Shown in pieces: positions 1 through 64,000 of a DNA stretch of 64,000 bases; within the stretch, counting starts at the first letter, position 1, and each line of letters opens with the position of its first letter. Location of the stretch: the NCBI RefSeq assembly GCF_000219625.1, contig NC_018212.1, positions 2,601,281 to 2,665,280 on the forward strand. Reading direction: 5' to 3'. The notes under the pieces are model-generated. The model was not told the DNA's origin. It worked only from the letters and a program-made list of their open reading frames with translations, and did not search any database. Both the position numbers and the translations under genes were made by a program. The stretch comes from Zymoseptoria tritici IPO323 (lineage: Eukaryota > Ascomycota > Dothideomycetes > Mycosphaerellales > Mycosphaerellaceae).

Positions 1-2
1 TG

Positions 3-475
3 CGCAATTGGCTTTACTATCTCAATCCGTGGGTATCTTGTGGTGTTTGTTGCGAGGTGGGGACCGAAATGCTGAAAGTCACACTTACAGGTACACCTGG
101 CTCATGAGCGGGCTCCTCACGAATTCCATCCATGGTTTCAACGTCCAGTGCGCAGGAAATGAGCTCACGGATATCACTGTTCCCCTTCCTCAGACGTGCC
201 AACAGGCCATGTCTCTACTCTCCACCTTGCACGATCCAGGTTACATAGCCGGCAACACCTCGGAGGTCTGTCACTATTGCCCATTGACCACCGGAGACCG
301 TTACTCCGAGTCTCTCGGGCTCAGTTACGCCCAGAGATGGAAGTATTTGGGTGTATTGTAAGCTCATCGCTTCTTGGAGACGTTCAGTCTATTTTTTTGC
401 TGACAGCACAGCTCCGTGTTTTGCGTGAGCAATGTAGGCTTGATCCTTCTTGCCCAACAATTTCGACGTCGATGA
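3..475 (+). CDS. PDR/ABCG-type ABC transporter, 3' end only (spliced)
   Basis: C-terminal end of a full-size fungal PDR (ABCG) efflux pump; the rest lies left of the window. Three exons can be read: 3-28, 91-357 and 412-475, with introns 29-90 (GTGGGT...ACAG) and 358-411 (GTAAGC, CTGAC branch, CACAG). Only this splicing joins the family-typical block NWLYYLNP to YTWLMSGLL, followed by the extracellular loop with paired cysteines (VQCAGNE, PQTCQQ, CHYCPL, GDRY) and the RWKYLGVL segment. Exon 3 gives the last hydrophobic helix (about FSVFCVSNVGLILLA) and a basic tail ending in TGA at 473-475. Known role of the family: ATP-driven export of hydrophobic compounds across the plasma membrane. Its closeness to the P450 suggests metabolite export or self-protection (inference). 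Reading straight through without the introns gives a shorter, wrong protein. Confidence 0.85.
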
Positions 476-2167
476 GAGACTAGGAGCAGAGACGACGAGA
501 ACCTTTCAAATTCTGTCTGGCAGCGGAGGACGAAGAACAAAACAGATCAAAGCTACAACGGACGCTAGCAGTTCACCCACTCGCGATCGGACTCTCAGTT
601 GGTTCTGCGCGACAATGATTTTCCTACCTTGCCTAGTACCAGATCAGTCAGTCTTGATGGCATGGAGGACTCCGCTACCATCCTGCTCAGTTCTGTCGAG
701 GAGGGAGAAGCGTCAAACGGAGAAGAATAAACCTGCTCACTGAGTTGTCACCGCTGTCTCGGGGAAGCACCGACTGGGCTACTACCGTAGCGACATTCGC
801 CTTCTTGTCGCGTAACAGGAAAGGCTTGGGTCACGTGTGGAAAGCGGCAAGCACTTCCACTTCAGTGCCACAGGTAGCCAGCCTTATTCACGACAATTTT
901 CAGGCTATCAAAATCCACGTTAACCGGTGCTGGTTCAGTCTGCACCACATGTGCTGTCGGGTCACGGCCACACGTTGATTTCGGGGGATCCCACCTCCTT
1001 TCTGGGCGAATCTTTGCACGCTTGGCTCATCCGTGACATCGACGAGCCATTGCGGCCGCCAATGCACCCCCAGCTGTCGCGGAAACTGACGGCAGTTGCC
1101 AGGCCCAGTCCCTTGGATGCACTACTGATGAAGACGGCTGGAACGGTGATATCGAACCGCCGAGGATTGGTGAAATCGCAGGGGGCGTGGTGGATGACAG
1201 CTTGGGCTGCTCGTGGATGTGGATTCCGATCGATAATGCGTTGTCAACATGGTGAAGGAAGATGGGCAATGTCTCGCTGTCATCAGGGGTCCGTTCGGCC
1301 AGCAGTACAATGGCGCAACATGCGTTGAGCTTTGCAAATCGCTGCTCCCTGCCATGCGACGTGTTCAAACTCCTAGTATGCAAGAGGCTCAGGGGAGCTA
1401 CATGCTTGATTGAAGAAAGCTCACCACTGCGTTATTGTTGCTCCGATCTGTACACATGCATGATGGATACGAATCACATCGCCAGGGACGCTCAGTGTAC
1501 CCGGTAATCATCTGCATCGTGCCCATCAGGCTAGAATAACCCCCTGTACATATCAAATGCGTGTTGTGCCATTGTTGGTTTAGAACTATATCACATCATC
1601 GGCAGGGGATAGGTCCTGCTAAAAATGACCAGGAAGTCCCACCGACACTCATGGATAGCTGAGCGTACCAAATGCACGTATGATGCCTTCGTAGGGATCA
1701 ATCGCACAGCAGTGACACCTCTGTAGGGAACGATCGCACAACAATGACACCTCTGTAGGGAACGATCGCACAGCAATGACACCTCTGTAGGGAACGATCG
1801 CACAACACTCCCCGGAAAGATACAATGCCAGGAATACGTATGATGCCTTCGTGAGGAGCAATCGTGCTATCGTGCTACAAAGCTCGCAAGGTTTATTGGA
1901 TTTGGATTCACCACGAATGTGGATTGAGAACATCCACAGGCCGCAGAATGAACATGATGTCACATGTCTTGTAGTAATCATGGGCTTCTTCGGAATCATT
2001 GGATGTCATGGTAGTCCTACTTGAGCACACCTTTACCGGCATCCGTCCCGCAACACTCGCGACTTGGGTAGATGGCGGAGACTGGGACTTGATCCATAGA
2101 TGGGCACGCTGTCTCATCTGGAACCATCCGGAATCCTCCAACAGTTCGAGACATTCCATAGTCAACA
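476..2167. other. Intergenic stretch without a recognisable gene
   Basis: Short open frames occur on both strands, including a 118-codon minus-strand frame at 1027-1383, but none shows a motif I recognise, a convincing start, or introns that would extend it. Base composition is ordinary (CA/TG not depleted), so this is not RIP-mutated DNA. It holds one minisatellite (1713-1808). It may contain the P450 promoter and possibly remnants of a regulator, but nothing can be supported. Confidence 0.5.
1713..1808. repeat. 32-bp tandem repeat, three copies
   Basis: Three nearly identical 32-bp units start at 1713, 1745 and 1777 (core TGACACCTCTGTAGGGAACG). A diverged half-related copy precedes it (about 1677-1712, GATGCCTTCGTAGGGATC) and another follows at about 1841 (GATGCCTTCGTGAGGAGC). 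The array is upstream of the P450 gene; no role is evident. Confidence 0.85.
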
Positions 2168-3760
2168 ATGGCTTTCCACATCTCGACCTTTGACTACTCC
2201 AACCCAGACTGGGCCGTGCCTCTTGCCGTTTCAATCTTCTTCTTCTACATCGCCTGGCCTGTTTTGTACAATCTCGTTCTCAGCCCAGTGGCCAGCATTC
2301 CGGGTCCAAAGCTTGCGGGCCTGACGCGATGGGTGGAAACATACCACGAGTGCTTCAACAAGCAGGGAGGACGCTTTCAGTGGGCGTATCGACAATGGCA
2401 CGACTTCTACGGACCGATCATCCGCATTGCCCCCAACGAGATTCATATCCGTGACTCGGACTTTTACGACAAACTCTACTCTCACAAGCCCCAGGACAAG
2501 ACCCATCGACTCCATAATCGATTCGATTCGAAAACTTCCATCTTCGATACAACGCATCATCAGCTCCACGCAAAACGTCGTGCCGTCCTGGAGGGCTTCT
2601 TCTCCAGGAAGCGTATCTCTGAGCAGACTCCAGAGATGCAAGTACACCTCGATCGGTTGTGCCAGATTATACGGAACCAGTACCTTGGGACGGGTGCGAT
2701 CCTTTCTACAGAGGATATGTGGAGTTGTTGGACGTCAGACATCATCGCCGCATACTCGTTCGGCGACGATGACAATTTGATTGGTTTGCCGGGCTTCAAG
2801 TCGCCGCTGAGGGATTCTCTGAACGAACTTCTCGAGCCAATGCACTGGATCGTACAGTTTCCGATCCTGAAGCGTATCTTGTTCAGTCTTCCTCAGTGGT
2901 TTGTGCTGATCATCAACCCGTCTATCCGACCAGTGATCGCCATGAAGAATGGCGTTCTCCGCCGGATCCAAGATGTCAGGAACAGCGTCCGTCAATCCCC
3001 CGATGGCGACCACGCCGACACCATATTTGGAACCATCATAACGTCCGACCTGCCAACATCTGAGGGATCCAATGAGCGCCTCAAGGATGAAGGGATCGGG
3101 CTGCTGGGAGCGGGGACTGAAACAACGATGCGGACGCTTTCGCTCGCTCTATATTATCTCTGCGAACAACCAGCGGCGAAAGCCAAACTCTTGGCCGAGC
3201 TGAAGGAAGCAATTCCCGACCCGAACGTCATCCCACATTGGGACGTATTGGCGAAGCTTCCCTACCTTGCAGCATGTCTGAGTGAAGGTACGTCTATTTA
3301 ACGTCCAGCCCATGAAGTGCACCACAACCTGACTCTTGTTCCAGCGATGCGTTTGTCGTACGGTGCCTCTCAGCGTCTGATACGAGTTTTCGATCAGCCC
3401 GTCATGTACGGACAGTATGTGATACCCGCTGGGATTGAAGTCGGCATGGACATCTGGGACGTTTGTCACGACGAGTCGAAATTCCCGCAAAGCCATGAAT
3501 ACCGCCCAGAAAGGTGGCTGGAGGATGAGCAGTTGTCGCGATATCTCGTGGTTTTCGGCCGGGGCCCGCGCTCTTGCATTGGGCGTCAGCTCGCGTATGC
3601 GGAATCATGCCTCGGACTGGCCACATTCGTGAGACGATTCGACTACGAGCTGTACCGCACGACACGTGTGAATGTTGCCTTTGAGCGTGACAGGCTGGCA
3701 CCACGGCCGTTCAAAGGTACGCCTGGGATCCGGATGAGGATCACCGGGGCCCACGAATAA
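2168..3760 (+). CDS. Cytochrome P450 monooxygenase (two exons, 511 aa)
   Basis: Heme-thiolate monooxygenase, probably ER-anchored, acting on a small-molecule intermediate. Exons 2168-3287 and 3345-3760; the 57-nt intron (GTACGT...CCTGAC...CCAG) is needed to restore the K-helix. Visible landmarks: N-terminal membrane anchor at about residues 15-38, hinge IPGPK (44-48), I-helix AGTETT (315-320), K-helix ExxR as SEAMR (E373, R376), PERW (428-431), and heme loop FGRGPRSCIG with the axial Cys at 451. Length is normal for a fungal class II P450. The overall style recalls the trichodiene-oxygenase-like fungal P450s of secondary metabolism, but substrate and CYP family cannot be fixed from sequence alone. 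It converges on the SDR gene (732 bp between stop codons) and follows the transporter end. Confidence 0.93.
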
Positions 3761-4492
3761 TCTATGCAAGAGTCATTGTACTCCACGCTTCTTTGATGGA
3801 ATCTGGTGCATGTGCTATGAGCATGATGTTCCCCAGATACTGTGGTATGGTTTGTCCGTGGCCGCTCAATCATGGCTGTTACGAGAAGCAACGCTATATG
3901 GGTGACGGACAGAGGTAACAACGTCGGACACGTATCGGAGTTTGCGAATTGGGGACTGTATGTACCGGAGTCGAATCGACCAATTCCAAACACCATCTTT
4001 CTATGTACGGATCAGACATGCTTGATCCATCTCACGGACGTTCGTCGCCTCGTTCTTCCAACACACGTGGCAAGGTAGAATTGTTGTTCGTTCCACTAGT
4101 CATTGTTCCACTCGTCATTGTTCCATTCGTCATCGTTTCCTTGACTGTGACTACCGGTCAACAGTCTGCCTGTCCTGCTTCCTTCCCCTCTGCTCGATTG
4201 CTCGACCTGTAGCGGTCGCATCGGTTTCATCTCTCTTTGGGCGTGTTCCCCTCCTGTTTCTCGCCAAGCACGATGTCCGTTGTATGTAGCAACACCACGA
4301 GGACGTGGTGAATGGGAGAGGGGGCATGTGTGACGGACCAGCTCCATTCTTTAGCCACTTTATCGAAATTCTTCAGTCCTTGAACGTGTCTCTTATTGAG
4401 CCGTGACACTCGTTCTCCGTAGAAAAAAAGAAGTTCTAGTTTCGCTCGCCCGGATATCAAATCAAATCAAATCTAACCGAGCTATCTCATTC
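3761..4492. other. Convergent intergenic region with a 15-bp triplet repeat
   Basis: Region between the stops of the P450 (+) and the SDR (-); both terminators should lie here, but no distinctive poly(A) signal stands out. It contains a perfect-period 15-bp repeat, three units at 4091-4105, 4106-4120 and 4121-4135 (core TTCCACTCGTCATTG). Short open frames have no recognisable content. Confidence 0.6.
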
Positions 4493-5533
4493 CTATTTTA
4501 ACTCATTTGCAAGTTCCTGCTGTCTAAGTGCGTTTACTAGCCGTCGAGTGAATATCTGGACCTTCTGGTAGTCGTCTGCGTAGCAATCCCAAATACGCAT
4601 ATCGTCTATACTTCCAGGATCAAAACCAGGTACAAGAAGCCCTTGGCTTCCTGATCTCTGTAGTGGTGGTCCGACAACCAAAGCACGGCCTGAAATACGT
4701 TCATCGGCCACCAATCGCGTTGCAGCCTCGACTACATCATGCATTTCCGCCAGCTTGGTGCCCTCGAGCAGCGGCTTAATATGAGGCGCTACCATAGCAC
4801 TGTCCACAAAGTACGGACACAAAAGCGTGACCCGTATTCCAGACAGGAAACTCGTCGCCCTCAAAGCCCGGAAGATACCCAGAACAGCGTGTTTGGATCC
4901 AGTATATTGAGGTCTTCCTACCACTGGTGTCAGAGAGGCCACGGAGCCGACGAGTAGCAAGTGACGGTCTCGCGATGTACGAGTCGTGCCTACTGGAGGC
5001 TTCGGCGAGCATGGCGTCGATCCCGGATTGTGCGCCAAATAGTAGGACGCGAGATGAACAGTGTACAGCAGGCCGACGTAGTTGGTCATTGTGGTGCTGA
5101 TATCCGGAGGAGCATGTGGCCTGGGCAATTCTCTGTTTGGAAGTCCCAAGACGTCCGGTCCTCCAGCACCAGCGTTGGCGATAACCGCATCAATCCCGCC
5201 GTGGAGGCTGAGCCTGGCGGCTTCTTGGAATAGATTGACTTGTGACTCCCACTGAACGATATCGCACTCGACAAAAAAGGCGACATGGTCCCTCTGAAAC
5301 TCCTGTCGTAGCTCGGCGACGAGTTGCGAGCCTTTCTCGGCATCGCGATCCCCAATAACCAGAGTTGCTCCAGCCTTGGCCCACCGACGAACGAAATTGG
5401 ACCCGAGAGCTCCGGCACCGCCGGTGATGAGGACATGTCGGCCGTTGAGCCAGTCATCCGAGAACGACTCCGAAAGATCCAGATGTTCTGACAAATTGAT
5501 CACGCTCTCAAAGGATGTGTTGGTGTCGGCCAT
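4493..5533 (-). CDS. Short-chain dehydrogenase/reductase (346 aa)
   Basis: Classical SDR oxidoreductase with a Rossmann fold. The frame is open further upstream to a GTG at 5590, but the first in-frame ATG (5533) has a good fungal context (G at -3, G at +4) and is chosen. Using this start: cofactor loop TGGAGALG (residues 37-44), acidic residue after beta-2 (IGD, D62) pointing to NAD(H) preference, NAG motif (120-122), helix-4 Asn in TNYVG (N151), catalytic S197 (VGSVAS), Y210 and K214 (YTGSK). It resembles the fungal 15-hydroxyprostaglandin-dehydrogenase-like group that includes hydroxyaverantin dehydrogenases of polyketide clusters (family knowledge; substrate unknown). It lies 266 bp downstream of the hydrolase on the same strand and faces the P450, consistent with a common pathway. 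Confidence 0.92.
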   Translation of the reverse strand: MADTNTSFESVINLSEHLDLSESFSDDWLNGRHVLITGGAGALGSNFVRRWAKAGATLVIGDRDAEKGSQLVAELRQEFQRDHVAFFVECDIVQWESQVNLFQEAARLSLHGGIDAVIANAGAGGPDVLGLPNRELPRPHAPPDISTTMTNYVGLLYTVHLASYYLAHNPGSTPCSPKPPVGTTRTSRDRHLLLVGSVASLTPVVGRPQYTGSKHAVLGIFRALRATSFLSGIRVTLLCPYFVDSAMVAPHIKPLLEGTKLAEMHDVVEAATRLVADERISGRALVVGPPLQRSGSQGLLVPGFDPGSIDDMRIWDCYADDYQKVQIFTRRLVNALRQQELANELK

Positions 5534-5799
5534 TTCACGAAGCGGGAAAGGGACCTTGACTGATTTCGACAGAGGCAACAAGCACTTCACAGTAGGCTGC
5601 CGAAGAAGAAGGTTCTACTTATTGTCGAAGCATTTCTATCGGCTGTAAGCTGTTGGTCGAATGGCGTGCTTACTGGGATGCTGAGTGTGATTGCTAGAAA
5701 TAGTTATTCTATGGCAGTGCCGGAAATCGTGATCAAAGCTAATGAACAAGGTGCCCTCGGCTGCCTCCTGCGACACTCGACGTGCAATAGAGTATCATA

Positions 5800-6788
5800 T
5801 CACTGCAGGCTACGATCCTCCTCCGCTCCAACTGACTCCATAATGAAATCGAGCTGCATCTGACACAGCGCGTCGAAGCCGTCGCCGGTCAAAACGTCCA
5901 TGTGATTCCTGCCGGGGGCTATGTGTACCTTTTTCGGACATTGCAAGCTCTCTGTCATGGCCATCTGCTCCTCGAATGGGGATAGGGTGTCAAGCTCAGG
6001 AATGATGACGAGTGTCGGGGTTTCCAGACGCGCAATGAGCGAGAGCGGACTCCAAGTCAGGATCTTGTAGTATGACTGGACGGTGAGGCGATTCTCATAG
6101 TTGACGGCACCCAATGACTTGAGCGTGCGCATGTACTCTGCCTCTGAGGATTTGACGCCGTTGGACATGCCTCCGGGACTTTCGAAATTGATATCCAGTA
6201 TCGGCAGGTAGTATGGGTCGTTGCCGGCCATCTGGGACTCCCGATCCTGCATCGATTTGGCGAGGGCGGCCCTGTATCTGGTCCAGTCACGATCAAATTT
6301 CAGATTCGGGCACACTGCAACGACCGCTTTCGCTCGATGGTCGAGCGCTGCCGCGCAAAGCGCCGCAGCCCCAGCGAATGACTGTCCCCAGAATACGATC
6401 TGCGTGGAGTCGACGATAGGCTGGCCTTTCAGGAAGGTCAGAGCATCGGAGTAGTCGGAAATCTGCTTGTGTGGATCGATTTCATTCCGAGGAGAGCCTT
6501 CACTCTCGCCGAGATTGCGCGGATCGTACGCAAAGGCGGTGATGCCTGCCTTTTGCAGGTATTGGGCGACATCTGGCACGAACATTTCCTTCACGCATCC
6601 CATCTTGAACCATCTTGTCAGCCAGAGCACAGTTTCAACGGTGGAGTGTTCAACCTTACTCCTGGGTTGATGATGACGGCAGGGCCGCGCTGTGCTGCGG
6701 GATAAAGATTTCCGCACAGTTGCAAGCCATCCATCGTCCGGAAGGAGATCTTCTCCACCGAGAAACGGGTGCCATTTGCATCCGACAT
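5800..6788 (-). CDS. Alpha/beta hydrolase, fungal polyketide-transferase-like (310 aa)
   Basis: Two exons: 6788-6660 and 6603-5800, split by a 56-nt intron (GTAAGG...GGCTGAC...TTCAAG). Splicing joins AVIINPG to MGCVKEMF, the expected oxyanion-hole region of this family. The nucleophile elbow is GQSFAG with Ser118; Asp248 (PELDTLSP) and His277 (GRNHMD) complete the triad. The region around YDPRNLGES and PRNEIDPHKQ matches the DltD/Fus2-type hydrolases that include the acyltransferase of the fumagillin pathway, so it may release or transfer a polyketide acyl chain rather than simply hydrolyse (inference). Start: the ATG at 6788 sits just before VEKISF, as in relatives, with purine at -3. The frame stays open upstream to about 7106 without an ATG. 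The next DNA upstream is the RIP-mutated block, so the promoter lies at its edge. Confidence 0.88.
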
Positions 6789-7498
6789 TTCGATGGTCAC
6801 TGTAAAGTCCTGACCGTTCTTTTTGATGAACGATGAATGGAATGGGGTGAGATGCGAAACTTGCCTGTCCGCTATATGGAACCGGAAGGTAACCAGCGAG
6901 AGCAGCTCTTCAAGGACCCGAAGATATCGCCAGCGCAATTCTGGTATCAAACCGCCCTGCAGGTCGGATCCATACGCGAGACTGGGTAGCTCTGGCGTGA
7001 CCAACGGCCAGTAACACAAGCTGGTGCCATCCTTGCCTGGTTGGCGGCGTGGACCTGAGAACGGCCGACGCAGATCTGAGACTTCTGGAAATGACTTGCA
7101 CGGAAGCTAGAAAGCTCGAATCCGGTGTCAGATAGTCGGCCAGTGAGAAGTCAGAGAACACTATAAAGTTTTTATAACTTAGCCGGCCTGTGAGACCATT
7201 GTATCTATCTCTTGCTAACACTTAGTAAAGCAGATGCCGCTACTAGTAGTGTCGGTATTAAAGTCGGTGTCGGTAAGCGTAATAGCGAACGTTTAGAGCT
7301 ACTAAGGTTTAGTACACCGGCGTAAACGAAGGGTTCGTAGCTTATTGTACGTAGTATAATATAAAGCCTATTTTGCCGAGCGGTGCTTAAAGAGTTAGCC
7401 CGAAGGGCTAAGACGCATTCGGTATAGCACCGGCTCCGGCCGAAAGTTTAGGGTCTAAATATAACGATACTTAGCGTTATTTACTTTACTATTATTCT
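6789..7498. other. Boundary between gene space and RIP-mutated subtelomere
   Basis: To about 7110 composition is normal; from about 7120-7200 it switches to TpA-rich, CpA/TpG-poor DNA, the product of RIP. No gene is recognisable. A small perfect hairpin lies at 7395-7411 (TTAGCCC, loop GAA, GGGCTAA). The left copy of the target-site duplication of the adjacent transposon begins at 7499. Confidence 0.7.
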
Positions 7499-7506
7499 AA
7501 TTATAG
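7499..7506. repeat. 8-bp target-site duplication, left copy
   Basis: AATTATAG at 7499-7506 repeats exactly at 10933-10940, flanking the inverted-repeat element between them. Confidence 0.85.
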
Positions 7507-10500
7507 CCCAGATGTTATTTGGAGCTTGAGGTTTTCTTATTTGGAGCTTATAACGTCAGGATTTCAACTTGATCCTCACTTTCCCCTCGACGGCGATAAC
7601 ACTACAACTACCTTAGTAAGCGCAGTAAAACATTGTAGAGGTTGCAAGGGAATATTATGCGAGCAAGCTCGTATAATTAATATGTATATAAGTAGTGTAG
7701 TAGAGGTAGTAGAAGGAAAATCTAGGCTAGGAAGTCCTTAGAACGCCGGCGTAGATCTCTTACTTGCGCAAACGGCTACTCTTATAGTAAGATCTGTCGA
7801 TTGCCGGTGTATTTAGTAATTCTCGGTAAGCTAATAAGAGCGCGAGAAACTCCTTTAGTTTTACTAACTAAAGGGGTCGTAGTAGTAGAGGTAGTTTATG
7901 CGTTAAAAAGCTCGCGGCTGTAGTAAACGCTATAGCTAGAGGTTAGGTAGCTCCTGTTAACTAGGCTACTAAGGCGCGTTCTACTACTAATATTAGTAAG
8001 GATTGTGCTGTTAAGTCCTATATTGTTAGAGCGGCTAGTAGTAGTAGAGTCGTTAGCTAGAGGGCGGCGGTATCTGCTAGCTCTAAGGCTAGTATTATTA
8101 GCTATAGCTATAGCTATAGCTATAGCCGTAGCTAAGGTAATAGCCGTAGTAATATAGCTGCGGCGGTGCTATAAGTGTTGCGGCTAGTTAAGACCTTACC
8201 GCCGCCGCTACTCGTTTAGCTATAAGATCCTTATTTAGCACTGCCGCTAGCTTGTTGCTATACGGTCTATTGCTATAGTAGTGCTCTATACATTGCGTGC
8301 TAGCCTTTACGTAGCTACATTGCCGCTTCTAAGGATTGTAGCCGCCCTTGCTACTATAGTTACAGCCGAGTCGTTAGCTTAGTATTAGCAGACGTTGTAA
8401 TAGATTGCTAGGCTCCTCGTTGCGGCGGCGGTTGTGCAATGCTATAGCCTCGTTCTCGGTCTGTTGCGTAAGCCGCTCCGGTCTAGTTATCTTACGCTTA
8501 AGGCTCTATAGACTATATTGTTACTAGTCTAGCTTACGTTTATTAGTGCGAACGAGGGGATTATATATCGTCGTCGCTATAATCTTAGGGGGCAGTTAGC
8601 TACTAGGGAAGATCTACGCCTTCTCGAATACACTAGCATCTAGCGTAAGCGGTTAGTTGTTAGCCTAGCCTTTAAGATATAGCCCTAGCTCGTATAAACA
8701 TAGTATGCTAGTCTTAGCTCTAAAGGTATAAGTGCACACCGGCGGCTCGTCTATCTTCTTATGCTACTTCTACTTTATAATCTGCTCGTTCGTTATCTTT
8801 AGAGCGTCCTTATGCACTACGTTAACTACCCTACTCTAGAAGGGCTTGCCTCTAAACTAAGTAGATGTACGACCCTTAACCTTTATAGACGCCTTATAAC
8901 GGTTAATAAGGTGCTCGTAATATAGCTCTATAGTGTTAAAGAGGCTAAAGATGTCCTTGCGCGTAGACTTAAGCTATGCCTTTAGACCGCCGTGTATACC
9001 TTTATATAGTAAGGTTGTTGTAATGCCGTAGCTATAGATCTTCTTCGTCTACGCCTTTATATAGAACTTCTTCTCTTACGACTACTACTAAGTTAGTAGA
9101 TACACGTTACAGAGGTAGAGCTATATCCTCTTCTCGTCCGGTGTTAGTAGCGTTTCCTTATCCGTAAAGGAGTCTATAAGGGGCTTCTTAGCGCTAGCCC
9201 TATAAACGTTACACTATAATTCGAAGTCGTCCGGTGTTGTAGTATTAAGGCAAGCTCTATATCCCTTAAGCTATTCCTTAGTAACCTTCTTACGTACAGT
9301 CGATAGCTTCTTACTAGGGGCTCTAGGTGTAATATTAACGCTAAACTTCGCATTAGCGTTGCTCTTAACAGCAACGTTTATATGCTATATATAGAGCCGG
9401 TATAGCACATAAGGGAAGACTGCCTTAAATAACTTCTATATCTGCCGGTCGCGGTTATATATTATATACGACGGCTCGTTAATGCTATTCTTATCTAAGC
9501 AACGCTTAATCTACTACTATGCCTACAAGAAGCTAGCCTCGGTCTCGTCCGGCATAAGGACGTAGAGCACTAGTAGGTAGATGCCGGTGCGTATACGTAT
9601 AACAACTACTATAAGAGGCATGCTATATAGGTTAGTTTTGTAGGTACAATCTACAAGCTAGACGTCGCTGTTATCCTTAAATATCTGTAGTAGCTCTAGA
9701 TTGCACTATACTAGTCTAGTAAGGTTTTTAGCTCGATCCTTTAAAGGCTCGCCGTACTAATAACCCTCGTCGTCGAGCGTCTTTAATACCCTCTTAACTA
9801 GCGTAAGGCTATCTAGCTGCTCTAACCGTAGTAAATACTATGCGTTATATATGTCTCGTAGTAGCTATAGAGTCGTCCGGTTACTACTAAACTGCTTCTT
9901 ACACTAGTAGCGGCACTCCTTTATAGATATACTAGCCTTACGTACATTTCTAAGGAACTTAAGTATCTTAGGTCTACAACTAGCGCGGCGATGTAATAGT
10001 AGTGCAATAGCATAACTAGAGGCGTAGTTATAGCAAGGCTATTTACCGAGTAATATCTTCTACTTATTAGACGACGCCCTTACTACTATTACCGCTATAG
10101 TGTAGCTACTCTTCTTTAAGGAGGTGTTGCGCATAACAGCGATTCTACGGGCATCTAATTCCTTCCTTCTTTTAACTATAGTCTCGTTACTCTTACCCTT
10201 CGCATAGACGAACCGCTAACTAACAACAATATCCCCCTTTAGGTATAGACCGCTCGGTCGAATAGGCTCCTAGCCTGTCTCCTTGCCGTACTATAAGAGC
10301 TATTCTTTAGTAGCGTCTTATAAAGGAAAACGTAGACCTTCGACATCCGGTAGAGCAATAGTATTAAAATAAGATATATAGTAACCGGCGTAACTACTAC
10401 CGCCGTACGAGAAGGCGCTCTTATTAACGAAGATCCGCGCGGCGATAGCTCTATTACTTCTTCTATTAATAACACCGGCCGCTCTATCGATATTAACACT

Positions 10501-10932
10501 AATACCGTTGTAATCTTACTAGCTAACCGCGCGGTAGAATCCCCTTAAACGCCTTCGTTCCTTACGCTCCTCGCGCTCCTTTAACACCTCCTCTTTCTCC
10601 TAAGGCTCTAGGCTATCGAACTTGTCCTACGGCATGTTACTATCGTCCTTATCCTTATCCTCGTCCTTATTAAGAAACGCGCGTTCGTAGGTAGACGGCG
10701 GCGCGGCGGTAGTAGCTATAGCGGCGGAGCTAGCGGTAGCGGCGGATATAGCGGAAACAATAGGAGGCATAGTATACTACGGCGACGACGAGGGCACGGG
10801 AGAGTGATTAGAAACTGTCCATTATTACTGCAAAAACAGGTAAGGAACGCGACACGCGTGGATACGAGTCCCGAGCACGTGACCTCCTTAAGCTCCAAAT
10901 AAGAAAACCTCAAACTCCAAATAACACTTGGG
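7507..10932 (-). mobile_element. Mutator-like (MULE) DNA transposon, RIP-inactivated, 3.4 kb
   Basis: Complete element with terminal inverted repeats of about 43 bp (7507-7550 and the complement of 10889-10932, sharing TGTTATTTGGAG and GAGGTTTTCTTATTTGGAGC) and a perfect 8-bp direct duplication outside. The minus strand encodes a MULE transposase. MULEs usually make 8-11 bp duplications, so all signs agree. The element is riddled with TAG/TAA from RIP and cannot be active. The outermost bases differ between ends (CCCAGA against CCCAAG), a likely RIP change. Confidence 0.85.
9540..10770 (-). pseudogene. MULE transposase, readable N-terminal and start of catalytic part
   Basis: Read on the minus strand from an ATG at 10770 in one frame with many TAG/TAA at places where Trp or Gln is expected. 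The diagnostic segment is at about 9570-9700: LVDCTYKTN, then MPLI, then LMPDETEASFL, matching the first catalytic Asp block and the downstream conserved block of MULE DDE transposases. N-terminally it is Ala/Pro-rich and then acidic. The C-terminal part should continue left of 9540, but I did not follow it reliably. All stops are of the type RIP makes, so this was an ordinary transposase before mutation. Confidence 0.75.
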
Positions 10933-10940
10933 AATTATAG
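10933..10940. repeat. 8-bp target-site duplication, right copy
   Basis: AATTATAG, identical to 7499-7506. Confidence 0.85.
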
Positions 10941-11385
10941 TAGCCTTTCTTTTCTATAGTATACGTACTAGTTATAAAAGAAAAGGAAGTATAATATAGA
11001 AAAAGTTAATAATAAGAAGAAATCTAAATAAGAAATCTAAACTTCTCCTCTATCTTATAATGTTTTTAATTCTATAAGTAACTACTACTACTACCTCCGA
11101 CTCCGCCGCTACTACTATAGATAGCCCTTCCTCCTACTTCTTACTATTACGAGCTATAAGTAATTTAATCTAGTAACCTTATTATATACGGAGACTAACC
11201 TTTATATAGAAGAGACGATAAGACGCGGCGCTACTATATTTACTACTCTATAAGTTATTAGTCCTTTATTTTCTAAACTAGTACTATAGCTTATAAAAGA
11301 AATAAAACTAATATCTAATACCTACGCCTACTTATATCGTTCGTAGGAATTACTTAGTCGGACCGAGCGCGGATAGAGATTTAGT
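10941..11385. other. AT-rich RIP-mutated remnant
   Basis: Strongly TpA-rich DNA with almost no CA or TG. No frame or repeat can be identified; probably an old transposon beyond recognition. Confidence 0.5.
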
Positions 11386-12131
11386 TTTCGAGAGGGCTAT
11401 AGAGTTTTTAGAGCTTAGCTAGAGGTTTTCTAAGCTTCCTCTATATTTAAATATATATAGAAAACCTATAGCTAGTCGAGGAAAACCTCGTAGCTTAAGA
11501 GAAAACCTCGAATAGTAATAAATACTAGGAATTTACTAGTAAAAATAAGAACTCGAGGTTTTTAAAAGAGCTACGAAGTTTTAAAGGCTTAGCTAGAGGT
11601 TTTCTTAGCTTCCTTTATATCTAATAGTATAGGGAAAACTTATAGCTAGTTAAGGAAAACCTCCTAGCTTAAGAGAAAACCTCGAATAGTAATAAATACT
11701 AGGAATTTACTAGTAAAAATAAGAACTTAAGGTTTTTAAAAAAGCTACGAAGTTTTAAAGGCTTAGCTAGAGGTTTTCCTAACTTCCTTTATATCTAATA
11801 GTATAGGGAAAACTTATAGCTAGTCGAGAAAAACCTCCTAGCTTAAGAGAAAACCTTAAATAGTAATAAATACTAGGAATTTACTAGTAAAAATAAGAAC
11901 TCGAGGTTTTTAAAAGAGCTATAAAGTTTTAAAAGCTTAGCTAGAGGTTTTCTTAGCTTCCTCTATATCTAATAGTATAGGGAAAACTTATAGCTAGTCG
12001 AGGAAAACCTTCTAGCTTAAGAGAAAATCTTAAATAGTAATAAATACTATAAATTTACTAGTAAAATAAAGACTTAGAGGTTTTCTTAAGAGCTACGGAG
12101 GTTTTAGAGCTTAGCTAAGGGTTTTCCTAGC
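11386..12131. repeat. 174-bp tandem satellite, about four copies
   Basis: The landmark AGGAATTTACTAGTAAAAAT recurs at 11527, 11701 and 11875 and in mutated form at 12049, exactly 174 bp apart each time. Units contain recurring GAGGTTTTC and complementary GAAAACCTC blocks, so each can fold. The array is heavily RIP-mutated and ends directly at the internal telomere tract, suggesting it was once the subterminal repeat of an older chromosome end. Confidence 0.9.
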
Positions 12132-12156
12132 TTAGGGTTAGCGTTAGGGTTAGGGG
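12132..12156. repeat. Interstitial telomeric tract 1
   Basis: About four TTAGGG-type repeats including one variant (TTAGCG), ending GGGG directly before TTCATTGTACTTG, the end of the adjacent LINE. Orientation is the same as the terminal telomere, marking a former chromosome end. Confidence 0.9.
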
Positions 12157-13212
12157 TTCATTGTACTTGTTTATATAGGCTAGTCTACCTTTGCACCTGA
12201 TCTGAACTAAAGCCCCATCCAAGCCCTTGCTCCCGGCTCTTTTGGCCGTCTTTAGAGGGGAGGAAACAGACCTACGCTCCTACGTAAAGCGCCTCGCGAT
12301 GCACGGCACCGCAGCTACTCCTAGCCTAACTACGTTTTACAGTGTCCTTTTTACTATCTCCCGAGTTAACTAAACCGCTAAAAAGAGAGACTACCGATAG
12401 GCTAGTCCGCATCCTAACGCAAAATATCGCTCCGGCAATCGCTTACTATCGATCGTACCTTAGGTTTCCAAACCTCCTAGGTGACGGACAAGGTGTGCGT
12501 CTCCTCATCCGCCCGAAACTATAACCCCGTCTCGTTAAGGGGGAATATCCCGCTTTAAGACCGTCCGGTAGAGCTCTGTCCTCCCTCCGTCCGGCGTATC
12601 TACTGTCGGAGACATTCGATTCCGATCGAGCCGCTTGCACACTAGTCTACAAGTGCTTCCCGAACGGTTCGGGGAGAGCCGTCTTCCCTTCGGCTAGAAT
12701 TCCTCCTCTAGCGATCGTCGTCGTCTACTCCTCTCCCCTACTACGCCGTCGCCTTCGCTTTCCTCCAAGCCTCCTACTGCTCTCCAGAGGTACTAGTTTT
12801 CTTCCTCCCGCTCCCCGGCTTTAAGAGGAAGCAGCCGTAGATCTAGGGTACATGCCTTACATCTACTGCTAGGCCTTCCGGATAGAGTTAATCGTCTAGT
12901 GCGGAGCTAGTCCGGGCCTCGCTAGTCGCCTACGTCTCCTACGTCGTAGCGCAGCCTTTTAACGTCCTACCGATCGGACGCCTACTTTTATCTCGAGGGA
13001 AGAGACTCCTTTTCGATAGGGTAAACGCCTAATTTATCCTCGAGGGATGATCTCCGCTTTTACGTCCCGGGTCGACGGAGCTACTTTACGTCCTACTTAT
13101 CGGACGGAGCTACTTTACGTCCTACTTATCGGACGGAGCTACTTTACGTCCTACTTATCGGACGGAGCCACTTTACATCCTACTCATCGGACGGAGCCTT
13201 TTAACGTCCTAC
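12157..13212 (-). other. 3' region of the LINE, unit 1
   Basis: Between the ORF2 stop and the telomeric tract. It includes a 29-bp tandem array (13073-13211). In the distal, less mutated copies a 75-codon minus-strand frame and overlapping plus-strand frames are open in this region; both strands being open suggests low stop-codon density rather than a proven gene. Probably the 3' untranslated region. Confidence 0.6.
13073..13211. repeat. 29-bp tandem array in the LINE 3' region, unit 1
   Basis: About five units around GGAGCTACTTTACGTCCTAC with period 29; the unit 2 equivalent is 36289-36455. It lies just downstream of the ORF2 stop, a possible structured recognition element of the RNA (inference). 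Confidence 0.85.
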
Positions 13213-16200
13213 TTAGGACAGTGTGCACTAGGTCTGTGCCGCCGCTTCCTCCGCTTCTTCCTTCGTAGCTTCCTCCTTCGTAATCTTCGTCGAGATTCGC
13301 TCGAGGATCTCGTTAGCTCGCTCCTAGCATCCTATATTTAGAAGGAAGTCTACCTCGGTAAACTTCGTGTTCGTAGTGCCCATTTTCTTATGCATCTTCT
13401 GCTTCGCCCGTCGTTCCTTCCTCGAGAGCCAGCTCGTCCTATTTTCCTAGTAGTAAGTCTCGTATCCTCGGATAAATTTGCTCGTACAGACGTAGAAACT
13501 ATAGGTATAGAAGGTTCTACGCCGATACTAGAGGAAGCGCTTCTAGAAGGACTACGGCGCCTTTAAAAAGTAATCGGCTCCTCGTAAGTCCTGCTTTAGG
13601 CGGCTTTCTTCCGGTATAATCCAGGTTAGGCTCCACTTCTTAGCCTCTTCGGCTATATCTTCCTCTCTCTCCTAGCGTAGGAACCGCTAGATAGAACGGC
13701 GGTCTTCGCTAAGGCTTCGGTCGCGAGGCTAGGACTCGGGTGTCTTACGGTACTTCTCGTAGAGCTTATCCTCCGTTAAGCGCCGGAAGAACGCTTTAGG
13801 TTTCTAGATTAGTAATCCCAACTTCCGTAGCGGACTTTCTTCCGGAGCGTACTTCTTTACGACCTAAAAGCTAGTTTTTAGTGCCTTAAATCGCGAGGGT
13901 AGGGCGGAGATTCCTAGGAGATTACGAGTAAAGTAAGGGTTAGAAGCATAACCCGAGATCTACTTCGTTAGCTTCGTAACGTCCTTAGTCGTCTCGTCCT
14001 AGAACTTAGGAGAGTCCTCGGCAAACGCCGCGAGGAGAGGCGCGCTATACTCGAACATCGGTGCGAGATACTGCTGATAGACTCGCAGGCGATGCGCGAA
14101 GCCCTAACCGTCCGCGTCGAAGGTTAGGAAGTCGCTTCGTTTCCCGGCCTATTCGAGCCGGCTCTTAAGGTGCCTCCTTAAGTCAATCCCTCGCGCCGTT
14201 ATAAGAAATCCGAGGTAGGTATATACCTCTCTCCTCGGTACCTCTGTACTAAAGAGGTAGATCGCCTCCTACGAAGACGCCGGCGCTAGATAGGCGCATT
14301 TTTTAATGTTTAGGGCGATATAGTTAGCGGAGGACTAGCGCTCGAGGATCTGGATTAGTATACGTACCTCGTCTAAGTCGCTAGCGAGGAGAACACTATT
14401 ATCGGCGAAGAACAGCGCACGAGGAATCGGCAGCGCCGCGGGCATTACGTCGGAAGAGCCGGCTAGGGCGAGTATCTTAGGTCGATTTAAGTCCTCGAGC
14501 AAGCTATCGATAAAGATGTTAAATAGATAGGGCGAGAGGGGTAAGCCCTGTAGAACTCCCCTCGTCCGCGGAAACTACTGAGAAGCCATACAATCCGAAA
14601 CGATAAAGGACTAGACGTCGAAAAAGCAGAGGCTCGTAATTAGAGCTAGCATATTCTCCGGACATCTCCGCCGGCGTAGAACGTCTGCGAGTAGTACATG
14701 ATCTACGACGTTAAAGGCGGCTTGAAAATCGAGGAACACGGCGTATATAATCCGGCTCGATTCGAGGAGGGCGTAGACGACCGCGGCGTTCGTTATGGTA
14801 GAGTAGTAACTTCGAAATCCCGCCTAGTTAGGATGTATCCTCGCCTATGTCCTACTATTAAAGCGCTAGAGGAGTAGGCGCTTAAAGACCTTTCGAAACA
14901 TCGTTACTAGCGAGATCGGACGAACGTTATTAGCGTCCTTTGCCGGCATCGTACTATCCTCCCGTCGGGTCTTGTCCTTAACGACTAGACAGACGATAGT
15001 TTCGTTCTAGCTCCGTAGCGTCTTACTATTCCGGAGATAGGAATTGTAGAGGGCGGCTAGGATCCGGAGGAAGCTCGTCGTCGCGAGGGTTTTCATTAGA
15101 CAGATATATACCCTATCGTTTCCGCAGGCCTTCGTAGCATCCTAGTAGGTAAGCTCCTATATTATCTCGTCGATCGAGAAGGAGAGCGAGGCGGATCGAT
15201 CGTCGATAGGAAACATCTCCTATACTAGGAGGGTCGCCGTCGAGACGAATCGACCGGCAAATCCCTCCATTACCTTGTCGATTGCCGTTATCCCTCTTGC
15301 CTTCCCCGCTAGGGTCGGCACTAGCGGTGTATTCTCGTTCGCGCGGCGCTACGCTCTCTTATAGAGACGGACCGTCTTGAGCGTCCCGCTATCGGCATCC
15401 GGATTCGGCTTCGCTATCGCCTTAAGACGCTAGTCCTTCTTCTTCTTACTACGGCGGCGTAGCTGCTTTAGCTTACGAGTAGCGTCGTTATTATCCTCGG
15501 CTCGCTTTCGCTTCGGGTCTGTTATCGCCTTTCGAGGCCCGTCGTTCTTCTCTCTACCTCTATTCTTCTTCTCTCCCTCTCGATCCTTCTTCTCTCCGCC
15601 TTAATCCTTCTTCTCTCCGTCTCTATTCTTCTTCTCTCCGCCTCTATCCTTCTTCTCTCTGTCTCTATTCTTCTTCTCTCCGCCTCCGTTACTTATATCC
15701 TCCGCCTTTCGTCTACCTAGAGGACGATTTCGATAACGCGTAGAGGCGAGTCCTAGCACGGCTTCGCTTACCTACTAGCAGAGCGATACGATTTCCGCAT
15801 TCCGCTTGTCTACATCGGCGCTTATATAGTATAGATGCCGTCGATGCCGCGCCCTTCTCTCCTAGCTATAGTAGAGCGCCTGCGCCGTATCGTCGTCGTT
15901 TAGCTAGCTTATCGTATAGCGTCGAAGTTAATACAGCACGGCTAATCTACCTAGAGTACCTATAGTCGGGTCTAGCTAGAGGTAGAGCTAGTAGACATAG
16001 TCGGTATTTATCTTCTCCGTTAGTCGCGGTAGAGCTAGCGTCGCATACGGCAGCGTCCGGCGGACAAAGCAGTAGTTAGTCGTTAGTTGTTTCTTACATA
16101 CGGCGTCCGCAATCGTAATCGGCTCCTAGATCGGTATTAGATAGGTTATCGCAGAGTCCTCGATCTATTGCGAGACGACCTTCCGTCTCGGAAGCAGCGA

Positions 16201-16700
16201 CGCCTTCCCGCTCTAGAGAGACATCTTACTAAAGCGGACGTTAATATCTCCGAGAACGACATCCGAGCCGGCAACCGCCTCGAGCATAGACCGGACCTCA
16301 TCCGGCTTCTGCTTAGGGGGAAAGTAGACTCCGCTAATCGTTCCCCGGTCCGTTAGTAGGGTTATAGCGTCCGTCCTAATGATCTACGCCTCGCCGGTAA
16401 GCTAACTTCGCGCGCGTACTGTCCCTATTACTAGAATCCTATAGCCTAAGCGACCCTTTCTTAGCACCGTATCGGGCTTTACTGTAGTCGCAATTACGCG
16501 GTAATCCGCTTAGCGCTTCTTATGCTCGACGAACTAGGTCTCGACAATAAAGAGGTAGTCGAGGACGTCGTCGTTAATTAGCGCCGCTAGGATCGGCTAC
16601 CTATTATCCCCTAAGCCCCGGATGTTAATATATCTAATCCTAGCATTCCTCCTAGTCTCGCGACCCGCGAGAGGACTCGCCTCCCCCAGATGCCTCTCGA
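13213..16700 (-). pseudogene. LINE ORF2: AP endonuclease plus reverse transcriptase, RIP-inactivated (unit 1)
   Basis: Minus-strand frame interrupted mainly by TAG/TAA of RIP type. Endonuclease at about 16640-16200: INIRGLGDN (catalytic Asn), LFIVET (catalytic Glu), GVYFPPK, and VVLGDINVRF. Reverse transcriptase at about 14900-14200: GVLQGLPLSPYLFNIFIDSL, then active-site box ALFFADNSVLLA (D to N here), then LNIKKCAYLA and YLGF. A C-terminal domain of about 300 residues with WLSRKERRAKQK and a long charged helix follows, ending in TAA at 13215-13213. No RNase H or CCHC was recognised. The start is uncertain: the frame overlaps the end of ORF1 near 16640-16740. The APE endonuclease places it with L1/Tad-like LINEs rather than REL-endonuclease elements. 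Confidence 0.85.
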
Positions 16701-18298
16701 CTCTCTCTCTTAGAGGATACTCCTCGAGTCTCTCTCTTCGAGCCTAGGCTATCCTCCCGTCCCGCCGGCTCCTCTTCTAGCCCCTGCCGTATTAGCTCGG
16801 CTTTAAACTCGTCGAAGACGCTAGCACTCTTCGCCTTCTACTGTACTACTTGCCTTTTGAATTTGTTATCGGCTTCTCGATAGCGATTAACGAACTCGCG
16901 GACCTAATCCGTAGACGATCTCCTAGGAAGGTTTATAGAGCAGGGTTAGAGTGGTTTCCGCTTACGGTCCGCTAAAGGAGAGGTCGGTTTCGTTCGTAGC
17001 TTCGGCTCTACGGAGAGAATCCGGAAGGTCTTCGCTTTCGGGGAGGGCGTTACTAGTTCGGCACGCGCGGCTAGGTCCGCGATCTACGGCCTCTACCGTC
17101 CCGACGAAGAGAACGGAAAGGGAGTAAGCTCCTTCGCCTTTATAGGAAAGGGCGTGTCCGGAGAGGGTACGAGGGGAGGAGGGACGGATACCGTAGAAAA
17201 GGGCGAGAGAAGGTCGTAGTCCTTACTAGGAAAGAGGTCGTAGGGTTGCACCTTAGGAGGAACACTCTTCCCTCCGCGCTTCTCCTTGATAGAACGGTAC
17301 GGAAGACTCTTCCTCCGCCGTCTCTCCTTAATCGACTCCGCTCGCGCGTCGTTCCGGCTAGGCGGTAGGGCTCCGTTCGTAGCAGGTCTCGATTCCTTCT
17401 AGTGTTCGCTCGCGCCGTCTTTAGGTCTAGGAGGGTCCGGAGGATCTTTACTCGAGTAATAAGGAGGACCTTCGTCCGAGCGATGAGGAGGACCTTCGCC
17501 TAGGGTATATAGGAGGCGGTTAACCGATCGCTTTGTCTCCTTCGCCGCGCGGATTAGGCAGGCCTCGGCGTATTTCTAAAAGAAGGGTATCTATATAATA
17601 GGCTTCGGTATAGGGTCGACTAGAATCGCGGAAGGGTCGGTCTCTAAGACGAGGACGGTAGGGACTATTAAGGGGATGTCGATAGAAGGCAGCCCGGTTA
17701 AAGGGATGTCGGTAGGGAGCCTCGTAGAAGGAATGTCTATAGAAGGAATGTCTGTAGAAGGAAGATTCGTCGACGGAATCTTCGTTAAAGGGATGCTCGT
17801 AGAAGGAAGATCTATAGAGACAATATCTAGGAACACGTCCTCCTTACGCCGGATCGTCTTCCTTAACCGACAATCCGCGGACGCAGTCTTAATCGAAGAC
17901 TCGGACTCGAGTGCTCGCTTTGCTAGCGCGGTTACCGGCTCCTCTAGTCGATCTTTAATCTAGGTAACGAGCTAGGCCGTATCCTTACTACGGTTACGAA
18001 GCTAGTCTAGGATCGTTTGCGCTATAAGCGTAAGTCTCGACCGGCCGATTTCCGCGGTAACGCTCTTAATCTACGCCTTAATAGTACGCCTTTTGTTTGT
18101 ACGACACTTCTTATACTCGAAGGTGCGGTAGTATCGTCCTTCCGTATCGGGATGTCTAGTCTTATTCCTTAGGACGCCAAAGTAGTCGATCTCGCCGCCG
18201 TACGGGATAATGCCCTTATAGAGCTCCCAGAGGGCGTCCGCAAAGGCCGTTAGACCTTCCTAGGGCCGTACTACGCTCGTCGACAGTTTGGATAACAT
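16641..18298 (-). pseudogene. LINE ORF1 (gag-like, unrecognised), unit 1
   Basis: Minus-strand frame different from ORF2, starting at ATG 18298. N-terminal part is compact and basic (IPYGGEIDYFGVLRNK, RYYRTFEYKKCRTNKRR). The middle has a degenerate five-residue-type repeat rich in Pro/Ser/Ile/Asp (about 17840-17590; PSTDIPSIDIPST-like). The C-terminal third is charged (NRYREADNKFKRQ, FDEFKAELIRQGLEEE). I see no zinc knuckle. Position before ORF2 and basic character suggest the RNA-binding ORF1 protein of a LINE, but there is no family match I can name. In-frame stops are nearly all TAG. The unit 2 copy is at 39885-41542. Confidence 0.6.
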
Positions 18299-19330
18299 CC
18301 GAAGGTTAGAGGGCAGAGAGGGCGACGCCGAGGGTAGAGGGGAGGAGGAAGCCACGAGGAACGTCGAGGGAGAGGTCGGCGAAGTAACGAGTTAGGATCG
18401 GTAGTAGGAGGCACTCGAAGGAGAGGGCAACCTAGGTAGAGAGTGCTTATAGATAGTTCGAAGTCTCTACCGTAGAGGAAAACTAAGGCTAAGAGCGTAA
18501 ACGGATAGTAGCGAGGCTCTAGAGAGGAGGGAACACATCCGGCTCTTATAGGGCCGGGGTATAGTCGTCCTTCTTATAATCACGAGTAGGGTTAGCCTTA
18601 CGATCGTCGATAGTTATCGTCGATAGCTATCCTCTTATCTCGCCGTCTACTAGGGTCTATAGCTTAATTAGAATCGTTATACTCGACGAGGTGGTAGTAT
18701 AAAGGGCTACCCTCCCCTCCGTACTTACTCGTCCTACTCGTCGTCTCTTCCTCTACTCCCCGGTCCGAGAATAGGCTATCCCCAGCATCGTTATATCGTC
18801 CTCTCTAGGCATCGTTATATCGTCCTTATCTCGATACTATCCTGTCCTGCTAGGCCTATATCCTCTTCATCCTCCCGTCTTCCTCTCCCTTCGCCTAGCT
18901 CGTCTCCGGTCTCGTCTGTTGCCTTACCGTCTCGCTTTCGAATCTCCTATGTCTACGTCTTCTCCCTCCTCCTCCTCCGCCCTACTCTCGTTAATCTGTT
19001 CTCCCTCGTACCGTTCTCGTACCCGAGCCGTCCTCTATAGGCTGTTAAATCTACGTTAGACTCGCTATCCGTGTATTTTTGCTAACAAGGAGCTCGACGA
19101 CGTAGTGTAGTGCTCTCCCGTCGTAGTAATTCCTGCCTACATTTAGTACTACCCCCTCCTTATCGGGCACCCAGTGGAAAGCGTAACAAAGCTGCACGTA
19201 GTAGCGCTAGCGTCGCAGGCTCTTATATCGTAGGACTTCTATGTCTATAGAGGTTTCTACGGTAGCTGTTCTTAAGCGTCGAGTAGGAGGTATAGGCCGC
19301 TTACGTGTTCGGCTGCTAGGTTAGCTCTCC
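18299..19330. other. Leader between LINE ORF1 and the monomer array, unit 1
   Basis: The frame of ORF1 is nearly open for a further 200-400 nt upstream (Ser/Pro/Leu-rich), so the true start could be earlier. Beyond that I see only CT-rich, RIP-marked DNA; likely the LINE 5' untranslated region. Confidence 0.45.
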
Positions 19331-19587
19331 GCCTATCCTAGCATTAGGCGAGAAATCCGCCTAGCGGCAAGGTGGGCTGGAAATCCGCCTATCCCGGCAT
19401 TAGGCGAGAAATCCGCCTAGCGGCAAGGTAGGCTAGAAATCCACCTATCCCGGCATTAGGCGAGAAATCCGCCTAGCGGCAAGGTAGGCTAGAAATCCAC
19501 CTATCCCGGCATTAGGCGAGAAATCCGCCTAGCGGCAAGGTAGGCTGGAAATCTACCTATCCCGGCATTAGGCGAGAAATCCGCCTA
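19331..19587. repeat. 56-bp monomer array, unit 1 (about 4.6 copies)
   Basis: Period 56 bp. Each unit carries the inverted repeat TAGGCG-(7 nt)-CGCCTA and a further GCCTA block, so it can fold. It lies 1 kb upstream of LINE ORF1. Tandem monomers at LINE 5' ends can act as promoters in other systems (for example mouse L1); here that is inference. Not CRISPR: there are no unique spacers. Unit 2 copy at 42574-42832. Confidence 0.85.
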
Positions 19588-21613
19588 CACCCGTAATCCG
19601 TAGCCGGCCTGCCCTAGCATCGTCTATATCGTAAGAAGGGTAGACTTTAGCTATAGCTCCGGAAAGCGATATAATCCGCGTTTAGGCGGAGGAGGTAGAG
19701 CAGTTCGCAGTGTAGGCTATAGAGGCAATCCTAGCGGAGGAGACGGCGAGGTTATAGTAGAGAGGGAGGAGTCTCAGCGGGAAGTTCAGCGGTGCGCCAA
19801 TTAGTCCTAGCGACCGGACACGGACCCTCCTTAGTTAATTAACTAAGGCGTAGGGCTTAGAGTTTGCGGTCGACTAATTAGAGGAGCCGGACGGGTCTAG
19901 AGCAGGGCTCTTTCGACTAGTGCTCTTGTTAGTGTAGTGGATTTAGTTAGTAGTAGTAGTTAGTACGGTTACCGGTTGGTTTAGTAAGCGATTTATCTGG
20001 TAGTACGAGACATATCCTTTACCGGTAACTAGTAGAAATAGTAGAAACGGCGACGGCGAGGTCTAGAAGTGCAGGCTGTAAGGGCTCGATCTACGGAAGT
20101 AGCAATCAAGCCGAATGCATCGATTTGCGTCCCTCTTATAAGGCTTCGGATCGATAGTATCGTCGCTGCCAAAAAGTCACATTTTGGCCCCTAAATAATA
20201 ACTAAGAATAGCACACTTAGCAGTGGAGTTAGTATAGACCTCGCAATCTCTTAGTAGTAGTAGTAAGGGGCTAATGTCTACTAGTAACTATACGAACAAG
20301 AGCACTGCTTTCGACAACTCGCTAGACCTCGTCTCCTTCGCGCTTCCTCTTAACTATCGAAAATCCTTCTTAAGGGTCTGCCGACTAGTCGGGGCGAACA
20401 GACGAATTCGAGGCTCGTCGTATACTTTTAGAACCCAACTTCTTAACCTTACGACGGGTTCTTTCGAAACTAATACAAGCTCCGAGTGCGGGTTATAACA
20501 AGAAGAATTGTCTGTTTTTAATCTTCGATATCGTATATATTAGATCTTCATTCGCCCGCTAGCAGATTTGGATTGTACGAAATCTACGTCGGAGTCTAGG
20601 AGATAGAGGAGTTCGGAGCGGAGGAGACGGCGAGGTCGTAGTAGAGAGGGAGGAGTCCGGGTAGGACAGTTCAGCAGTACGCTTCTATGTCTACGTAACC
20701 GGACACGGACCTACCTTGGTTAATTAACTAAGACGTAGGGCTCAGAGTTTGCAGTCGACGAATTAGAGGAGCCGGACAGGTCTGGATCGAATCTATACTT
20801 GGATAACTCGCTAGACCTTATCTCCTCCGCGCTTCCTCTTTACTATCCTCTTCCGCAGTAGTACTATGTCTTGCTCGGGTGTTGTTAGTTATAGTCGAAA
20901 CCCGAAAATCCTTCGTAAAGGGTCTGCCGGCAAGTCGGGGTAGTAAGACGAATCCGACGCTTGTCGCATACTTCGAAAACCTTACTTCTAAACCTTGTAA
21001 CGGTTTCTTTCGCAACAAAGACGGGCTCCGAGACTAGGCAATTACGAGAAGAACTGTTTATTAAAAATCTTCTATGTCGTATCTATAAGAGCTTGTTTTA
21101 CCCTCGAGCAGACTCGGATTTAACGAAATCCGCGTCGAGGCGGACGAGACGGAGGAGTTCGCCGTACAGGAGATAGAGGCAATTACCGCGGAGGAGGTCG
21201 TAGAAGGGAGGGAGGAGTCCAGGTAGGACAGTTCAGTAGTGCGCTTCTATGTCTACGTAACCGGGTACGGACCTACCTTAGTTAATTAACTAAGACGTAG
21301 GGCTTAGAGTTTGCGGCCAGCTAATAGGCAGGGGAGGACGTAGCGGCCCTCCCGTCGCGGCCGATTCGTCTACGCGACCGGACACGGACCTACCTTGGTT
21401 AATTAACTAAGACGTAGGGCTTAGAGTTTGCAGTCGACGAATTAGAGGAGCCGGACAGGTCTAGATCGAATCTATACTTGGATAACTCGCTAGACCTCAT
21501 CTCCTCCGCGCTTCCTCTTTACTATCCTCTTCCGCGGCAGTACTATGTCTTGCTCGGGTGTTGTTAGTTATAGTCGAAACCCGAAAATCCTTTATAAAGG
21601 GTCTGCCGGCAAG

Positions 21614-22613
21614 CAGTAAGCTTGTTGTATTGTATCCTTGTTATATTATATTGTATTGTCGTATATACAGCTGTCGTAGATCCTTACCTTAAGGCTAGTG
21701 TATTATATTGTCGTGCTGTACGGCTGGATATAATACAGCTGTATCTAGTAATAGTAGGCATAGTTTTAAGGGCTATGTTTATAGTAGTATATTCGGAGGT
21801 AGTGTTTTTAGAGGTGTATTCGGAGTCTGCGCCGGTGTTGTTGCACTGCATAAACAGAGTCTGCACCTAAGAAGTTAGCTATTAATCCACTACTCTTATA
21901 ACTATTGTAACAACACTATTGCTATTAACATAGCCTTATCTTTAGCCTTAACACCCTCGACAGTAGGCTAGCAACTGCTACTACGCAAGGATCGCACCTC
22001 CGACTATGTTACGCTCTGTAAGAGCAGCGCTGTATTCGACAAGGCCCTTCAGCCGGACTCCTTTAAGATTAAGGGCACTAAATATACTCGTTGTGCGAAC
22101 GCACACTACTATTCGACGCTATTGCTTGGTGGATAGCTCGTCGCCGTTAGTAGCTATGCCTCTCACGAATGGCACTCGACTGCCTTTTAGTCCCCCTCAT
22201 AAGCGATAACCCTAAGCGCTTATTTAGCTCCGGCAGAGATATAATTAACTACCGCCGTTTACAGCTCTATAGCGACATTATCGAGGCTTGTGCGTTCCTT
22301 CGCAGTGCATATGGACCTCTAATTAAGACAACAAGAGCCGGAGTAACAACACTAGCATTTAACGACGACGAGGACATTAAGAAGTCTATAGATAGTCAGA
22401 CAACAAGCTCATTTATGAGCGATACAACAGCCGGCTTTACAACCTTTTGTACTACTTAAGGAGACTTATAAGTAACAGTGGTGGACGATAAGGTCTAAGA
22501 GTGTTGTATATAGTAGATATCCACTGTATGTTGCCAAGATATACGTTATATTATATTGTTACTACCCTTATATACAATACAATCTAATATAACAAGCTTA
22601 CTGCCGGCAAGTC
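21614..22613 (+). mobile_element. hAT-family derivative, exactly 1000 bp, unit 1
   Basis: Ends are inverted repeats beginning CAGTAAGCTTGTT; the flanks are a perfect 8-bp duplication CCGGCAAG (21606-21613 and 22614-22621), the hAT signature. It splits one palindromic module. Inside, the plus strand carries the C-terminal hAT dimerisation segment of a transposase, while the catalytic part is missing, so it is an internally deleted, non-autonomous copy. The unit 2 counterpart is 51664-52663. Confidence 0.9.
22100..22459 (+). pseudogene. hAT transposase C-terminal fragment
   Basis: Frame reads FDAIAWWIARR, then LSRMALDCL, then SDNPKRLFSSGRDI and RLQLYSDIIEACAFLRS. This is the dimerisation domain that ends hAT transposases (AWW...YP.L..MA.D.L..P....P.R.FSS.R). 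One to two TAGs interrupt it upstream of 22169. The upstream RNase-H-like catalytic core is absent from the 1-kb element. Ends at a TAA near 22457. Confidence 0.8.
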
Positions 22614-23077
22614 GGGGCAGTAAGACGAATCCGATGCTCGTCGCATACTTCGAAAACCTCACTTCTAAACCTTGTAATAGTTTCTTTCGCAACAAAGACG
22701 GGCTCCGAGACCGGGCAATTACGAGAAGAACTGTCTATTAAAAATCTTCTATGTCGTATCTATAAGAGCTTGTTTTACCCTCGAGCAGACTTGGATTTAA
22801 CGAAATCTGTGTCGAGGCGGACGAGACGGAGGAGTTCGCCGTACAGGAGATAGAGGCAATTACCGCGGAGGAGGTCGTAGAAGGGAGGGAGGAGTCCGGG
22901 TAGGACAGTTTAGTAGTGCGCTTCTGGGCCTACGTAACCGGGTACGGACCTACCTTAGTTAATTAACTAAGACGTAGGGCTCAGAGTTTGCGGTCGACGA
23001 ATTAGAGGAGCTGGACTAGTCCGGATCAAATCTATACTTGGATAACTCGCTAGACCTCATCTCCTCCGCGCTTCCTC

Positions 23078-23604
23078 TTAACTATCCTGTCCCTCCGTAG
23101 CCCTTCCGCCTACGTCCTCGTCGTTTAGAAAGGTCGAAAACGACGAACCCTAGTCGACGTCGGTTACCGCATCGCTAGGCTGCGATAGGATACTCGGATC
23201 GTACGTCCGCGGCCCGCTGTCCTCGCTGCCCGAGAATTCAAACTACTACGTTAGCGATAGCTCGCGATACCTGCGCATCTCGAGCTATAGGTTCGCTATG
23301 TACGGTTTCGCGGCGGTTCGCGCGCGGTCGTAGTACCTCCACCTCTAGAGTCGCTCGGCCGTCGGCGCAATCTCCGGCCGCACTTGACGGATAAGATAGA
23401 CCTAGGCGACAAAGACGGGAAGCGGGATAGTGTGCTAGATATAGGACAGATCCCTCCCGAGGTCGATAAGGAGCAGGGCGTTAAGGTTTAGAACCCTTAC
23501 GAACCTCCTCTAGCGCCTCCCTACCTTAATTATACGCTTAAAGGCGTTCTATTCCGTCCCTAGGCCCTCCCGCACTACGTCCTCTTTTGTAAAGCCGGCG
23601 GGGA
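23078..23604 (-). pseudogene. ORFX, C-terminal part (split by Gypsy-1), unit 1
   Basis: The reading frame that leaves the other side of Gypsy-1 at 32022 resumes here when the 5-bp duplication is counted once, and runs to TAA at 23080-23078 with only TAG interruptions. Content: PAGFTKEDVVREGL, an aromatic/Arg-rich helical stretch, then an acidic Ser-rich tail (FSGSEDSGPRTYDPS, FLNDEDVGG). Not recognised. See the entry at 32022-34156 for the rest. Confidence 0.65.
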
Positions 23605-23609
23605 GTCTG
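23605..23609. repeat. Gypsy-1 target-site duplication, left (GTCTG)
   Basis: GTCTG at 23605-23609 matches 32022-32026. Confidence 0.9.
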
Positions 23610-23968
23610 TGTTATGTCTCACACTTCCGAAGAGGTATAAGGCACGGGTTGGTGCTCGTCAGTTTAAGGAACAAGTGTTCTTGCAATGGATGCGAGTGAA
23701 GGCGGGAATTCTAATTAGTAAGATTGAACAATAAGTTGTATACGATGTTTAGAAGGAACATCGTTAAGGTCTATATACCTATCGCTGCAAGCGTTGCTCT
23801 CTATGCTCTCCGCGCTCTCTCGGGATTAGGGAGAGCAGAGAGATTAAGCTGCTCTCTTATAATCTCTTACTAAGCAGGAGATTAGAGGGATTACTAAGGA
23901 GAAGGGTCTCTCGTCTAATAAGGCCGAGGGCACCCTAGTTCTCCTGCTATTCGTGCATGCCCGTAACA
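23610..23968 (-). repeat. Gypsy-1 3' LTR, unit 1
   Basis: 359 bp, nearly identical to 31663-32021; differences are mostly C/T or G/A, as RIP would make. Confidence 0.92.
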
Positions 23969-24102
23969 CTATCCCCCTTCTAGACTAGCTTCGTCCCGAA
24001 GCTTTATCTAGTACTACGTTCTTCCTCGTCTGCTTTGTCGTTATTAGAATAACTTCTTGTCCTTTCCCTAACTGCAATCTGTCCGTCTATCTATCCCTAT
24101 CG

Positions 24103-24630
24103 GCACACACCCTCCGTCGTCGTAAGAAGGCCGTCTAGATTTTCGAGGAAGGAGACACTGCGATAAAGGCATGCAGCTCGTGCAAAGAGAAGGGCCGAGT
24201 TTGTTAGGTACATATCTCGTCGGGTCGGTGTGCGGAGTGCTAGCAGCACAATTTAAAAGGTTGTGACGCGAAGGTTACGGAAAGCGAGTAGAAACGCCTT
24301 GCTTCTAAGCGAAGCAGGCTTCTTCTTAAGCTGGACGCAGCAAAGGAGGCGCTAGCTACTGCTTACGCGAAGGAAATGCGTCTTCGCAAGCAACTAGATA
24401 CTGTAGATCGAAAGGTCGCTAAAGGTCGTGCTCTAGGGGACCGCGTGCTTGTGGAGGAGTGTTCCGAGGAGCAGCCGGTTCCTAGCGATCCGTCCTCCGA
24501 TCCGCCTCTTGCCTTGTCTCCTTAGACCTAGAGCGCTATAGGCGGCATAGAGGACGCCTTCTAGGACGGGCCTCTTCCTTCGTTCCTAGATACAAATAAA
24601 ATTCCTACTAGAGGAAGTGGTAGTTTATAA
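24103..24630 (+). pseudogene. Antisense ORF of Gypsy-1 with paired CX2C motifs, unit 1
   Basis: Plus-strand frame, opposite to gag-pol, between the chromodomain end of pol and the 3' LTR. In one frame it reads CSSCKEKGRVC, then RCAEC and KGCD (CX2CX6C ... CX2CX7C), then a predicted coiled coil (ESE.KRLASKRSRLLLKLDA; KEMRLRKQLD), an acidic Pro/Ser segment, and TAA at 24628-24630. Interruptions are TAG only. The codon after the first zinc-like knuckle is TAG here and CAG in unit 2, which confirms RIP. No ATG is visible; it may be lost to RIP or lie in an upstream exon, since the frame is open to about 24000. A similar Cys-Cys/coiled-coil layout is, from memory, seen in many unnamed fungal proteins near transposons. 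Possible nucleic-acid or protein binding; function unknown. Confidence 0.7.
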
Positions 24631-24660
24631 TAGTTCGTAATTCTTCCTATTCCGTTAAGG

Positions 24661-24722
24661 CAGTTGGTGCAGCTGGTTAACGTGTTTAACTAGCGTCCTA
24701 GGTTCGATTCCTAGTCTTAGTG
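24661..24722 (+). other. tRNA-like segment with A and B boxes
   Basis: TGGTGCAGCTGG at 24665-24676 fits a pol III A box, and GGTTCGATTCC at 24701-24711 is a perfect B box. The T arm is perfect (CTAGG, TTCGATT, CCTAG). However, the stretch between box A and the T arm is about 8 nt too short for an anticodon arm, and no acceptor stem pairs. A degenerate tRNA or a chance resemblance; not annotated as a tRNA gene. Also present at 54711-54772. Confidence 0.35.
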
Positions 24723-26182
24723 TTCGATGTACTTCTACCTATAGCGTAGTTAGAAGTACATTACTTTTTGTAGAATTCTTCGAGGAGTTGTCGACAGTTC
24801 GAGAGATTCTCTTTTAGCTCCTAGGTATTCTTAGAATCCGGGTATCCTTTCTATTTAACGAGGTATCGCTAACCTCTCCGTTGTAGGATATTCTCGACTT
24901 CGAATTCGTCTTCTTCTTAGACAGCGAAATGAAATGTTTCCTACAAGGGTGTGTTTAGATCCGCTAGTTCGAGGAGTGATACGTAGAATACTAGGTGAAC
25001 TTTAGCGTTAGGTAGCAGTTCTAGTCTGTAATTGTTTAGTCCTCGTTTCTTAGCAATTAAAAATAGTCCGACTTTAACGTAGTCTAATTTCCTAGTCTTT
25101 CTTCTAGTTTTCAGATTTTTCGTTAGAAGGTAAGCCTTATCCCCCTCCTTAAGCTAAGGTGCTATTTTCCGCTTGCTGTTAATAGCCGGGGATATTCTGC
25201 GTTGCATCTTAGCAATGCCCTGCTACAGGTGCGTATGCAGTTTCTTTAGGTCTTCCGCTTTGACTAAGGCTCTGTCGGCCTGTGGGTTATCGCGTGGTAT
25301 ATAGAAGAGGTTTGGGTTCTTTCTAAAATTAGCAAAGAACAGTAAGACCTTCGTTATCTCCGACTAGCGGTTGTTTAAAGCTAGTTGTGCTATAGGTAGT
25401 AGCGATACCTAGTTGTTTTAAGCATAATTTACGTAGTATCTAAGGTATACTTCTAGTAATTAGTTCATTCTTTCTGTTTGTCTATCCGTCTTAGGGTAGT
25501 ATAATGTAGACAGTTTGTGCTTAATTCCGATTGTAGCGACTAAGGTCTTCTAGTAGTTACTCGTAAAGAGTTTGTCGCGGTCGGTAGTAAATAATAACGG
25601 TATTCTATAGTATCTGATTAGTCGGTTAAGGACGAGGTGTCCGAGTTGTACTACTATTATGGATTCGTTGCACGGAATAAAGTGTGCGTACTTCGTAAGA
25701 CGATCGATAATAACTAGAATAGAGTCGTATCGTTGTCTATTTGAGGGATCTGTAGAGGGTAGGAGTTTGACAATAAAGTCTATCGTAACTCCGTCCTATA
25801 GCTCCTTTGCTAGTTCCTAGAACTAGATGTGTCCGTATTTTGCATGTCGCTCTGCCTTGTTACGTTAGCAGGTGCTACACTATTTGACGTACTAATGCAC
25901 TTTCCGTCGCATCTACGGGAAGGTAAAGTGTCGTTAGATTAGTTCCGTTATACGCGCAATTCCTAGGTATCTATTCGTTAGTTCGTCGTAGTGCCGTCGT
26001 ATACACTCCGTCTGCTAGTGCTCTAGCACTTGTCGTTTTCCTTAAGCGATAGGAAATTCTTCCCTGTCGTCGCTCGTAATCCTTAGCATATGGTTAAACT
26101 CGAGAACGTTAGCACTAAGGCTGCTATCTGCGTTCTTCTTCAAAATGCTGTGTTTAAGAGGATCCTTTCCTTCTATGTAGTT

Positions 26183-26989
26183 GTTGTTTGTTTGTTTGTT
26201 TGTTTGTTCCATTTACGTCCTTTCGGAGTCTAAGACTATGTAGGACGGCTTTGCTATAAAGGCAAAGCAGTAGATCTAGTTACAATTAGATTTTTCGGTA
26301 TTCTTTAACCTTAGGGGAGACCCCGTGCCTAAGGTAGAATCTACAAAGCAGAATCTACCGAAGGACTTTAAAAGCAGCGCAAAACAAAGGAAATCCAACG
26401 AGTGTCGTACAGCCGGGGCTACAGTGTTATAGCCTAAGGCTACAGAATTTTCGCGCCAAGCTTTTTGCAGAATTTTTAGCGGATCCTTCCGCTTCGCACG
26501 CACGCATGCTACAAATTCGAAACGCAGTGCAAAAGCAGTATAAAAGCAGAAGCAGCAGAAGCAGCTGTCTAACTCGCTGCCTTCTCTTATCCTTAATATG
26601 CCTTTGTAGAACTATATGCCGCTTCCAAACGTATACAGCTACGCAGGTTAATCGCAGAGTTATAGATTCTACTAACTGTTCCAGCTCTTTAAAGTGTTTC
26701 GGTTCGGATTTCGAGGAGGTGCGCGTATAGGGCAGAGTAGATTGCTTCTTCTTCTTCTTCTTCTTCTTGTTTGTAGCGTTTGTAGCGTAGAGGGCGTTCG
26801 AATCGTACTGTTGTTCTATAGCTTATGTTTTAATAGGAGGCGTACCTCTAGGTCGTGTTGTTGTTGTTATTGTAAGGGAAGAGGGATCGACGGCCTCTCC
26901 AATCCTCCGGAGGAAACTTAGCTCTACAACGACGGTATCGTCGCAGGTTCGTAGCCGGCACCACGTACAGGTGTTCCTCGTCGCCGACC
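26183..26989 (-). mobile_element. SINE-like element S1 with (CAAA)n tail, in Gypsy-1 pol (unit 1)
   Basis: An 807-bp insertion flanked by a 13-14 bp duplication (CCTTCTATGTAGTT at 26169-26182, CCTTCTATATAGTT from 26990; one RIP-type difference). On the minus strand it ends in a (CAAA)n tail (plus: TTTG repeats at 26184-26208) just before the duplication, the mark of a non-LTR element. It lies between the RNase H and integrase regions. Internally it has a GCAGTGCAAAA-type minisatellite and a CTT/CTTCTT microsatellite; no coding capacity recognised. It shares most of its sequence with S2. Confidence 0.75.
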
Positions 26990-28421
26990 CCTTCTATATA
27001 GTTACTTCTTCGGCTAAGCGCGTCTGCCCGTCTATTGTCTTTGCCTAGAGTATATCGGATCTCGAATTTGTATTGTCCGAGGAGCTTAGACTAACAAGTC
27101 TGTCGTCGGTTTAAAACCTTAGTAGTCGTAAAGGTAACGAGGTTCTTGTAGTCCGTAAGGATAATTAGTCTAGGCGCTCCTTCGATATATACTCTCTAGT
27201 GCTGTAATGCGGCTACGATAGCAAGTAACTCCTTATTATAGATGTCGTAATTCTGTTCCGCAGGTAACATCTTGCGTAAGTAGTACGCAATTAGATAGCG
27301 CTTACTATTTCGCTCTTGCGTTATACAGGCTCCGATAGCTATATCTAACGCGTCTGTTTCGATTTAGAGTAGTAGGGAAGGGTTATACATTTAGAGTGTT
27401 AGTGCTTGCGAGCATATGTCCTTTAACAGCTTAAATGCCTTTTTCTGTCCCGTATCCCATTTAAACGCTTCGTCCTTTCTTATAAGCTTAGTAAGTAGCA
27501 TCGCGATTTTCGAGTAGTTGGCGATGAACTTTCGGTTGTAGTTTGCCAAGCCTAAGAAGGATTGTACGTCCTTAACGTTCTGTGGTTAAGGCCATTCCCG
27601 GATCGATTCTGTCTTTGCGGGGTCGATGCTGATTCCTTATGTTCCTATAATAAAGCCTAGGAACTTGACTTCCTTCTTATGGAACTCGCACTTCTTTAGT
27701 GCGGTCTTAAAGTTAGTCCTAGATAGTCGGCGGAAGACTTCTTTAACATCCTTTACGTAATCGGCCAGCGACCCCTTTGTAAAGATAAGGATGTCGTCAA
27801 TGTATGCAATAACGGAGATGTCGAGTAGGTCTTTTAGGGTCTCGTTAATTAAGGCCTGGCAGGTTGCCGGCGCATTAGTAAGTCCTATCGGCATAACGAG
27901 GTACTTGTAGAGTCCGTATCTCGTTCGTATTACTGTTTTCTATTCTTCGCCTTTTCTCATCCGGATTCTGTAGAATGCATCCTTAAGATCGATTTTCGTA
28001 AACTAATCTGCGCTAACGAGTCGGTCTAGGGACTCGTCAATGTTAGGCAGAGGGTATCGATTCTTAATTGTAATGTCGTTAAGCTTACGGAAGTCGGCTA
28101 CCAGCCGCAAGTCGTCGGGGTTTCCTGCTTTTGGAACGAACAGAATTGGTAATACAGCTAGGGACCTGGACTCGCGTATCTAGCCCTTGCTCAGCATCTT
28201 CTTTAACTATTCCCGGAGCGCTTTTAATTCTTTCTCGGATAGCGCGTAGATAGGTCCCCATAGAGGCTCCTTTCCTAGTTAAAGTTCGATTGTGTAGTCC
28301 TATAGTTCGTATGTAGGTAAGGCTTCGAGCCCTTCCTCTTCCTAAAAGAGGCGCTTCTATTCGTTATACTCTTTAGGGATCTTAAGTAGGGCGTTACTTC
28401 TACTTTTGCCTATAACCTTGT

Positions 28422-29283
28422 TTTGTTTGTTTATTTGTTTGTTTGTTCCATTTACGTCCTTTCGGAGTCCAAGACTATATAGGACAGCTTTGCTATAAAG
28501 GCAAAGCAGTAGATCTAGTTACAATTAGATTTTTCGGTATTCTTTAACCTTAGGGGAGACCCCGTGCCTAAGGCAATGCTAAAGGACTTTAAACAAATTC
28601 GAGACAAAGGAAATCAAACGAGTATTGCAGCCTAAGGCTGCATACAGCCTAAGGCTACAGAATTTTCGCGCCAAGCTTTGCAGAATTTTCAGCGGATCCT
28701 TCCGCTTCGCACATACGCTGCAAATTCGAAATGCAGTGCAAAAGCAGTGTAAAATACTGTGCAAAAGCAGTGCAAAATGCCGTACAAAAGCAGTGCAAAA
28801 GCAGTGCAAAATGCCGTACAAAAGTAGTACAAAAGCAGCTGTCTAACTCGCTGCCTTCTCTTATCCTTAATATGCCTTTGTAGAACTATATGCCGCTTCC
28901 AAACGTATATAGCTACGCAGGTTAATCGCAGAGTTGTGGATTCTACCGAGTTCCAGCTCTTTAAAGTGCATATATACTTCCTTTCGAGGGCGACGACGTC
29001 TCTAGGGACATACGATTTCGATTCGGATTTCGAGAAGGTGCGCGTATAGGATAGAGTAGACTACTTCTTCTTGTTCGTAGCGTAGAGGGCTGTTCGTTCG
29101 AATCGTGCTGTTGTTCTATAGCTTGTGTTTTAATAGGAGGTATGCCTCTAGGTCGTGTTGTTTTTGTAAGGGAAGAGGGATCGACGGCCTCTCCAATCCT
29201 CCGGAGGAAACTTAGCTCTACGACGACGATGTCGTCGTAGGTTCGTAGCCGGCACTACGTACAGGTGTTCCTCGTCGCCGGCC
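28422..29283 (-). mobile_element. SINE-like element S2 with (CAAA)n tail, in Gypsy-1 pol (unit 1)
   Basis: Second member of the same family, 862 bp, in the same orientation, flanked by a perfect 13-bp duplication CCTATAACCTTGT (28409-28421 and 29284-29296). TTTG repeats at the left end, GGCGACGAGGAACACCTGTA on the minus strand at the 5' end. It separates protease from RT. The internal GCAGTGCAAAA/GCCGTACAAAA array (about 28730-28840) is longer than in S1. Non-autonomous; the partner LINE is not identifiable here. Confidence 0.78.
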
Positions 29284-31662
29284 CCTATAACCTTGTAACC
29301 CGGCTTGCCTATACTAGTGTCTGTCCGAGTTGGAACACCTCTCGTGTTTCCTGTCGATTAGGACTACGTTGTGGCGCTAAATTCCCTAATCTTATCTACC
29401 GTCGAACGCTGTCGGCGCGTAGGCCGAATGTCGATAACGCAATCGCATTCCGTGAATTTGAGTACTCCTATTATCTAGTTTACTACTAGGTTATGCTTTC
29501 TTAACTAAGGTATGCCTAGAACGATGTCGTGACTAGCTATGTCGACGATATCTAGGACAACTTCCTCGTAGTGCCGTTAGAGAGCTAGTAGTATCGGTAT
29601 TGTCTCTCGATCTACATCAGGTAGGGGTGATCTATCGACTACGATTAATTCATACCCTTCCTTCTTGCGTCGGGTTGCGATCCTCGTACGCGTAACGAAC
29701 GACTAGGACGCAAAGTTTCTACTTACGCCTAAGTCGATCATAGCACTTGTCTTGTGCCCGTTGACAATAACTTATGTACGGAGGACTGCTATTAATGCTT
29801 GGACATTTGTTGCGACATTAAACTCCCTTCGGTCGTCCGTTCCTAGAGAGTCGATCCTTTTCCCGACTAGTGTTAGTTCAGCCAGTCGTTAATGATCTTC
29901 TTATGTTTTCTAGCGGAGTCGTTTATTTCCTTTTCTTGTCGTGTTTTAATAACTACTCGAGGTTGCTAGCAGATCTAAAACTATCGGTATAATTCTTTTG
30001 TGGAGTGAACTAATTCTCGCATTCGTCTTATAACTACATCGCCGCATAGCGTAATGTATCTGTGTAGAGTAAAGGTAGATCCGATTAGGGGACATTCTTA
30101 CACGATCGCATAGAAGTCGTTTTAAGGTTCTAGTTGTAGGCGGCTCTAAACTACTCGTCGCATCTGGTTAAGCATGCGATCGAAGTTCTCGGCGTAGAGT
30201 AGTCTTTGCCCTTCTTCCTTAGGGAATATTTCTTCACTCTTCCTAGTTAACAAGAGTACTAGTTCGGCTAGGGGCTAAGGTGCATCCATGCTGAATTCCA
30301 GTAGCATATTCTCGTTCTCGCCTAGTTCGTCTAATTCGTCGTCGCTAGAGCTAGAGCTCTTAGATTCCTCGATCTCCTCGGGAATCCTATCTATAGGAGG
30401 CACGTTTTCCTTGTCCTCGTATAGCTCTATTTCTTCCTCGCTCGATTCTGCTACTTCTTAGTTTAGGCAGTCGATTTAGCGGAGGTGTTGCTCCTATACT
30501 GGTCCTTAGGCGGTGTCGTAGGTGTAGGGGAATTCCTCCTAATGCTTACACTATCCGGCGCGACACTTATCTTTCTAATGTTCGCTGCAGTCTCGGTCTT
30601 AGCAGTTGTCCTAACGAAGGGCACCGCACCCCGAGTCTGCACGTAGGACTATTCTAAAGGTTCGTCTTTCCTTTGGCTATATCGTGTTAAACTGTCGTCG
30701 TAATACTATGTTCCTCTAGCGACAGTCCCTTGCTATATGTCCTTTGTTACTACAGGCGTAGCAAGTTAGTCCTTCCTGCTTTCTTCCGTTGTTCCGTCCT
30801 CCCTGCTTCTTCTAAGCGAAGCGTCGTCCTTTAGTCGTAACATCCAGTTCTATTAGCATTAGTCTATAGGGGTCGCTGTAGCGAGGCTTCCCTTAGTTAG
30901 CGAACTGGTTTCGTCCGAAGCGAGCCTTGTCGTTATTATAGGTCTTAAAGGTCCCTCCTAGGTTTCCTCTAAACCTCTTGCCCTAGTAGAGTTCGTATAG
31001 CTAATTATCTAAATAGATAGATGCTTAAATTAGGCTATCGAGAGAGCTGGCATCTCTACCGTAGCGCATAAGCTCTGCCTTAACTAAGTCTTTCAACCCT
31101 TCTTTGAACGTGTCTATTAAGGACTTGTCGTTCTATCCCGTAATGACAGAGTATTCCTTGAACTTAGCAGCATACTCGGCGGCCGAAGTTTTCTGTCTTA
31201 TTCCTCTAATAACTCGAATGGCGGTGTTCTGTTCGTTAGAGATTCCGAACAGCTTCTTAACTTCTTTCTTAAATACTATGTAATTCTTAAACATTCCGAT
31301 ATCGTCGACCTTACGTATGCTGTCGAGGTAGCTGCGGAGGTAAGGCTTTATCTAGTGCTAGGCACGTCTACGGAGGAAGGTAGCAGCGAACAGAGTGTAC
31401 TGCTTACACTCCAACTTCTCGTTAAACATAAGATATATGTCTATCTGGTTAAGCTAGTTGTCGAGTTTGTCCCGGTCTCTATAGTAGAAGTCCGGCTTAG
31501 CAACTTTGAAGTTAATCTCGGCATCGTTGTTGTTGTCTTCGTTATTAGAGGTAATTATCGGGTCGGGTTTGTTAGACGGTAGGGAGCGGATCCTTCCGGC
31601 TTTACTAGGCGCGGGTGTGCCCCGAACACTTAAGGAACTTATCCTTTGAGGGTGTACAAAGT

Positions 31663-32021
31663 TGTTATGTCTCACACTTCCGAAGAGGTATAAGGCACGG
31701 GTTAGTGCTCGTCAGTTTAAGGAACAAGTGTTCTTACAATAGATGCGAGTAAAGGCGGGAATTCTAATTAGTAAGATTAAACAATAAGTTGTATACGATG
31801 TTCAGAAGGAACATTGTTAAGGTCTATATACCTATTGCTGCAAGCGTTGCTCTCTATGCTCTCCGCGCTCTCTCGGGATTAGGGAGAGCAGAGAGATTAA
31901 GCTGCTCTCTTATAATCTCTTGCTAAGCGGGAGATCAGAGGGATTACTAAGGAGAAGGGTCTCTCGTCCAATAAGGCCGAGGGCACCCTGGTTCTCCTGC
32001 TGTTCGTGCATGCCCGTAACA
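31663..32021 (-). repeat. Gypsy-1 5' LTR, unit 1
   Basis: 359-bp direct repeat of 23610-23968. Immediately downstream on the minus strand the sequence is ACTTTGTACACCC, which does not begin with the TGG expected for a tRNA 3'-end primer site. Confidence 0.92.
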
Positions 32022-34156
32022 GTCTGTTAGTCCAGTCCGGACGCATCTCCTAGAAGAGGGCCCCCCTCGCGGAGGGCGTTTTGTCCGGAAGTACTGTCGC
32101 CGTCGTCTACGACGATCCTCGCGGCGGGAGCTTCTTGTAGAGGTCTAGCTAGTCCGCTAGGCGCACCGTCGCGTGGCGAAACTCAAAGTTCGACCGCCAG
32201 ATCCCTACCTTGTAATCTACGGCCGTACAGTACTCCCGATATGCTACGGCGACCACCTCCCGCCTCTCCTCCTGCCTCTCGTCCTCGACGAACGCCGTCT
32301 CCCCCTCGTCCCTATCCCGCCGGCATAGGTCTCGACTCTGTTATAAAAAGCCTCGCCACTCGTCGATTACGGTTGTTCCTATAGTCCTACGAGCGATGGC
32401 GAGGCATTTCTCGAAGTACTTCTAGAGACCTAGGTCGACCTCCCGTGTTTTCCGTAGGCTTTGCGCGCTTACGTAATAGTCCTCGGCGCTACCGGCGTTA
32501 TCGGCGACGTCCTAAACAAAGTTACACTAGAGGCGGTAATCCGGGTAGGTAGGGAAAATGCCTCCTACTCCCTCTACACTAGATACAGCGCCCGCCGCCG
32601 CAGGACGCTAGCGGAGCTGTAGGAGGCCCTCCGCACATCGGGCCTTAGCGCCGGCTTCGGATAGTTAGTAGCGGACGGTATAGGGCGGAGGGTTTTAACG
32701 TACTATAGGGCGGCTGGCGAGTATCTTCCTAAGAATCCGGCGTCCCTCTAGTGCTTATAGGAGGATCTAGTCCTCCTCTATTGCTTCTAAGAGGGTCTAG
32801 TCTTTCCTTAGTATTCTCCGGAACATCCGACGTCCCTCTAGTGCTTATAGGAGGATCTAGTCCTCCTCTATCGCTTCTAGGAGGGTCTAGTCTTTCCCTA
32901 GTGTTCTCCGGAACATCCGACGTCCCTCTAGTGCTTATAGGAGGATCTAGTCCTCCTCTATCGCTTCTAGGAGGGTCTAGTCTTTCCCTAGTATTCTCCG
33001 GAACATCCGACGTCCCTCTAGTACTTCTAGGTAGGTCTAGCCCTCCTCTAGCGTTCTCGGGAGGATCTAACCCTTCTCTGTCGCTTCTAGGTAGGTCTGG
33101 CCCTCCTCTAGCATTCTCGGGAGGATCTAACCCTTCTATATCGCTTCTAGGTAGGTCTAGCCCTCCTCTAGCGTTCTCTAGTCTGCTATTCCCCTCCGGA
33201 TCCGTAGGGTCCTACTCTCTCGCTTCCGCTACTGCTCCCGGTTCTCGACCTGTTATCTCGTCTATACTCTTACGGGAAATAGTCGATCTTAGGGTCCCCT
33301 TACTAGACTTGCGCTTCTATAGTAGTAGGTCCTTTAGTACCTTAAGCTACATCGGCCTCTGCTTCGGATACCTTTTTAGGTAACAGAATAAGGAGGCGGC
33401 CCTTACCTTAGCGACTACGATCTCCTCGGGCTCCCCGTTGCCGTCGTCGCTACCGTTGTCGACAGCGTCTTCGTCGGCGTCGTTTTCTACTACCTACCGT
33501 AGCGAAATAGGCTTCCGACGCTTCTTTAATAGCTGCTCGTCTTCCGGCTCGTTTTCTTCCCTGTCGCTCTCCGCCGGCTAGTCTTCCTTTACCCCGTCTT
33601 CTATAGTAGGTTTAGAGTACTTCTTTCGACAAGGAGAGCGTCGAAGGGGTAACGTTGCTAGGCAGCTCTATATGCGGTAGTCGTCCCGCTTTCGCTTTCT
33701 TCCCAACGTAGGAGCTGTCTCCTTACTACCCGCTCTGCCTAGTGCCGGCTGCGTAGAGGAGGGATACTCCGTATACGCCGGCGGAGGCGAGGAGGTCGCG
33801 CGTAGGCGTTGTTGTCCCCGCCTTTCCGCTCCTACTACCGACGAGATCCGTCGGTAGGCCTTCTCTTCGAAATATCGCGATATGTACTAGCGGACCTCCT
33901 TATTTATACAAGTCTCTATCTCTTTCTCTGTATGCGGCTTTAGTCGCTCCTTAGCCTAAGCCTCAGAGACGGCAAACGGTTCCCGAAGGCGTTAGGATCC
34001 TCGAGAGAGATAGTAGACCTTACAGCGGTCCTAGGCCTCGTTAGCGCGAACAATAACGAAGTCGTTCGCATCGCCGGCTTACTATTCGGTCGCCTAGAAG
34101 AGCGCGTCCAGGATGTCTAAGGGAATTCGCACTACTCTATCTACTTCGTCGAGCAT
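32022..34156 (-). pseudogene. ORFX, N-terminal and middle part: unrecognised gene split by Gypsy-1 (unit 1)
   Basis: Long minus-strand frame from ATG 34156, interrupted almost only by TAG and a few TAA. N-terminus: MLDEVDRVVRIPLDILDALF, then a charged middle with a likely nuclear-type basic stretch (GRKRKRDDY) and acidic blocks (DREENEPEDEQ, DADEDAVDNG). Next, 20-residue repeats (RSDREGLDPPENARGGLDLP, about 33185-33020) and three 30-residue repeats (TSDVPENTRERLDPP / RSDRGGLDPPISTRG, period 90 bp, about 33010-32740). One frame change near 32700-32750 (indel or unseen intron) leads into NPPPYTVRY and a conserved-looking globular part (GGIFPTYPDYRL, SAEDYYVSAQSLRKTRE, AVDYKVGIWRSNFEFRH) that continues past Gypsy-1 at 23604-23078. 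In total about 880 codons. No family known to me; not a RecQ-type telomere-linked helicase. Confidence 0.65.
32740..33190. repeat. Coding minisatellite in ORFX (90-bp and 60-bp periods)
   Basis: Three 90-bp units (left) and two to three 60-bp units (right), both multiples of three and both open in the ORFX frame; they share the AGAGGAGGxCTAGA core. The plus-strand 210-codon open frame over this array is its shadow. Confidence 0.8.
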
Positions 34157-35353
34157 CGTTAGTAAGTAGGCGGTTAGGAAGGTTACGGGAGGAGGCGACT
34201 ACGACAGATAGGACTACGGAGAATTCGATCGGGGAGGAGGCGATTACGGTAGATACGACTACGCTACGATTGCGACAAATGCGACTACGGAGGATTCGAG
34301 GAGGAAGGAGGCGATTACGCTAGATGCGACTACGCTACGATTACAATAGATGCAACTATAGAGGATTCGAAGAGGAAGGAGGCGATCGCGCTAGATGCGA
34401 CTATACTACGATTACGACAGATGCGACTACGGAGGATTCGAGGAGGGAGGAGGCGATCGCGCTAGATGCGACTACGCTACGATTGCGATAATAAAGGCTC
34501 TTCGGAGGATCGGGTTAATTAAGGCGGCTACAATATAAGAGAAGAGGTAAGGAGGAAGAAGGCTATAGGGAGGAGAATTGCGATTCGGTTCGTAACTCGT
34601 TAGAAACAGAATAGTTACGGAGAAGAGAACTCCGAAGAGGAAGATTACGAAGAGGAGGAGAGAGTACACGGCATAGGCAACGACAGCGTAAACTCGTAGG
34701 GATCATCCCTCTCCGCTAGGTTCGGCAGAAACCCTAAGCTAGGCCTAGGGTAGGGTAACAAAGCCTAACTAGACACGGTTCCTAGAGGTGCCTTAGTTCT
34801 CTCAGGCACGGATAACCCTCCGTGCTATCCAGCCCTCTACTTCGAAAGCTACGCCCCCAGCGGCGAGAACCGCCGTAGAGAACTATCCGCGAGAGCAAGG
34901 ACTTTTAAGCCGCCCTCTCCGAGCATACGAAAGAGCGAGGGACGCCAAACCCCGAATACAAGAGGCCTGGGCCCAGCGCGATGCCGTAGCCGGACAAGGA
35001 ACAGTCGAGGAGGACCTCAAGCGTTCGTAACAACACTTAAGCGAAGACTCGGGTCACATGCCACCGCCCTTAAGTAGGCGTGCGTAAGTAATCTCGAATA
35101 TAATCCATCTCACTTCCACTGTTTAAATTTGACAGCGCTGACATATACTATTCGCGATGGCGGCCATTACGGGCATTAAGGTGCAGGCGCGGTCAAAAGT
35201 TAATAGCTGGAACATCCTTAGTCGCACTTTAAAGCTTCCAGACCATACTTCATTAACTACCTTACAAAGCAACGTTTTACCGGCAAGTTGCGCGCATTCC
35301 TTTTTACCTCTACGGATATTCGTTTTGCGGATATCTTGGTCTGCTATTTCTTC
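34157..35353. other. ORFX upstream region with a 71-bp array and an unmutated end
   Basis: Contains four 71-bp repeat starts (GAGGCGATTACG and variants at 34237, 34308, 34379 and 34450); 71 is not a multiple of three, so this is not coding. From about 34690, and most clearly from 35040 to 35350, CA and TG are at normal frequency, so this end escaped strong RIP. Short open frames on both strands are not recognisable. Confidence 0.6.
34237..34500. repeat. 71-bp minisatellite, about 3.7 copies
   Basis: Period exactly 71 bp at 34237, 34308, 34379 and 34450; units contain repeated GCGACTACG blocks. It lies just upstream of ORFX. Confidence 0.85.
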
Positions 35354-35371
35354 TAGGGTTAGGGTTAGGGG
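35354..35371. repeat. Interstitial telomeric tract 2
   Basis: Three TAGGGT units ending GGGG directly before TTCATTGTACTTG. It marks the start of unit 2. Confidence 0.9.
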
Positions 35372-36288
35372 TTCATTGTACTTGTTTATATAGGCTAGTC
35401 TACCTTTGCACCTGATCTGGACTGAAGCCCCATCTAAGCCCTTGCTCCCGGCTCTTTTGGCCGTCTTCAGAGGGGAGGAAACAGACCCACGCTCCCACGT
35501 AAAGCGCCTCGCGATGCACGGCACCGCAGCTACTCCCAGCCCAACCACGTTTTACGGTGTCCTTTTCACCATCTCCCGAGTTGACCAAACCGCTAAAAAG
35601 AGAGACTACCGATGGGCTAGTCTGCATCCTAACGCAAAATATCGCTCCGGCAATCGCTTACCGTCTATCGTACCTTAGGTTTCCAAACCTCCCAGGTAAC
35701 GGACGAGGTGTGCGTCTCCTCATCCGCCCGAAACTGTAACCCTGTCTCGTTGAGGGGGAACATCCCGCTTCAAGACCGTCCAGTAGAGCTCTGTCCTCCC
35801 TCCGTCCAGCGTATCCACTATCGGAGACATTCGATTCCGATCGAGCTGCTTACACACTAGTCCACAAGTGCTTCCCGAACGGTTTGGGGAGTGCCGTCTT
35901 CCCTTCGGCTAGAATTCCTCCTCCAGCGATCGTCGTCGTCTACTCCTCTCCCCTACTACGCCGTCGCCTTCGCTTTCCTCTAAGCCTCCTACTGCTCTAC
36001 AGAGGTACCAGTTTTCTTCCTCCCGCTCCCCGGCTTTAAGAGGAAGCAGCCGCAGATCTAGGGTACACACCTCACATCCACCGCTGGGCCTTCCGGATAG
36101 AGTTGATCGTCCGGTACGGAGCCAGTCCGGGCCTCGCCAGTCGCCCACGTCTCCCACGTCGCAGCGCAGCCTTTTAACGTCCTACCGATCGGACGCCTAC
36201 TTTCATCTCGAGGGAAGAGACTCCTTTTCGATAGGGTAAACGCCCAATTTATCCTCGAGGGATGATCTCCGCTTTTGCGTCCCGGGTC

Positions 36289-36455
36289 GACGGAGCCACT
36301 TTACGTCCTACCCATCGGACGGAGCCTTTTTACGTCCTACTCATCGGACGGAGCCACTTTACGTCCTACTTATCGGACCGAGCTACTTTACGTCCTACTC
36401 ATCGGACGGAGCCACTTTACATCCTACTCATCGGACGGAGCCTTTTAACGTCCTA
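36289..36455. repeat. 29-bp tandem array in the LINE 3' region, unit 2
   Basis: About six units, one diverged, of the array described at 13073-13211. Confidence 0.85.
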
Positions 36456-36456
36456 C

Positions 36457-39400
36457 TTAGGACAGTGTGCACTAGGTCTGTGCCGCCGCTTCCTCCGCTT
36501 CCTCCTTCGCAGCTTCCTCCTTCGTAATCTTCGTCGAGATTCGCTCGAGGATCTCGTTGGCTCGCTCCTAGCATCCTGTATTTAGAAGGAAGTCTACCTT
36601 AGTAAACTTCGTGTTCGTAGTGCCCATTTTCTTATGCATCTTCTGCTTCGCCCGTCGTTCCTTCCTCGAGAGCCAGCTCGTCCTGTTTTCCCGGTAGCAA
36701 GTCTCGTGTCCTCGGATGAATTTGCTCGTATAGACGCAGAAACTATAGGTATAGAAGGTTCTACGCCGATACTAGAGGAAGCGCTTCTAGAAGGACTACG
36801 GCGCCTTTAAAAAGTAATCGGCTCCTCGTAAGTCCTACTTTAGGCGGCTTTCTTCCGGTATAATCCAGGTTAGGCTCCACTTCTTAGCCTCTTCGGCTAT
36901 ATCTTCCTCTCTCTCCTAGCGTAGGAACCGCTAGATAGAACGGCGGTCTTCGCTAAGGCTTCGGTCGCGAGGCTAGGACTCGGGTGTCTTACAGTACTTC
37001 TCGTAGAGCTTATCCTCCGTTAAGCGCCGGAAGAACGCTTTAGGTTTCTAGATTAGTAATCCCAACTTCCGTAGCGGACTTTCTTCCGGAGCGTACTTCT
37101 TTACGACCTAAAAGCTAGTTTTTAGTGCCTTAAATCGCGAGGGTAGGGCGGAGATTCCTAGGAGATTACGAGTAAAGTAAGGGTTAGAAGCATAACCCGA
37201 GATCTACTTCGTTAGCTTCGTAACGTCCTTAGTCGTCTCGTCCTAGAACTTAGGAGAGTCCTCGGCAAACGCCGCGAGGAGAGGCGCGCTATACTCGAAC
37301 ATCGGTGCGAGATACTGCTGATAGACTCGCAGGCGATGCGCGAAGCCCTAACCGTCCGCGTCGAAGGTTAGGAAGTCGCTTCGTTTCCCGGCCTATTCGA
37401 GCCGGCTCTTAAGGTGCCTCCTTAAGTCAATCCCTCGCGCCGTTATAAGAAATCCGAGGTAGGTATATACCTCTCTCCTCGGTACCTCTGTACTAAAGAG
37501 GTAGATCGCCTCCTACGAAGACGCCGGCGCTAGATAGGCGCATTTTTTAATGTTTAGGGCGATATAGTTAGCGGAGGACTAGCGCTCGAGGATCTGGATT
37601 AGTATACGTACCTCGTCTAAGTCGCTAGCGAGGAGAACACTATCATCGGCGAAGAACAGCGCACGAGGAATCGGCAGCGCCGCGGGCATTACGTCGGAAG
37701 AGCCGGCTAGGGCGAGTATCTTAGGTCGATTTAAGTCCTCGAGCAAGCTATCGATAAAGATGTTAAATAGATAGGGCGAGAGGGGTAAGCCCTGTAGAAC
37801 TCCCCTCGTCCGCGGAAACTACCGAGAAGCCATACAATCCGAAACGATAAAGGACTAGACGTCGAAAAAGCAGAGGCTCGTAATTAGAGCTAGCATATTC
37901 TCCGGACATCTCCGCCGGCGTAGAACGTCTGCGAGTAGTACATGATCTACGACGTTAAAGGCGGCTTGAAAATCGAGGAACACGGCGTATATAATCCGGC
38001 TCGATTCGAGGAGGGCGTAGACGACCGCGGCGTTCGTTATGGTAGAGTAGTAACTTCGAAATCCCGCCTAGTTAGGATGTATCCTCGCCTATGTCCTGCT
38101 ATTAAAGCGCTAGAGGAGTAGGCGCTTAAAGACCTTTCGAAACATCGTTACTAGCGAGATCGGACGAACGTTATTAGCGTCCTTTGCCGGCATCGTACTA
38201 TCCTCCCGTCGGGTCTTGTCCTTAACGACTAGACAGACGATAGTTTCGTTCTAGCTCTATAGCGTCTTACTATTCCGGAGATAGGAATTGTAGAGGGCGG
38301 CTAGGATCCGGAGGAAGCTCGTCGTCGCGAGGGTTTTTATTAGACGGATATATACCCTATCGTTTCCGCAGGCCTTCGTAGCATCCTAGTAGGTAAGCTC
38401 CTATATTATCTCGTCGATCGAGAAGGAGAGCGAGGCGGATCGATCGTCGATAGGAAACATCTCCTATACTAGGAGGGTCGCCGTCAAGACGAATCGACTG
38501 GCAAATCCCTCCGTTACCTTGTCGATTGCCGTTATCCCTCTTGCCTTCCCCGCTAGGGTCGGCACTAGCGGTGTATTCTCGTTCGCGCGGCGCTACGCTC
38601 TCTTATAGAGACGGACCGTCTTGAGCGTCCCGCTATCGGCGTCCGGATTCGGCTTCGCTATCGCCTTAAGACGCTAGTCCTTCTTCTTCTTACTACGGCG
38701 GCGTAGCTGCTTTAGCTTGCGAGTAGCGTTGTTATTATCCTCGGCTCGCTTTCGCTTCGGGTCTGTTATCGCCTTTCGAGGCCCGTCGTTCTTCTCTCTA
38801 CCTCTATTCTTCTTCTCTCCCTCTCGATCCTTCTTCTCTCCGCCTTAATCCTTCTTCTCTCCGTCTCTATTCTTCTTCTCTCCGCCTCTATCCTTCTTCT
38901 CTCTGTCTCTATTCTTCTTCTCTCCGCCTCCGTTACTTATATCCTCCACCTTTCGTCTACCTAGAGGACGATTTCGATAATGCGTAGAGGCGAGTCCTAG
39001 CACGGCTTCGCTTACCTACTGGCAGAGCGATACGATTTCCGCATTCCGCTTGTCTACATCGGCGCTTATATAGTATAGATGCCGTCGATGCCGCGCCCTT
39101 CTCTCCTAGCTATAGTAGAGCGCCTACGCCGTATCGTCGTCGTTTAGCTAGCTTATCGTATAGCGTCGAAGTTAATACAGCACGGCTAATCTACCTAGAG
39201 TACCTATAGTCGGGTCTAGCTAGAGGTAGAGCTAGTAGACATAGTCGGTATTTATCTTCTCCGTTAGTCGCGGTAGAGCTAGCGTCGCATACGGCAGCGT
39301 CCGGCGGACAAAGCAGTAGTTAGTCGTTAGTTGTTTCTTACATACGGCGTCCGCAATCGTAATCGGCTCCTAGATCGGTATTAGATAGGTTATCGCAGAG

Positions 39401-39944
39401 TCCTCGATCTATTGCGAGACGACCTTCCGTCTCGGAAGCAGCGACGCCTTCCCGCTCTAGAGAGACATCTTACTAAAGCGGACGTTAATATCTCCGAGAA
39501 CGACATCCGAGCCGGCAACCGCCTCGAGCGTAGACCGGACCTCATCCGGCTTCTACTTAGGGGGAAAGTAGACTCCGCTAATCGTTCCCCGGTCCGTTAG
39601 TAGGGTTATAGCGTCCGTCCTAATGATCTACGCCTCGCCGGTAAGCTAACTTCGCGCGCGTACTGTCCCTATTACTAGAATCCTATAGCCTAAGCGACCC
39701 TTTCTTAGCACCGTATCGGGCTTTACTGTAGTCGCAATTACGCGGTAATCCGCTTAGCGCTTCTTATGCTCGACGAACTAGGTCTCGACGATAAAGAGGT
39801 AGTCGAGGACGTCGTCGTTAATTAGCGCCGCTAGGATCGGCTACCTATTATCCCCTAAGCCCCGGATGTTAATATATCTAATCCTAGCATTCCTCCTAGT
39901 CTCGCGACCCGCGAGAGGACTCGCCTCCCCCAGATGCCTCTCGA
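36457..39944 (-). pseudogene. LINE ORF2 (endonuclease, RT), unit 2
   Basis: Counterpart of 13213-16700. Here the RT catalytic box reads FFADDSVLLA, with both Asp present. The stop TAA is at 36459-36457. Most TAGs are shared with unit 1, so much of the RIP predates the duplication; a few further changes separate the copies. Confidence 0.85.
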
Positions 39945-41542
39945 CTCTCTCTCTTAGAGGATGCTCCTCGAGTCTCTCTCTTCGAGCCTAGGCTATCCTC
40001 CCGTCCCGCCGGCTCCTCTTCTAGCCCCTGCCGTATTAGCTCGGCTTTAAACTCGTCAAAGACGCTAGCACTCTTCGCCTTCTACCGTACTACTTGCCTT
40101 TTGAATTTGTTATCGGCTTCTCGATAGCGATTAACGAACTCGCGGACCTAATCCGTAGACGATCTCCTAGGAAGGTTTATAGAGCAGGGTTAGAGTGGTT
40201 TCCGCTTACGGTCCGCTAAAGGAGAGGTCGGTTTCGTTCGTAGCTTCGGCTCTACAGAGAGAATCCGGAAGGTCTTCGCTTTCGGGGAGGGCGTTACTAG
40301 TTCGGCACGCGCGGCTAGGTCCGCGATCTACGGCCTCTACCGTCCCGACGAAGAGAACGGAAAGGGAGTAAGCTCCTTCGCCTTTATAGGAAAGGGCGTG
40401 TCCGGAGAGGGTACGAGGGGAGGAGGGACGGATACCGTAGAAAAGGGCGAGAGAAGGTCGTAGTCCTTACTAGGAAAGAGGTCGTAGGGTTGCACCTCGG
40501 GAGGAACACTCTTCCCTCCGCGCTTCTCCTTAATAGAACGGTACGGAAGACTCTTCCTCCGCCGTCTCTCCTTAATCGACTCCGCTCGCGCGTCGTTCCG
40601 GCTAGGCGGTAGGGCTCCGTTCGTAGCAGGTCTCGATTCCTTCTAGTGTTCGCTCGCGCCGTCTTTAGGTCTAGGAGGGTCCGGAGGATCTTTACTCGAG
40701 TAATAAGGAGGACCTTCGTCCGAGCGATGAGGAGGACCTTCGCCTAGGGTATATAGGAGGCGGTTAACCGATCGCTTTGTCTCCTTCGCCGCGCGGATTA
40801 GGCAGGCCTCGGCGTATTTCTAAAAGAAGGGTATCTATATAATAGGCTTCGGTATAGGGTCGACTAGAATCGCGGAAGGGTCGGTCTCTAAGACGAGGAC
40901 GGTAGGGACCATTAAGGGGATGTCGATAGAAGGCAGCCCGGTTAAAGGGATGTCGGTAGGGAGCCTCGTAGAAGGAATGTCCATAGAAGGAATGTCCGTA
41001 GAAGGAAGATTCGTCGACGGAATCTTCGTTAAAGGGATGCTCGTAGAAGGAAGATCTATAGAGACAATATCTAGGAACACGTCCTCCTTACGCCGGATCG
41101 TCTTCCTTAACCGACAATCCGCGGACGCAGTCTTAATCGAAGACTCGGACTCGAGTGCTCGCTTTGCTAGCGCGGTTACCGGCTCCTCTAGTCGATCTTT
41201 AATCTAGGTAACAAGCTAGGCCGTATCCTTACTACGGTTACGAAGCTAGTCTAGGATCGTTTGCGCTATAAGCGTAAGTCTCGACCGGCCGATTTCCGCG
41301 GTAACGCTCTTAATCTACGCCTTAATAGTACGCCTTTTGTTTGTACGACACTTCTTATACTCGAAGGTGCGGTAGTATCGTCCTTCCGTATCGGGATGTC
41401 TAGTCTTATTCCTTAGGACGCCAAAGTAGTCGATCTCGCCGCCGTACGGGATAATGCCCTTATAGAGCTCCCAGAGGGCGTCCGCAAAGGCCGTTAGACC
41501 TTCCTAGGGCCGTACTGCGCTCGTCGACAGTTTGGATAACAT
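39885..41542 (-). pseudogene. LINE ORF1, unit 2
   Basis: Counterpart of 16641-18298; ATG at 41542. The Pro/Ser/Ile/Asp repeat segment is open at 40835-41080 and differs from unit 1 at a few residues (for example MDIPST for IDIPST). Function not recognised. Confidence 0.6.
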
Positions 41543-43491
41543 CCGAAGGTTAGAGGGCAGAGAGGGCGACGCCGAGGGTAGAGGGGAGGAGGAAGCTACG
41601 AGGAACGTCGAGGGAGAGGTCGGCGAAGTAACGAGTCGGGATCGGTAGTAGGAGGCACTCGAAGGAGAGGGCAACCTAGGTAGAGAGTGCTTATAGATAG
41701 TTCGAAGTCTCTACCGTAGAGGAAAACTAAGGCTAAGAGCGTAAACGGATAGTAGCGAGGCTCTAGAGAGGAGGGAACACATCCGGCTCTTATAGGGCCG
41801 GGGTATAGTCGTCCTTCTTATAATCACGAGTAGGGTTAGCCTTACGATCGTCGATAGTTATCGTCGATAGCTATCCTCTTATCTCGCCGTCTACTAGGGT
41901 CTATAGCTTAATTAGAATCGTTATACTCGACGAGGTGGTAGTATAAAGGGCTACCCTCCCCTCCGTACTTACTCGTCCTACTCGTCGTCTCTTCCTCTAC
42001 TCCCCGGTCCGAGAATAGGCTATCCCCAGCATCGTTATATCGTCCTCTCTAGGCATCGTTATATCGTCCTTATCTCGATACTATCCTGTCCTGCTAGGCC
42101 TATATCCTCTTCATCCTCCCGTCTTCCTCTCCCTTCGCCTAGCTCGTCTCCGGTCTCGTCTGTTGCCTTACCGTCTCGCTTTCGAATCTCCTATGTCTAC
42201 GTCTTCTCCCTCCTCCTCCTCCGCCCTACTCTCGTTAATCTGTTCTCCCTCGTACCGTTCTCGTACCCGAGCCGTCCTCTATAGGCTGTTAAATCTACGT
42301 TAGACTCGCTATCCGTGTATTTTTGCTAACAAGGAGCTCGACGACGTAGTGTAGTGCTCTCCCGTCGTAGTAATTCCTGCCTACATTTAGTACTACCCCC
42401 TCCTTATTGGGCACCCGGTGGAAAGCGTAACAAAGCTGCACGTAGTAGCGCTAGCGTCGCAGGCTCTTATATCGTAGGACTTCTATGTCTATAGAGGTTT
42501 CTACGGTAGCTGTTCTTAAGCGTCGAGTAGGAGGTATAGGCCGCTTACGTGTTCGGCTGCTAGGTTAGCTCTCCGCCTATCCTAGCATTAGGCGAGAAAT
42601 CCGCCTAGCGGCAAGGTAGGCTGGAAATCCGCCTATCCCGGCATTAGGCGAGAAATCCGCCTAGCGGCAAGGTAGGCTGGAAATCCGCCTATCCCGGCAT
42701 TAGGCGAGAAATCCGCCTAGCGGCAAGGTAGGCTAGAAATCCACCTATCCCGGCATTAGGCGAGAAATCCGCCTAGCGGCAAGGTGGGCTGGAAATCTAC
42801 CTATCCCGGCATTAGGCGAGAAATCCGCCTACACCCGTAATCCGTAGCCGGCCTGCCCTAGCATCGTCTATATCGTAAGAAGGGTAGACTTTAGCTATAG
42901 CTCCGGAAAGCGATATAATCCGCGTTTAGGCGGAGGAGGTAGAGCAGTTCGCAGTGTAGGCTATAGAGGCAATCCTAGCGGAGGAGACGGCGAGGTTGTA
43001 GTAGAGAGGGAGGAGTCTCAGCGGGAAGTTCAGCGGTGCGCCAATTAGTCCTAGCGACCGGACACGGACCCTCCTTAGTTAATTAACTAAGGCGTAGGGC
43101 TTAGAGTTTGCGGTCGACTAATTAGAGGAGCCGGACGGGTCTAGAGCAGGGCTCTTTCGACTAGTGCTCTTGTTAGTGTAGTGGATTTAGTTAGTAGTAG
43201 TAGTTAGTACGGTTACCAGTTGGTTTAGTAAGCGATTTATCTGGTAGTACGAGACATATCCTTTACCAGTAACTAGTAGAAATAGTAGAAACGGCGACGG
43301 CGAGGTCTAGAAGTGCAGGCTGTAAGGGCTCGATCTACGGAAGTAGCAATCAAGCCGAATGCATCGATTTGCGTCCCTCTTATAAGGCTTCGGATCGATA
43401 GTATCGTCGCTGCCAAAAAGTCACATTTTGGCCCCTAAATAATAACTAAGAATAGCACACTTAGCAGTGGAGTTAGTATAGACCTCGCAAT
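41543..43491. other. Unit 2 leader, monomer array and first palindromic module
   Basis: Colinear with 18299-20246. No gene beyond the possible ORF1 extension. It includes the 56-bp array (42574-42832) and a palindromic module (palindrome at 43075-43090). Confidence 0.6.
42574..42832. repeat. 56-bp monomer array, unit 2
   Basis: Same array as 19331-19587, about 4.6 copies, with a few transition differences. Confidence 0.85.
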
Positions 43492-43496
43492 CTCTT

Positions 43497-43825
43497 TGTT
43501 AGAAGCACCTCGAGAGGGAATGTAGGCTTGCACCGAAAACAAATGGTTGTAGAATGTAACGAGTCGATTCGATAAGGAAGGGAATGGACAAGAGCGTCCC
43601 CCGAGGCTATGTACCCGCCCTTCGTGTTGCCAAATGCGTCCCTCCGCCCAGACCAGGCACCGGTCGCAGTCCGACGTCCGCTCGGGGGCCATCGTGCGCC
43701 CGTGAGGTTCGTCCCTCTACAGGATGTCCCAGTCTGGGCCAGATAAGATGGCACCGGTAATCTGTAGTGCCAGGATGGTCCAGGTTAGGACAGGTAGGGG
43801 GCGTCATCGTGAGGGTGTCCTCACA
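43497..43825 (-). repeat. Gypsy-2 3' LTR
   Basis: 329-bp direct repeat of 49969-50297; a handful of transition differences. Confidence 0.93.
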
Positions 43826-44061
43826 TTGCCCCCCTCCCCTCTCTGCAACTAACCTTAGTTGCGGTAGAAAATTCACAAGCTGTCAGCTGCCAGATGTCCC
43901 AATCTGGAAGGATTTGCGGGTCCGTGGCGTCGCCATATTAATTTAATTCTTCTTCTAAACTTTCTCTCTTCTTTACTAACTACCAAAAAGTAAGTAATCT
44001 AGGGTGGTGCTAGTATAGTCCAGTTTGGGTCCAGCAAGGCTAACATTAGCGCAGACACACT

Positions 44062-44963
44062 ATGTCTTCCGCCGCCGCGGCCCTCGTACGCAACGATTAC
44101 GCCAAAAAGGTCCGCAACGGGGCTTTCAACCACAATCCGTGCTTCAATTGCATTAAAGACGTCAAGCTAAACAAAGACTTGACCAAACTGTGCTAGTTAG
44201 GGCTAGAGAAACCCATTAAGGGCATTACTGCCAAATGCGCCGGCTGTCTGGACGACAGAAATGCCGATTGCTTCCAGGTAGGATATTTCTGGACTATTCT
44301 GGAGTCTTCTAGATCCAGGCTAACCCTAAATAGCTCCCTCCGGCCTGTAAGGGCGAGTAGGACACCATTAATGCCTAGATTCAAGTAGAGTACGCCAATC
44401 CGGTGGTGAACGCGGACAATAGGAAGAAGTTGAGGAGCAAGGTGCTCCTATTTGCTGGTTCGATTGAGTTGTATGTGCCGTTCTGGCTCATTTTGGACTA
44501 GTATGCTGACAGTTGGCGCCTTAGGGAGCTAGGAAATAGCGTTCGCGGCCCGGAGGGTCTCACTTTGTACTAGGGTACCCGCGAGTAGGACACGACGGGT
44601 CAAAAGGTTAAGAAGCGGGACAGGTCGGCCGCTGCTTACATAGAGAAGGCCGTGAGTGTACCGTTCTAGCGCATTTTGGGCCATGCTAACGCCAGGATGT
44701 AGGAGCAGGCTGCTGCCGGGACCCCGAGGGCCAAGAGAAGCCGCCTGATTGATCCAAAGGGCGCTATTACGGTCCAGTCGTTAACAGACAAGCTTAACAA
44801 GTACAAGACTGCCTTGCATCGCAACAGCAAGGCCCTGGAGAGGTTTAATTCGTACGCTAGGGGTACGGGAAAGACTAATAGGGAGGCGTTGAAGGCTTTA
44901 GTGAGCACTACGGCCGCTTGGGAGCGTAGAGAGGACGCTTCGGACGAGGATAGCGATAATTAA
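44062..44963 (+). pseudogene. Spliced antisense ORF of Gypsy-2, 281 codons, paired CX2C motifs
   Basis: Opposite strand to gag-pol, between pol and the 3' LTR. Exon 1 is 44062-44277 (ATG, MSSAAAALVRNDYAKKV), a 56-nt intron 44278-44333 (GTAGGA, CTAAC branch, TAG), and exon 2 is 44334-44963 ending in TAA. The whole 281-codon frame contains eight stops, all TAG (44194, 44358, 44376, 44499, 44571, 44586, 44667, 44700), as RIP makes from CAG or TGG. Exon 1 holds two Cys clusters (PCFNCIKD ... KLC and KCAGCLDDRNADC). Exon 2 has a basic middle (KRSRLIDPK), a likely coiled coil, and an acidic C-terminus (DASDEDSDN). A codon-clean frame on a non-template strand with a proper intron is hard to explain unless it was a functional gene. 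Function unknown; nucleic-acid binding is a guess. Confidence 0.8.
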
Positions 44964-45289
44964 GCCGGTTTGGTCCAGTTAGCTCTAGCAGTGTGCAGGG
45001 TATAACAGATAACGCTATTACGCAGAGTAATGGGGCCCTTTTGAGTTATGATAGCGCAGAATAGCTTAACGTGGACCAGAATGGTCCAGAATGGAAAGCC
45101 TTGACACCCAAATGAAATCCCTAGAATTATTAAAAATGTTAAAGTCCAATGTCATAAAGCAAAAAAGGATTGAAAAATTGACTAAGGGGGTCAGCGTTTT
45201 TTCTGGAATTTACCGCGCGCAGTCGGTCCTTCCTGGCCTATTCTGCGCCGGTAGGCCCGCATTACTGCCGGGCTGATGTTAACTGCTGC

Positions 45290-48200
45290 TTCCTAGGAGT
45301 TCTCGGACCAGTCGTAGTCTTTCCACTTAATAAGGTACTCCCGATTGTTCAGTTCGTCTACACGTTCGGCTAGAATAGCCTCGACTTCGTATTTATTGTC
45401 CTCTCCTGCGTCGTATCGCATCATCCTGTCCTGTTTGCGACCAAACTGGTCCGGGATAGATAGTTCTAGCAGAGAAACATAGAAGGTTAGGTAGATCTTT
45501 AGTGAGTCTGGTAGATCGAGCGTGTATGCGACGCGGTTAATGACCGCTTTTACCTTATAAGGCCTAATGTATTTGTGATCGAGCTTCGCCGAAGGTCTCA
45601 ATAACCTAATGTTGCGTGTGTTAAGGTAGACTTCGTCTCCGACGTTGAAGGAGATGTCCTTCCTGTGCTCGTTCGCCCACTTAGCCATTTGCTTCTTTGT
45701 TTTGGCCAGTCTGACCCGCAGTTTCTTCTGGTTGGAGATAACGCGGTCCGCAAGTTGTACGGCGAACGGGGCTTCTCGTCCATTCTAGCGTAGTCTAGGC
45801 TAGTAGCACCGCCGAGGGTCCCGTGTCGTGTACGCCTGGAATGGCGTAACCCCTGTTGCGGAGTGTACACTGTTATTGTACGAGAATTCCGCAGTAGAGA
45901 GTAGGGAGGCCCAGTTGTCCTGTTCATAGTTGCAGTATGTGCAAAGATACTGCTCTAGCGTCTGGTTTTGGCGCTCTGTTTGCCCGTCTGTTTAAGGGTG
46001 GAACGCTGTGCTCAGCTTCCGGCGTATGCTAAGGCAGAAACAGAACGTGCTCCAGAATTTTGAGGTTAGGATGGGCCCTCGATCCGACGTGATCGTAGCT
46101 AGTGCGCCATAGAGTCGTACGACTTCCCTCATAAACACCTCTACGAGCTCTGCTGCGGTAATCGTCTTCTTACATAGCGCATAATAGACCATTTTAGTGC
46201 ATCTGTCCACGATCACCAGGATTAAGTCGTAAGCCTGGCCCAGAAGCATGCTAGGTGGCAGGTCCGTTATGAAGTCTAGCGTCACATCCTCCTATAGTGT
46301 GAGCGATAGTAGCTCTGCGTGCAGCAATCCGTGAGGTTTGTGCCGCCGTGGCTTTGCCCTGCTGCACGCTTGACACGTTCGTGTGTAGTCCTTAACGTAT
46401 TTCCTCATTTTGGGCCAGTAGAAACTCCTTTGTAGAAGTTCGAGCGTCCGAGAGAAGCCGAAGTGCCCTACCATAGGGTCGTCGTAGCATTCCTAAAGTA
46501 GTTAGAGTCTTATGCTTCCTTTAGGTACGTAGGCCTTGCCGTCTATGTACGCGACTCTATCCTCGTTAGTCTATCGATCTGCCCAGAAAGCAGGTTCCGC
46601 TTGGTCCTTCTCCTCGTTGATCCTGTTAAAGGTCGGATCTTTTAAGAGGGCGCGTTTCAGGCGCGTTTTCAGGTCTGGGGCGTCCTTCACTACCCCCACG
46701 TGCCTTACTAGTCCATCATGGTCCAGATGCGGTTGGAATGCCGTCTAGAGGAGCCGCAAGCTTGTAGACGACTCTTCGTCTGTGGCCCACCGTCCAGAGT
46801 GGTCCTTGTCCGTAAGGTCGGGCCTTCTACTCAGTGCATCCGCCGCCCTATTGGCCTTGCCGGGTCTATAAATGGTCCTGAAGTCGATCTGCGATAACCA
46901 CTCGGCCCATCTAACCTGCCGCCTAGACAAGGTCTTGGTCGTTATAAGAGTTTGTAGGTTTGTATAATCCGTTAGTAGTTCGACCTAGTGTCGAGCCCCC
47001 TCCAGGTATTGTCTAAAGTGCTTAAAGGAGTCCACGACTGCTAACAGCTCAGCGTCTTCCGTAACGTAGTTCCGTTCTACCGCGATTATCTTTCGTAAGA
47101 AGTATGATACAGGGAACCACTACGTCTTGCCGTAGTCTTCGTATAGTTAGCTTAGGATGCCCGAGATCGCCTCGCCTGAGGCGTCGGTTTCTACCCTACA
47201 GGGCAGTTCTAGGTCAAAATAGCGCAGGATGGGAGCTTCCGAGAACCTTTTCCGCAACTCGTCGAAGGAAAGCACAGCTTGCTCGTCGAGCTCCAAGTAT
47301 ACTCGTTCCTTCTTACGTTAGTTTACTACCTTTTTCCCCTCCGTGTAGCGGTTGAGTACCGCAGCGAGGCGTAAGAAGCCCTTAATGAAGCGCCTATAGT
47401 AGTTCGCGAAGCCGATAAAGACCCTAATGTTATGTATTGACCGGGGAAGTGGCCACTCCTGGACCGATCTGACCCGTTCTGGGTCGATCTCCAGCCTATC
47501 ACGTATAATAACGTACCCGAGGTAGTCAACGCGGTCCTTGTAGAAATCGCACTTAGACAGGTTGGCGTACAACTTGTGTTTCCGGAGGCGCTCCAGCACC
47601 TCCCGGACGTGGCCCTCGTACTCCTCCACCGTTTTGGAGTATATAAGGATGTCGTCGAGGTAAACGACGCAGAACACGTCGATTAGCCCTACCAACACGC
47701 TGTTAATGAAGTTTTGGAACACCGCGGGGGCATTGCAGAGCCCAAAGGGCATCACGGTGTATTCGAAATGGCCGTATCTAGTCCGGAAGGCTATCTTCTA
47801 CTCGTCGCCTTCCCGGATACGGACACGGTAGTACGCGTGGCGGAGGTCTATCTTCGTGAAGTACCTGGCGCTAGCCAGCTAGTCCATTGACTCGGAAATC
47901 AAGGGAAGACCCCCCCTGTTCTTTACCGTAACCGCATTCAGGCCGCGGTAGTCGACACAGAGGCGGAGTGTGTTGTCCTTTTTCCTCGCGAAGAGGATTG
48001 GCGCGCCCGCCGAGGATGTTGAGCGGCGAATGAAGCCACTCTTTAGATGTTCAGGGAGCTGCTTGCGCATCGCATCTATCTCTGCCTCCGACAGAGCGTA
48101 CATAGGGCTAAATGGGACCCTTGCTCCCTCAACTAGGTTGATCCTGAGATCGTGCGGTCCATGCGGTGCCAACTCGCTAGCCAACTCCTCCGAAAAGACG

Positions 48201-49900
48201 TCGGAGAAGTTAGAGTACGCCGTTGGGACGCTATTCTGGTCCAGTTCGAGTCCATCCTCGACTTCTTAGATCGACATGACGTAAAGAGCTGCCTCGACTT
48301 CACTAAGATACTCCCGGTAGAACCTGTCCGGGGACACTACCGCCATTGCTTAACGCTTTCGAGGTTTCTGCCTCCAGAAGACCTCCTTCAGAGCGAAGTT
48401 AACACCCGGGTTGTACTTCTCGAGCTAGGGCATGCCGAGCACGACTTCGAAACCGTGGATACGTCCTACCTTAAACGTGTCTACGCACCCCTGCGCCTTG
48501 CCAGAGGTGTCCACAGCCTTATAGGAGTTTCTCGTTTCTCCAAAGACCTGCAGGCTCTAGCTATTCAGAGTCAGGTACTTTGTCTAGGTGGATAGCTCGG
48601 AAACCGTCCACCCTATTTCCTTTGCCAGCATGGAATCGCAGAAGTTGTCCTAGGCGCCGCTATCAATTAGGCCCCGGACCTTTCTAGACTCCCCTGGGCC
48701 GTTCAGCGTCAACTCGACGCTAATTAGGCGCCCTTGCTGGGCGCGGCGCTTTCCTAGCTCAGCCGAGCGCCGCTGATCCTTATTGTAGAGGACTTAGCCC
48801 ACCTAAGCAACAGCGTCTACTTAGGGGGCGTCTCTTTCCCCGAATCCTTCCACAGGTGCTAGTTAGTGCAGTCGCGGCGGATATGCCCGACCTGTTAGCA
48901 TCCGTAGCACGTAGCCTTGGAGGGGGCCTTCGGGTTCTGTTCGCTATCGCTAGTCCTTACCTTCTTGCCGTCCGGAGCAGCAGAGCCGTCGCTAGGGCGC
49001 TTCTTCGCCTGCTTAGCGGACCTTTTAGCAGCCTGCCTCTTACGAGCCTCCTGTTTGGAGCCCTCGTTAGCACGGTAGGCCTTTTTGGCCCTCTCCTCGG
49101 CGTCCACCAGGTTCAGTAGGGCGGTAGGGTAGTTCGAGAGGCGGTTGCGAAGGGTCTATAGAAGGGCGCTATAGAACCTAAGGATCTTCTTGCCATCGTC
49201 CCTTTCATCGAGCTCCTTCCAGAGTGTCTTTAGCTCCTCGAGGAGTTCTTCCGGCGTACGGTCACCTAGGGTGACCTTTTTCAGCTTCTCGTAGGCCTTC
49301 TCGCGCCGTTCGGTCTCTGTGCCTATCGAGTTAAGCATAACCTCCTTTATTATAGACCAGGTTAGCTCAGACTGGTCGTTGAGGCCGTCGACGTGGCGTT
49401 CCTAGTAGTCTTGCTAGAGCTTTCCTATATAGTCGGCAGCAAAGTCGACCTTGCGGTCTTCGCGTTCGGCGAATCCTTCGTGTCGTCTAAAGGCTCTTTC
49501 GAGGGCTCGGACCCAGTTGTCGTAGCTCGCACGCGACTTGCCCTCGAAGACTGGTAGCTCCTTCGACTTGGGGAGGTTATCCCTCGTTTTGGTGTACTAG
49601 TCAGGTTCGGAGAAAAGGTAGCGGAGGGTAGCCGTCCTTAGGTTCCCTTCTGGCGTAGGATGGTCCAGTTCGGCACGGAGTTCCTTAATCTTCTGCTAAA
49701 GGGTCAAGAACTCGAAGGTAGCGCAGGCGACTTCGTTGTCGTGCTCCCGGGTAGCCCTTTCTTCCGCGGTCTCTCCCGAGCCAGGCTGGTTGAGAAGGTC
49801 AACGTCCTACAGTTGACTAGCAGGCGTGGCCGATAGCTCCGTGGAGGAGGCGCTCGCCTACTGTCGGGCGGAGGTATCAGGAAGGGAATCGTCCTAACGA
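45290..49900 (-). pseudogene. Gypsy-2 gag-pol
   Basis: Gag at about 49600-49150 (PEELLEELKTLWKEL), zinc knuckle CYGC.QVGHIRRDC at about 48912-48868. RT at 48184-47318: GARVPFSPMYALSE, LRLCVDYRGLNAVT, MMPFGLCNAPAVFQNF, YLDDILIYS, LGYVI. RNase H ends with YRPGKANRAADALSRRPD at about 46860. Integrase: zinc-binding segment at 46474-46292 (GHFGFSRTLELL, CQAC), core at 46285-45992 (LDFITDLPPS, LILVIVDRCTKMVYY, TSDRG, LSTAFHP). C-terminal GDEVYLNTRN region and chromodomain (YEVEAILAERVDELNNREYL, IKWKDYDWSENS) at 45688-45293. Interrupted by TAG codons, so inactive, but several blocks of 60-147 codons remain open. Confidence 0.9.
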
Positions 49901-49968
49901 CGGGTGACCTTTGGAGCTATGTCGGTGGTTTTCGGTACAGTTGTACGGTTGTTTTTGATCGAATCGAA

Positions 49969-50297
49969 TGTTAGAAGCACCTCGAGAGGGAATGTAGGCT
50001 TGCACCGAAAACAAATAGTTATAGAATGTAACGAGTCGATTCGATAAGGAAGGGAATGGACAAGAGCGTCCCCCGAGGCTATGTACCCGCCCTTCGTGTT
50101 ACCAAATGCGTCCCTCCGCCCAGACCAGGCACCGGTCGCAGTCCGACGTCCGCTCGGGGGCCATCGTGCGCCCGTGAGGTTCGTCCCTCTACAGGATGTC
50201 CCAGTCTAGGCCAGATGAGATGGCACCGGTAATCTGTAGTGCCAGGATGGTCCAGGTTGGGACAGGTAGGGGGCGTCATCGTGAGGGTGTCCTCACA
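49969..50297 (-). repeat. Gypsy-2 5' LTR
   Basis: Direct repeat of 43497-43825. The GAATCGAATCGAA preceding it on the plus strand is where a primer site would be expected. Confidence 0.93.
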
Positions 50298-50302
50298 CTC
50301 TT

Positions 50303-53127
50303 AGTAGTAGTAGTAAGGGGCTAATGTCTACTAGTAACTATACGAACAAGAGCACTGCTTTCGACAACTCGCTAGACCTCGTCTCCTTCGCGCTTCCTCT
50401 TAACTATCGAAAATCCTTCTTAAGGGTCTGCCGACTAGTCGGGGCGAACAGACGAATTCGAGGCTCGTCGTATACTTTTAGAACCCAACTTCTTAACCTT
50501 ACGACGGGTTCTTTCGAAACTAATACAAGCTCCGAGTGCGGGTTATAACAAGAAGAATTGTCTGTTTTTAATCTTCGATATCGTATATATTAGATCTTCA
50601 TTCGCCCGCTAGCAGATTTGGATTGTACGAAATCTACGTCGGAGTCTAGGAGATAGAGGAGTTCGGAGCGGAGGAGACGGCGAGGTCGTAGTAGAGAGGG
50701 AGGAGTCCGGGTAGGACAGTTCAGCAGTACGCTTCTATGTCTACGTAACCGGACACGGACCTACCTTCGTTAATTAACTAAGACGTAGGGCTCAGAGTTT
50801 GCAGTCGACGAATTAGAGGAGCCGGACAGGTCTGGATCGAATCTATACTTGGATAACTCGCTAGACCTTATCTCCTCCGCGCTTCCTCTTTACTATCCTC
50901 TTCCGCAGTAGTACTATGTCTTGCTCGGGTGTTGTTAGTTATAGTCGAAACCCGAAAATCCTTCGTAAAGGGTCTGCCGGCAAGTCGGGGTAGTAAGACG
51001 AATCCGACGCTCGTCGCATACTTCGAAAACCTTACTTCTAAACCTTGTAACGGTTTCTTTCGCAACAAAGACGGGCTCCGAGACTAGGCAATTACGAGAA
51101 GAACTGTTTATTAAAAATCTTCTATGTCGTATCTATAAGAGCTTGTTTTACCCTCGAGCAGACTCGGATTTAACGAAATCCGCGTCGAGGCGGACGAGAC
51201 GGAGGAGTTCGCCGTACAGGAGATAGAGGCAATTACCGCGGAGGAGGTCGTAGAAGGGAGGGAGGAGTCCAGGTAGGACAGTTCAGTAGTGCGCTTCTAT
51301 ATCTACGTAACCGGGTACGGACCTACCTTAGTTAATTAACTAAGACGTAGGGCTTAGAGTTTGCGGCCAGCTAATAGGCAGGGGAGGACGTAGCGGCCCT
51401 CCCGTCGCGGCCGATTCGTCTACGCGACCGGACACGGACCTACCTTGGTTAATTAACTAAGACGTAGGGCTTAGAGTTTGCAGTCGACGAATTAGAGGAG
51501 CCGGACAGGTCTAGATCGAATCTATACTTGGATAACTCGCTAGACCTCATCTCCTCCGCGCTTCCTCTTTACTATCCTCTTCCGCGGCAGTACTATGTCT
51601 TGCTCGGGTGTTGTTAGTTATAGTCGAAACCCGAAAATCCTTTATAAAGGGTCTGCCGGCAAGCAGTAAGCTTGTTGTATTGTATCCTTGTTATATTATA
51701 TTGTATTATCGTATATACAGCTGTCGTAGATCCTTACCTTAAGGCTAGTGTATTATATTGTCGTGCTGTACGGCTGGATACAATACAGCTGTATCTAGTA
51801 ATGGTAGGCATAGTTTTAAGGGCTATGTTTATAGTAGTATATTCGGAGGTAGTGTTTTTAGAGGTGTATTCGGAGTCTGCGCCGGTGTTGTTGCACTGCA
51901 TAAACAGAGTCTGCACCTAAGAAGTTAGCTATTAATCCACTACTCTTATAACTATTGTAACAACACTATTGCTATTAACATAGCCTTATCTTTAGCCTTA
52001 ACACCCTCGACAGTAGGCTAGCAACTGCTACTACGCAAGGATCGCACCTCCGACTATGTTACGCTCTGTAAGAGCAGCGCTGTATTCGACAAGGCCCTTC
52101 AGCCGGACTCCTTTAAGATTAAGGGCACTAAATATACTCGTTGTGCGAACGCACACTACTATTCGACGCTATTGCTTGGTGGATAGCTCGTCGCCGTTAG
52201 TAGCCATGCCTCTCACGAATGGCACTCGACTGCCTTTTAGTCCCCCTCATAAGCGATAACCCTAAGCGCTTATTTAGCTCCGGCAGAGATATAATTAACT
52301 ACCGCCGTTTACAGCTCTATAGCGACATTATCGAGGCTTGTGCGTTCCTTCGCAGTGCATATGGACCTCTAATTAAGACAACAAGAGCCGGAGTAACAAC
52401 ACTAGCATTTAACGACGACGAGGACATTAAGAAGTCTATAGATAGTCAGACAACAAGCTCATTTATGAGCGATACAACAGCCGGCTTTACAACCTTTTGT
52501 ACTACTTAAGGAGACTTATAAGTAACAGTGGTGGACGATAAGGTCTAAGAGTGTTGTATATAGTAGATATCCACTGTATGTTGCCAAGATATACGTTATA
52601 TTATATTGTTACTACCCTTATATACAATACAATCTAATATAACAAGCTTACTGCCGGCAAGTCGGGGCAGTAAGACGAATCCGATGCTCGTCGCATACTT
52701 CGAAAACCTCACTTCTAAACCTTGTAATAGTTTCTTTCGCAACAAAGACGGGCTCCGAGACCGGGCAATTACGAGAAGAACTATCTATTAAAAATCTTCT
52801 ATGTCGTATCTATAAGAGCTTGTTTTACCCTCGAGCAGACTTGGATTTAACGAAATCTGTGTCGAGGCGGACGAGACGGAGGAGTTCGCCGTACAGGAGA
52901 TAGAGGCAATTACCGCGGAGGAGGTCGTAGAAGGGAGGGAGGAGTCCGGGTAGGACAGTTCAGTAGTGCGCTTCTGGGCCTACGTAACCGGGTACGGACC
53001 TACCTTAGTTAATTAACTAAGACGTAGGGCTCAGAGTTTGCGGTCGACGAATTAGAGGAGCCGGACTAGTCCGGATCAAATCTATACTTGGATAACTCGC
53101 TAGACCTCATCTCCTCCGCGCTTCCTC
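50303..53127. repeat. Palindromic module array, unit 2
   Basis: Colinear with 20253-23077 at +30050. The palindrome is at 50766 (one-base variant), 51328, 51445 and 53005. Contains the unit 2 hAT derivative. Confidence 0.8.
51664..52663 (+). mobile_element. hAT derivative, unit 2
   Basis: Copy of 21614-22613 with the same CCGGCAAG duplication and the same transposase C-terminal fragment (about 52150-52509). It came along with the segmental duplication rather than as a new insertion. Confidence 0.9.
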
Positions 53128-53654
53128 TTAACTATCCTGTCCCTCCGTAGCCCTTCCGCCTACGTCCTCGTCGTTTAGAAAGGTCGAAAACGACGAACCC
53201 TAGTCGACGTCGGTTACCGCATCGCTAGGCTGCGATAGGATACTCGGATCGTACGTCCGCGGCCCGCTGTCCTCGCTGCCCGAGAATTCAAACTACTACG
53301 TTAGCGATAGCTCGCGATACCTGCGCATCTCGAGCTATAGGTTCGCTATGTACGGTTTCGCGGCGGTTCGCGCGCGGTCGTAGTACCTCCACCTCTAGAG
53401 TCGCTCGGCCGTCGGCGCAATCTCCGGCCGCACTTGACGGATAAGATAGACCTAGGCGACAAAGACGGGAAGCGGGATAGTGTGCTAGATATAGGACAGA
53501 TCCCTCCCGAGGTCGATAAGGAGCAGGGCGTTAAGGTTTAGAACCCTTACGAACCTCCTCTAGCGCCTCCCTACCTTAATTATACGCTTAAAGGCGTTCT
53601 ATTCCGTCCCTAGGCCCTCCCGCACTACGTCCTCTTTTGTAAAGCCGGCGGGGA
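53128..53654 (-). pseudogene. ORFX C-terminal part, unit 2
   Basis: Copy of 23078-23604 at +30050, same frame and stop, same Gypsy-1 insertion point. Confidence 0.65.
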
Positions 53655-54152
53655 GTCTATGTTATGTCTCACACTTCCGAAGAGGTATAAGGCACGGGTT
53701 GGTGCTCGTCAGTTTAAGGAACAAGTGTTCTTACAATGGATGCGAGTGAAGGCGGGAATTCTAATTAGTAAGATTGAACAATAAGTTGTATACGATGTTT
53801 AGAAGGAACATCGTTAAGGTCTATATACCTATCGCTGCAAGCGTTGCTCTCTATGCTCTCCGCGCTCTCTCGGGATTAGGGAGAGCAGAGAGATTAAGCT
53901 GCTCTCTTATAATCTCTTACTAAGCAGGAGATTAGAGGGATTACTAAGGAGAAGGGTCTCTCGTCTAATAAGGCCGAGGGCACCCTAGTTCTCCTACTGT
54001 TCGTGCATGCCCGTAACACTATCCCCCTTCTAGACTAGCTTCGTCCCGAAGCTTTATCTAGTACTACGTTCTTCCTCGTCTGCTTTGTCGTTATTAGAAT
54101 AACTTCTTGTCCTTTCCCTAACTGCAATCTGTCCGTCTATCTATCCCTATCG

Positions 54153-54680
54153 GCACACACCCTCCGTCGTCGCAAGAAGGCCGTCTAGATTTTCGAGGAA
54201 GGAGACACTGCGATAAAGGCATGCAGCTCGTACAAAGAGAAGGGCCGAGTTTGTCAGGTACATATCTCGTCGGGTCGGTGTGCGGAGTGCTAGCAGCACA
54301 ATTTAAAAGGTTGTGACGCGAAGGTTACGGAAAGCGAGTAGAAACGCCTTGCTTCTAAGCGAAGCAGGCTTCTTCTTAAGCTGGACGCAGCAAAGGAGGC
54401 GCTAGCTACTGCTTACGCGAAGGAAATGCGTCTTCGCAAGCAACTAGATGCTGTAGATCGAAAGGTCGCCGAAGGTCGTGCTCTAGGGGACCGCGTACTT
54501 GTGGAGGAGTGTTCCGAGGAGCAGCCGGTTCCTAGCGATCCGTCCTCCGATCCGCCTCTTGCCTTGTCTCCTTAGACCTAGAGCGCTATAGGCGGCATAG
54601 AGGACGCCTTCTAGGACGGGCCTCTTCCTTCGTTCCTAGATACAAATAAAATTCCTACTAGAGGAAGTGGTAGTTTATAA
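54153..54680 (+). pseudogene. Antisense ORF of Gypsy-1, unit 2
   Basis: Copy of 24103-24630. Here the codon after the first Cys cluster is CAG (Gln), where unit 1 has TAG, but one Cys of the first CX2C pair is changed to Tyr (TGC to TAC). The two copies therefore complement each other in showing the pre-RIP reading frame. Confidence 0.7.
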
Positions 54681-56232
54681 TAGTTCGTAATTCTTCCTAT
54701 TCCGTTAAGGCAGTTGGTGCAGCTGGTTAACGTGTTTAACTAGCGTCCTAGGTTCGATTCCTAGTCTTAGTGTTCGATGTACTTCTACCTATAGCGTAGT
54801 TAGAAGTATATTACTTTTTGTAGAATTCTTCGAGGAGTTGTCGACAGTTCGAGAGATTCTCTTTTAGCTCCTAGGTATTCTTAGAATCCGGGTATCCTTT
54901 CTATTTAACGAGGTATCGCTAACCTCTCCGTTGTAGGATATTCTCGACTTCGAATTCGTCTTCTTCTTAGACAGCGAAATGAAATGTTTCCTACAAGGGT
55001 GTGTTTAGATCCGCTAGTTCGAGGAGTGATACGTAGAATACTAGGTGAACTTTAGCGTTAGGTAGCAGTTCTAGTCTGTAATTGTTTAGTCCTCGTTTCT
55101 TAGCAATTAAAAATAGTCCGACTTTAACGTAGTCTAATTTCCTAGTCTTTCTTCTAGTTTTCAGATTTTTCGTTAGAAGGTAAGCCTTATCCCCCTCCTT
55201 AAGCTAAGGTGCTATTTTCCGCTTGCTGTTAATAGCCGGGGATATTCTGCGTTGCATCTTAGCAATGCCCTGCTACAGGTACGTATGCAGTTTCTTTAGG
55301 TCTTCCGCTTTGACTAAGGCTCTGTCGGCCTGTGGGTTGTCGCGTGGTATATAGAAGAGGTTTGGGTTCTTTCTAAAATTAGCAAAGAACGGTAAGACCT
55401 TCGTTGTCTCCGACTAGCGGTTGTTTAAAGCTAGTTGTGCTATAGGTAGTAGCGATACCTAGTTATTTTAAGCATGATTTACGTAGTATCTAAGGTATAC
55501 TTCTAGTGATTAGTTCATTCTTTCTGTTTGTCTATCCGTCTTAGGGTAGTATAATGTAGACAGTTTGTGCTTAATTCCGATTGTAGCGACTAAGGTCTTC
55601 TAGTAGTTACTCGTAAAGAGTTTGTCGCGGTCGGTGGTAAATAATAACGGTATTCTATAATATCTAATTAGTCGGTTAAGGACGAGGTGTCCGAGTTGTA
55701 CTACTATTATAGATTCGTTGCACGGAATGAAGTGTGCGTACTTCGTAAGACGATCGATAATAACTAGAATAGAGTCGTATCGTTGTCTATTCGAGGGATC
55801 TGTAGAGGGTAGGAGTTTGACAATAAAGTCTATCGTAACTCCGTCCTATAGCTCCTTTGCTAGTTCCTAGAACTAGATGTGTCCGTATTTTGCATGTCGC
55901 TCTACCTTGTTACGTTAGCAGGTGCTACACTGTTTGACGTACTAATACACTTTCCGTCGCATCTACGGGAAGGTAAAGTGTCGTTAGATTAGTTCCGTTG
56001 TACGCGCAATTCCTAGGTATCTATTCGTTAGTTCGTCGTAGTACCGTCGTATACACTCCGTCTGCTAGTGCTCTAGCACTTGTCGTTTTCCTTGAGCGAT
56101 AGGAAATTCTTCCCTATCGTCGCTCGTGATCCTTAGCATATAGTTAAACTCGAGAACGTTAGCACTAAGGCTGCTATCTGCGTTCTTCTTCAAAATGCTG
56201 TGTTTAAGAGGATCCTTTCCTTCTATATAGTT

Positions 56233-57042
56233 GTTGTTTGTTTGTTTGTTTGTTTGTTCCATTTACGTCCTTTCGGAGTCCAAGACTATATAGGACGGCT
56301 TTGCTATAAAGGCAAAGCAGTAGATCTAGTTACAATTAGATTTTTCGGTATTCTTTAACCTTAGGGGAGACCCCGTGCCTAAGGTAGAATCTGCAAAGCA
56401 GAATCTACCGAAGGACTTTAAAAGCAGCGCAAAACAAAGGAAATCTAACGAGTGTCGTACAGCCGGGGCTGCAGTGTTGCAGCCTAAGGCTACAGAATTT
56501 TCGCGCTAAGCTTTTTGCAGAATTTTCAGCGGATCCTTCCGCTTCGCACGCACGCATGCTACAAATTCGAAACGCAGTGCAAAAGCAGTGCAAAAGCAGA
56601 AGCAGCAGAAGCAGCTGTCCAACTCGCTGCCTTCTCTTATCCTTAATATGCCTTTGTAGAACTATATGCCGCTTCCAAACGTATACAGCTACGCAGGTTG
56701 ATCGCAGAGTTATAGATTCTACTAACTGTTCCAGCTCTTTAAAGTGTTTCGGTTCGGATTTCGAGGAGGTGCGCGTATAGGGCAGAGTAGATTGCTTCTT
56801 CTTCTTCTTCTTCTTCTTCTTGTTTATAGCGTTTGTAGCGTAGAGGGCGTTCGAATCGTGCTATTGTTCTGTAGCTTGTGTTTTAATAGGAGGCGTACCT
56901 CTAGGTCGTGTTGTTGTTGTTGTTGTAAGGGAAGAGGGATCGACGGCCTCTCCAATCCTCCGGAGGAAACTTAGCTCTACAACGACGGTATCGTCGCAGG
57001 TTCGTAGCCGGCACTACGTACAGGTGTTCCTCGTCGCCGACC
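56233..57042 (-). mobile_element. SINE-like element S1, unit 2
   Basis: Copy of 26183-26989 with a 3-bp longer CTT microsatellite; same (CAAA)n tail and flanking duplication. The frame running into the tail shows the duplicated pol codons YIEG on both sides. Confidence 0.75.
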
Positions 57043-58474
57043 CCTTCTATATAGTTACTTCTTCGGCTAAGCGCGTCTGCCCGTCTATTGTCTTTGCCTA
57101 GAGTATATCGGATCTCGAATTTGTATTGTCCGAGGAGCTTAGACCAACGAGTCTGTCGTCGGTTTAAAACCTTAGTAGTCGTAAAGGTAACGAGGTTCTT
57201 GTAGTCCGTAAGGATAATTAGTCTAGGCGCTCCTTCGATATATACTCTCTAGTGCTGTAATGCGGCTACGATAGCAAGTAACTCCTTATTATAGATATCG
57301 TAATTCTGTTCCGCAGGTAATATCTTGCGTAAGTAGTACGCAATTAGATGGCGCTTACTATTTCGCTCTTACGTTATACAGGCTCCGATAGCTATATCTA
57401 ACGCGTCTGTTTCGATTTGGAGTAGCAGGGAAGGGTTATACATTTAGAGTGTTAGTGCTTGCGAACATATGTCCTTTAACAGCTTAAATGCCTTTTTCTG
57501 TCCCGTATCCCATTTAAACGCTTCGTCCTTTCTTATAAGCTTAGTAAGTAGCATCGCGATTTTCGAGTAGTTGGCGATAAACTTTCGGTTGTAGTTTGCC
57601 AAGCCTAAGAAGGATTGTACGTCCTTAACGTTCTGTGGTTAAGGCCATTCCCGGATCGATTCTGTCTTTGCGGGGTCGATGCTGATTCCTTATGTTCCTA
57701 TAATAAAGCCTAGGAACTTAACTTCCTTCTTATAGAACTCGCACTTCTTTAGTGCGGTCTTAAAGTTAGTCCTAGATAGTCGGCGGAAGACTTCTTTAAC
57801 ATCCTTTATGTAATCGGCCAGCGACCCCTTTATAAAGATAAGGATGTCGTCGATGTATGCAATAACGGAGATGTCGAGTAGGTCTTTTAGGGTCTCGTTG
57901 ATTAAGGCCTGGCAGGTTGCCGGCGCATTAGTAAGTCCTATCGGCATAACGAGGTACTCGTAGAGTCCGTATCTCGTTCGTATTACTGTTTTCCATTCTT
58001 CGCCTTTTCTTATCCGGATTCCGTAGAATGCATCCTTAAGATCGATTTTCGTAAACCAATCTGCGCTAACGAGTCGGTCTAGGGACTCGTCAATGTTAGG
58101 CAGAGGGTATCGATTCTTAATTGTAATGTCGTTAAGCTTACGGAAGTCGGCTACCAGCCGCAAGTCGTCGGGGTTTCCTGCTTTTAGAACGAACAGAATT
58201 GGTAATACAGCTAGGGACCTGGACTCGCGTATCTAGCCCTTACTTAGCATCTTCTTTAACTATTCCCGGAGCGCTTTTAATTCTTTCTCGGATAGCGCGT
58301 AGATAGGTCCCTATAGAGGCTCCTTTCCTGGTTAAAGTTCGATTGTGTGGTCCTATAGTTCGTATATAGGTAAGGCTTCGAGCCCTTCCTCTTCCTAAAA
58401 GAGGCGCTTCTATTCGTTATACTCTTTAGGGATCTTAAGTAGGGCGTTACTTCTACTTTTGCCTATGACCTTGT

Positions 58475-59336
58475 TTTGTTTGTTTGTTTATTTGTTTGTT
58501 CCATTTACGTCCTTTCGGAGTCTAAGACTATATAGGACGGCTTTGCTATAAAGGTAAAGCAGTAGATCTAGTTACAATTAGATTTTTCGGTATTCTTTGA
58601 CCTTAGGGGAGACCCCGTGCCTAAGGCAATGCTAAAGGACTTTAAACAAATTCGAGACAAAGGAAATCAAACGAGTATTGCAGCCCAAGGCTGCATGCAG
58701 CCTAAGGCTGCAGAATTTTCGCGCTAAGCTTTGCAGAATTTTCAGCGGATCCTTCCGCTTCGCACGCACGCTACAAATTCGAAATGCAGTGCAAAAGTAG
58801 TGCAAAATGCTGTGCAAAAGCAGTGCAAAATGCCGTACAAAAGCAGTGCAAAAGCAGTGCAAAATGCCGTACAAAAGTAGTACAAAAGCAGCTATCTAAC
58901 TCGCTACCTTCTCTTATCCTTAATATGCCTTTGTAGAACTGTATGCCGCTTCCAAACGTATACAGCTACGCAGGTTAATCGCAGAGTTGTGGATTCTACC
59001 GAGTTCCAGCTCTTTAAAGTGCATGTATGCTTCCTTTCGAGGGCGACGACGTCTCTAGGGACATACGATTTCGATTCGGATTTCGAGAAGGTGCGCGTAT
59101 AGGATAGAGTGGACTACTTCTTCTTGTTCGTAGCGTAGAGGGCTGTTCGTTCGAATCGTGCTATTGTTCTATAGCTTGTGTTTTAATAGGAGGTGTGCCT
59201 CCAGGTCGTATTGTTTTTGTAAGGGAAGAGGGATCGACGGCCTCTCCAATCCTCCGGAGGAAACTTAGCTCTACGACGACGATGTCGTCGTAGGTTCGTA
59301 GCCGGCACCACGTACAGGTGTTCCTCGTCGCCGGCC
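58475..59336 (-). mobile_element. SINE-like element S2, unit 2
   Basis: Copy of 28422-29283. The 13-bp duplication differs between sides only by RIP-type changes (CCTATGACCTTGT, CCTGTAACCTTGT). Confidence 0.78.
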
Positions 59337-62074
59337 CCTGTAACCTTGTAACCCGGCTTGCCTGTACTAGTGTCTGTCCGAGTTAGAACACCTCTCGTAT
59401 TTCCTGTCGATTAGGACTACGTTGTAGCGCCAAATTCCCTAATCTTATCTACCGTCGAACGCTGTCGGCGCGTAGGCCGAATGTCGATAACGCAATCGCA
59501 TTCCGTAAATTTAAGTACTCCTATTATCTAGTTTACTACTGGGTTATGCTTTCTTAACTAAGGTATACCTAGAACGATGTCGTGACTAGCTATGTCGACG
59601 ATATCTAGGACAACTTCCTCGTAGTGCCGTTAGAGAGCTAGTAGTATCGGTATTGTCTCTCGATCTACATTAGGTAGGGGTAATCTATCGACTACGATTA
59701 ATTCATACCCTTCCTTCTTACGTCGGGTTGCGATCCTCGTACGCGTGACGAACGACTAGGACGCAAAGTTTCTACTTACGCCTGAGTCGATCATAGCACT
59801 TGTCTTGTGCCCGTTGACAATAACTTATGTACGGAGGACTGCTGTTAATGCTTAGACATTTGTTGCGACATTAAACTCCCTTCGGTCGTCCGTTCCTAGA
59901 GAGTCGATCCTTTTCCCGACTAGTGTTAGTTCAGCCAGTCGTTAATGATCTTCTTATGTTTTCTAGCGGAGTCGTTTATTTCCTTTTCTTGTCGTGTTTT
60001 AATAACTGCTCGAGGTTGCTAGCAGATCTAAAACTATCGGTATAATTCTTTTGTAGAGTGAACTAATTCTCGCATTCGTCTTATAACTACATCGCCGCAT
60101 AGCGTAATGTATCTGTGTAGAGTAAAGGTAGATCCGATTAGGGGACATTCTTACACGATCGCATAGAAGTCGTTTTAAGGTTCTAGTTATAGGCGGCTCC
60201 AAACTACTCGTCGCATCTGGTTAAGCATGCGATCGAAGTTCTCGGCGTAGAGTAGTCTTTGCCCTTCTTCCTTAGGGAATATTTCTTCACTCTTCCTAGT
60301 TAACAAGAGTACTAGTTCGGCTAGGGGCTAAGGTGCATCCATGCTGAATTCCAGTAGCATGTTCTCGTTCTCGCCTAGTTCGTCTAATTCGTCGTCGCTA
60401 GAGCTAGAGCTCTTAGATTCCTCGATCTCCTCGGGAATCCTATCTATAGGAGGCACGTTTTCCTTGTCCTCGTATAGCTCTATTTCTTCCTCGCTCGATT
60501 CTGCTACTTCTTAGTTTAGGCAGTCGATTTGGCGGAGGTGTTGCTCCTATACTGGTCCTTAGGCGGTGTCGTAGGTGTAGGGGAATTCCTCCTAATGCTT
60601 ACACTATCCGGCGCGACACTTATCTTTCTAATGTTCGCTGCAGTCTCGGTCTTAGCAGTTGTCCTAACGAAGGGCACCGCACCCCGAGTCTGCACGTAGG
60701 ACTATTCTAAAGGTTCGTCTTTCCTTTGGCTATATCGTGTTAAACTGTCGTCGTAATACTATGTTCCTCTAGCGACAGTCCCTTGCTATATGTCCTTTGT
60801 TACTACAGGCGTAGCAAGTTAGTCCTTCCTGCTTTCTTCCGTTGTTCCGTCCTCCCTGCTTCTTCTAAGCGAAGCGTCGTCCTTTAGTCGTAACATCCAG
60901 TTCTATTAGCATTAGTCTATAGGGGTCGCTGTAGCGAGGCTTCCCTTAGTTAGCGAACTGGTTTCGTCCGAAGCGAGCCTTGTCGTTATTATAGGTCTTA
61001 AAGGTCCCTCCTAGGTTTCCTCTAAACCTCTTGCCCTAGTAGAGTTCGTATAGCTAATTATCTAAATAGATAGATGCTTAAATTAGGCTATCGAGAGAGC
61101 TGGCATCTCTACCGTAGCGCATAAGCTCTGCCTTAACTAAGTCTTTCAACCCTTCTTTGAACGTATCTATTAAGGACTTGTCGTTCTATCCCGTAATGAC
61201 AGAGTATTCCTTGAACTTAGCAGCATACTCGGCGGCCGAAGTTTTCTGTCTTATTCCTCTAATAACTCGAATGGCGGTGTTCTGTTCGTTAGAGATTCCG
61301 AACAGCTTCTTAACTTCTTTCTTAAATACTATGTAATTCTTAAACATTCCGATATCGTCGACCTTACGTATGCTGTCGAGGTAGCTGCGGAGGTAAGGCT
61401 TCATCTAGTGCTAGGCACGTCTACGGAGGAAGGTAGCAGCGAACAGAGTGTACTGCTTACACTCCAACTTCTCGTTAAACATAAGATATATATCTATCTG
61501 GTTAAGCTAGTTGTCGAGTTTGTCCCGGTCTCTATAGTAGAAGTCCGGCTTAGCAACTTTGAAGTTAATCTCGGCATCGTTGTCGTTGTCTTCGTTATTA
61601 GAGGTAATTATCGGGTCGGGTTTGTTAGACGGTAGGGAGCGGATCCTTCCGGCTTTACTAGGCGCGGGTATGCCCCGAACACTTAAGGAACTTATCCTTT
61701 AAGGGTGTACAAAGTTGTTATGTCTCACACTTCCGAAGAGGTATAAGGCACGGGTTAGTGCTCGTCAGTTTAAGGAACAAGTGTTCTTACAATAGATGCG
61801 AGTAAAGGCGGGAATTCTAATTAGTAAGATTAAACAATAAGTTGTATACGATGTTCAGAAGGAACATCGTTAAGGTCTATATACCTATTACTGCAAGCGT
61901 TGCTCTCTATACTCTCCGCGCTCTCTCGGGATTAGGGAGAGCAGAGAGATTAAGCTGCTCTCTTATAATCTCTTACTAAGCGGGAGATCAGAGGGATTAC
62001 TAAGGAGAAGGGTCTCTCGTCTAATAAGGCCGAGGGCACCCTGGTTCTCCTACTGTTCGTACATGCCCGTAACA

Positions 62075-62184
62075 GTCTGTTGGTCCAGTCCGGACGCATC
62101 TCCTAGAAGAGGGCCCCCCTCGCGGAGGGCGTTTTGTCCGGAAGTACTGTCGCCGTCGTCTACGACGATCCTCGCGGCGGGAGC
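62075..62184 (-). pseudogene. ORFX fragment, truncated by telomeric repeats (unit 2)
   Basis: Colinear with 32022-32131, then breaks off at GCGGGAGCTT, where telomeric repeats begin. The rest of ORFX and its upstream region are missing from unit 2. Confidence 0.75.
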
Positions 62185-62218
62185 TTAGGGTTTAGGGTTT
62201 TAGGGTTAGGGTTAGGGG
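62185..62218. repeat. Interstitial telomeric tract 3
   Basis: TTAGGG, TTTAGGG and TTTTAGGG variants then TTAGGG units, ending GGGG before the next LINE 3' end. Confidence 0.9.
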
Positions 62219-63080
62219 TTCATTGTACTTGTTTATATAGGCTAGTCTACCTTTGCACCTGATCTGAACTGAAGCCCCATCCAAGCCCTTGCTCCCGGCT
62301 CTTTTGGCCGTCTTCAGAGGGGAGGAAACAGACCCACGCTCCTACGTAAAGCGCCTCGCGATGCACGGCACCGCAGCTACTCCCAGCCCAACCACGTTTT
62401 ACGGTGTCCTTTTTATTATCTCCCGAGTTGACCAAACCGCCAAAAAGAGAGACTACCGATGGGCTAGTCTGCATCCTAACGCAAAATATCGCTCCGGCAA
62501 TCGCTTACCGTCCATCGTACCTTGGTTTTCCAAACCTCCCAGGTAACGGACGAGGTGTGCGTCTCCTCATCCGCCCGAAACTGTAACCCCGTCTCGTTAA
62601 GGGGGAACATCCCGCTTCAAGACCGTCCGGTGGAGCTCTGTCCTCCCTCCGTCCGGCGTATCCACTATCGGAGACATTCAATTCCGATCGAGCCGCTTGC
62701 ACACCAGTCCACAAGTGCTTCCCGAACGGTTTGGGGAGAGCCGTCTTCCCTTCGGCCAGAATTCCTCCTCTAGCGATCGTCGTCGTCCACTCCTCTCCCC
62801 CACCACGCTGTCGCCTTCGCATTCCTCCAAGCCTCCCACTGCTCTACAGAGGTACCAGTTTTCTTCCTCCCGCTCCCCGGCTTTGAGAGGAAGCAGCCGC
62901 AGATCTAGGGTACACGCCTCACATCCACCGCTGGGCCTTCCGGATAGAGTTGATCGTCCGGTACGGAGCCAGTCCGGGCCTCGCCAGTCGCCCACGTCTC
63001 CCACGTCGCAGCGCAGCCTTTTAACGTCCTACCGATCGGACGCCCACTTTCATCTCGAGGGAAGAGACTCCTTTTCGATA
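62219..63080 (-). mobile_element. 5'-truncated LINE copy 3 (862 bp)
   Basis: Only the 3' end of the LINE, colinear with 12157-13020 and 35372 onward. It stops at TTTTCGATAGGG, where telomeric repeats take over. Truncation is at the 5' end and distal, as expected for an incomplete reverse transcript on a chromosome end. Little RIP. Confidence 0.85.
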
Positions 63081-63137
63081 GGGTTTAGGGTTAGGGTTTG
63101 GGTTATAGGGTTTGGGTTATAGGGTTAGGGTTAGGGG
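63081..63137. repeat. Interstitial telomeric tract 4, with variants
   Basis: Mixed TTTAGGG, TTAGGG, TTTGGG and TTATAGGG repeats, then canonical repeats ending GGGG. Confidence 0.9.
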
Positions 63138-63153
63138 TTCATTGTACTTGTTT
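63138..63153 (-). mobile_element. Minimal LINE copy 4 (13-16 nt)
   Basis: TTCATTGTACTTGTTT, the extreme 3' end of the LINE, between two telomeric tracts. The last bases are shared with TTTAGGG, so its exact end is ambiguous. Confidence 0.75.
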
Positions 63154-63176
63154 AGGGTTAGGGTTAGGGTTAGGGG
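63151..63176. repeat. Interstitial telomeric tract 5
   Basis: Four TTAGGG-type units ending GGGG before LINE copy 5. Confidence 0.9.
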
Positions 63177-63495
63177 TTCATTGTACTTGTTTATATAGGC
63201 TAGTCTACCTTTGCACCTGATCTGAACTGAAGCCCCATCCAAGCCCTTGCTCCCGGCTCTTTTGGCCGTCTTCAGAGGGGAGGAAACAGACCCACGCTCC
63301 CACGTAAAGCGCCTCGCGATGCACGGCACCGCAGCTACTCCCAGCCCAACCACGTTTTACGGTGTCCTTTTCACCATCTCCCGAGTTGACCAAACCGCCA
63401 AAAAGAGAGACCACCGATGGGCTAATCCGCATCCCAACGCAAAATATCGCTCCGGCAATCGCTCACCGTCCATCGTACCTTGGGTTTCCAAACCT
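63177..63495 (-). mobile_element. 5'-truncated LINE copy 5 (319 bp)
   Basis: Matches the first 319 bp of the other 3' ends up to TTTCCAAACCT, then diverges. The least RIP-mutated copy in the window (for example GACCACCGATGGG where proximal copies have GACTACCGATAGG or GACTACCGATGGG). Confidence 0.85.
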
Positions 63496-63856
63496 ACTTA
63501 TAGCGTAGCTCGGGTCGACGAAGTCGACCCGAGCGGAGCTATAAGGCGATTTTTCGCGAAGCGACGAGTCGTTCGAGAGGGCTTCGGGGATTTTTCTATA
63601 AGCCCTTAAGGCTTATAGATTAAGGAAAAAATAAGAGACGTCGAAAAAGTACTCTCTTCGGGAAGCTAAAATTATTTTAAGATAATCGGTATTCTAGATA
63701 TAATTTTCTAGAGCTTACTATAATTTAGAATCCTTAGCTAGTATTTTTATTAGAATTAGAATACTTAAAGAAAGAAGAGAAAAATAGAATAAGGGCTAGA
63801 AAAAAAGATTAGAGCTTAGAAAAATTAAGAGTAGATATCTACGTAAATAGCCTCGG
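63496..63856. other. Subterminal AT-rich segment with two strong hairpins
   Basis: Unlike anything else in the window. Hairpin 1 at 63499-63543: outer stem TATAGC/GCTATA, inner 11-bp stem CTCGGGTCGAC/GTCGACCCGAG with loop GAA. Hairpin 2 at 63596-63618: CTATAAGCC, 5-nt loop, GGCTTATAG. From about 63640 it is TpA-rich with almost no CA/TG (RIP). No gene. Confidence 0.7.
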
Positions 63857-64000
63857 TTAGGGTTAGGGTTAGGGTTAGGGTTAGGGTTAGGGTTAGGGTT
63901 AGGGTTAGGGTTAGGGTTAGGGTTAGGGTTAGGGTTAGGGTTAGGGTTAGGGTTAGGGTTAGGGTTAGGGTTAGGGTTAGGGTTAGGGTTAGGGTTAGGG
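63857..64000. repeat. Chromosome-end telomere, (TTAGGG)24
   Basis: 144 nt of perfect TTAGGG to the end of the window, G-rich strand running 5' to 3' outward, so this is a right-hand chromosome end. Confidence 0.98.

Follow-up and report, generated by a model that had tools for sequence, protein, structure and literature searches.

Copies of an APE-type LINE on short telomeric tracts at chromosome ends of Zymoseptoria tritici

How does a LINE come to lie, copy after copy, with its 3' end directly on telomeric repeats? The question is raised by a 64-kb stretch of DNA (the window) that forms the right-hand end of one contig of the Zymoseptoria tritici IPO323 assembly (39.69 Mb, 21 contigs). A sequence-only reading had placed five minus-strand LINE 3' ends right after TTAGGG tracts, and this holds at each site. 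The LINE 3'-end sequence TTCATTGTACTTG occurs exactly at 12157, 35372, 62219, 63138 and 63177, always on the + strand, and TTAGGGTTAGGGG is found immediately ahead of all five. There are no further TTCATTGTACTTG matches in the window at up to two mismatches (mean in shuffles 0.66), and TTAGGGTTAGGG occurs 32 times compared with a mean of 0.04 in shuffles. The window contains no Rfam families at gathering scores and no tRNAs.

LINE copies in the window

The window has two long LINE copies, both with heavy RIP mutation. Copy 1 (12157..20255, - strand; 5' boundary provisional) has the telomeric tract TTAGGGTTAGCGTTAGGGTTAGGGG on its 3' side (12132..12156, + strand). Its segment 12157-19587 aligns with a near-intact copy on chromosome 9, and sequence to the right of 19587 is partly common to copies on other chromosomes. 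Copy 2 (35372..43499, - strand) is 98% identical to copy 1; the telomeric tract on its 3' side, TAGGGTTAGGGTTAGGGG (35354..35371, + strand), adjoins non-telomeric DNA. Copy 1 retains an ORF2 remnant with APE endonuclease, RT and CCHC at 13282..16791 (- strand; tblastn, 85% identity to protein P0001), and an ORF2 remnant in copy 2 lies at 36475..40035 (- strand; 86% identity to P0001). Copy 2 is part of a duplication of about 20 kb (12139-32133 and 35354-62186, about 98% identical), the left border of which falls within the telomere tract; its second copy was interrupted by a later LTR element (43497-50297). Because this duplication links the two regions, the five 3' ends in the window do not represent five independent events.

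Shorter copies follow towards the contig end. A breakpoint at 62186..62218 (+ strand), the flank of which has its unbroken counterpart at 32133, consists of a tract that is first degenerate and then canonical telomeric. Next is a 5'-truncated LINE of 866 nt (62219..63084, - strand) that ends directly in telomere-like repeats. A variant-rich telomere-like tract (TTTAGGG, TTTGGG, TATAGGG; 63081..63137, + strand) separates its 3' end from that of a stub of merely 15-16 nt (63138..63153, - strand), which is again followed by telomeric repeats. Four TTAGGG units plus G (63152..63176, + strand) lie ahead of the last copy, a 5'-truncated LINE of 319 nt with little RIP (63177..63495, - strand). This is followed by a palindrome-containing segment, and the contig closes with its terminal telomere, (TTAGGG)n, at 63857..64000 (+ strand).

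Structure and proteins of the element

The element is at least 7.4 kb long and has an ORF1 and an ORF2, the latter with APE endonuclease, RT and CCHC. Measured from the 3' end, sequence is common to copies over about 8.5-8.7 kb, which is the limit of the compared DNA in several copies. In both long copies the minus strand encodes the endonuclease motifs first noticed in the window: INIRGL at 16612-16629 and 39856-39873, ISGVYFPP at 16315-16338 and 39559-39582, and VLGDIN at 16240-16257 and 39484-39501. The FADD box, noticed at the same time, is intact in copy 2 only (37642-37653).

Domain matches and conserved catalytic residues bear out the assignment of an APE-type endonuclease plus RT. The N-terminal APE/EEP endonuclease has the catalytic residues N, E, Y, D, N, D and H, which are 98-100% conserved among 73 aligned proteins, and the endonuclease fold of a homolog matches the L1 and TRAS1 (1wdu) endonucleases. 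The RT is of the non-LTR type (RVT_1, 3.1e-28). Its best solved-structure matches are R2 and L1 ORF2p; human telomerase ranks 25th in this comparison, which contained no Penelope proteins. A C-terminal REL endonuclease is defined by a CCHC, then RHD/N and later R/KPD or RAD (PMC12857005). The CCHC of P0001 is at residues 1100-1113, and sequence inspection found no RHD or RHN after it. RTs of other LINEs in the genome are 26-33% identical to that of this LINE. A protein search returned no named LINE among its matches, and a scan of viral contigs gave no relatives with DNA context. A scan of genome contigs gave 28 loci in records titled as bacterial; with RTs 23-42% identical, they do not belong to this family.

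Genome-wide distribution and known relatives

The 16-mer at the LINE 3' end has 85 matches in the genome at up to two mismatches. Of these, 71 are subtelomeric (63 exact and 8 near) and 14 are near matches in the interior. The interior matches look like chance and were left out; a reversed-pattern control gave 6, which is fewer than 14, and TTAGGG is absent at the two that were inspected. GGGTTAGGGG precedes all 71 subtelomeric 3' ends and TTAGGGTTAGGGG precedes 67. The association with chromosome ends and telomeric flanks, proposed from the window, therefore extends across the genome: a non-telomeric flank is found at 0/71 subtelomeric 3' ends and the opposite orientation likewise at 0/71. 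LINE copies are present at 33 of the 42 contig ends. An independent RT-domain probe, for which 80 of 111 candidates were scored, gave 53 family matches, all subtelomeric and none in the opposite orientation. It also gave 24 weak matches to other LINEs, of which 21 lie, on both strands, at distances above 86 kb from an end. At the 5' end, 24 of the 71 copies pass straight into telomere-like repeats, and their truncation points fall at 23 different positions; nine of these copies end at a terminal telomere. Stubs of 15 and 25 nt are also found; a third remnant (13-16 nt, C9:19627) was not counted because the sequence that continues it belongs to a different element, one ending in (TTTG)n.

Several telomere-associated elements are comparable. 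HeT-A and TART of Drosophila, like this LINE, join chromosome ends through an inward-facing 3' end, but the host here has ordinary TTAGGG telomeres and the LINE has no oligo(A) junction. The orientation of TRAS is probably also similar to that of this LINE. TRAS and SART, whose RTs belong to the R1 clade, carry a poly(A) tail, whereas the end of this element joins CCCCTAACCC directly, without such a tail, in 71/71 cases. TRAS1 and SART1 of silkworm share with it the APE-type endonuclease, two ORFs and a telomere-repeat site, but silkworm telomerase is barely detectable (PMC4700185), in contrast to the ordinary terminal tracts of the fungal host. FoTeR, MoTeR and Cnl1 are fungal telomere non-LTR elements, Cnl1 being grouped with the other two (PMC12857005), and have tandem repeats near the 5' side, as here. 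FoTeR has similarly short 3' telomeric tracts (3.0-8.0 copies; Table 3 of PMC12857005), and the 5' end of MoTeR is likewise nearest the chromosome end (PMC7367193). Unlike this LINE with its N-terminal APE domain, these elements have a REL endonuclease and group with CRE/SLACS.

The view that such an element was not well described is unsupported as it stands, since its distribution, orientation and TTAGGG tracts were published for the Z. tritici genome in 2014 (PMC4522978). There, Dhillon et al. gave 'family 4' of Z. tritici (M. graminicola) a full length of 3.4-3.5 kb and classed it as a putative telomeric Penelope-like element that lacks an endonuclease. The LINE, matched by this description, is very likely the same family. 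Family 4 is also a non-LTR, subtelomere-only element with one to three TTAGGG at a 3' end that points away from the telomere, with tandem truncated copies and internal tandem repeats (PMC4522978). The published description differs in giving a shorter length and no endonuclease. The endonuclease motifs are about 4.1-4.5 kb from the LINE 3' end and so lie beyond the family 4 unit. An 'L1 LINE-like RIL2' is reported in 34/42 Z. tritici subtelomeres (Schotanus et al. 2015, PMC4589918), similar to the 33/42 contig ends here; the two are compared by these counts only.

Routes to the chromosome end

The LINE 3' end faces the centromere on a short TTAGGG tract, and therefore the G-rich strand runs on into sequence complementary to the LINE RNA. 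This orientation fits the priming from a G-strand 3' end that was first proposed. The LINE is probably copied onto chromosome ends, through cDNA synthesis on short or broken ends, telomere capping and break-induced duplication. Reverse transcription would start at the RNA 3' end, primed by the 3'-OH of a chromosome end that is G-rich or broken. The terminus of the cDNA would become the new chromosome end and be capped by telomerase, and later copies could attach onto the capped end. LINE-bearing ends would also be duplicated by break-induced replication through the tracts.

Copying onto ends is favoured by the 71/71 telomeric flanks in one orientation, and the RT probe and truncation points agree with it. 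So does the sequence beyond the LINE. There are 18 sites with distal sequence to the end; seven have no unbroken homolog and 11 were tested. Two trivial matches were set aside (the telomere itself, and a LINE stub that is continued by LINE sequence), and at 9/9 informative sites the interrupted sequence does not resume distal to the LINE. Short tracts and microhomology also agree. For tract-length counts the 71 sites collapse to 69 junction classes. In 69/69 classes the perfect TTAGGG run next to the LINE measures 9-24 nt, with peaks at 12, 17-18 and 23-24 nt, compared with 77-166 nt at 21 terminal telomeres. These terminal runs are ordinary, and the suggested extension of telomeres by the LINE is unsupported as a maintenance function. 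Microhomology at 28 junctions averages 2.2 compared with 0.7 (permutation P 5e-5).

Some points count against copying onto ends. Microhomology and the boundary between flank and TTAGGG could stem from telomerase healing before the LINE arrived, truncation points could stem from breakage inside a LINE, and some copies are segmental duplicates. Pure end-priming does not need a conserved APE endonuclease. A gradient in RIP that would make end-proximal copies younger is weak and was dropped as support: over 65 copies the Spearman coefficient is 0.26 (P 0.034), and over the 54 copies of at least 450 nt it is 0.18 (P 0.20). The ten copies lying within 5 kb of an end have 3.1% RIP and the other 55 have 5.7% (P 0.03), a difference confounded by copy length. 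Among 12 tandem pairs, RIP is lower in the distal copy in six, higher in four and equal in two.

Telomerase may instead have acted first: broken ends would gain two to four repeats and would afterwards acquire LINE-bearing ends, for the most part through break-induced replication, with retrotransposition rare and old. This is a tentative alternative. The left border of the 20-kb duplication, shared subtelomeres already published (PMC4522978), and the several terminal telomeres that likewise begin with full TTAGGG or variant repeats are in its favour. However, it sits badly with the 23 distinct truncation points and with the stubs, which are too short for homologous capture of a LINE. The 69 proximal junction classes also count against it, although break-induced replication can make new junctions too.

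A LINE RNA tail of up to four CCCUAA, read through from the donor tract, could conceivably serve as a telomerase-like template on any free end, though this is doubtful. The LINE RT would then heal broken ends, even those without a telomere, by writing two to four TTAGGG and then LINE. Such a template would account for the 24-nt limit, the length peaks, the microhomology and the fact that some tracts sit directly on non-telomeric DNA.

It is somewhat unlikely that the endonuclease nicks the telomere G-strand and the LINE inserts there, as for TRAS/SART and MoTeR, with longer internal tracts lost by breakage. Conservation of the APE endonuclease and the TRAS1-like fold of the homolog suit this route, and MoTeR internal tracts of at least three repeats break often (PMC7367193). 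However, instability of MoTeR tracts sets in at three repeats, yet 53/69 perfect runs here are at least 15 nt. The upper limit is sharp: 21 classes fall at 21-24 nt but no class is longer, and tracts including variant repeats reach only 58 nt, still less than terminal telomeres. Insertion at random places in mature telomeres was rejected on tract lengths; the nick in a telomere that was first suggested fits poorly if it falls at random in a mature telomere, because the perfect run stays within four repeats.

Telomeric Penelope-like elements have either no endonuclease or one of the GIY-YIG type. The 2014 label of an endonuclease-deficient telomeric Penelope-like element accommodates the telomeric repeats at the 3' end and the single orientation, but it is very improbable: the family-wide conserved APE-like domain of ORF2 contradicts the absence of an endonuclease, and among solved structures L1 and R2 come closest. 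No supporting point was found for an assembly artefact or chance, the likelihood of which is negligible given the shuffles, the 71/71 sites and a finished genome with an independent published description.

The published class of the element calls for correction. With perfect tracts so sharply limited, it becomes a testable question whether the LINE RT itself templates telomere repeats. Many of the interstitial TTAGGG tracts in the genome may derive from the LINE; 38 junction classes have perfect runs of at least 18 nt, against 51 published interstitial tracts of at least three units, a comparison by count alone. The published fungal telomere non-LTR elements that we encountered have a REL endonuclease (MoTeR, FoTeR, Cnl1) or are described as lacking an endonuclease. 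With an APE-type element in an ascomycete, fungi would have gained telomere attachment with a second type of enzyme as well, in parallel to TRAS/SART of silkworm.

Distribution, orientation and published class

The assembly (39,686,251 bases, 21 contigs) was searched with the 3'-terminal 16-mer of the LINE, TTCATTGTACTTGTTT, allowing up to 2 mismatches. The 85 matches comprise 63 exact and 8 near matches in subtelomeres and 14 near matches in the interior; the latter were treated as chance, with a reversed-pattern control giving 6 and 2 of the 14 inspected. The sequence-only reading had claimed that the 3' ends always sit on telomeric repeats. This pattern is real and genome-wide: GGGTTAGGGG precedes all 71 subtelomeric 3' ends, and TTAGGGTTAGGGG precedes 67 of them. 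All 71 face the same direction relative to the telomere, with no opposite copy among them, and none is farther than 86 kb from a contig end; 33 of the 42 ends carry them. An RT-domain probe, which is independent of the 3' end, detected the family at least 53 times (61-100% identity), in every case in a subtelomere and in the same orientation. Other LINEs matched it weakly (26-33%) at least 24 times; 21 of these matches are farther than 86 kb from an end, on both strands. With 80 of the 111 candidates scored, both counts are lower bounds. Relics in the interior that lack a 3' end may exist below detection.

The distribution is already known. Dhillon et al. 2014 (PMC4522978) describe family 4, very likely the same element, as 34 full-length and 49 truncated copies found only in subtelomeres. 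All full-length copies and 38 truncated ones carry one to three TTAGGG units at the 3' end; the 3' end always faces away from the telomere, and there are 13 tandem cases (PMC4522978). In another paper, an 'L1 LINE-like RIL2' is placed in 34 of 42 subtelomeres, telomeres measure 128 +/- 20 bp, and there are 51 interstitial TTAGGG tracts of at least 3 units (Schotanus et al. 2015, PMC4589918). The suggestion that such an element is not well described is not supported as stated, its distribution having been in print since 2014 (PMC4522978). The tract and junction statistics are new as far as literature searches reach. Searches of the open-licence literature brought up no account of a telomere LINE of APE type in fungi, which does not prove absence.

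The published class is contradicted by the endonuclease. Dhillon et al. put the full-length unit of family 4 at 3.4-3.5 kb and interpreted it as a telomeric Penelope-like element lacking an endonuclease (PMC4522978). In the window, the endonuclease motifs (16240-16629) are 4.1-4.5 kb away from the 3' end at 12157, beyond the family 4 unit as described there. The boundary of that unit may have been set by repetitive matches near 3.4-3.5 kb. The closest intact relative, protein P0003, matches at 57% across the RT. Its record names the plant Escallonia rubra; the sequence may come from a contaminating or endophytic fungus.

Organisation of the window

All five claimed 3' ends (12157, 35372, 62219, 63138 and 63177) were found at exactly those positions, with TTAGGGTTAGGGG directly before each. 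They represent fewer than five separate events: 12139-32133 and 35354-62186 are the two copies of a ~20-kb duplication at ~98% identity. Its left border lies inside a TTAGGG tract; this suggests break-induced replication, in which a broken end copied a LINE-bearing end through the tract. An LTR retrotransposon (43497-50297; 329-bp LTRs, 5-bp duplication CTCTT, RVT_1, Tf2-1 SH3 and chromo domains) entered the second copy after this duplication. Another is present in both copies (23610-32021 and 53660-62074; 359-bp LTRs, duplication GTCTG in the first). Further repeats lie within it, among them (TTTG)n at 26187 and 56237, and the second copy has an RVT_1 ORF at 57690-58232 (-).

Host-like genes lie ahead of the repeats and encode a cytochrome P450 (2162-3301, +), a short-chain dehydrogenase (4493-5614, -) and an alpha/beta hydrolase (5800-6909, -). 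An AT-rich tandem repeat (11384-12133, offset ~174 bp) is directly proximal to the first LINE copy. The window is closed by (TTAGGG)n at 63857-64000, the right end of the contig. The adjoining segment (63496-63856) contains a palindrome; its last 30 nt are found again at the C16 left end, and its start behind a truncated LINE on C20.

Tracts and junctions

The 71 sites collapse to 69 proximal junction classes. In these, the perfect TTAGGG run adjoining the LINE is 9-24 nt long (median 18, none above 24), with peaks at 12, 17-18 and 23-24 nt. There is one extra G at the junction in 66 classes and two in 3. Variant repeats (TTTAGGG, TAGGG, TTTGGG, TATAGGG) add at least 5 nt further inward in 24 of the 69 classes; with these counted, the tract is 12-58 nt long (median 23). 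The perfect runs of terminal telomeres measure 77-166 nt at 21 of the 22 ends compared, and a random slice of mature telomere is therefore an unlikely source of the tract. The first repeat of several terminal telomeres is likewise a full TTAGGG or a variant. The right end of C21, the other end compared, has no telomere, in line with the one published as missing. Five small-contig ends (both ends of C17 and C20, left end of C18; L071, L072, L073, L077, L078) have a common GGCGCGCGCGTAAGCGCGCGGCGG segment followed by TGAGGG repeats and then TTAGGG; the segment also precedes a LINE tract on C4.

Proximal flanks have a homolog at 36 of 71 sites (316 kb of sequence compared). The script criterion gave an unbroken version at 36 of 36, some of these being LINE or tandem-repeat copies; that of C4:7587 runs into TGAGGG repeats. 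The window junction at 62186 has its unbroken counterpart at 32133, where GGGAGCTT continues into CTTGTAG; at 62186 it continues into AGGGTTTAGGG. The interrupted sequence does not resume distally at any of nine informative sites, read to the chromosome end. Microhomology between lost continuation and tract averages 2.2 nt, against 0.7 in mismatched pairs (P 5e-5; 28 of 69 classes testable). Telomere-like repeats directly terminate 24 of the 71 LINE copies, at 23 distinct points, the 5' end being visible in part of the copies only; the shortest remnants are stubs of 15 and 25 nt, and for 9 of the 24 copies the repeats are those of the terminal telomere. Elsewhere, an element with a (TTTG)n end joins a LINE remnant of 13-16 nt (L050, C9 near 19627), and a (TTTG)n-ended element joins a copy cut ~1.4 kb from its 3' end (L048, C7 left, near 2267); these joints are possibly ordinary insertions followed by breakage.

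Probable attachment to chromosome ends

Priming from a chromosome end had been proposed from the sequence. It agrees with the orientation, the exact joint at the 3' end, the variable truncation at the 5' end and the capping. The G-strand 3' end would prime reverse transcription of the LINE RNA, and the cDNA end would become the chromosome end and then be capped. End attachment is considered probable, with confidence slightly reduced because breakage inside a LINE can also yield truncation points. The template of the TTAGGG repeats could be a CCCUAA tail of the LINE RNA, or telomerase could have added them beforehand. That perfect runs stop at four repeats speaks for a fixed-length template; alternatively, longer tracts may have been lost through fragility, which is reported for MoTeR (PMC7367193). 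The RIP-based age order along chromosome ends is weak. Break-induced duplication probably contributes too (the ~20-kb duplication in the window). Telomeric DNA may be the substrate of the conserved endonuclease, or the enzyme may matter for another process.
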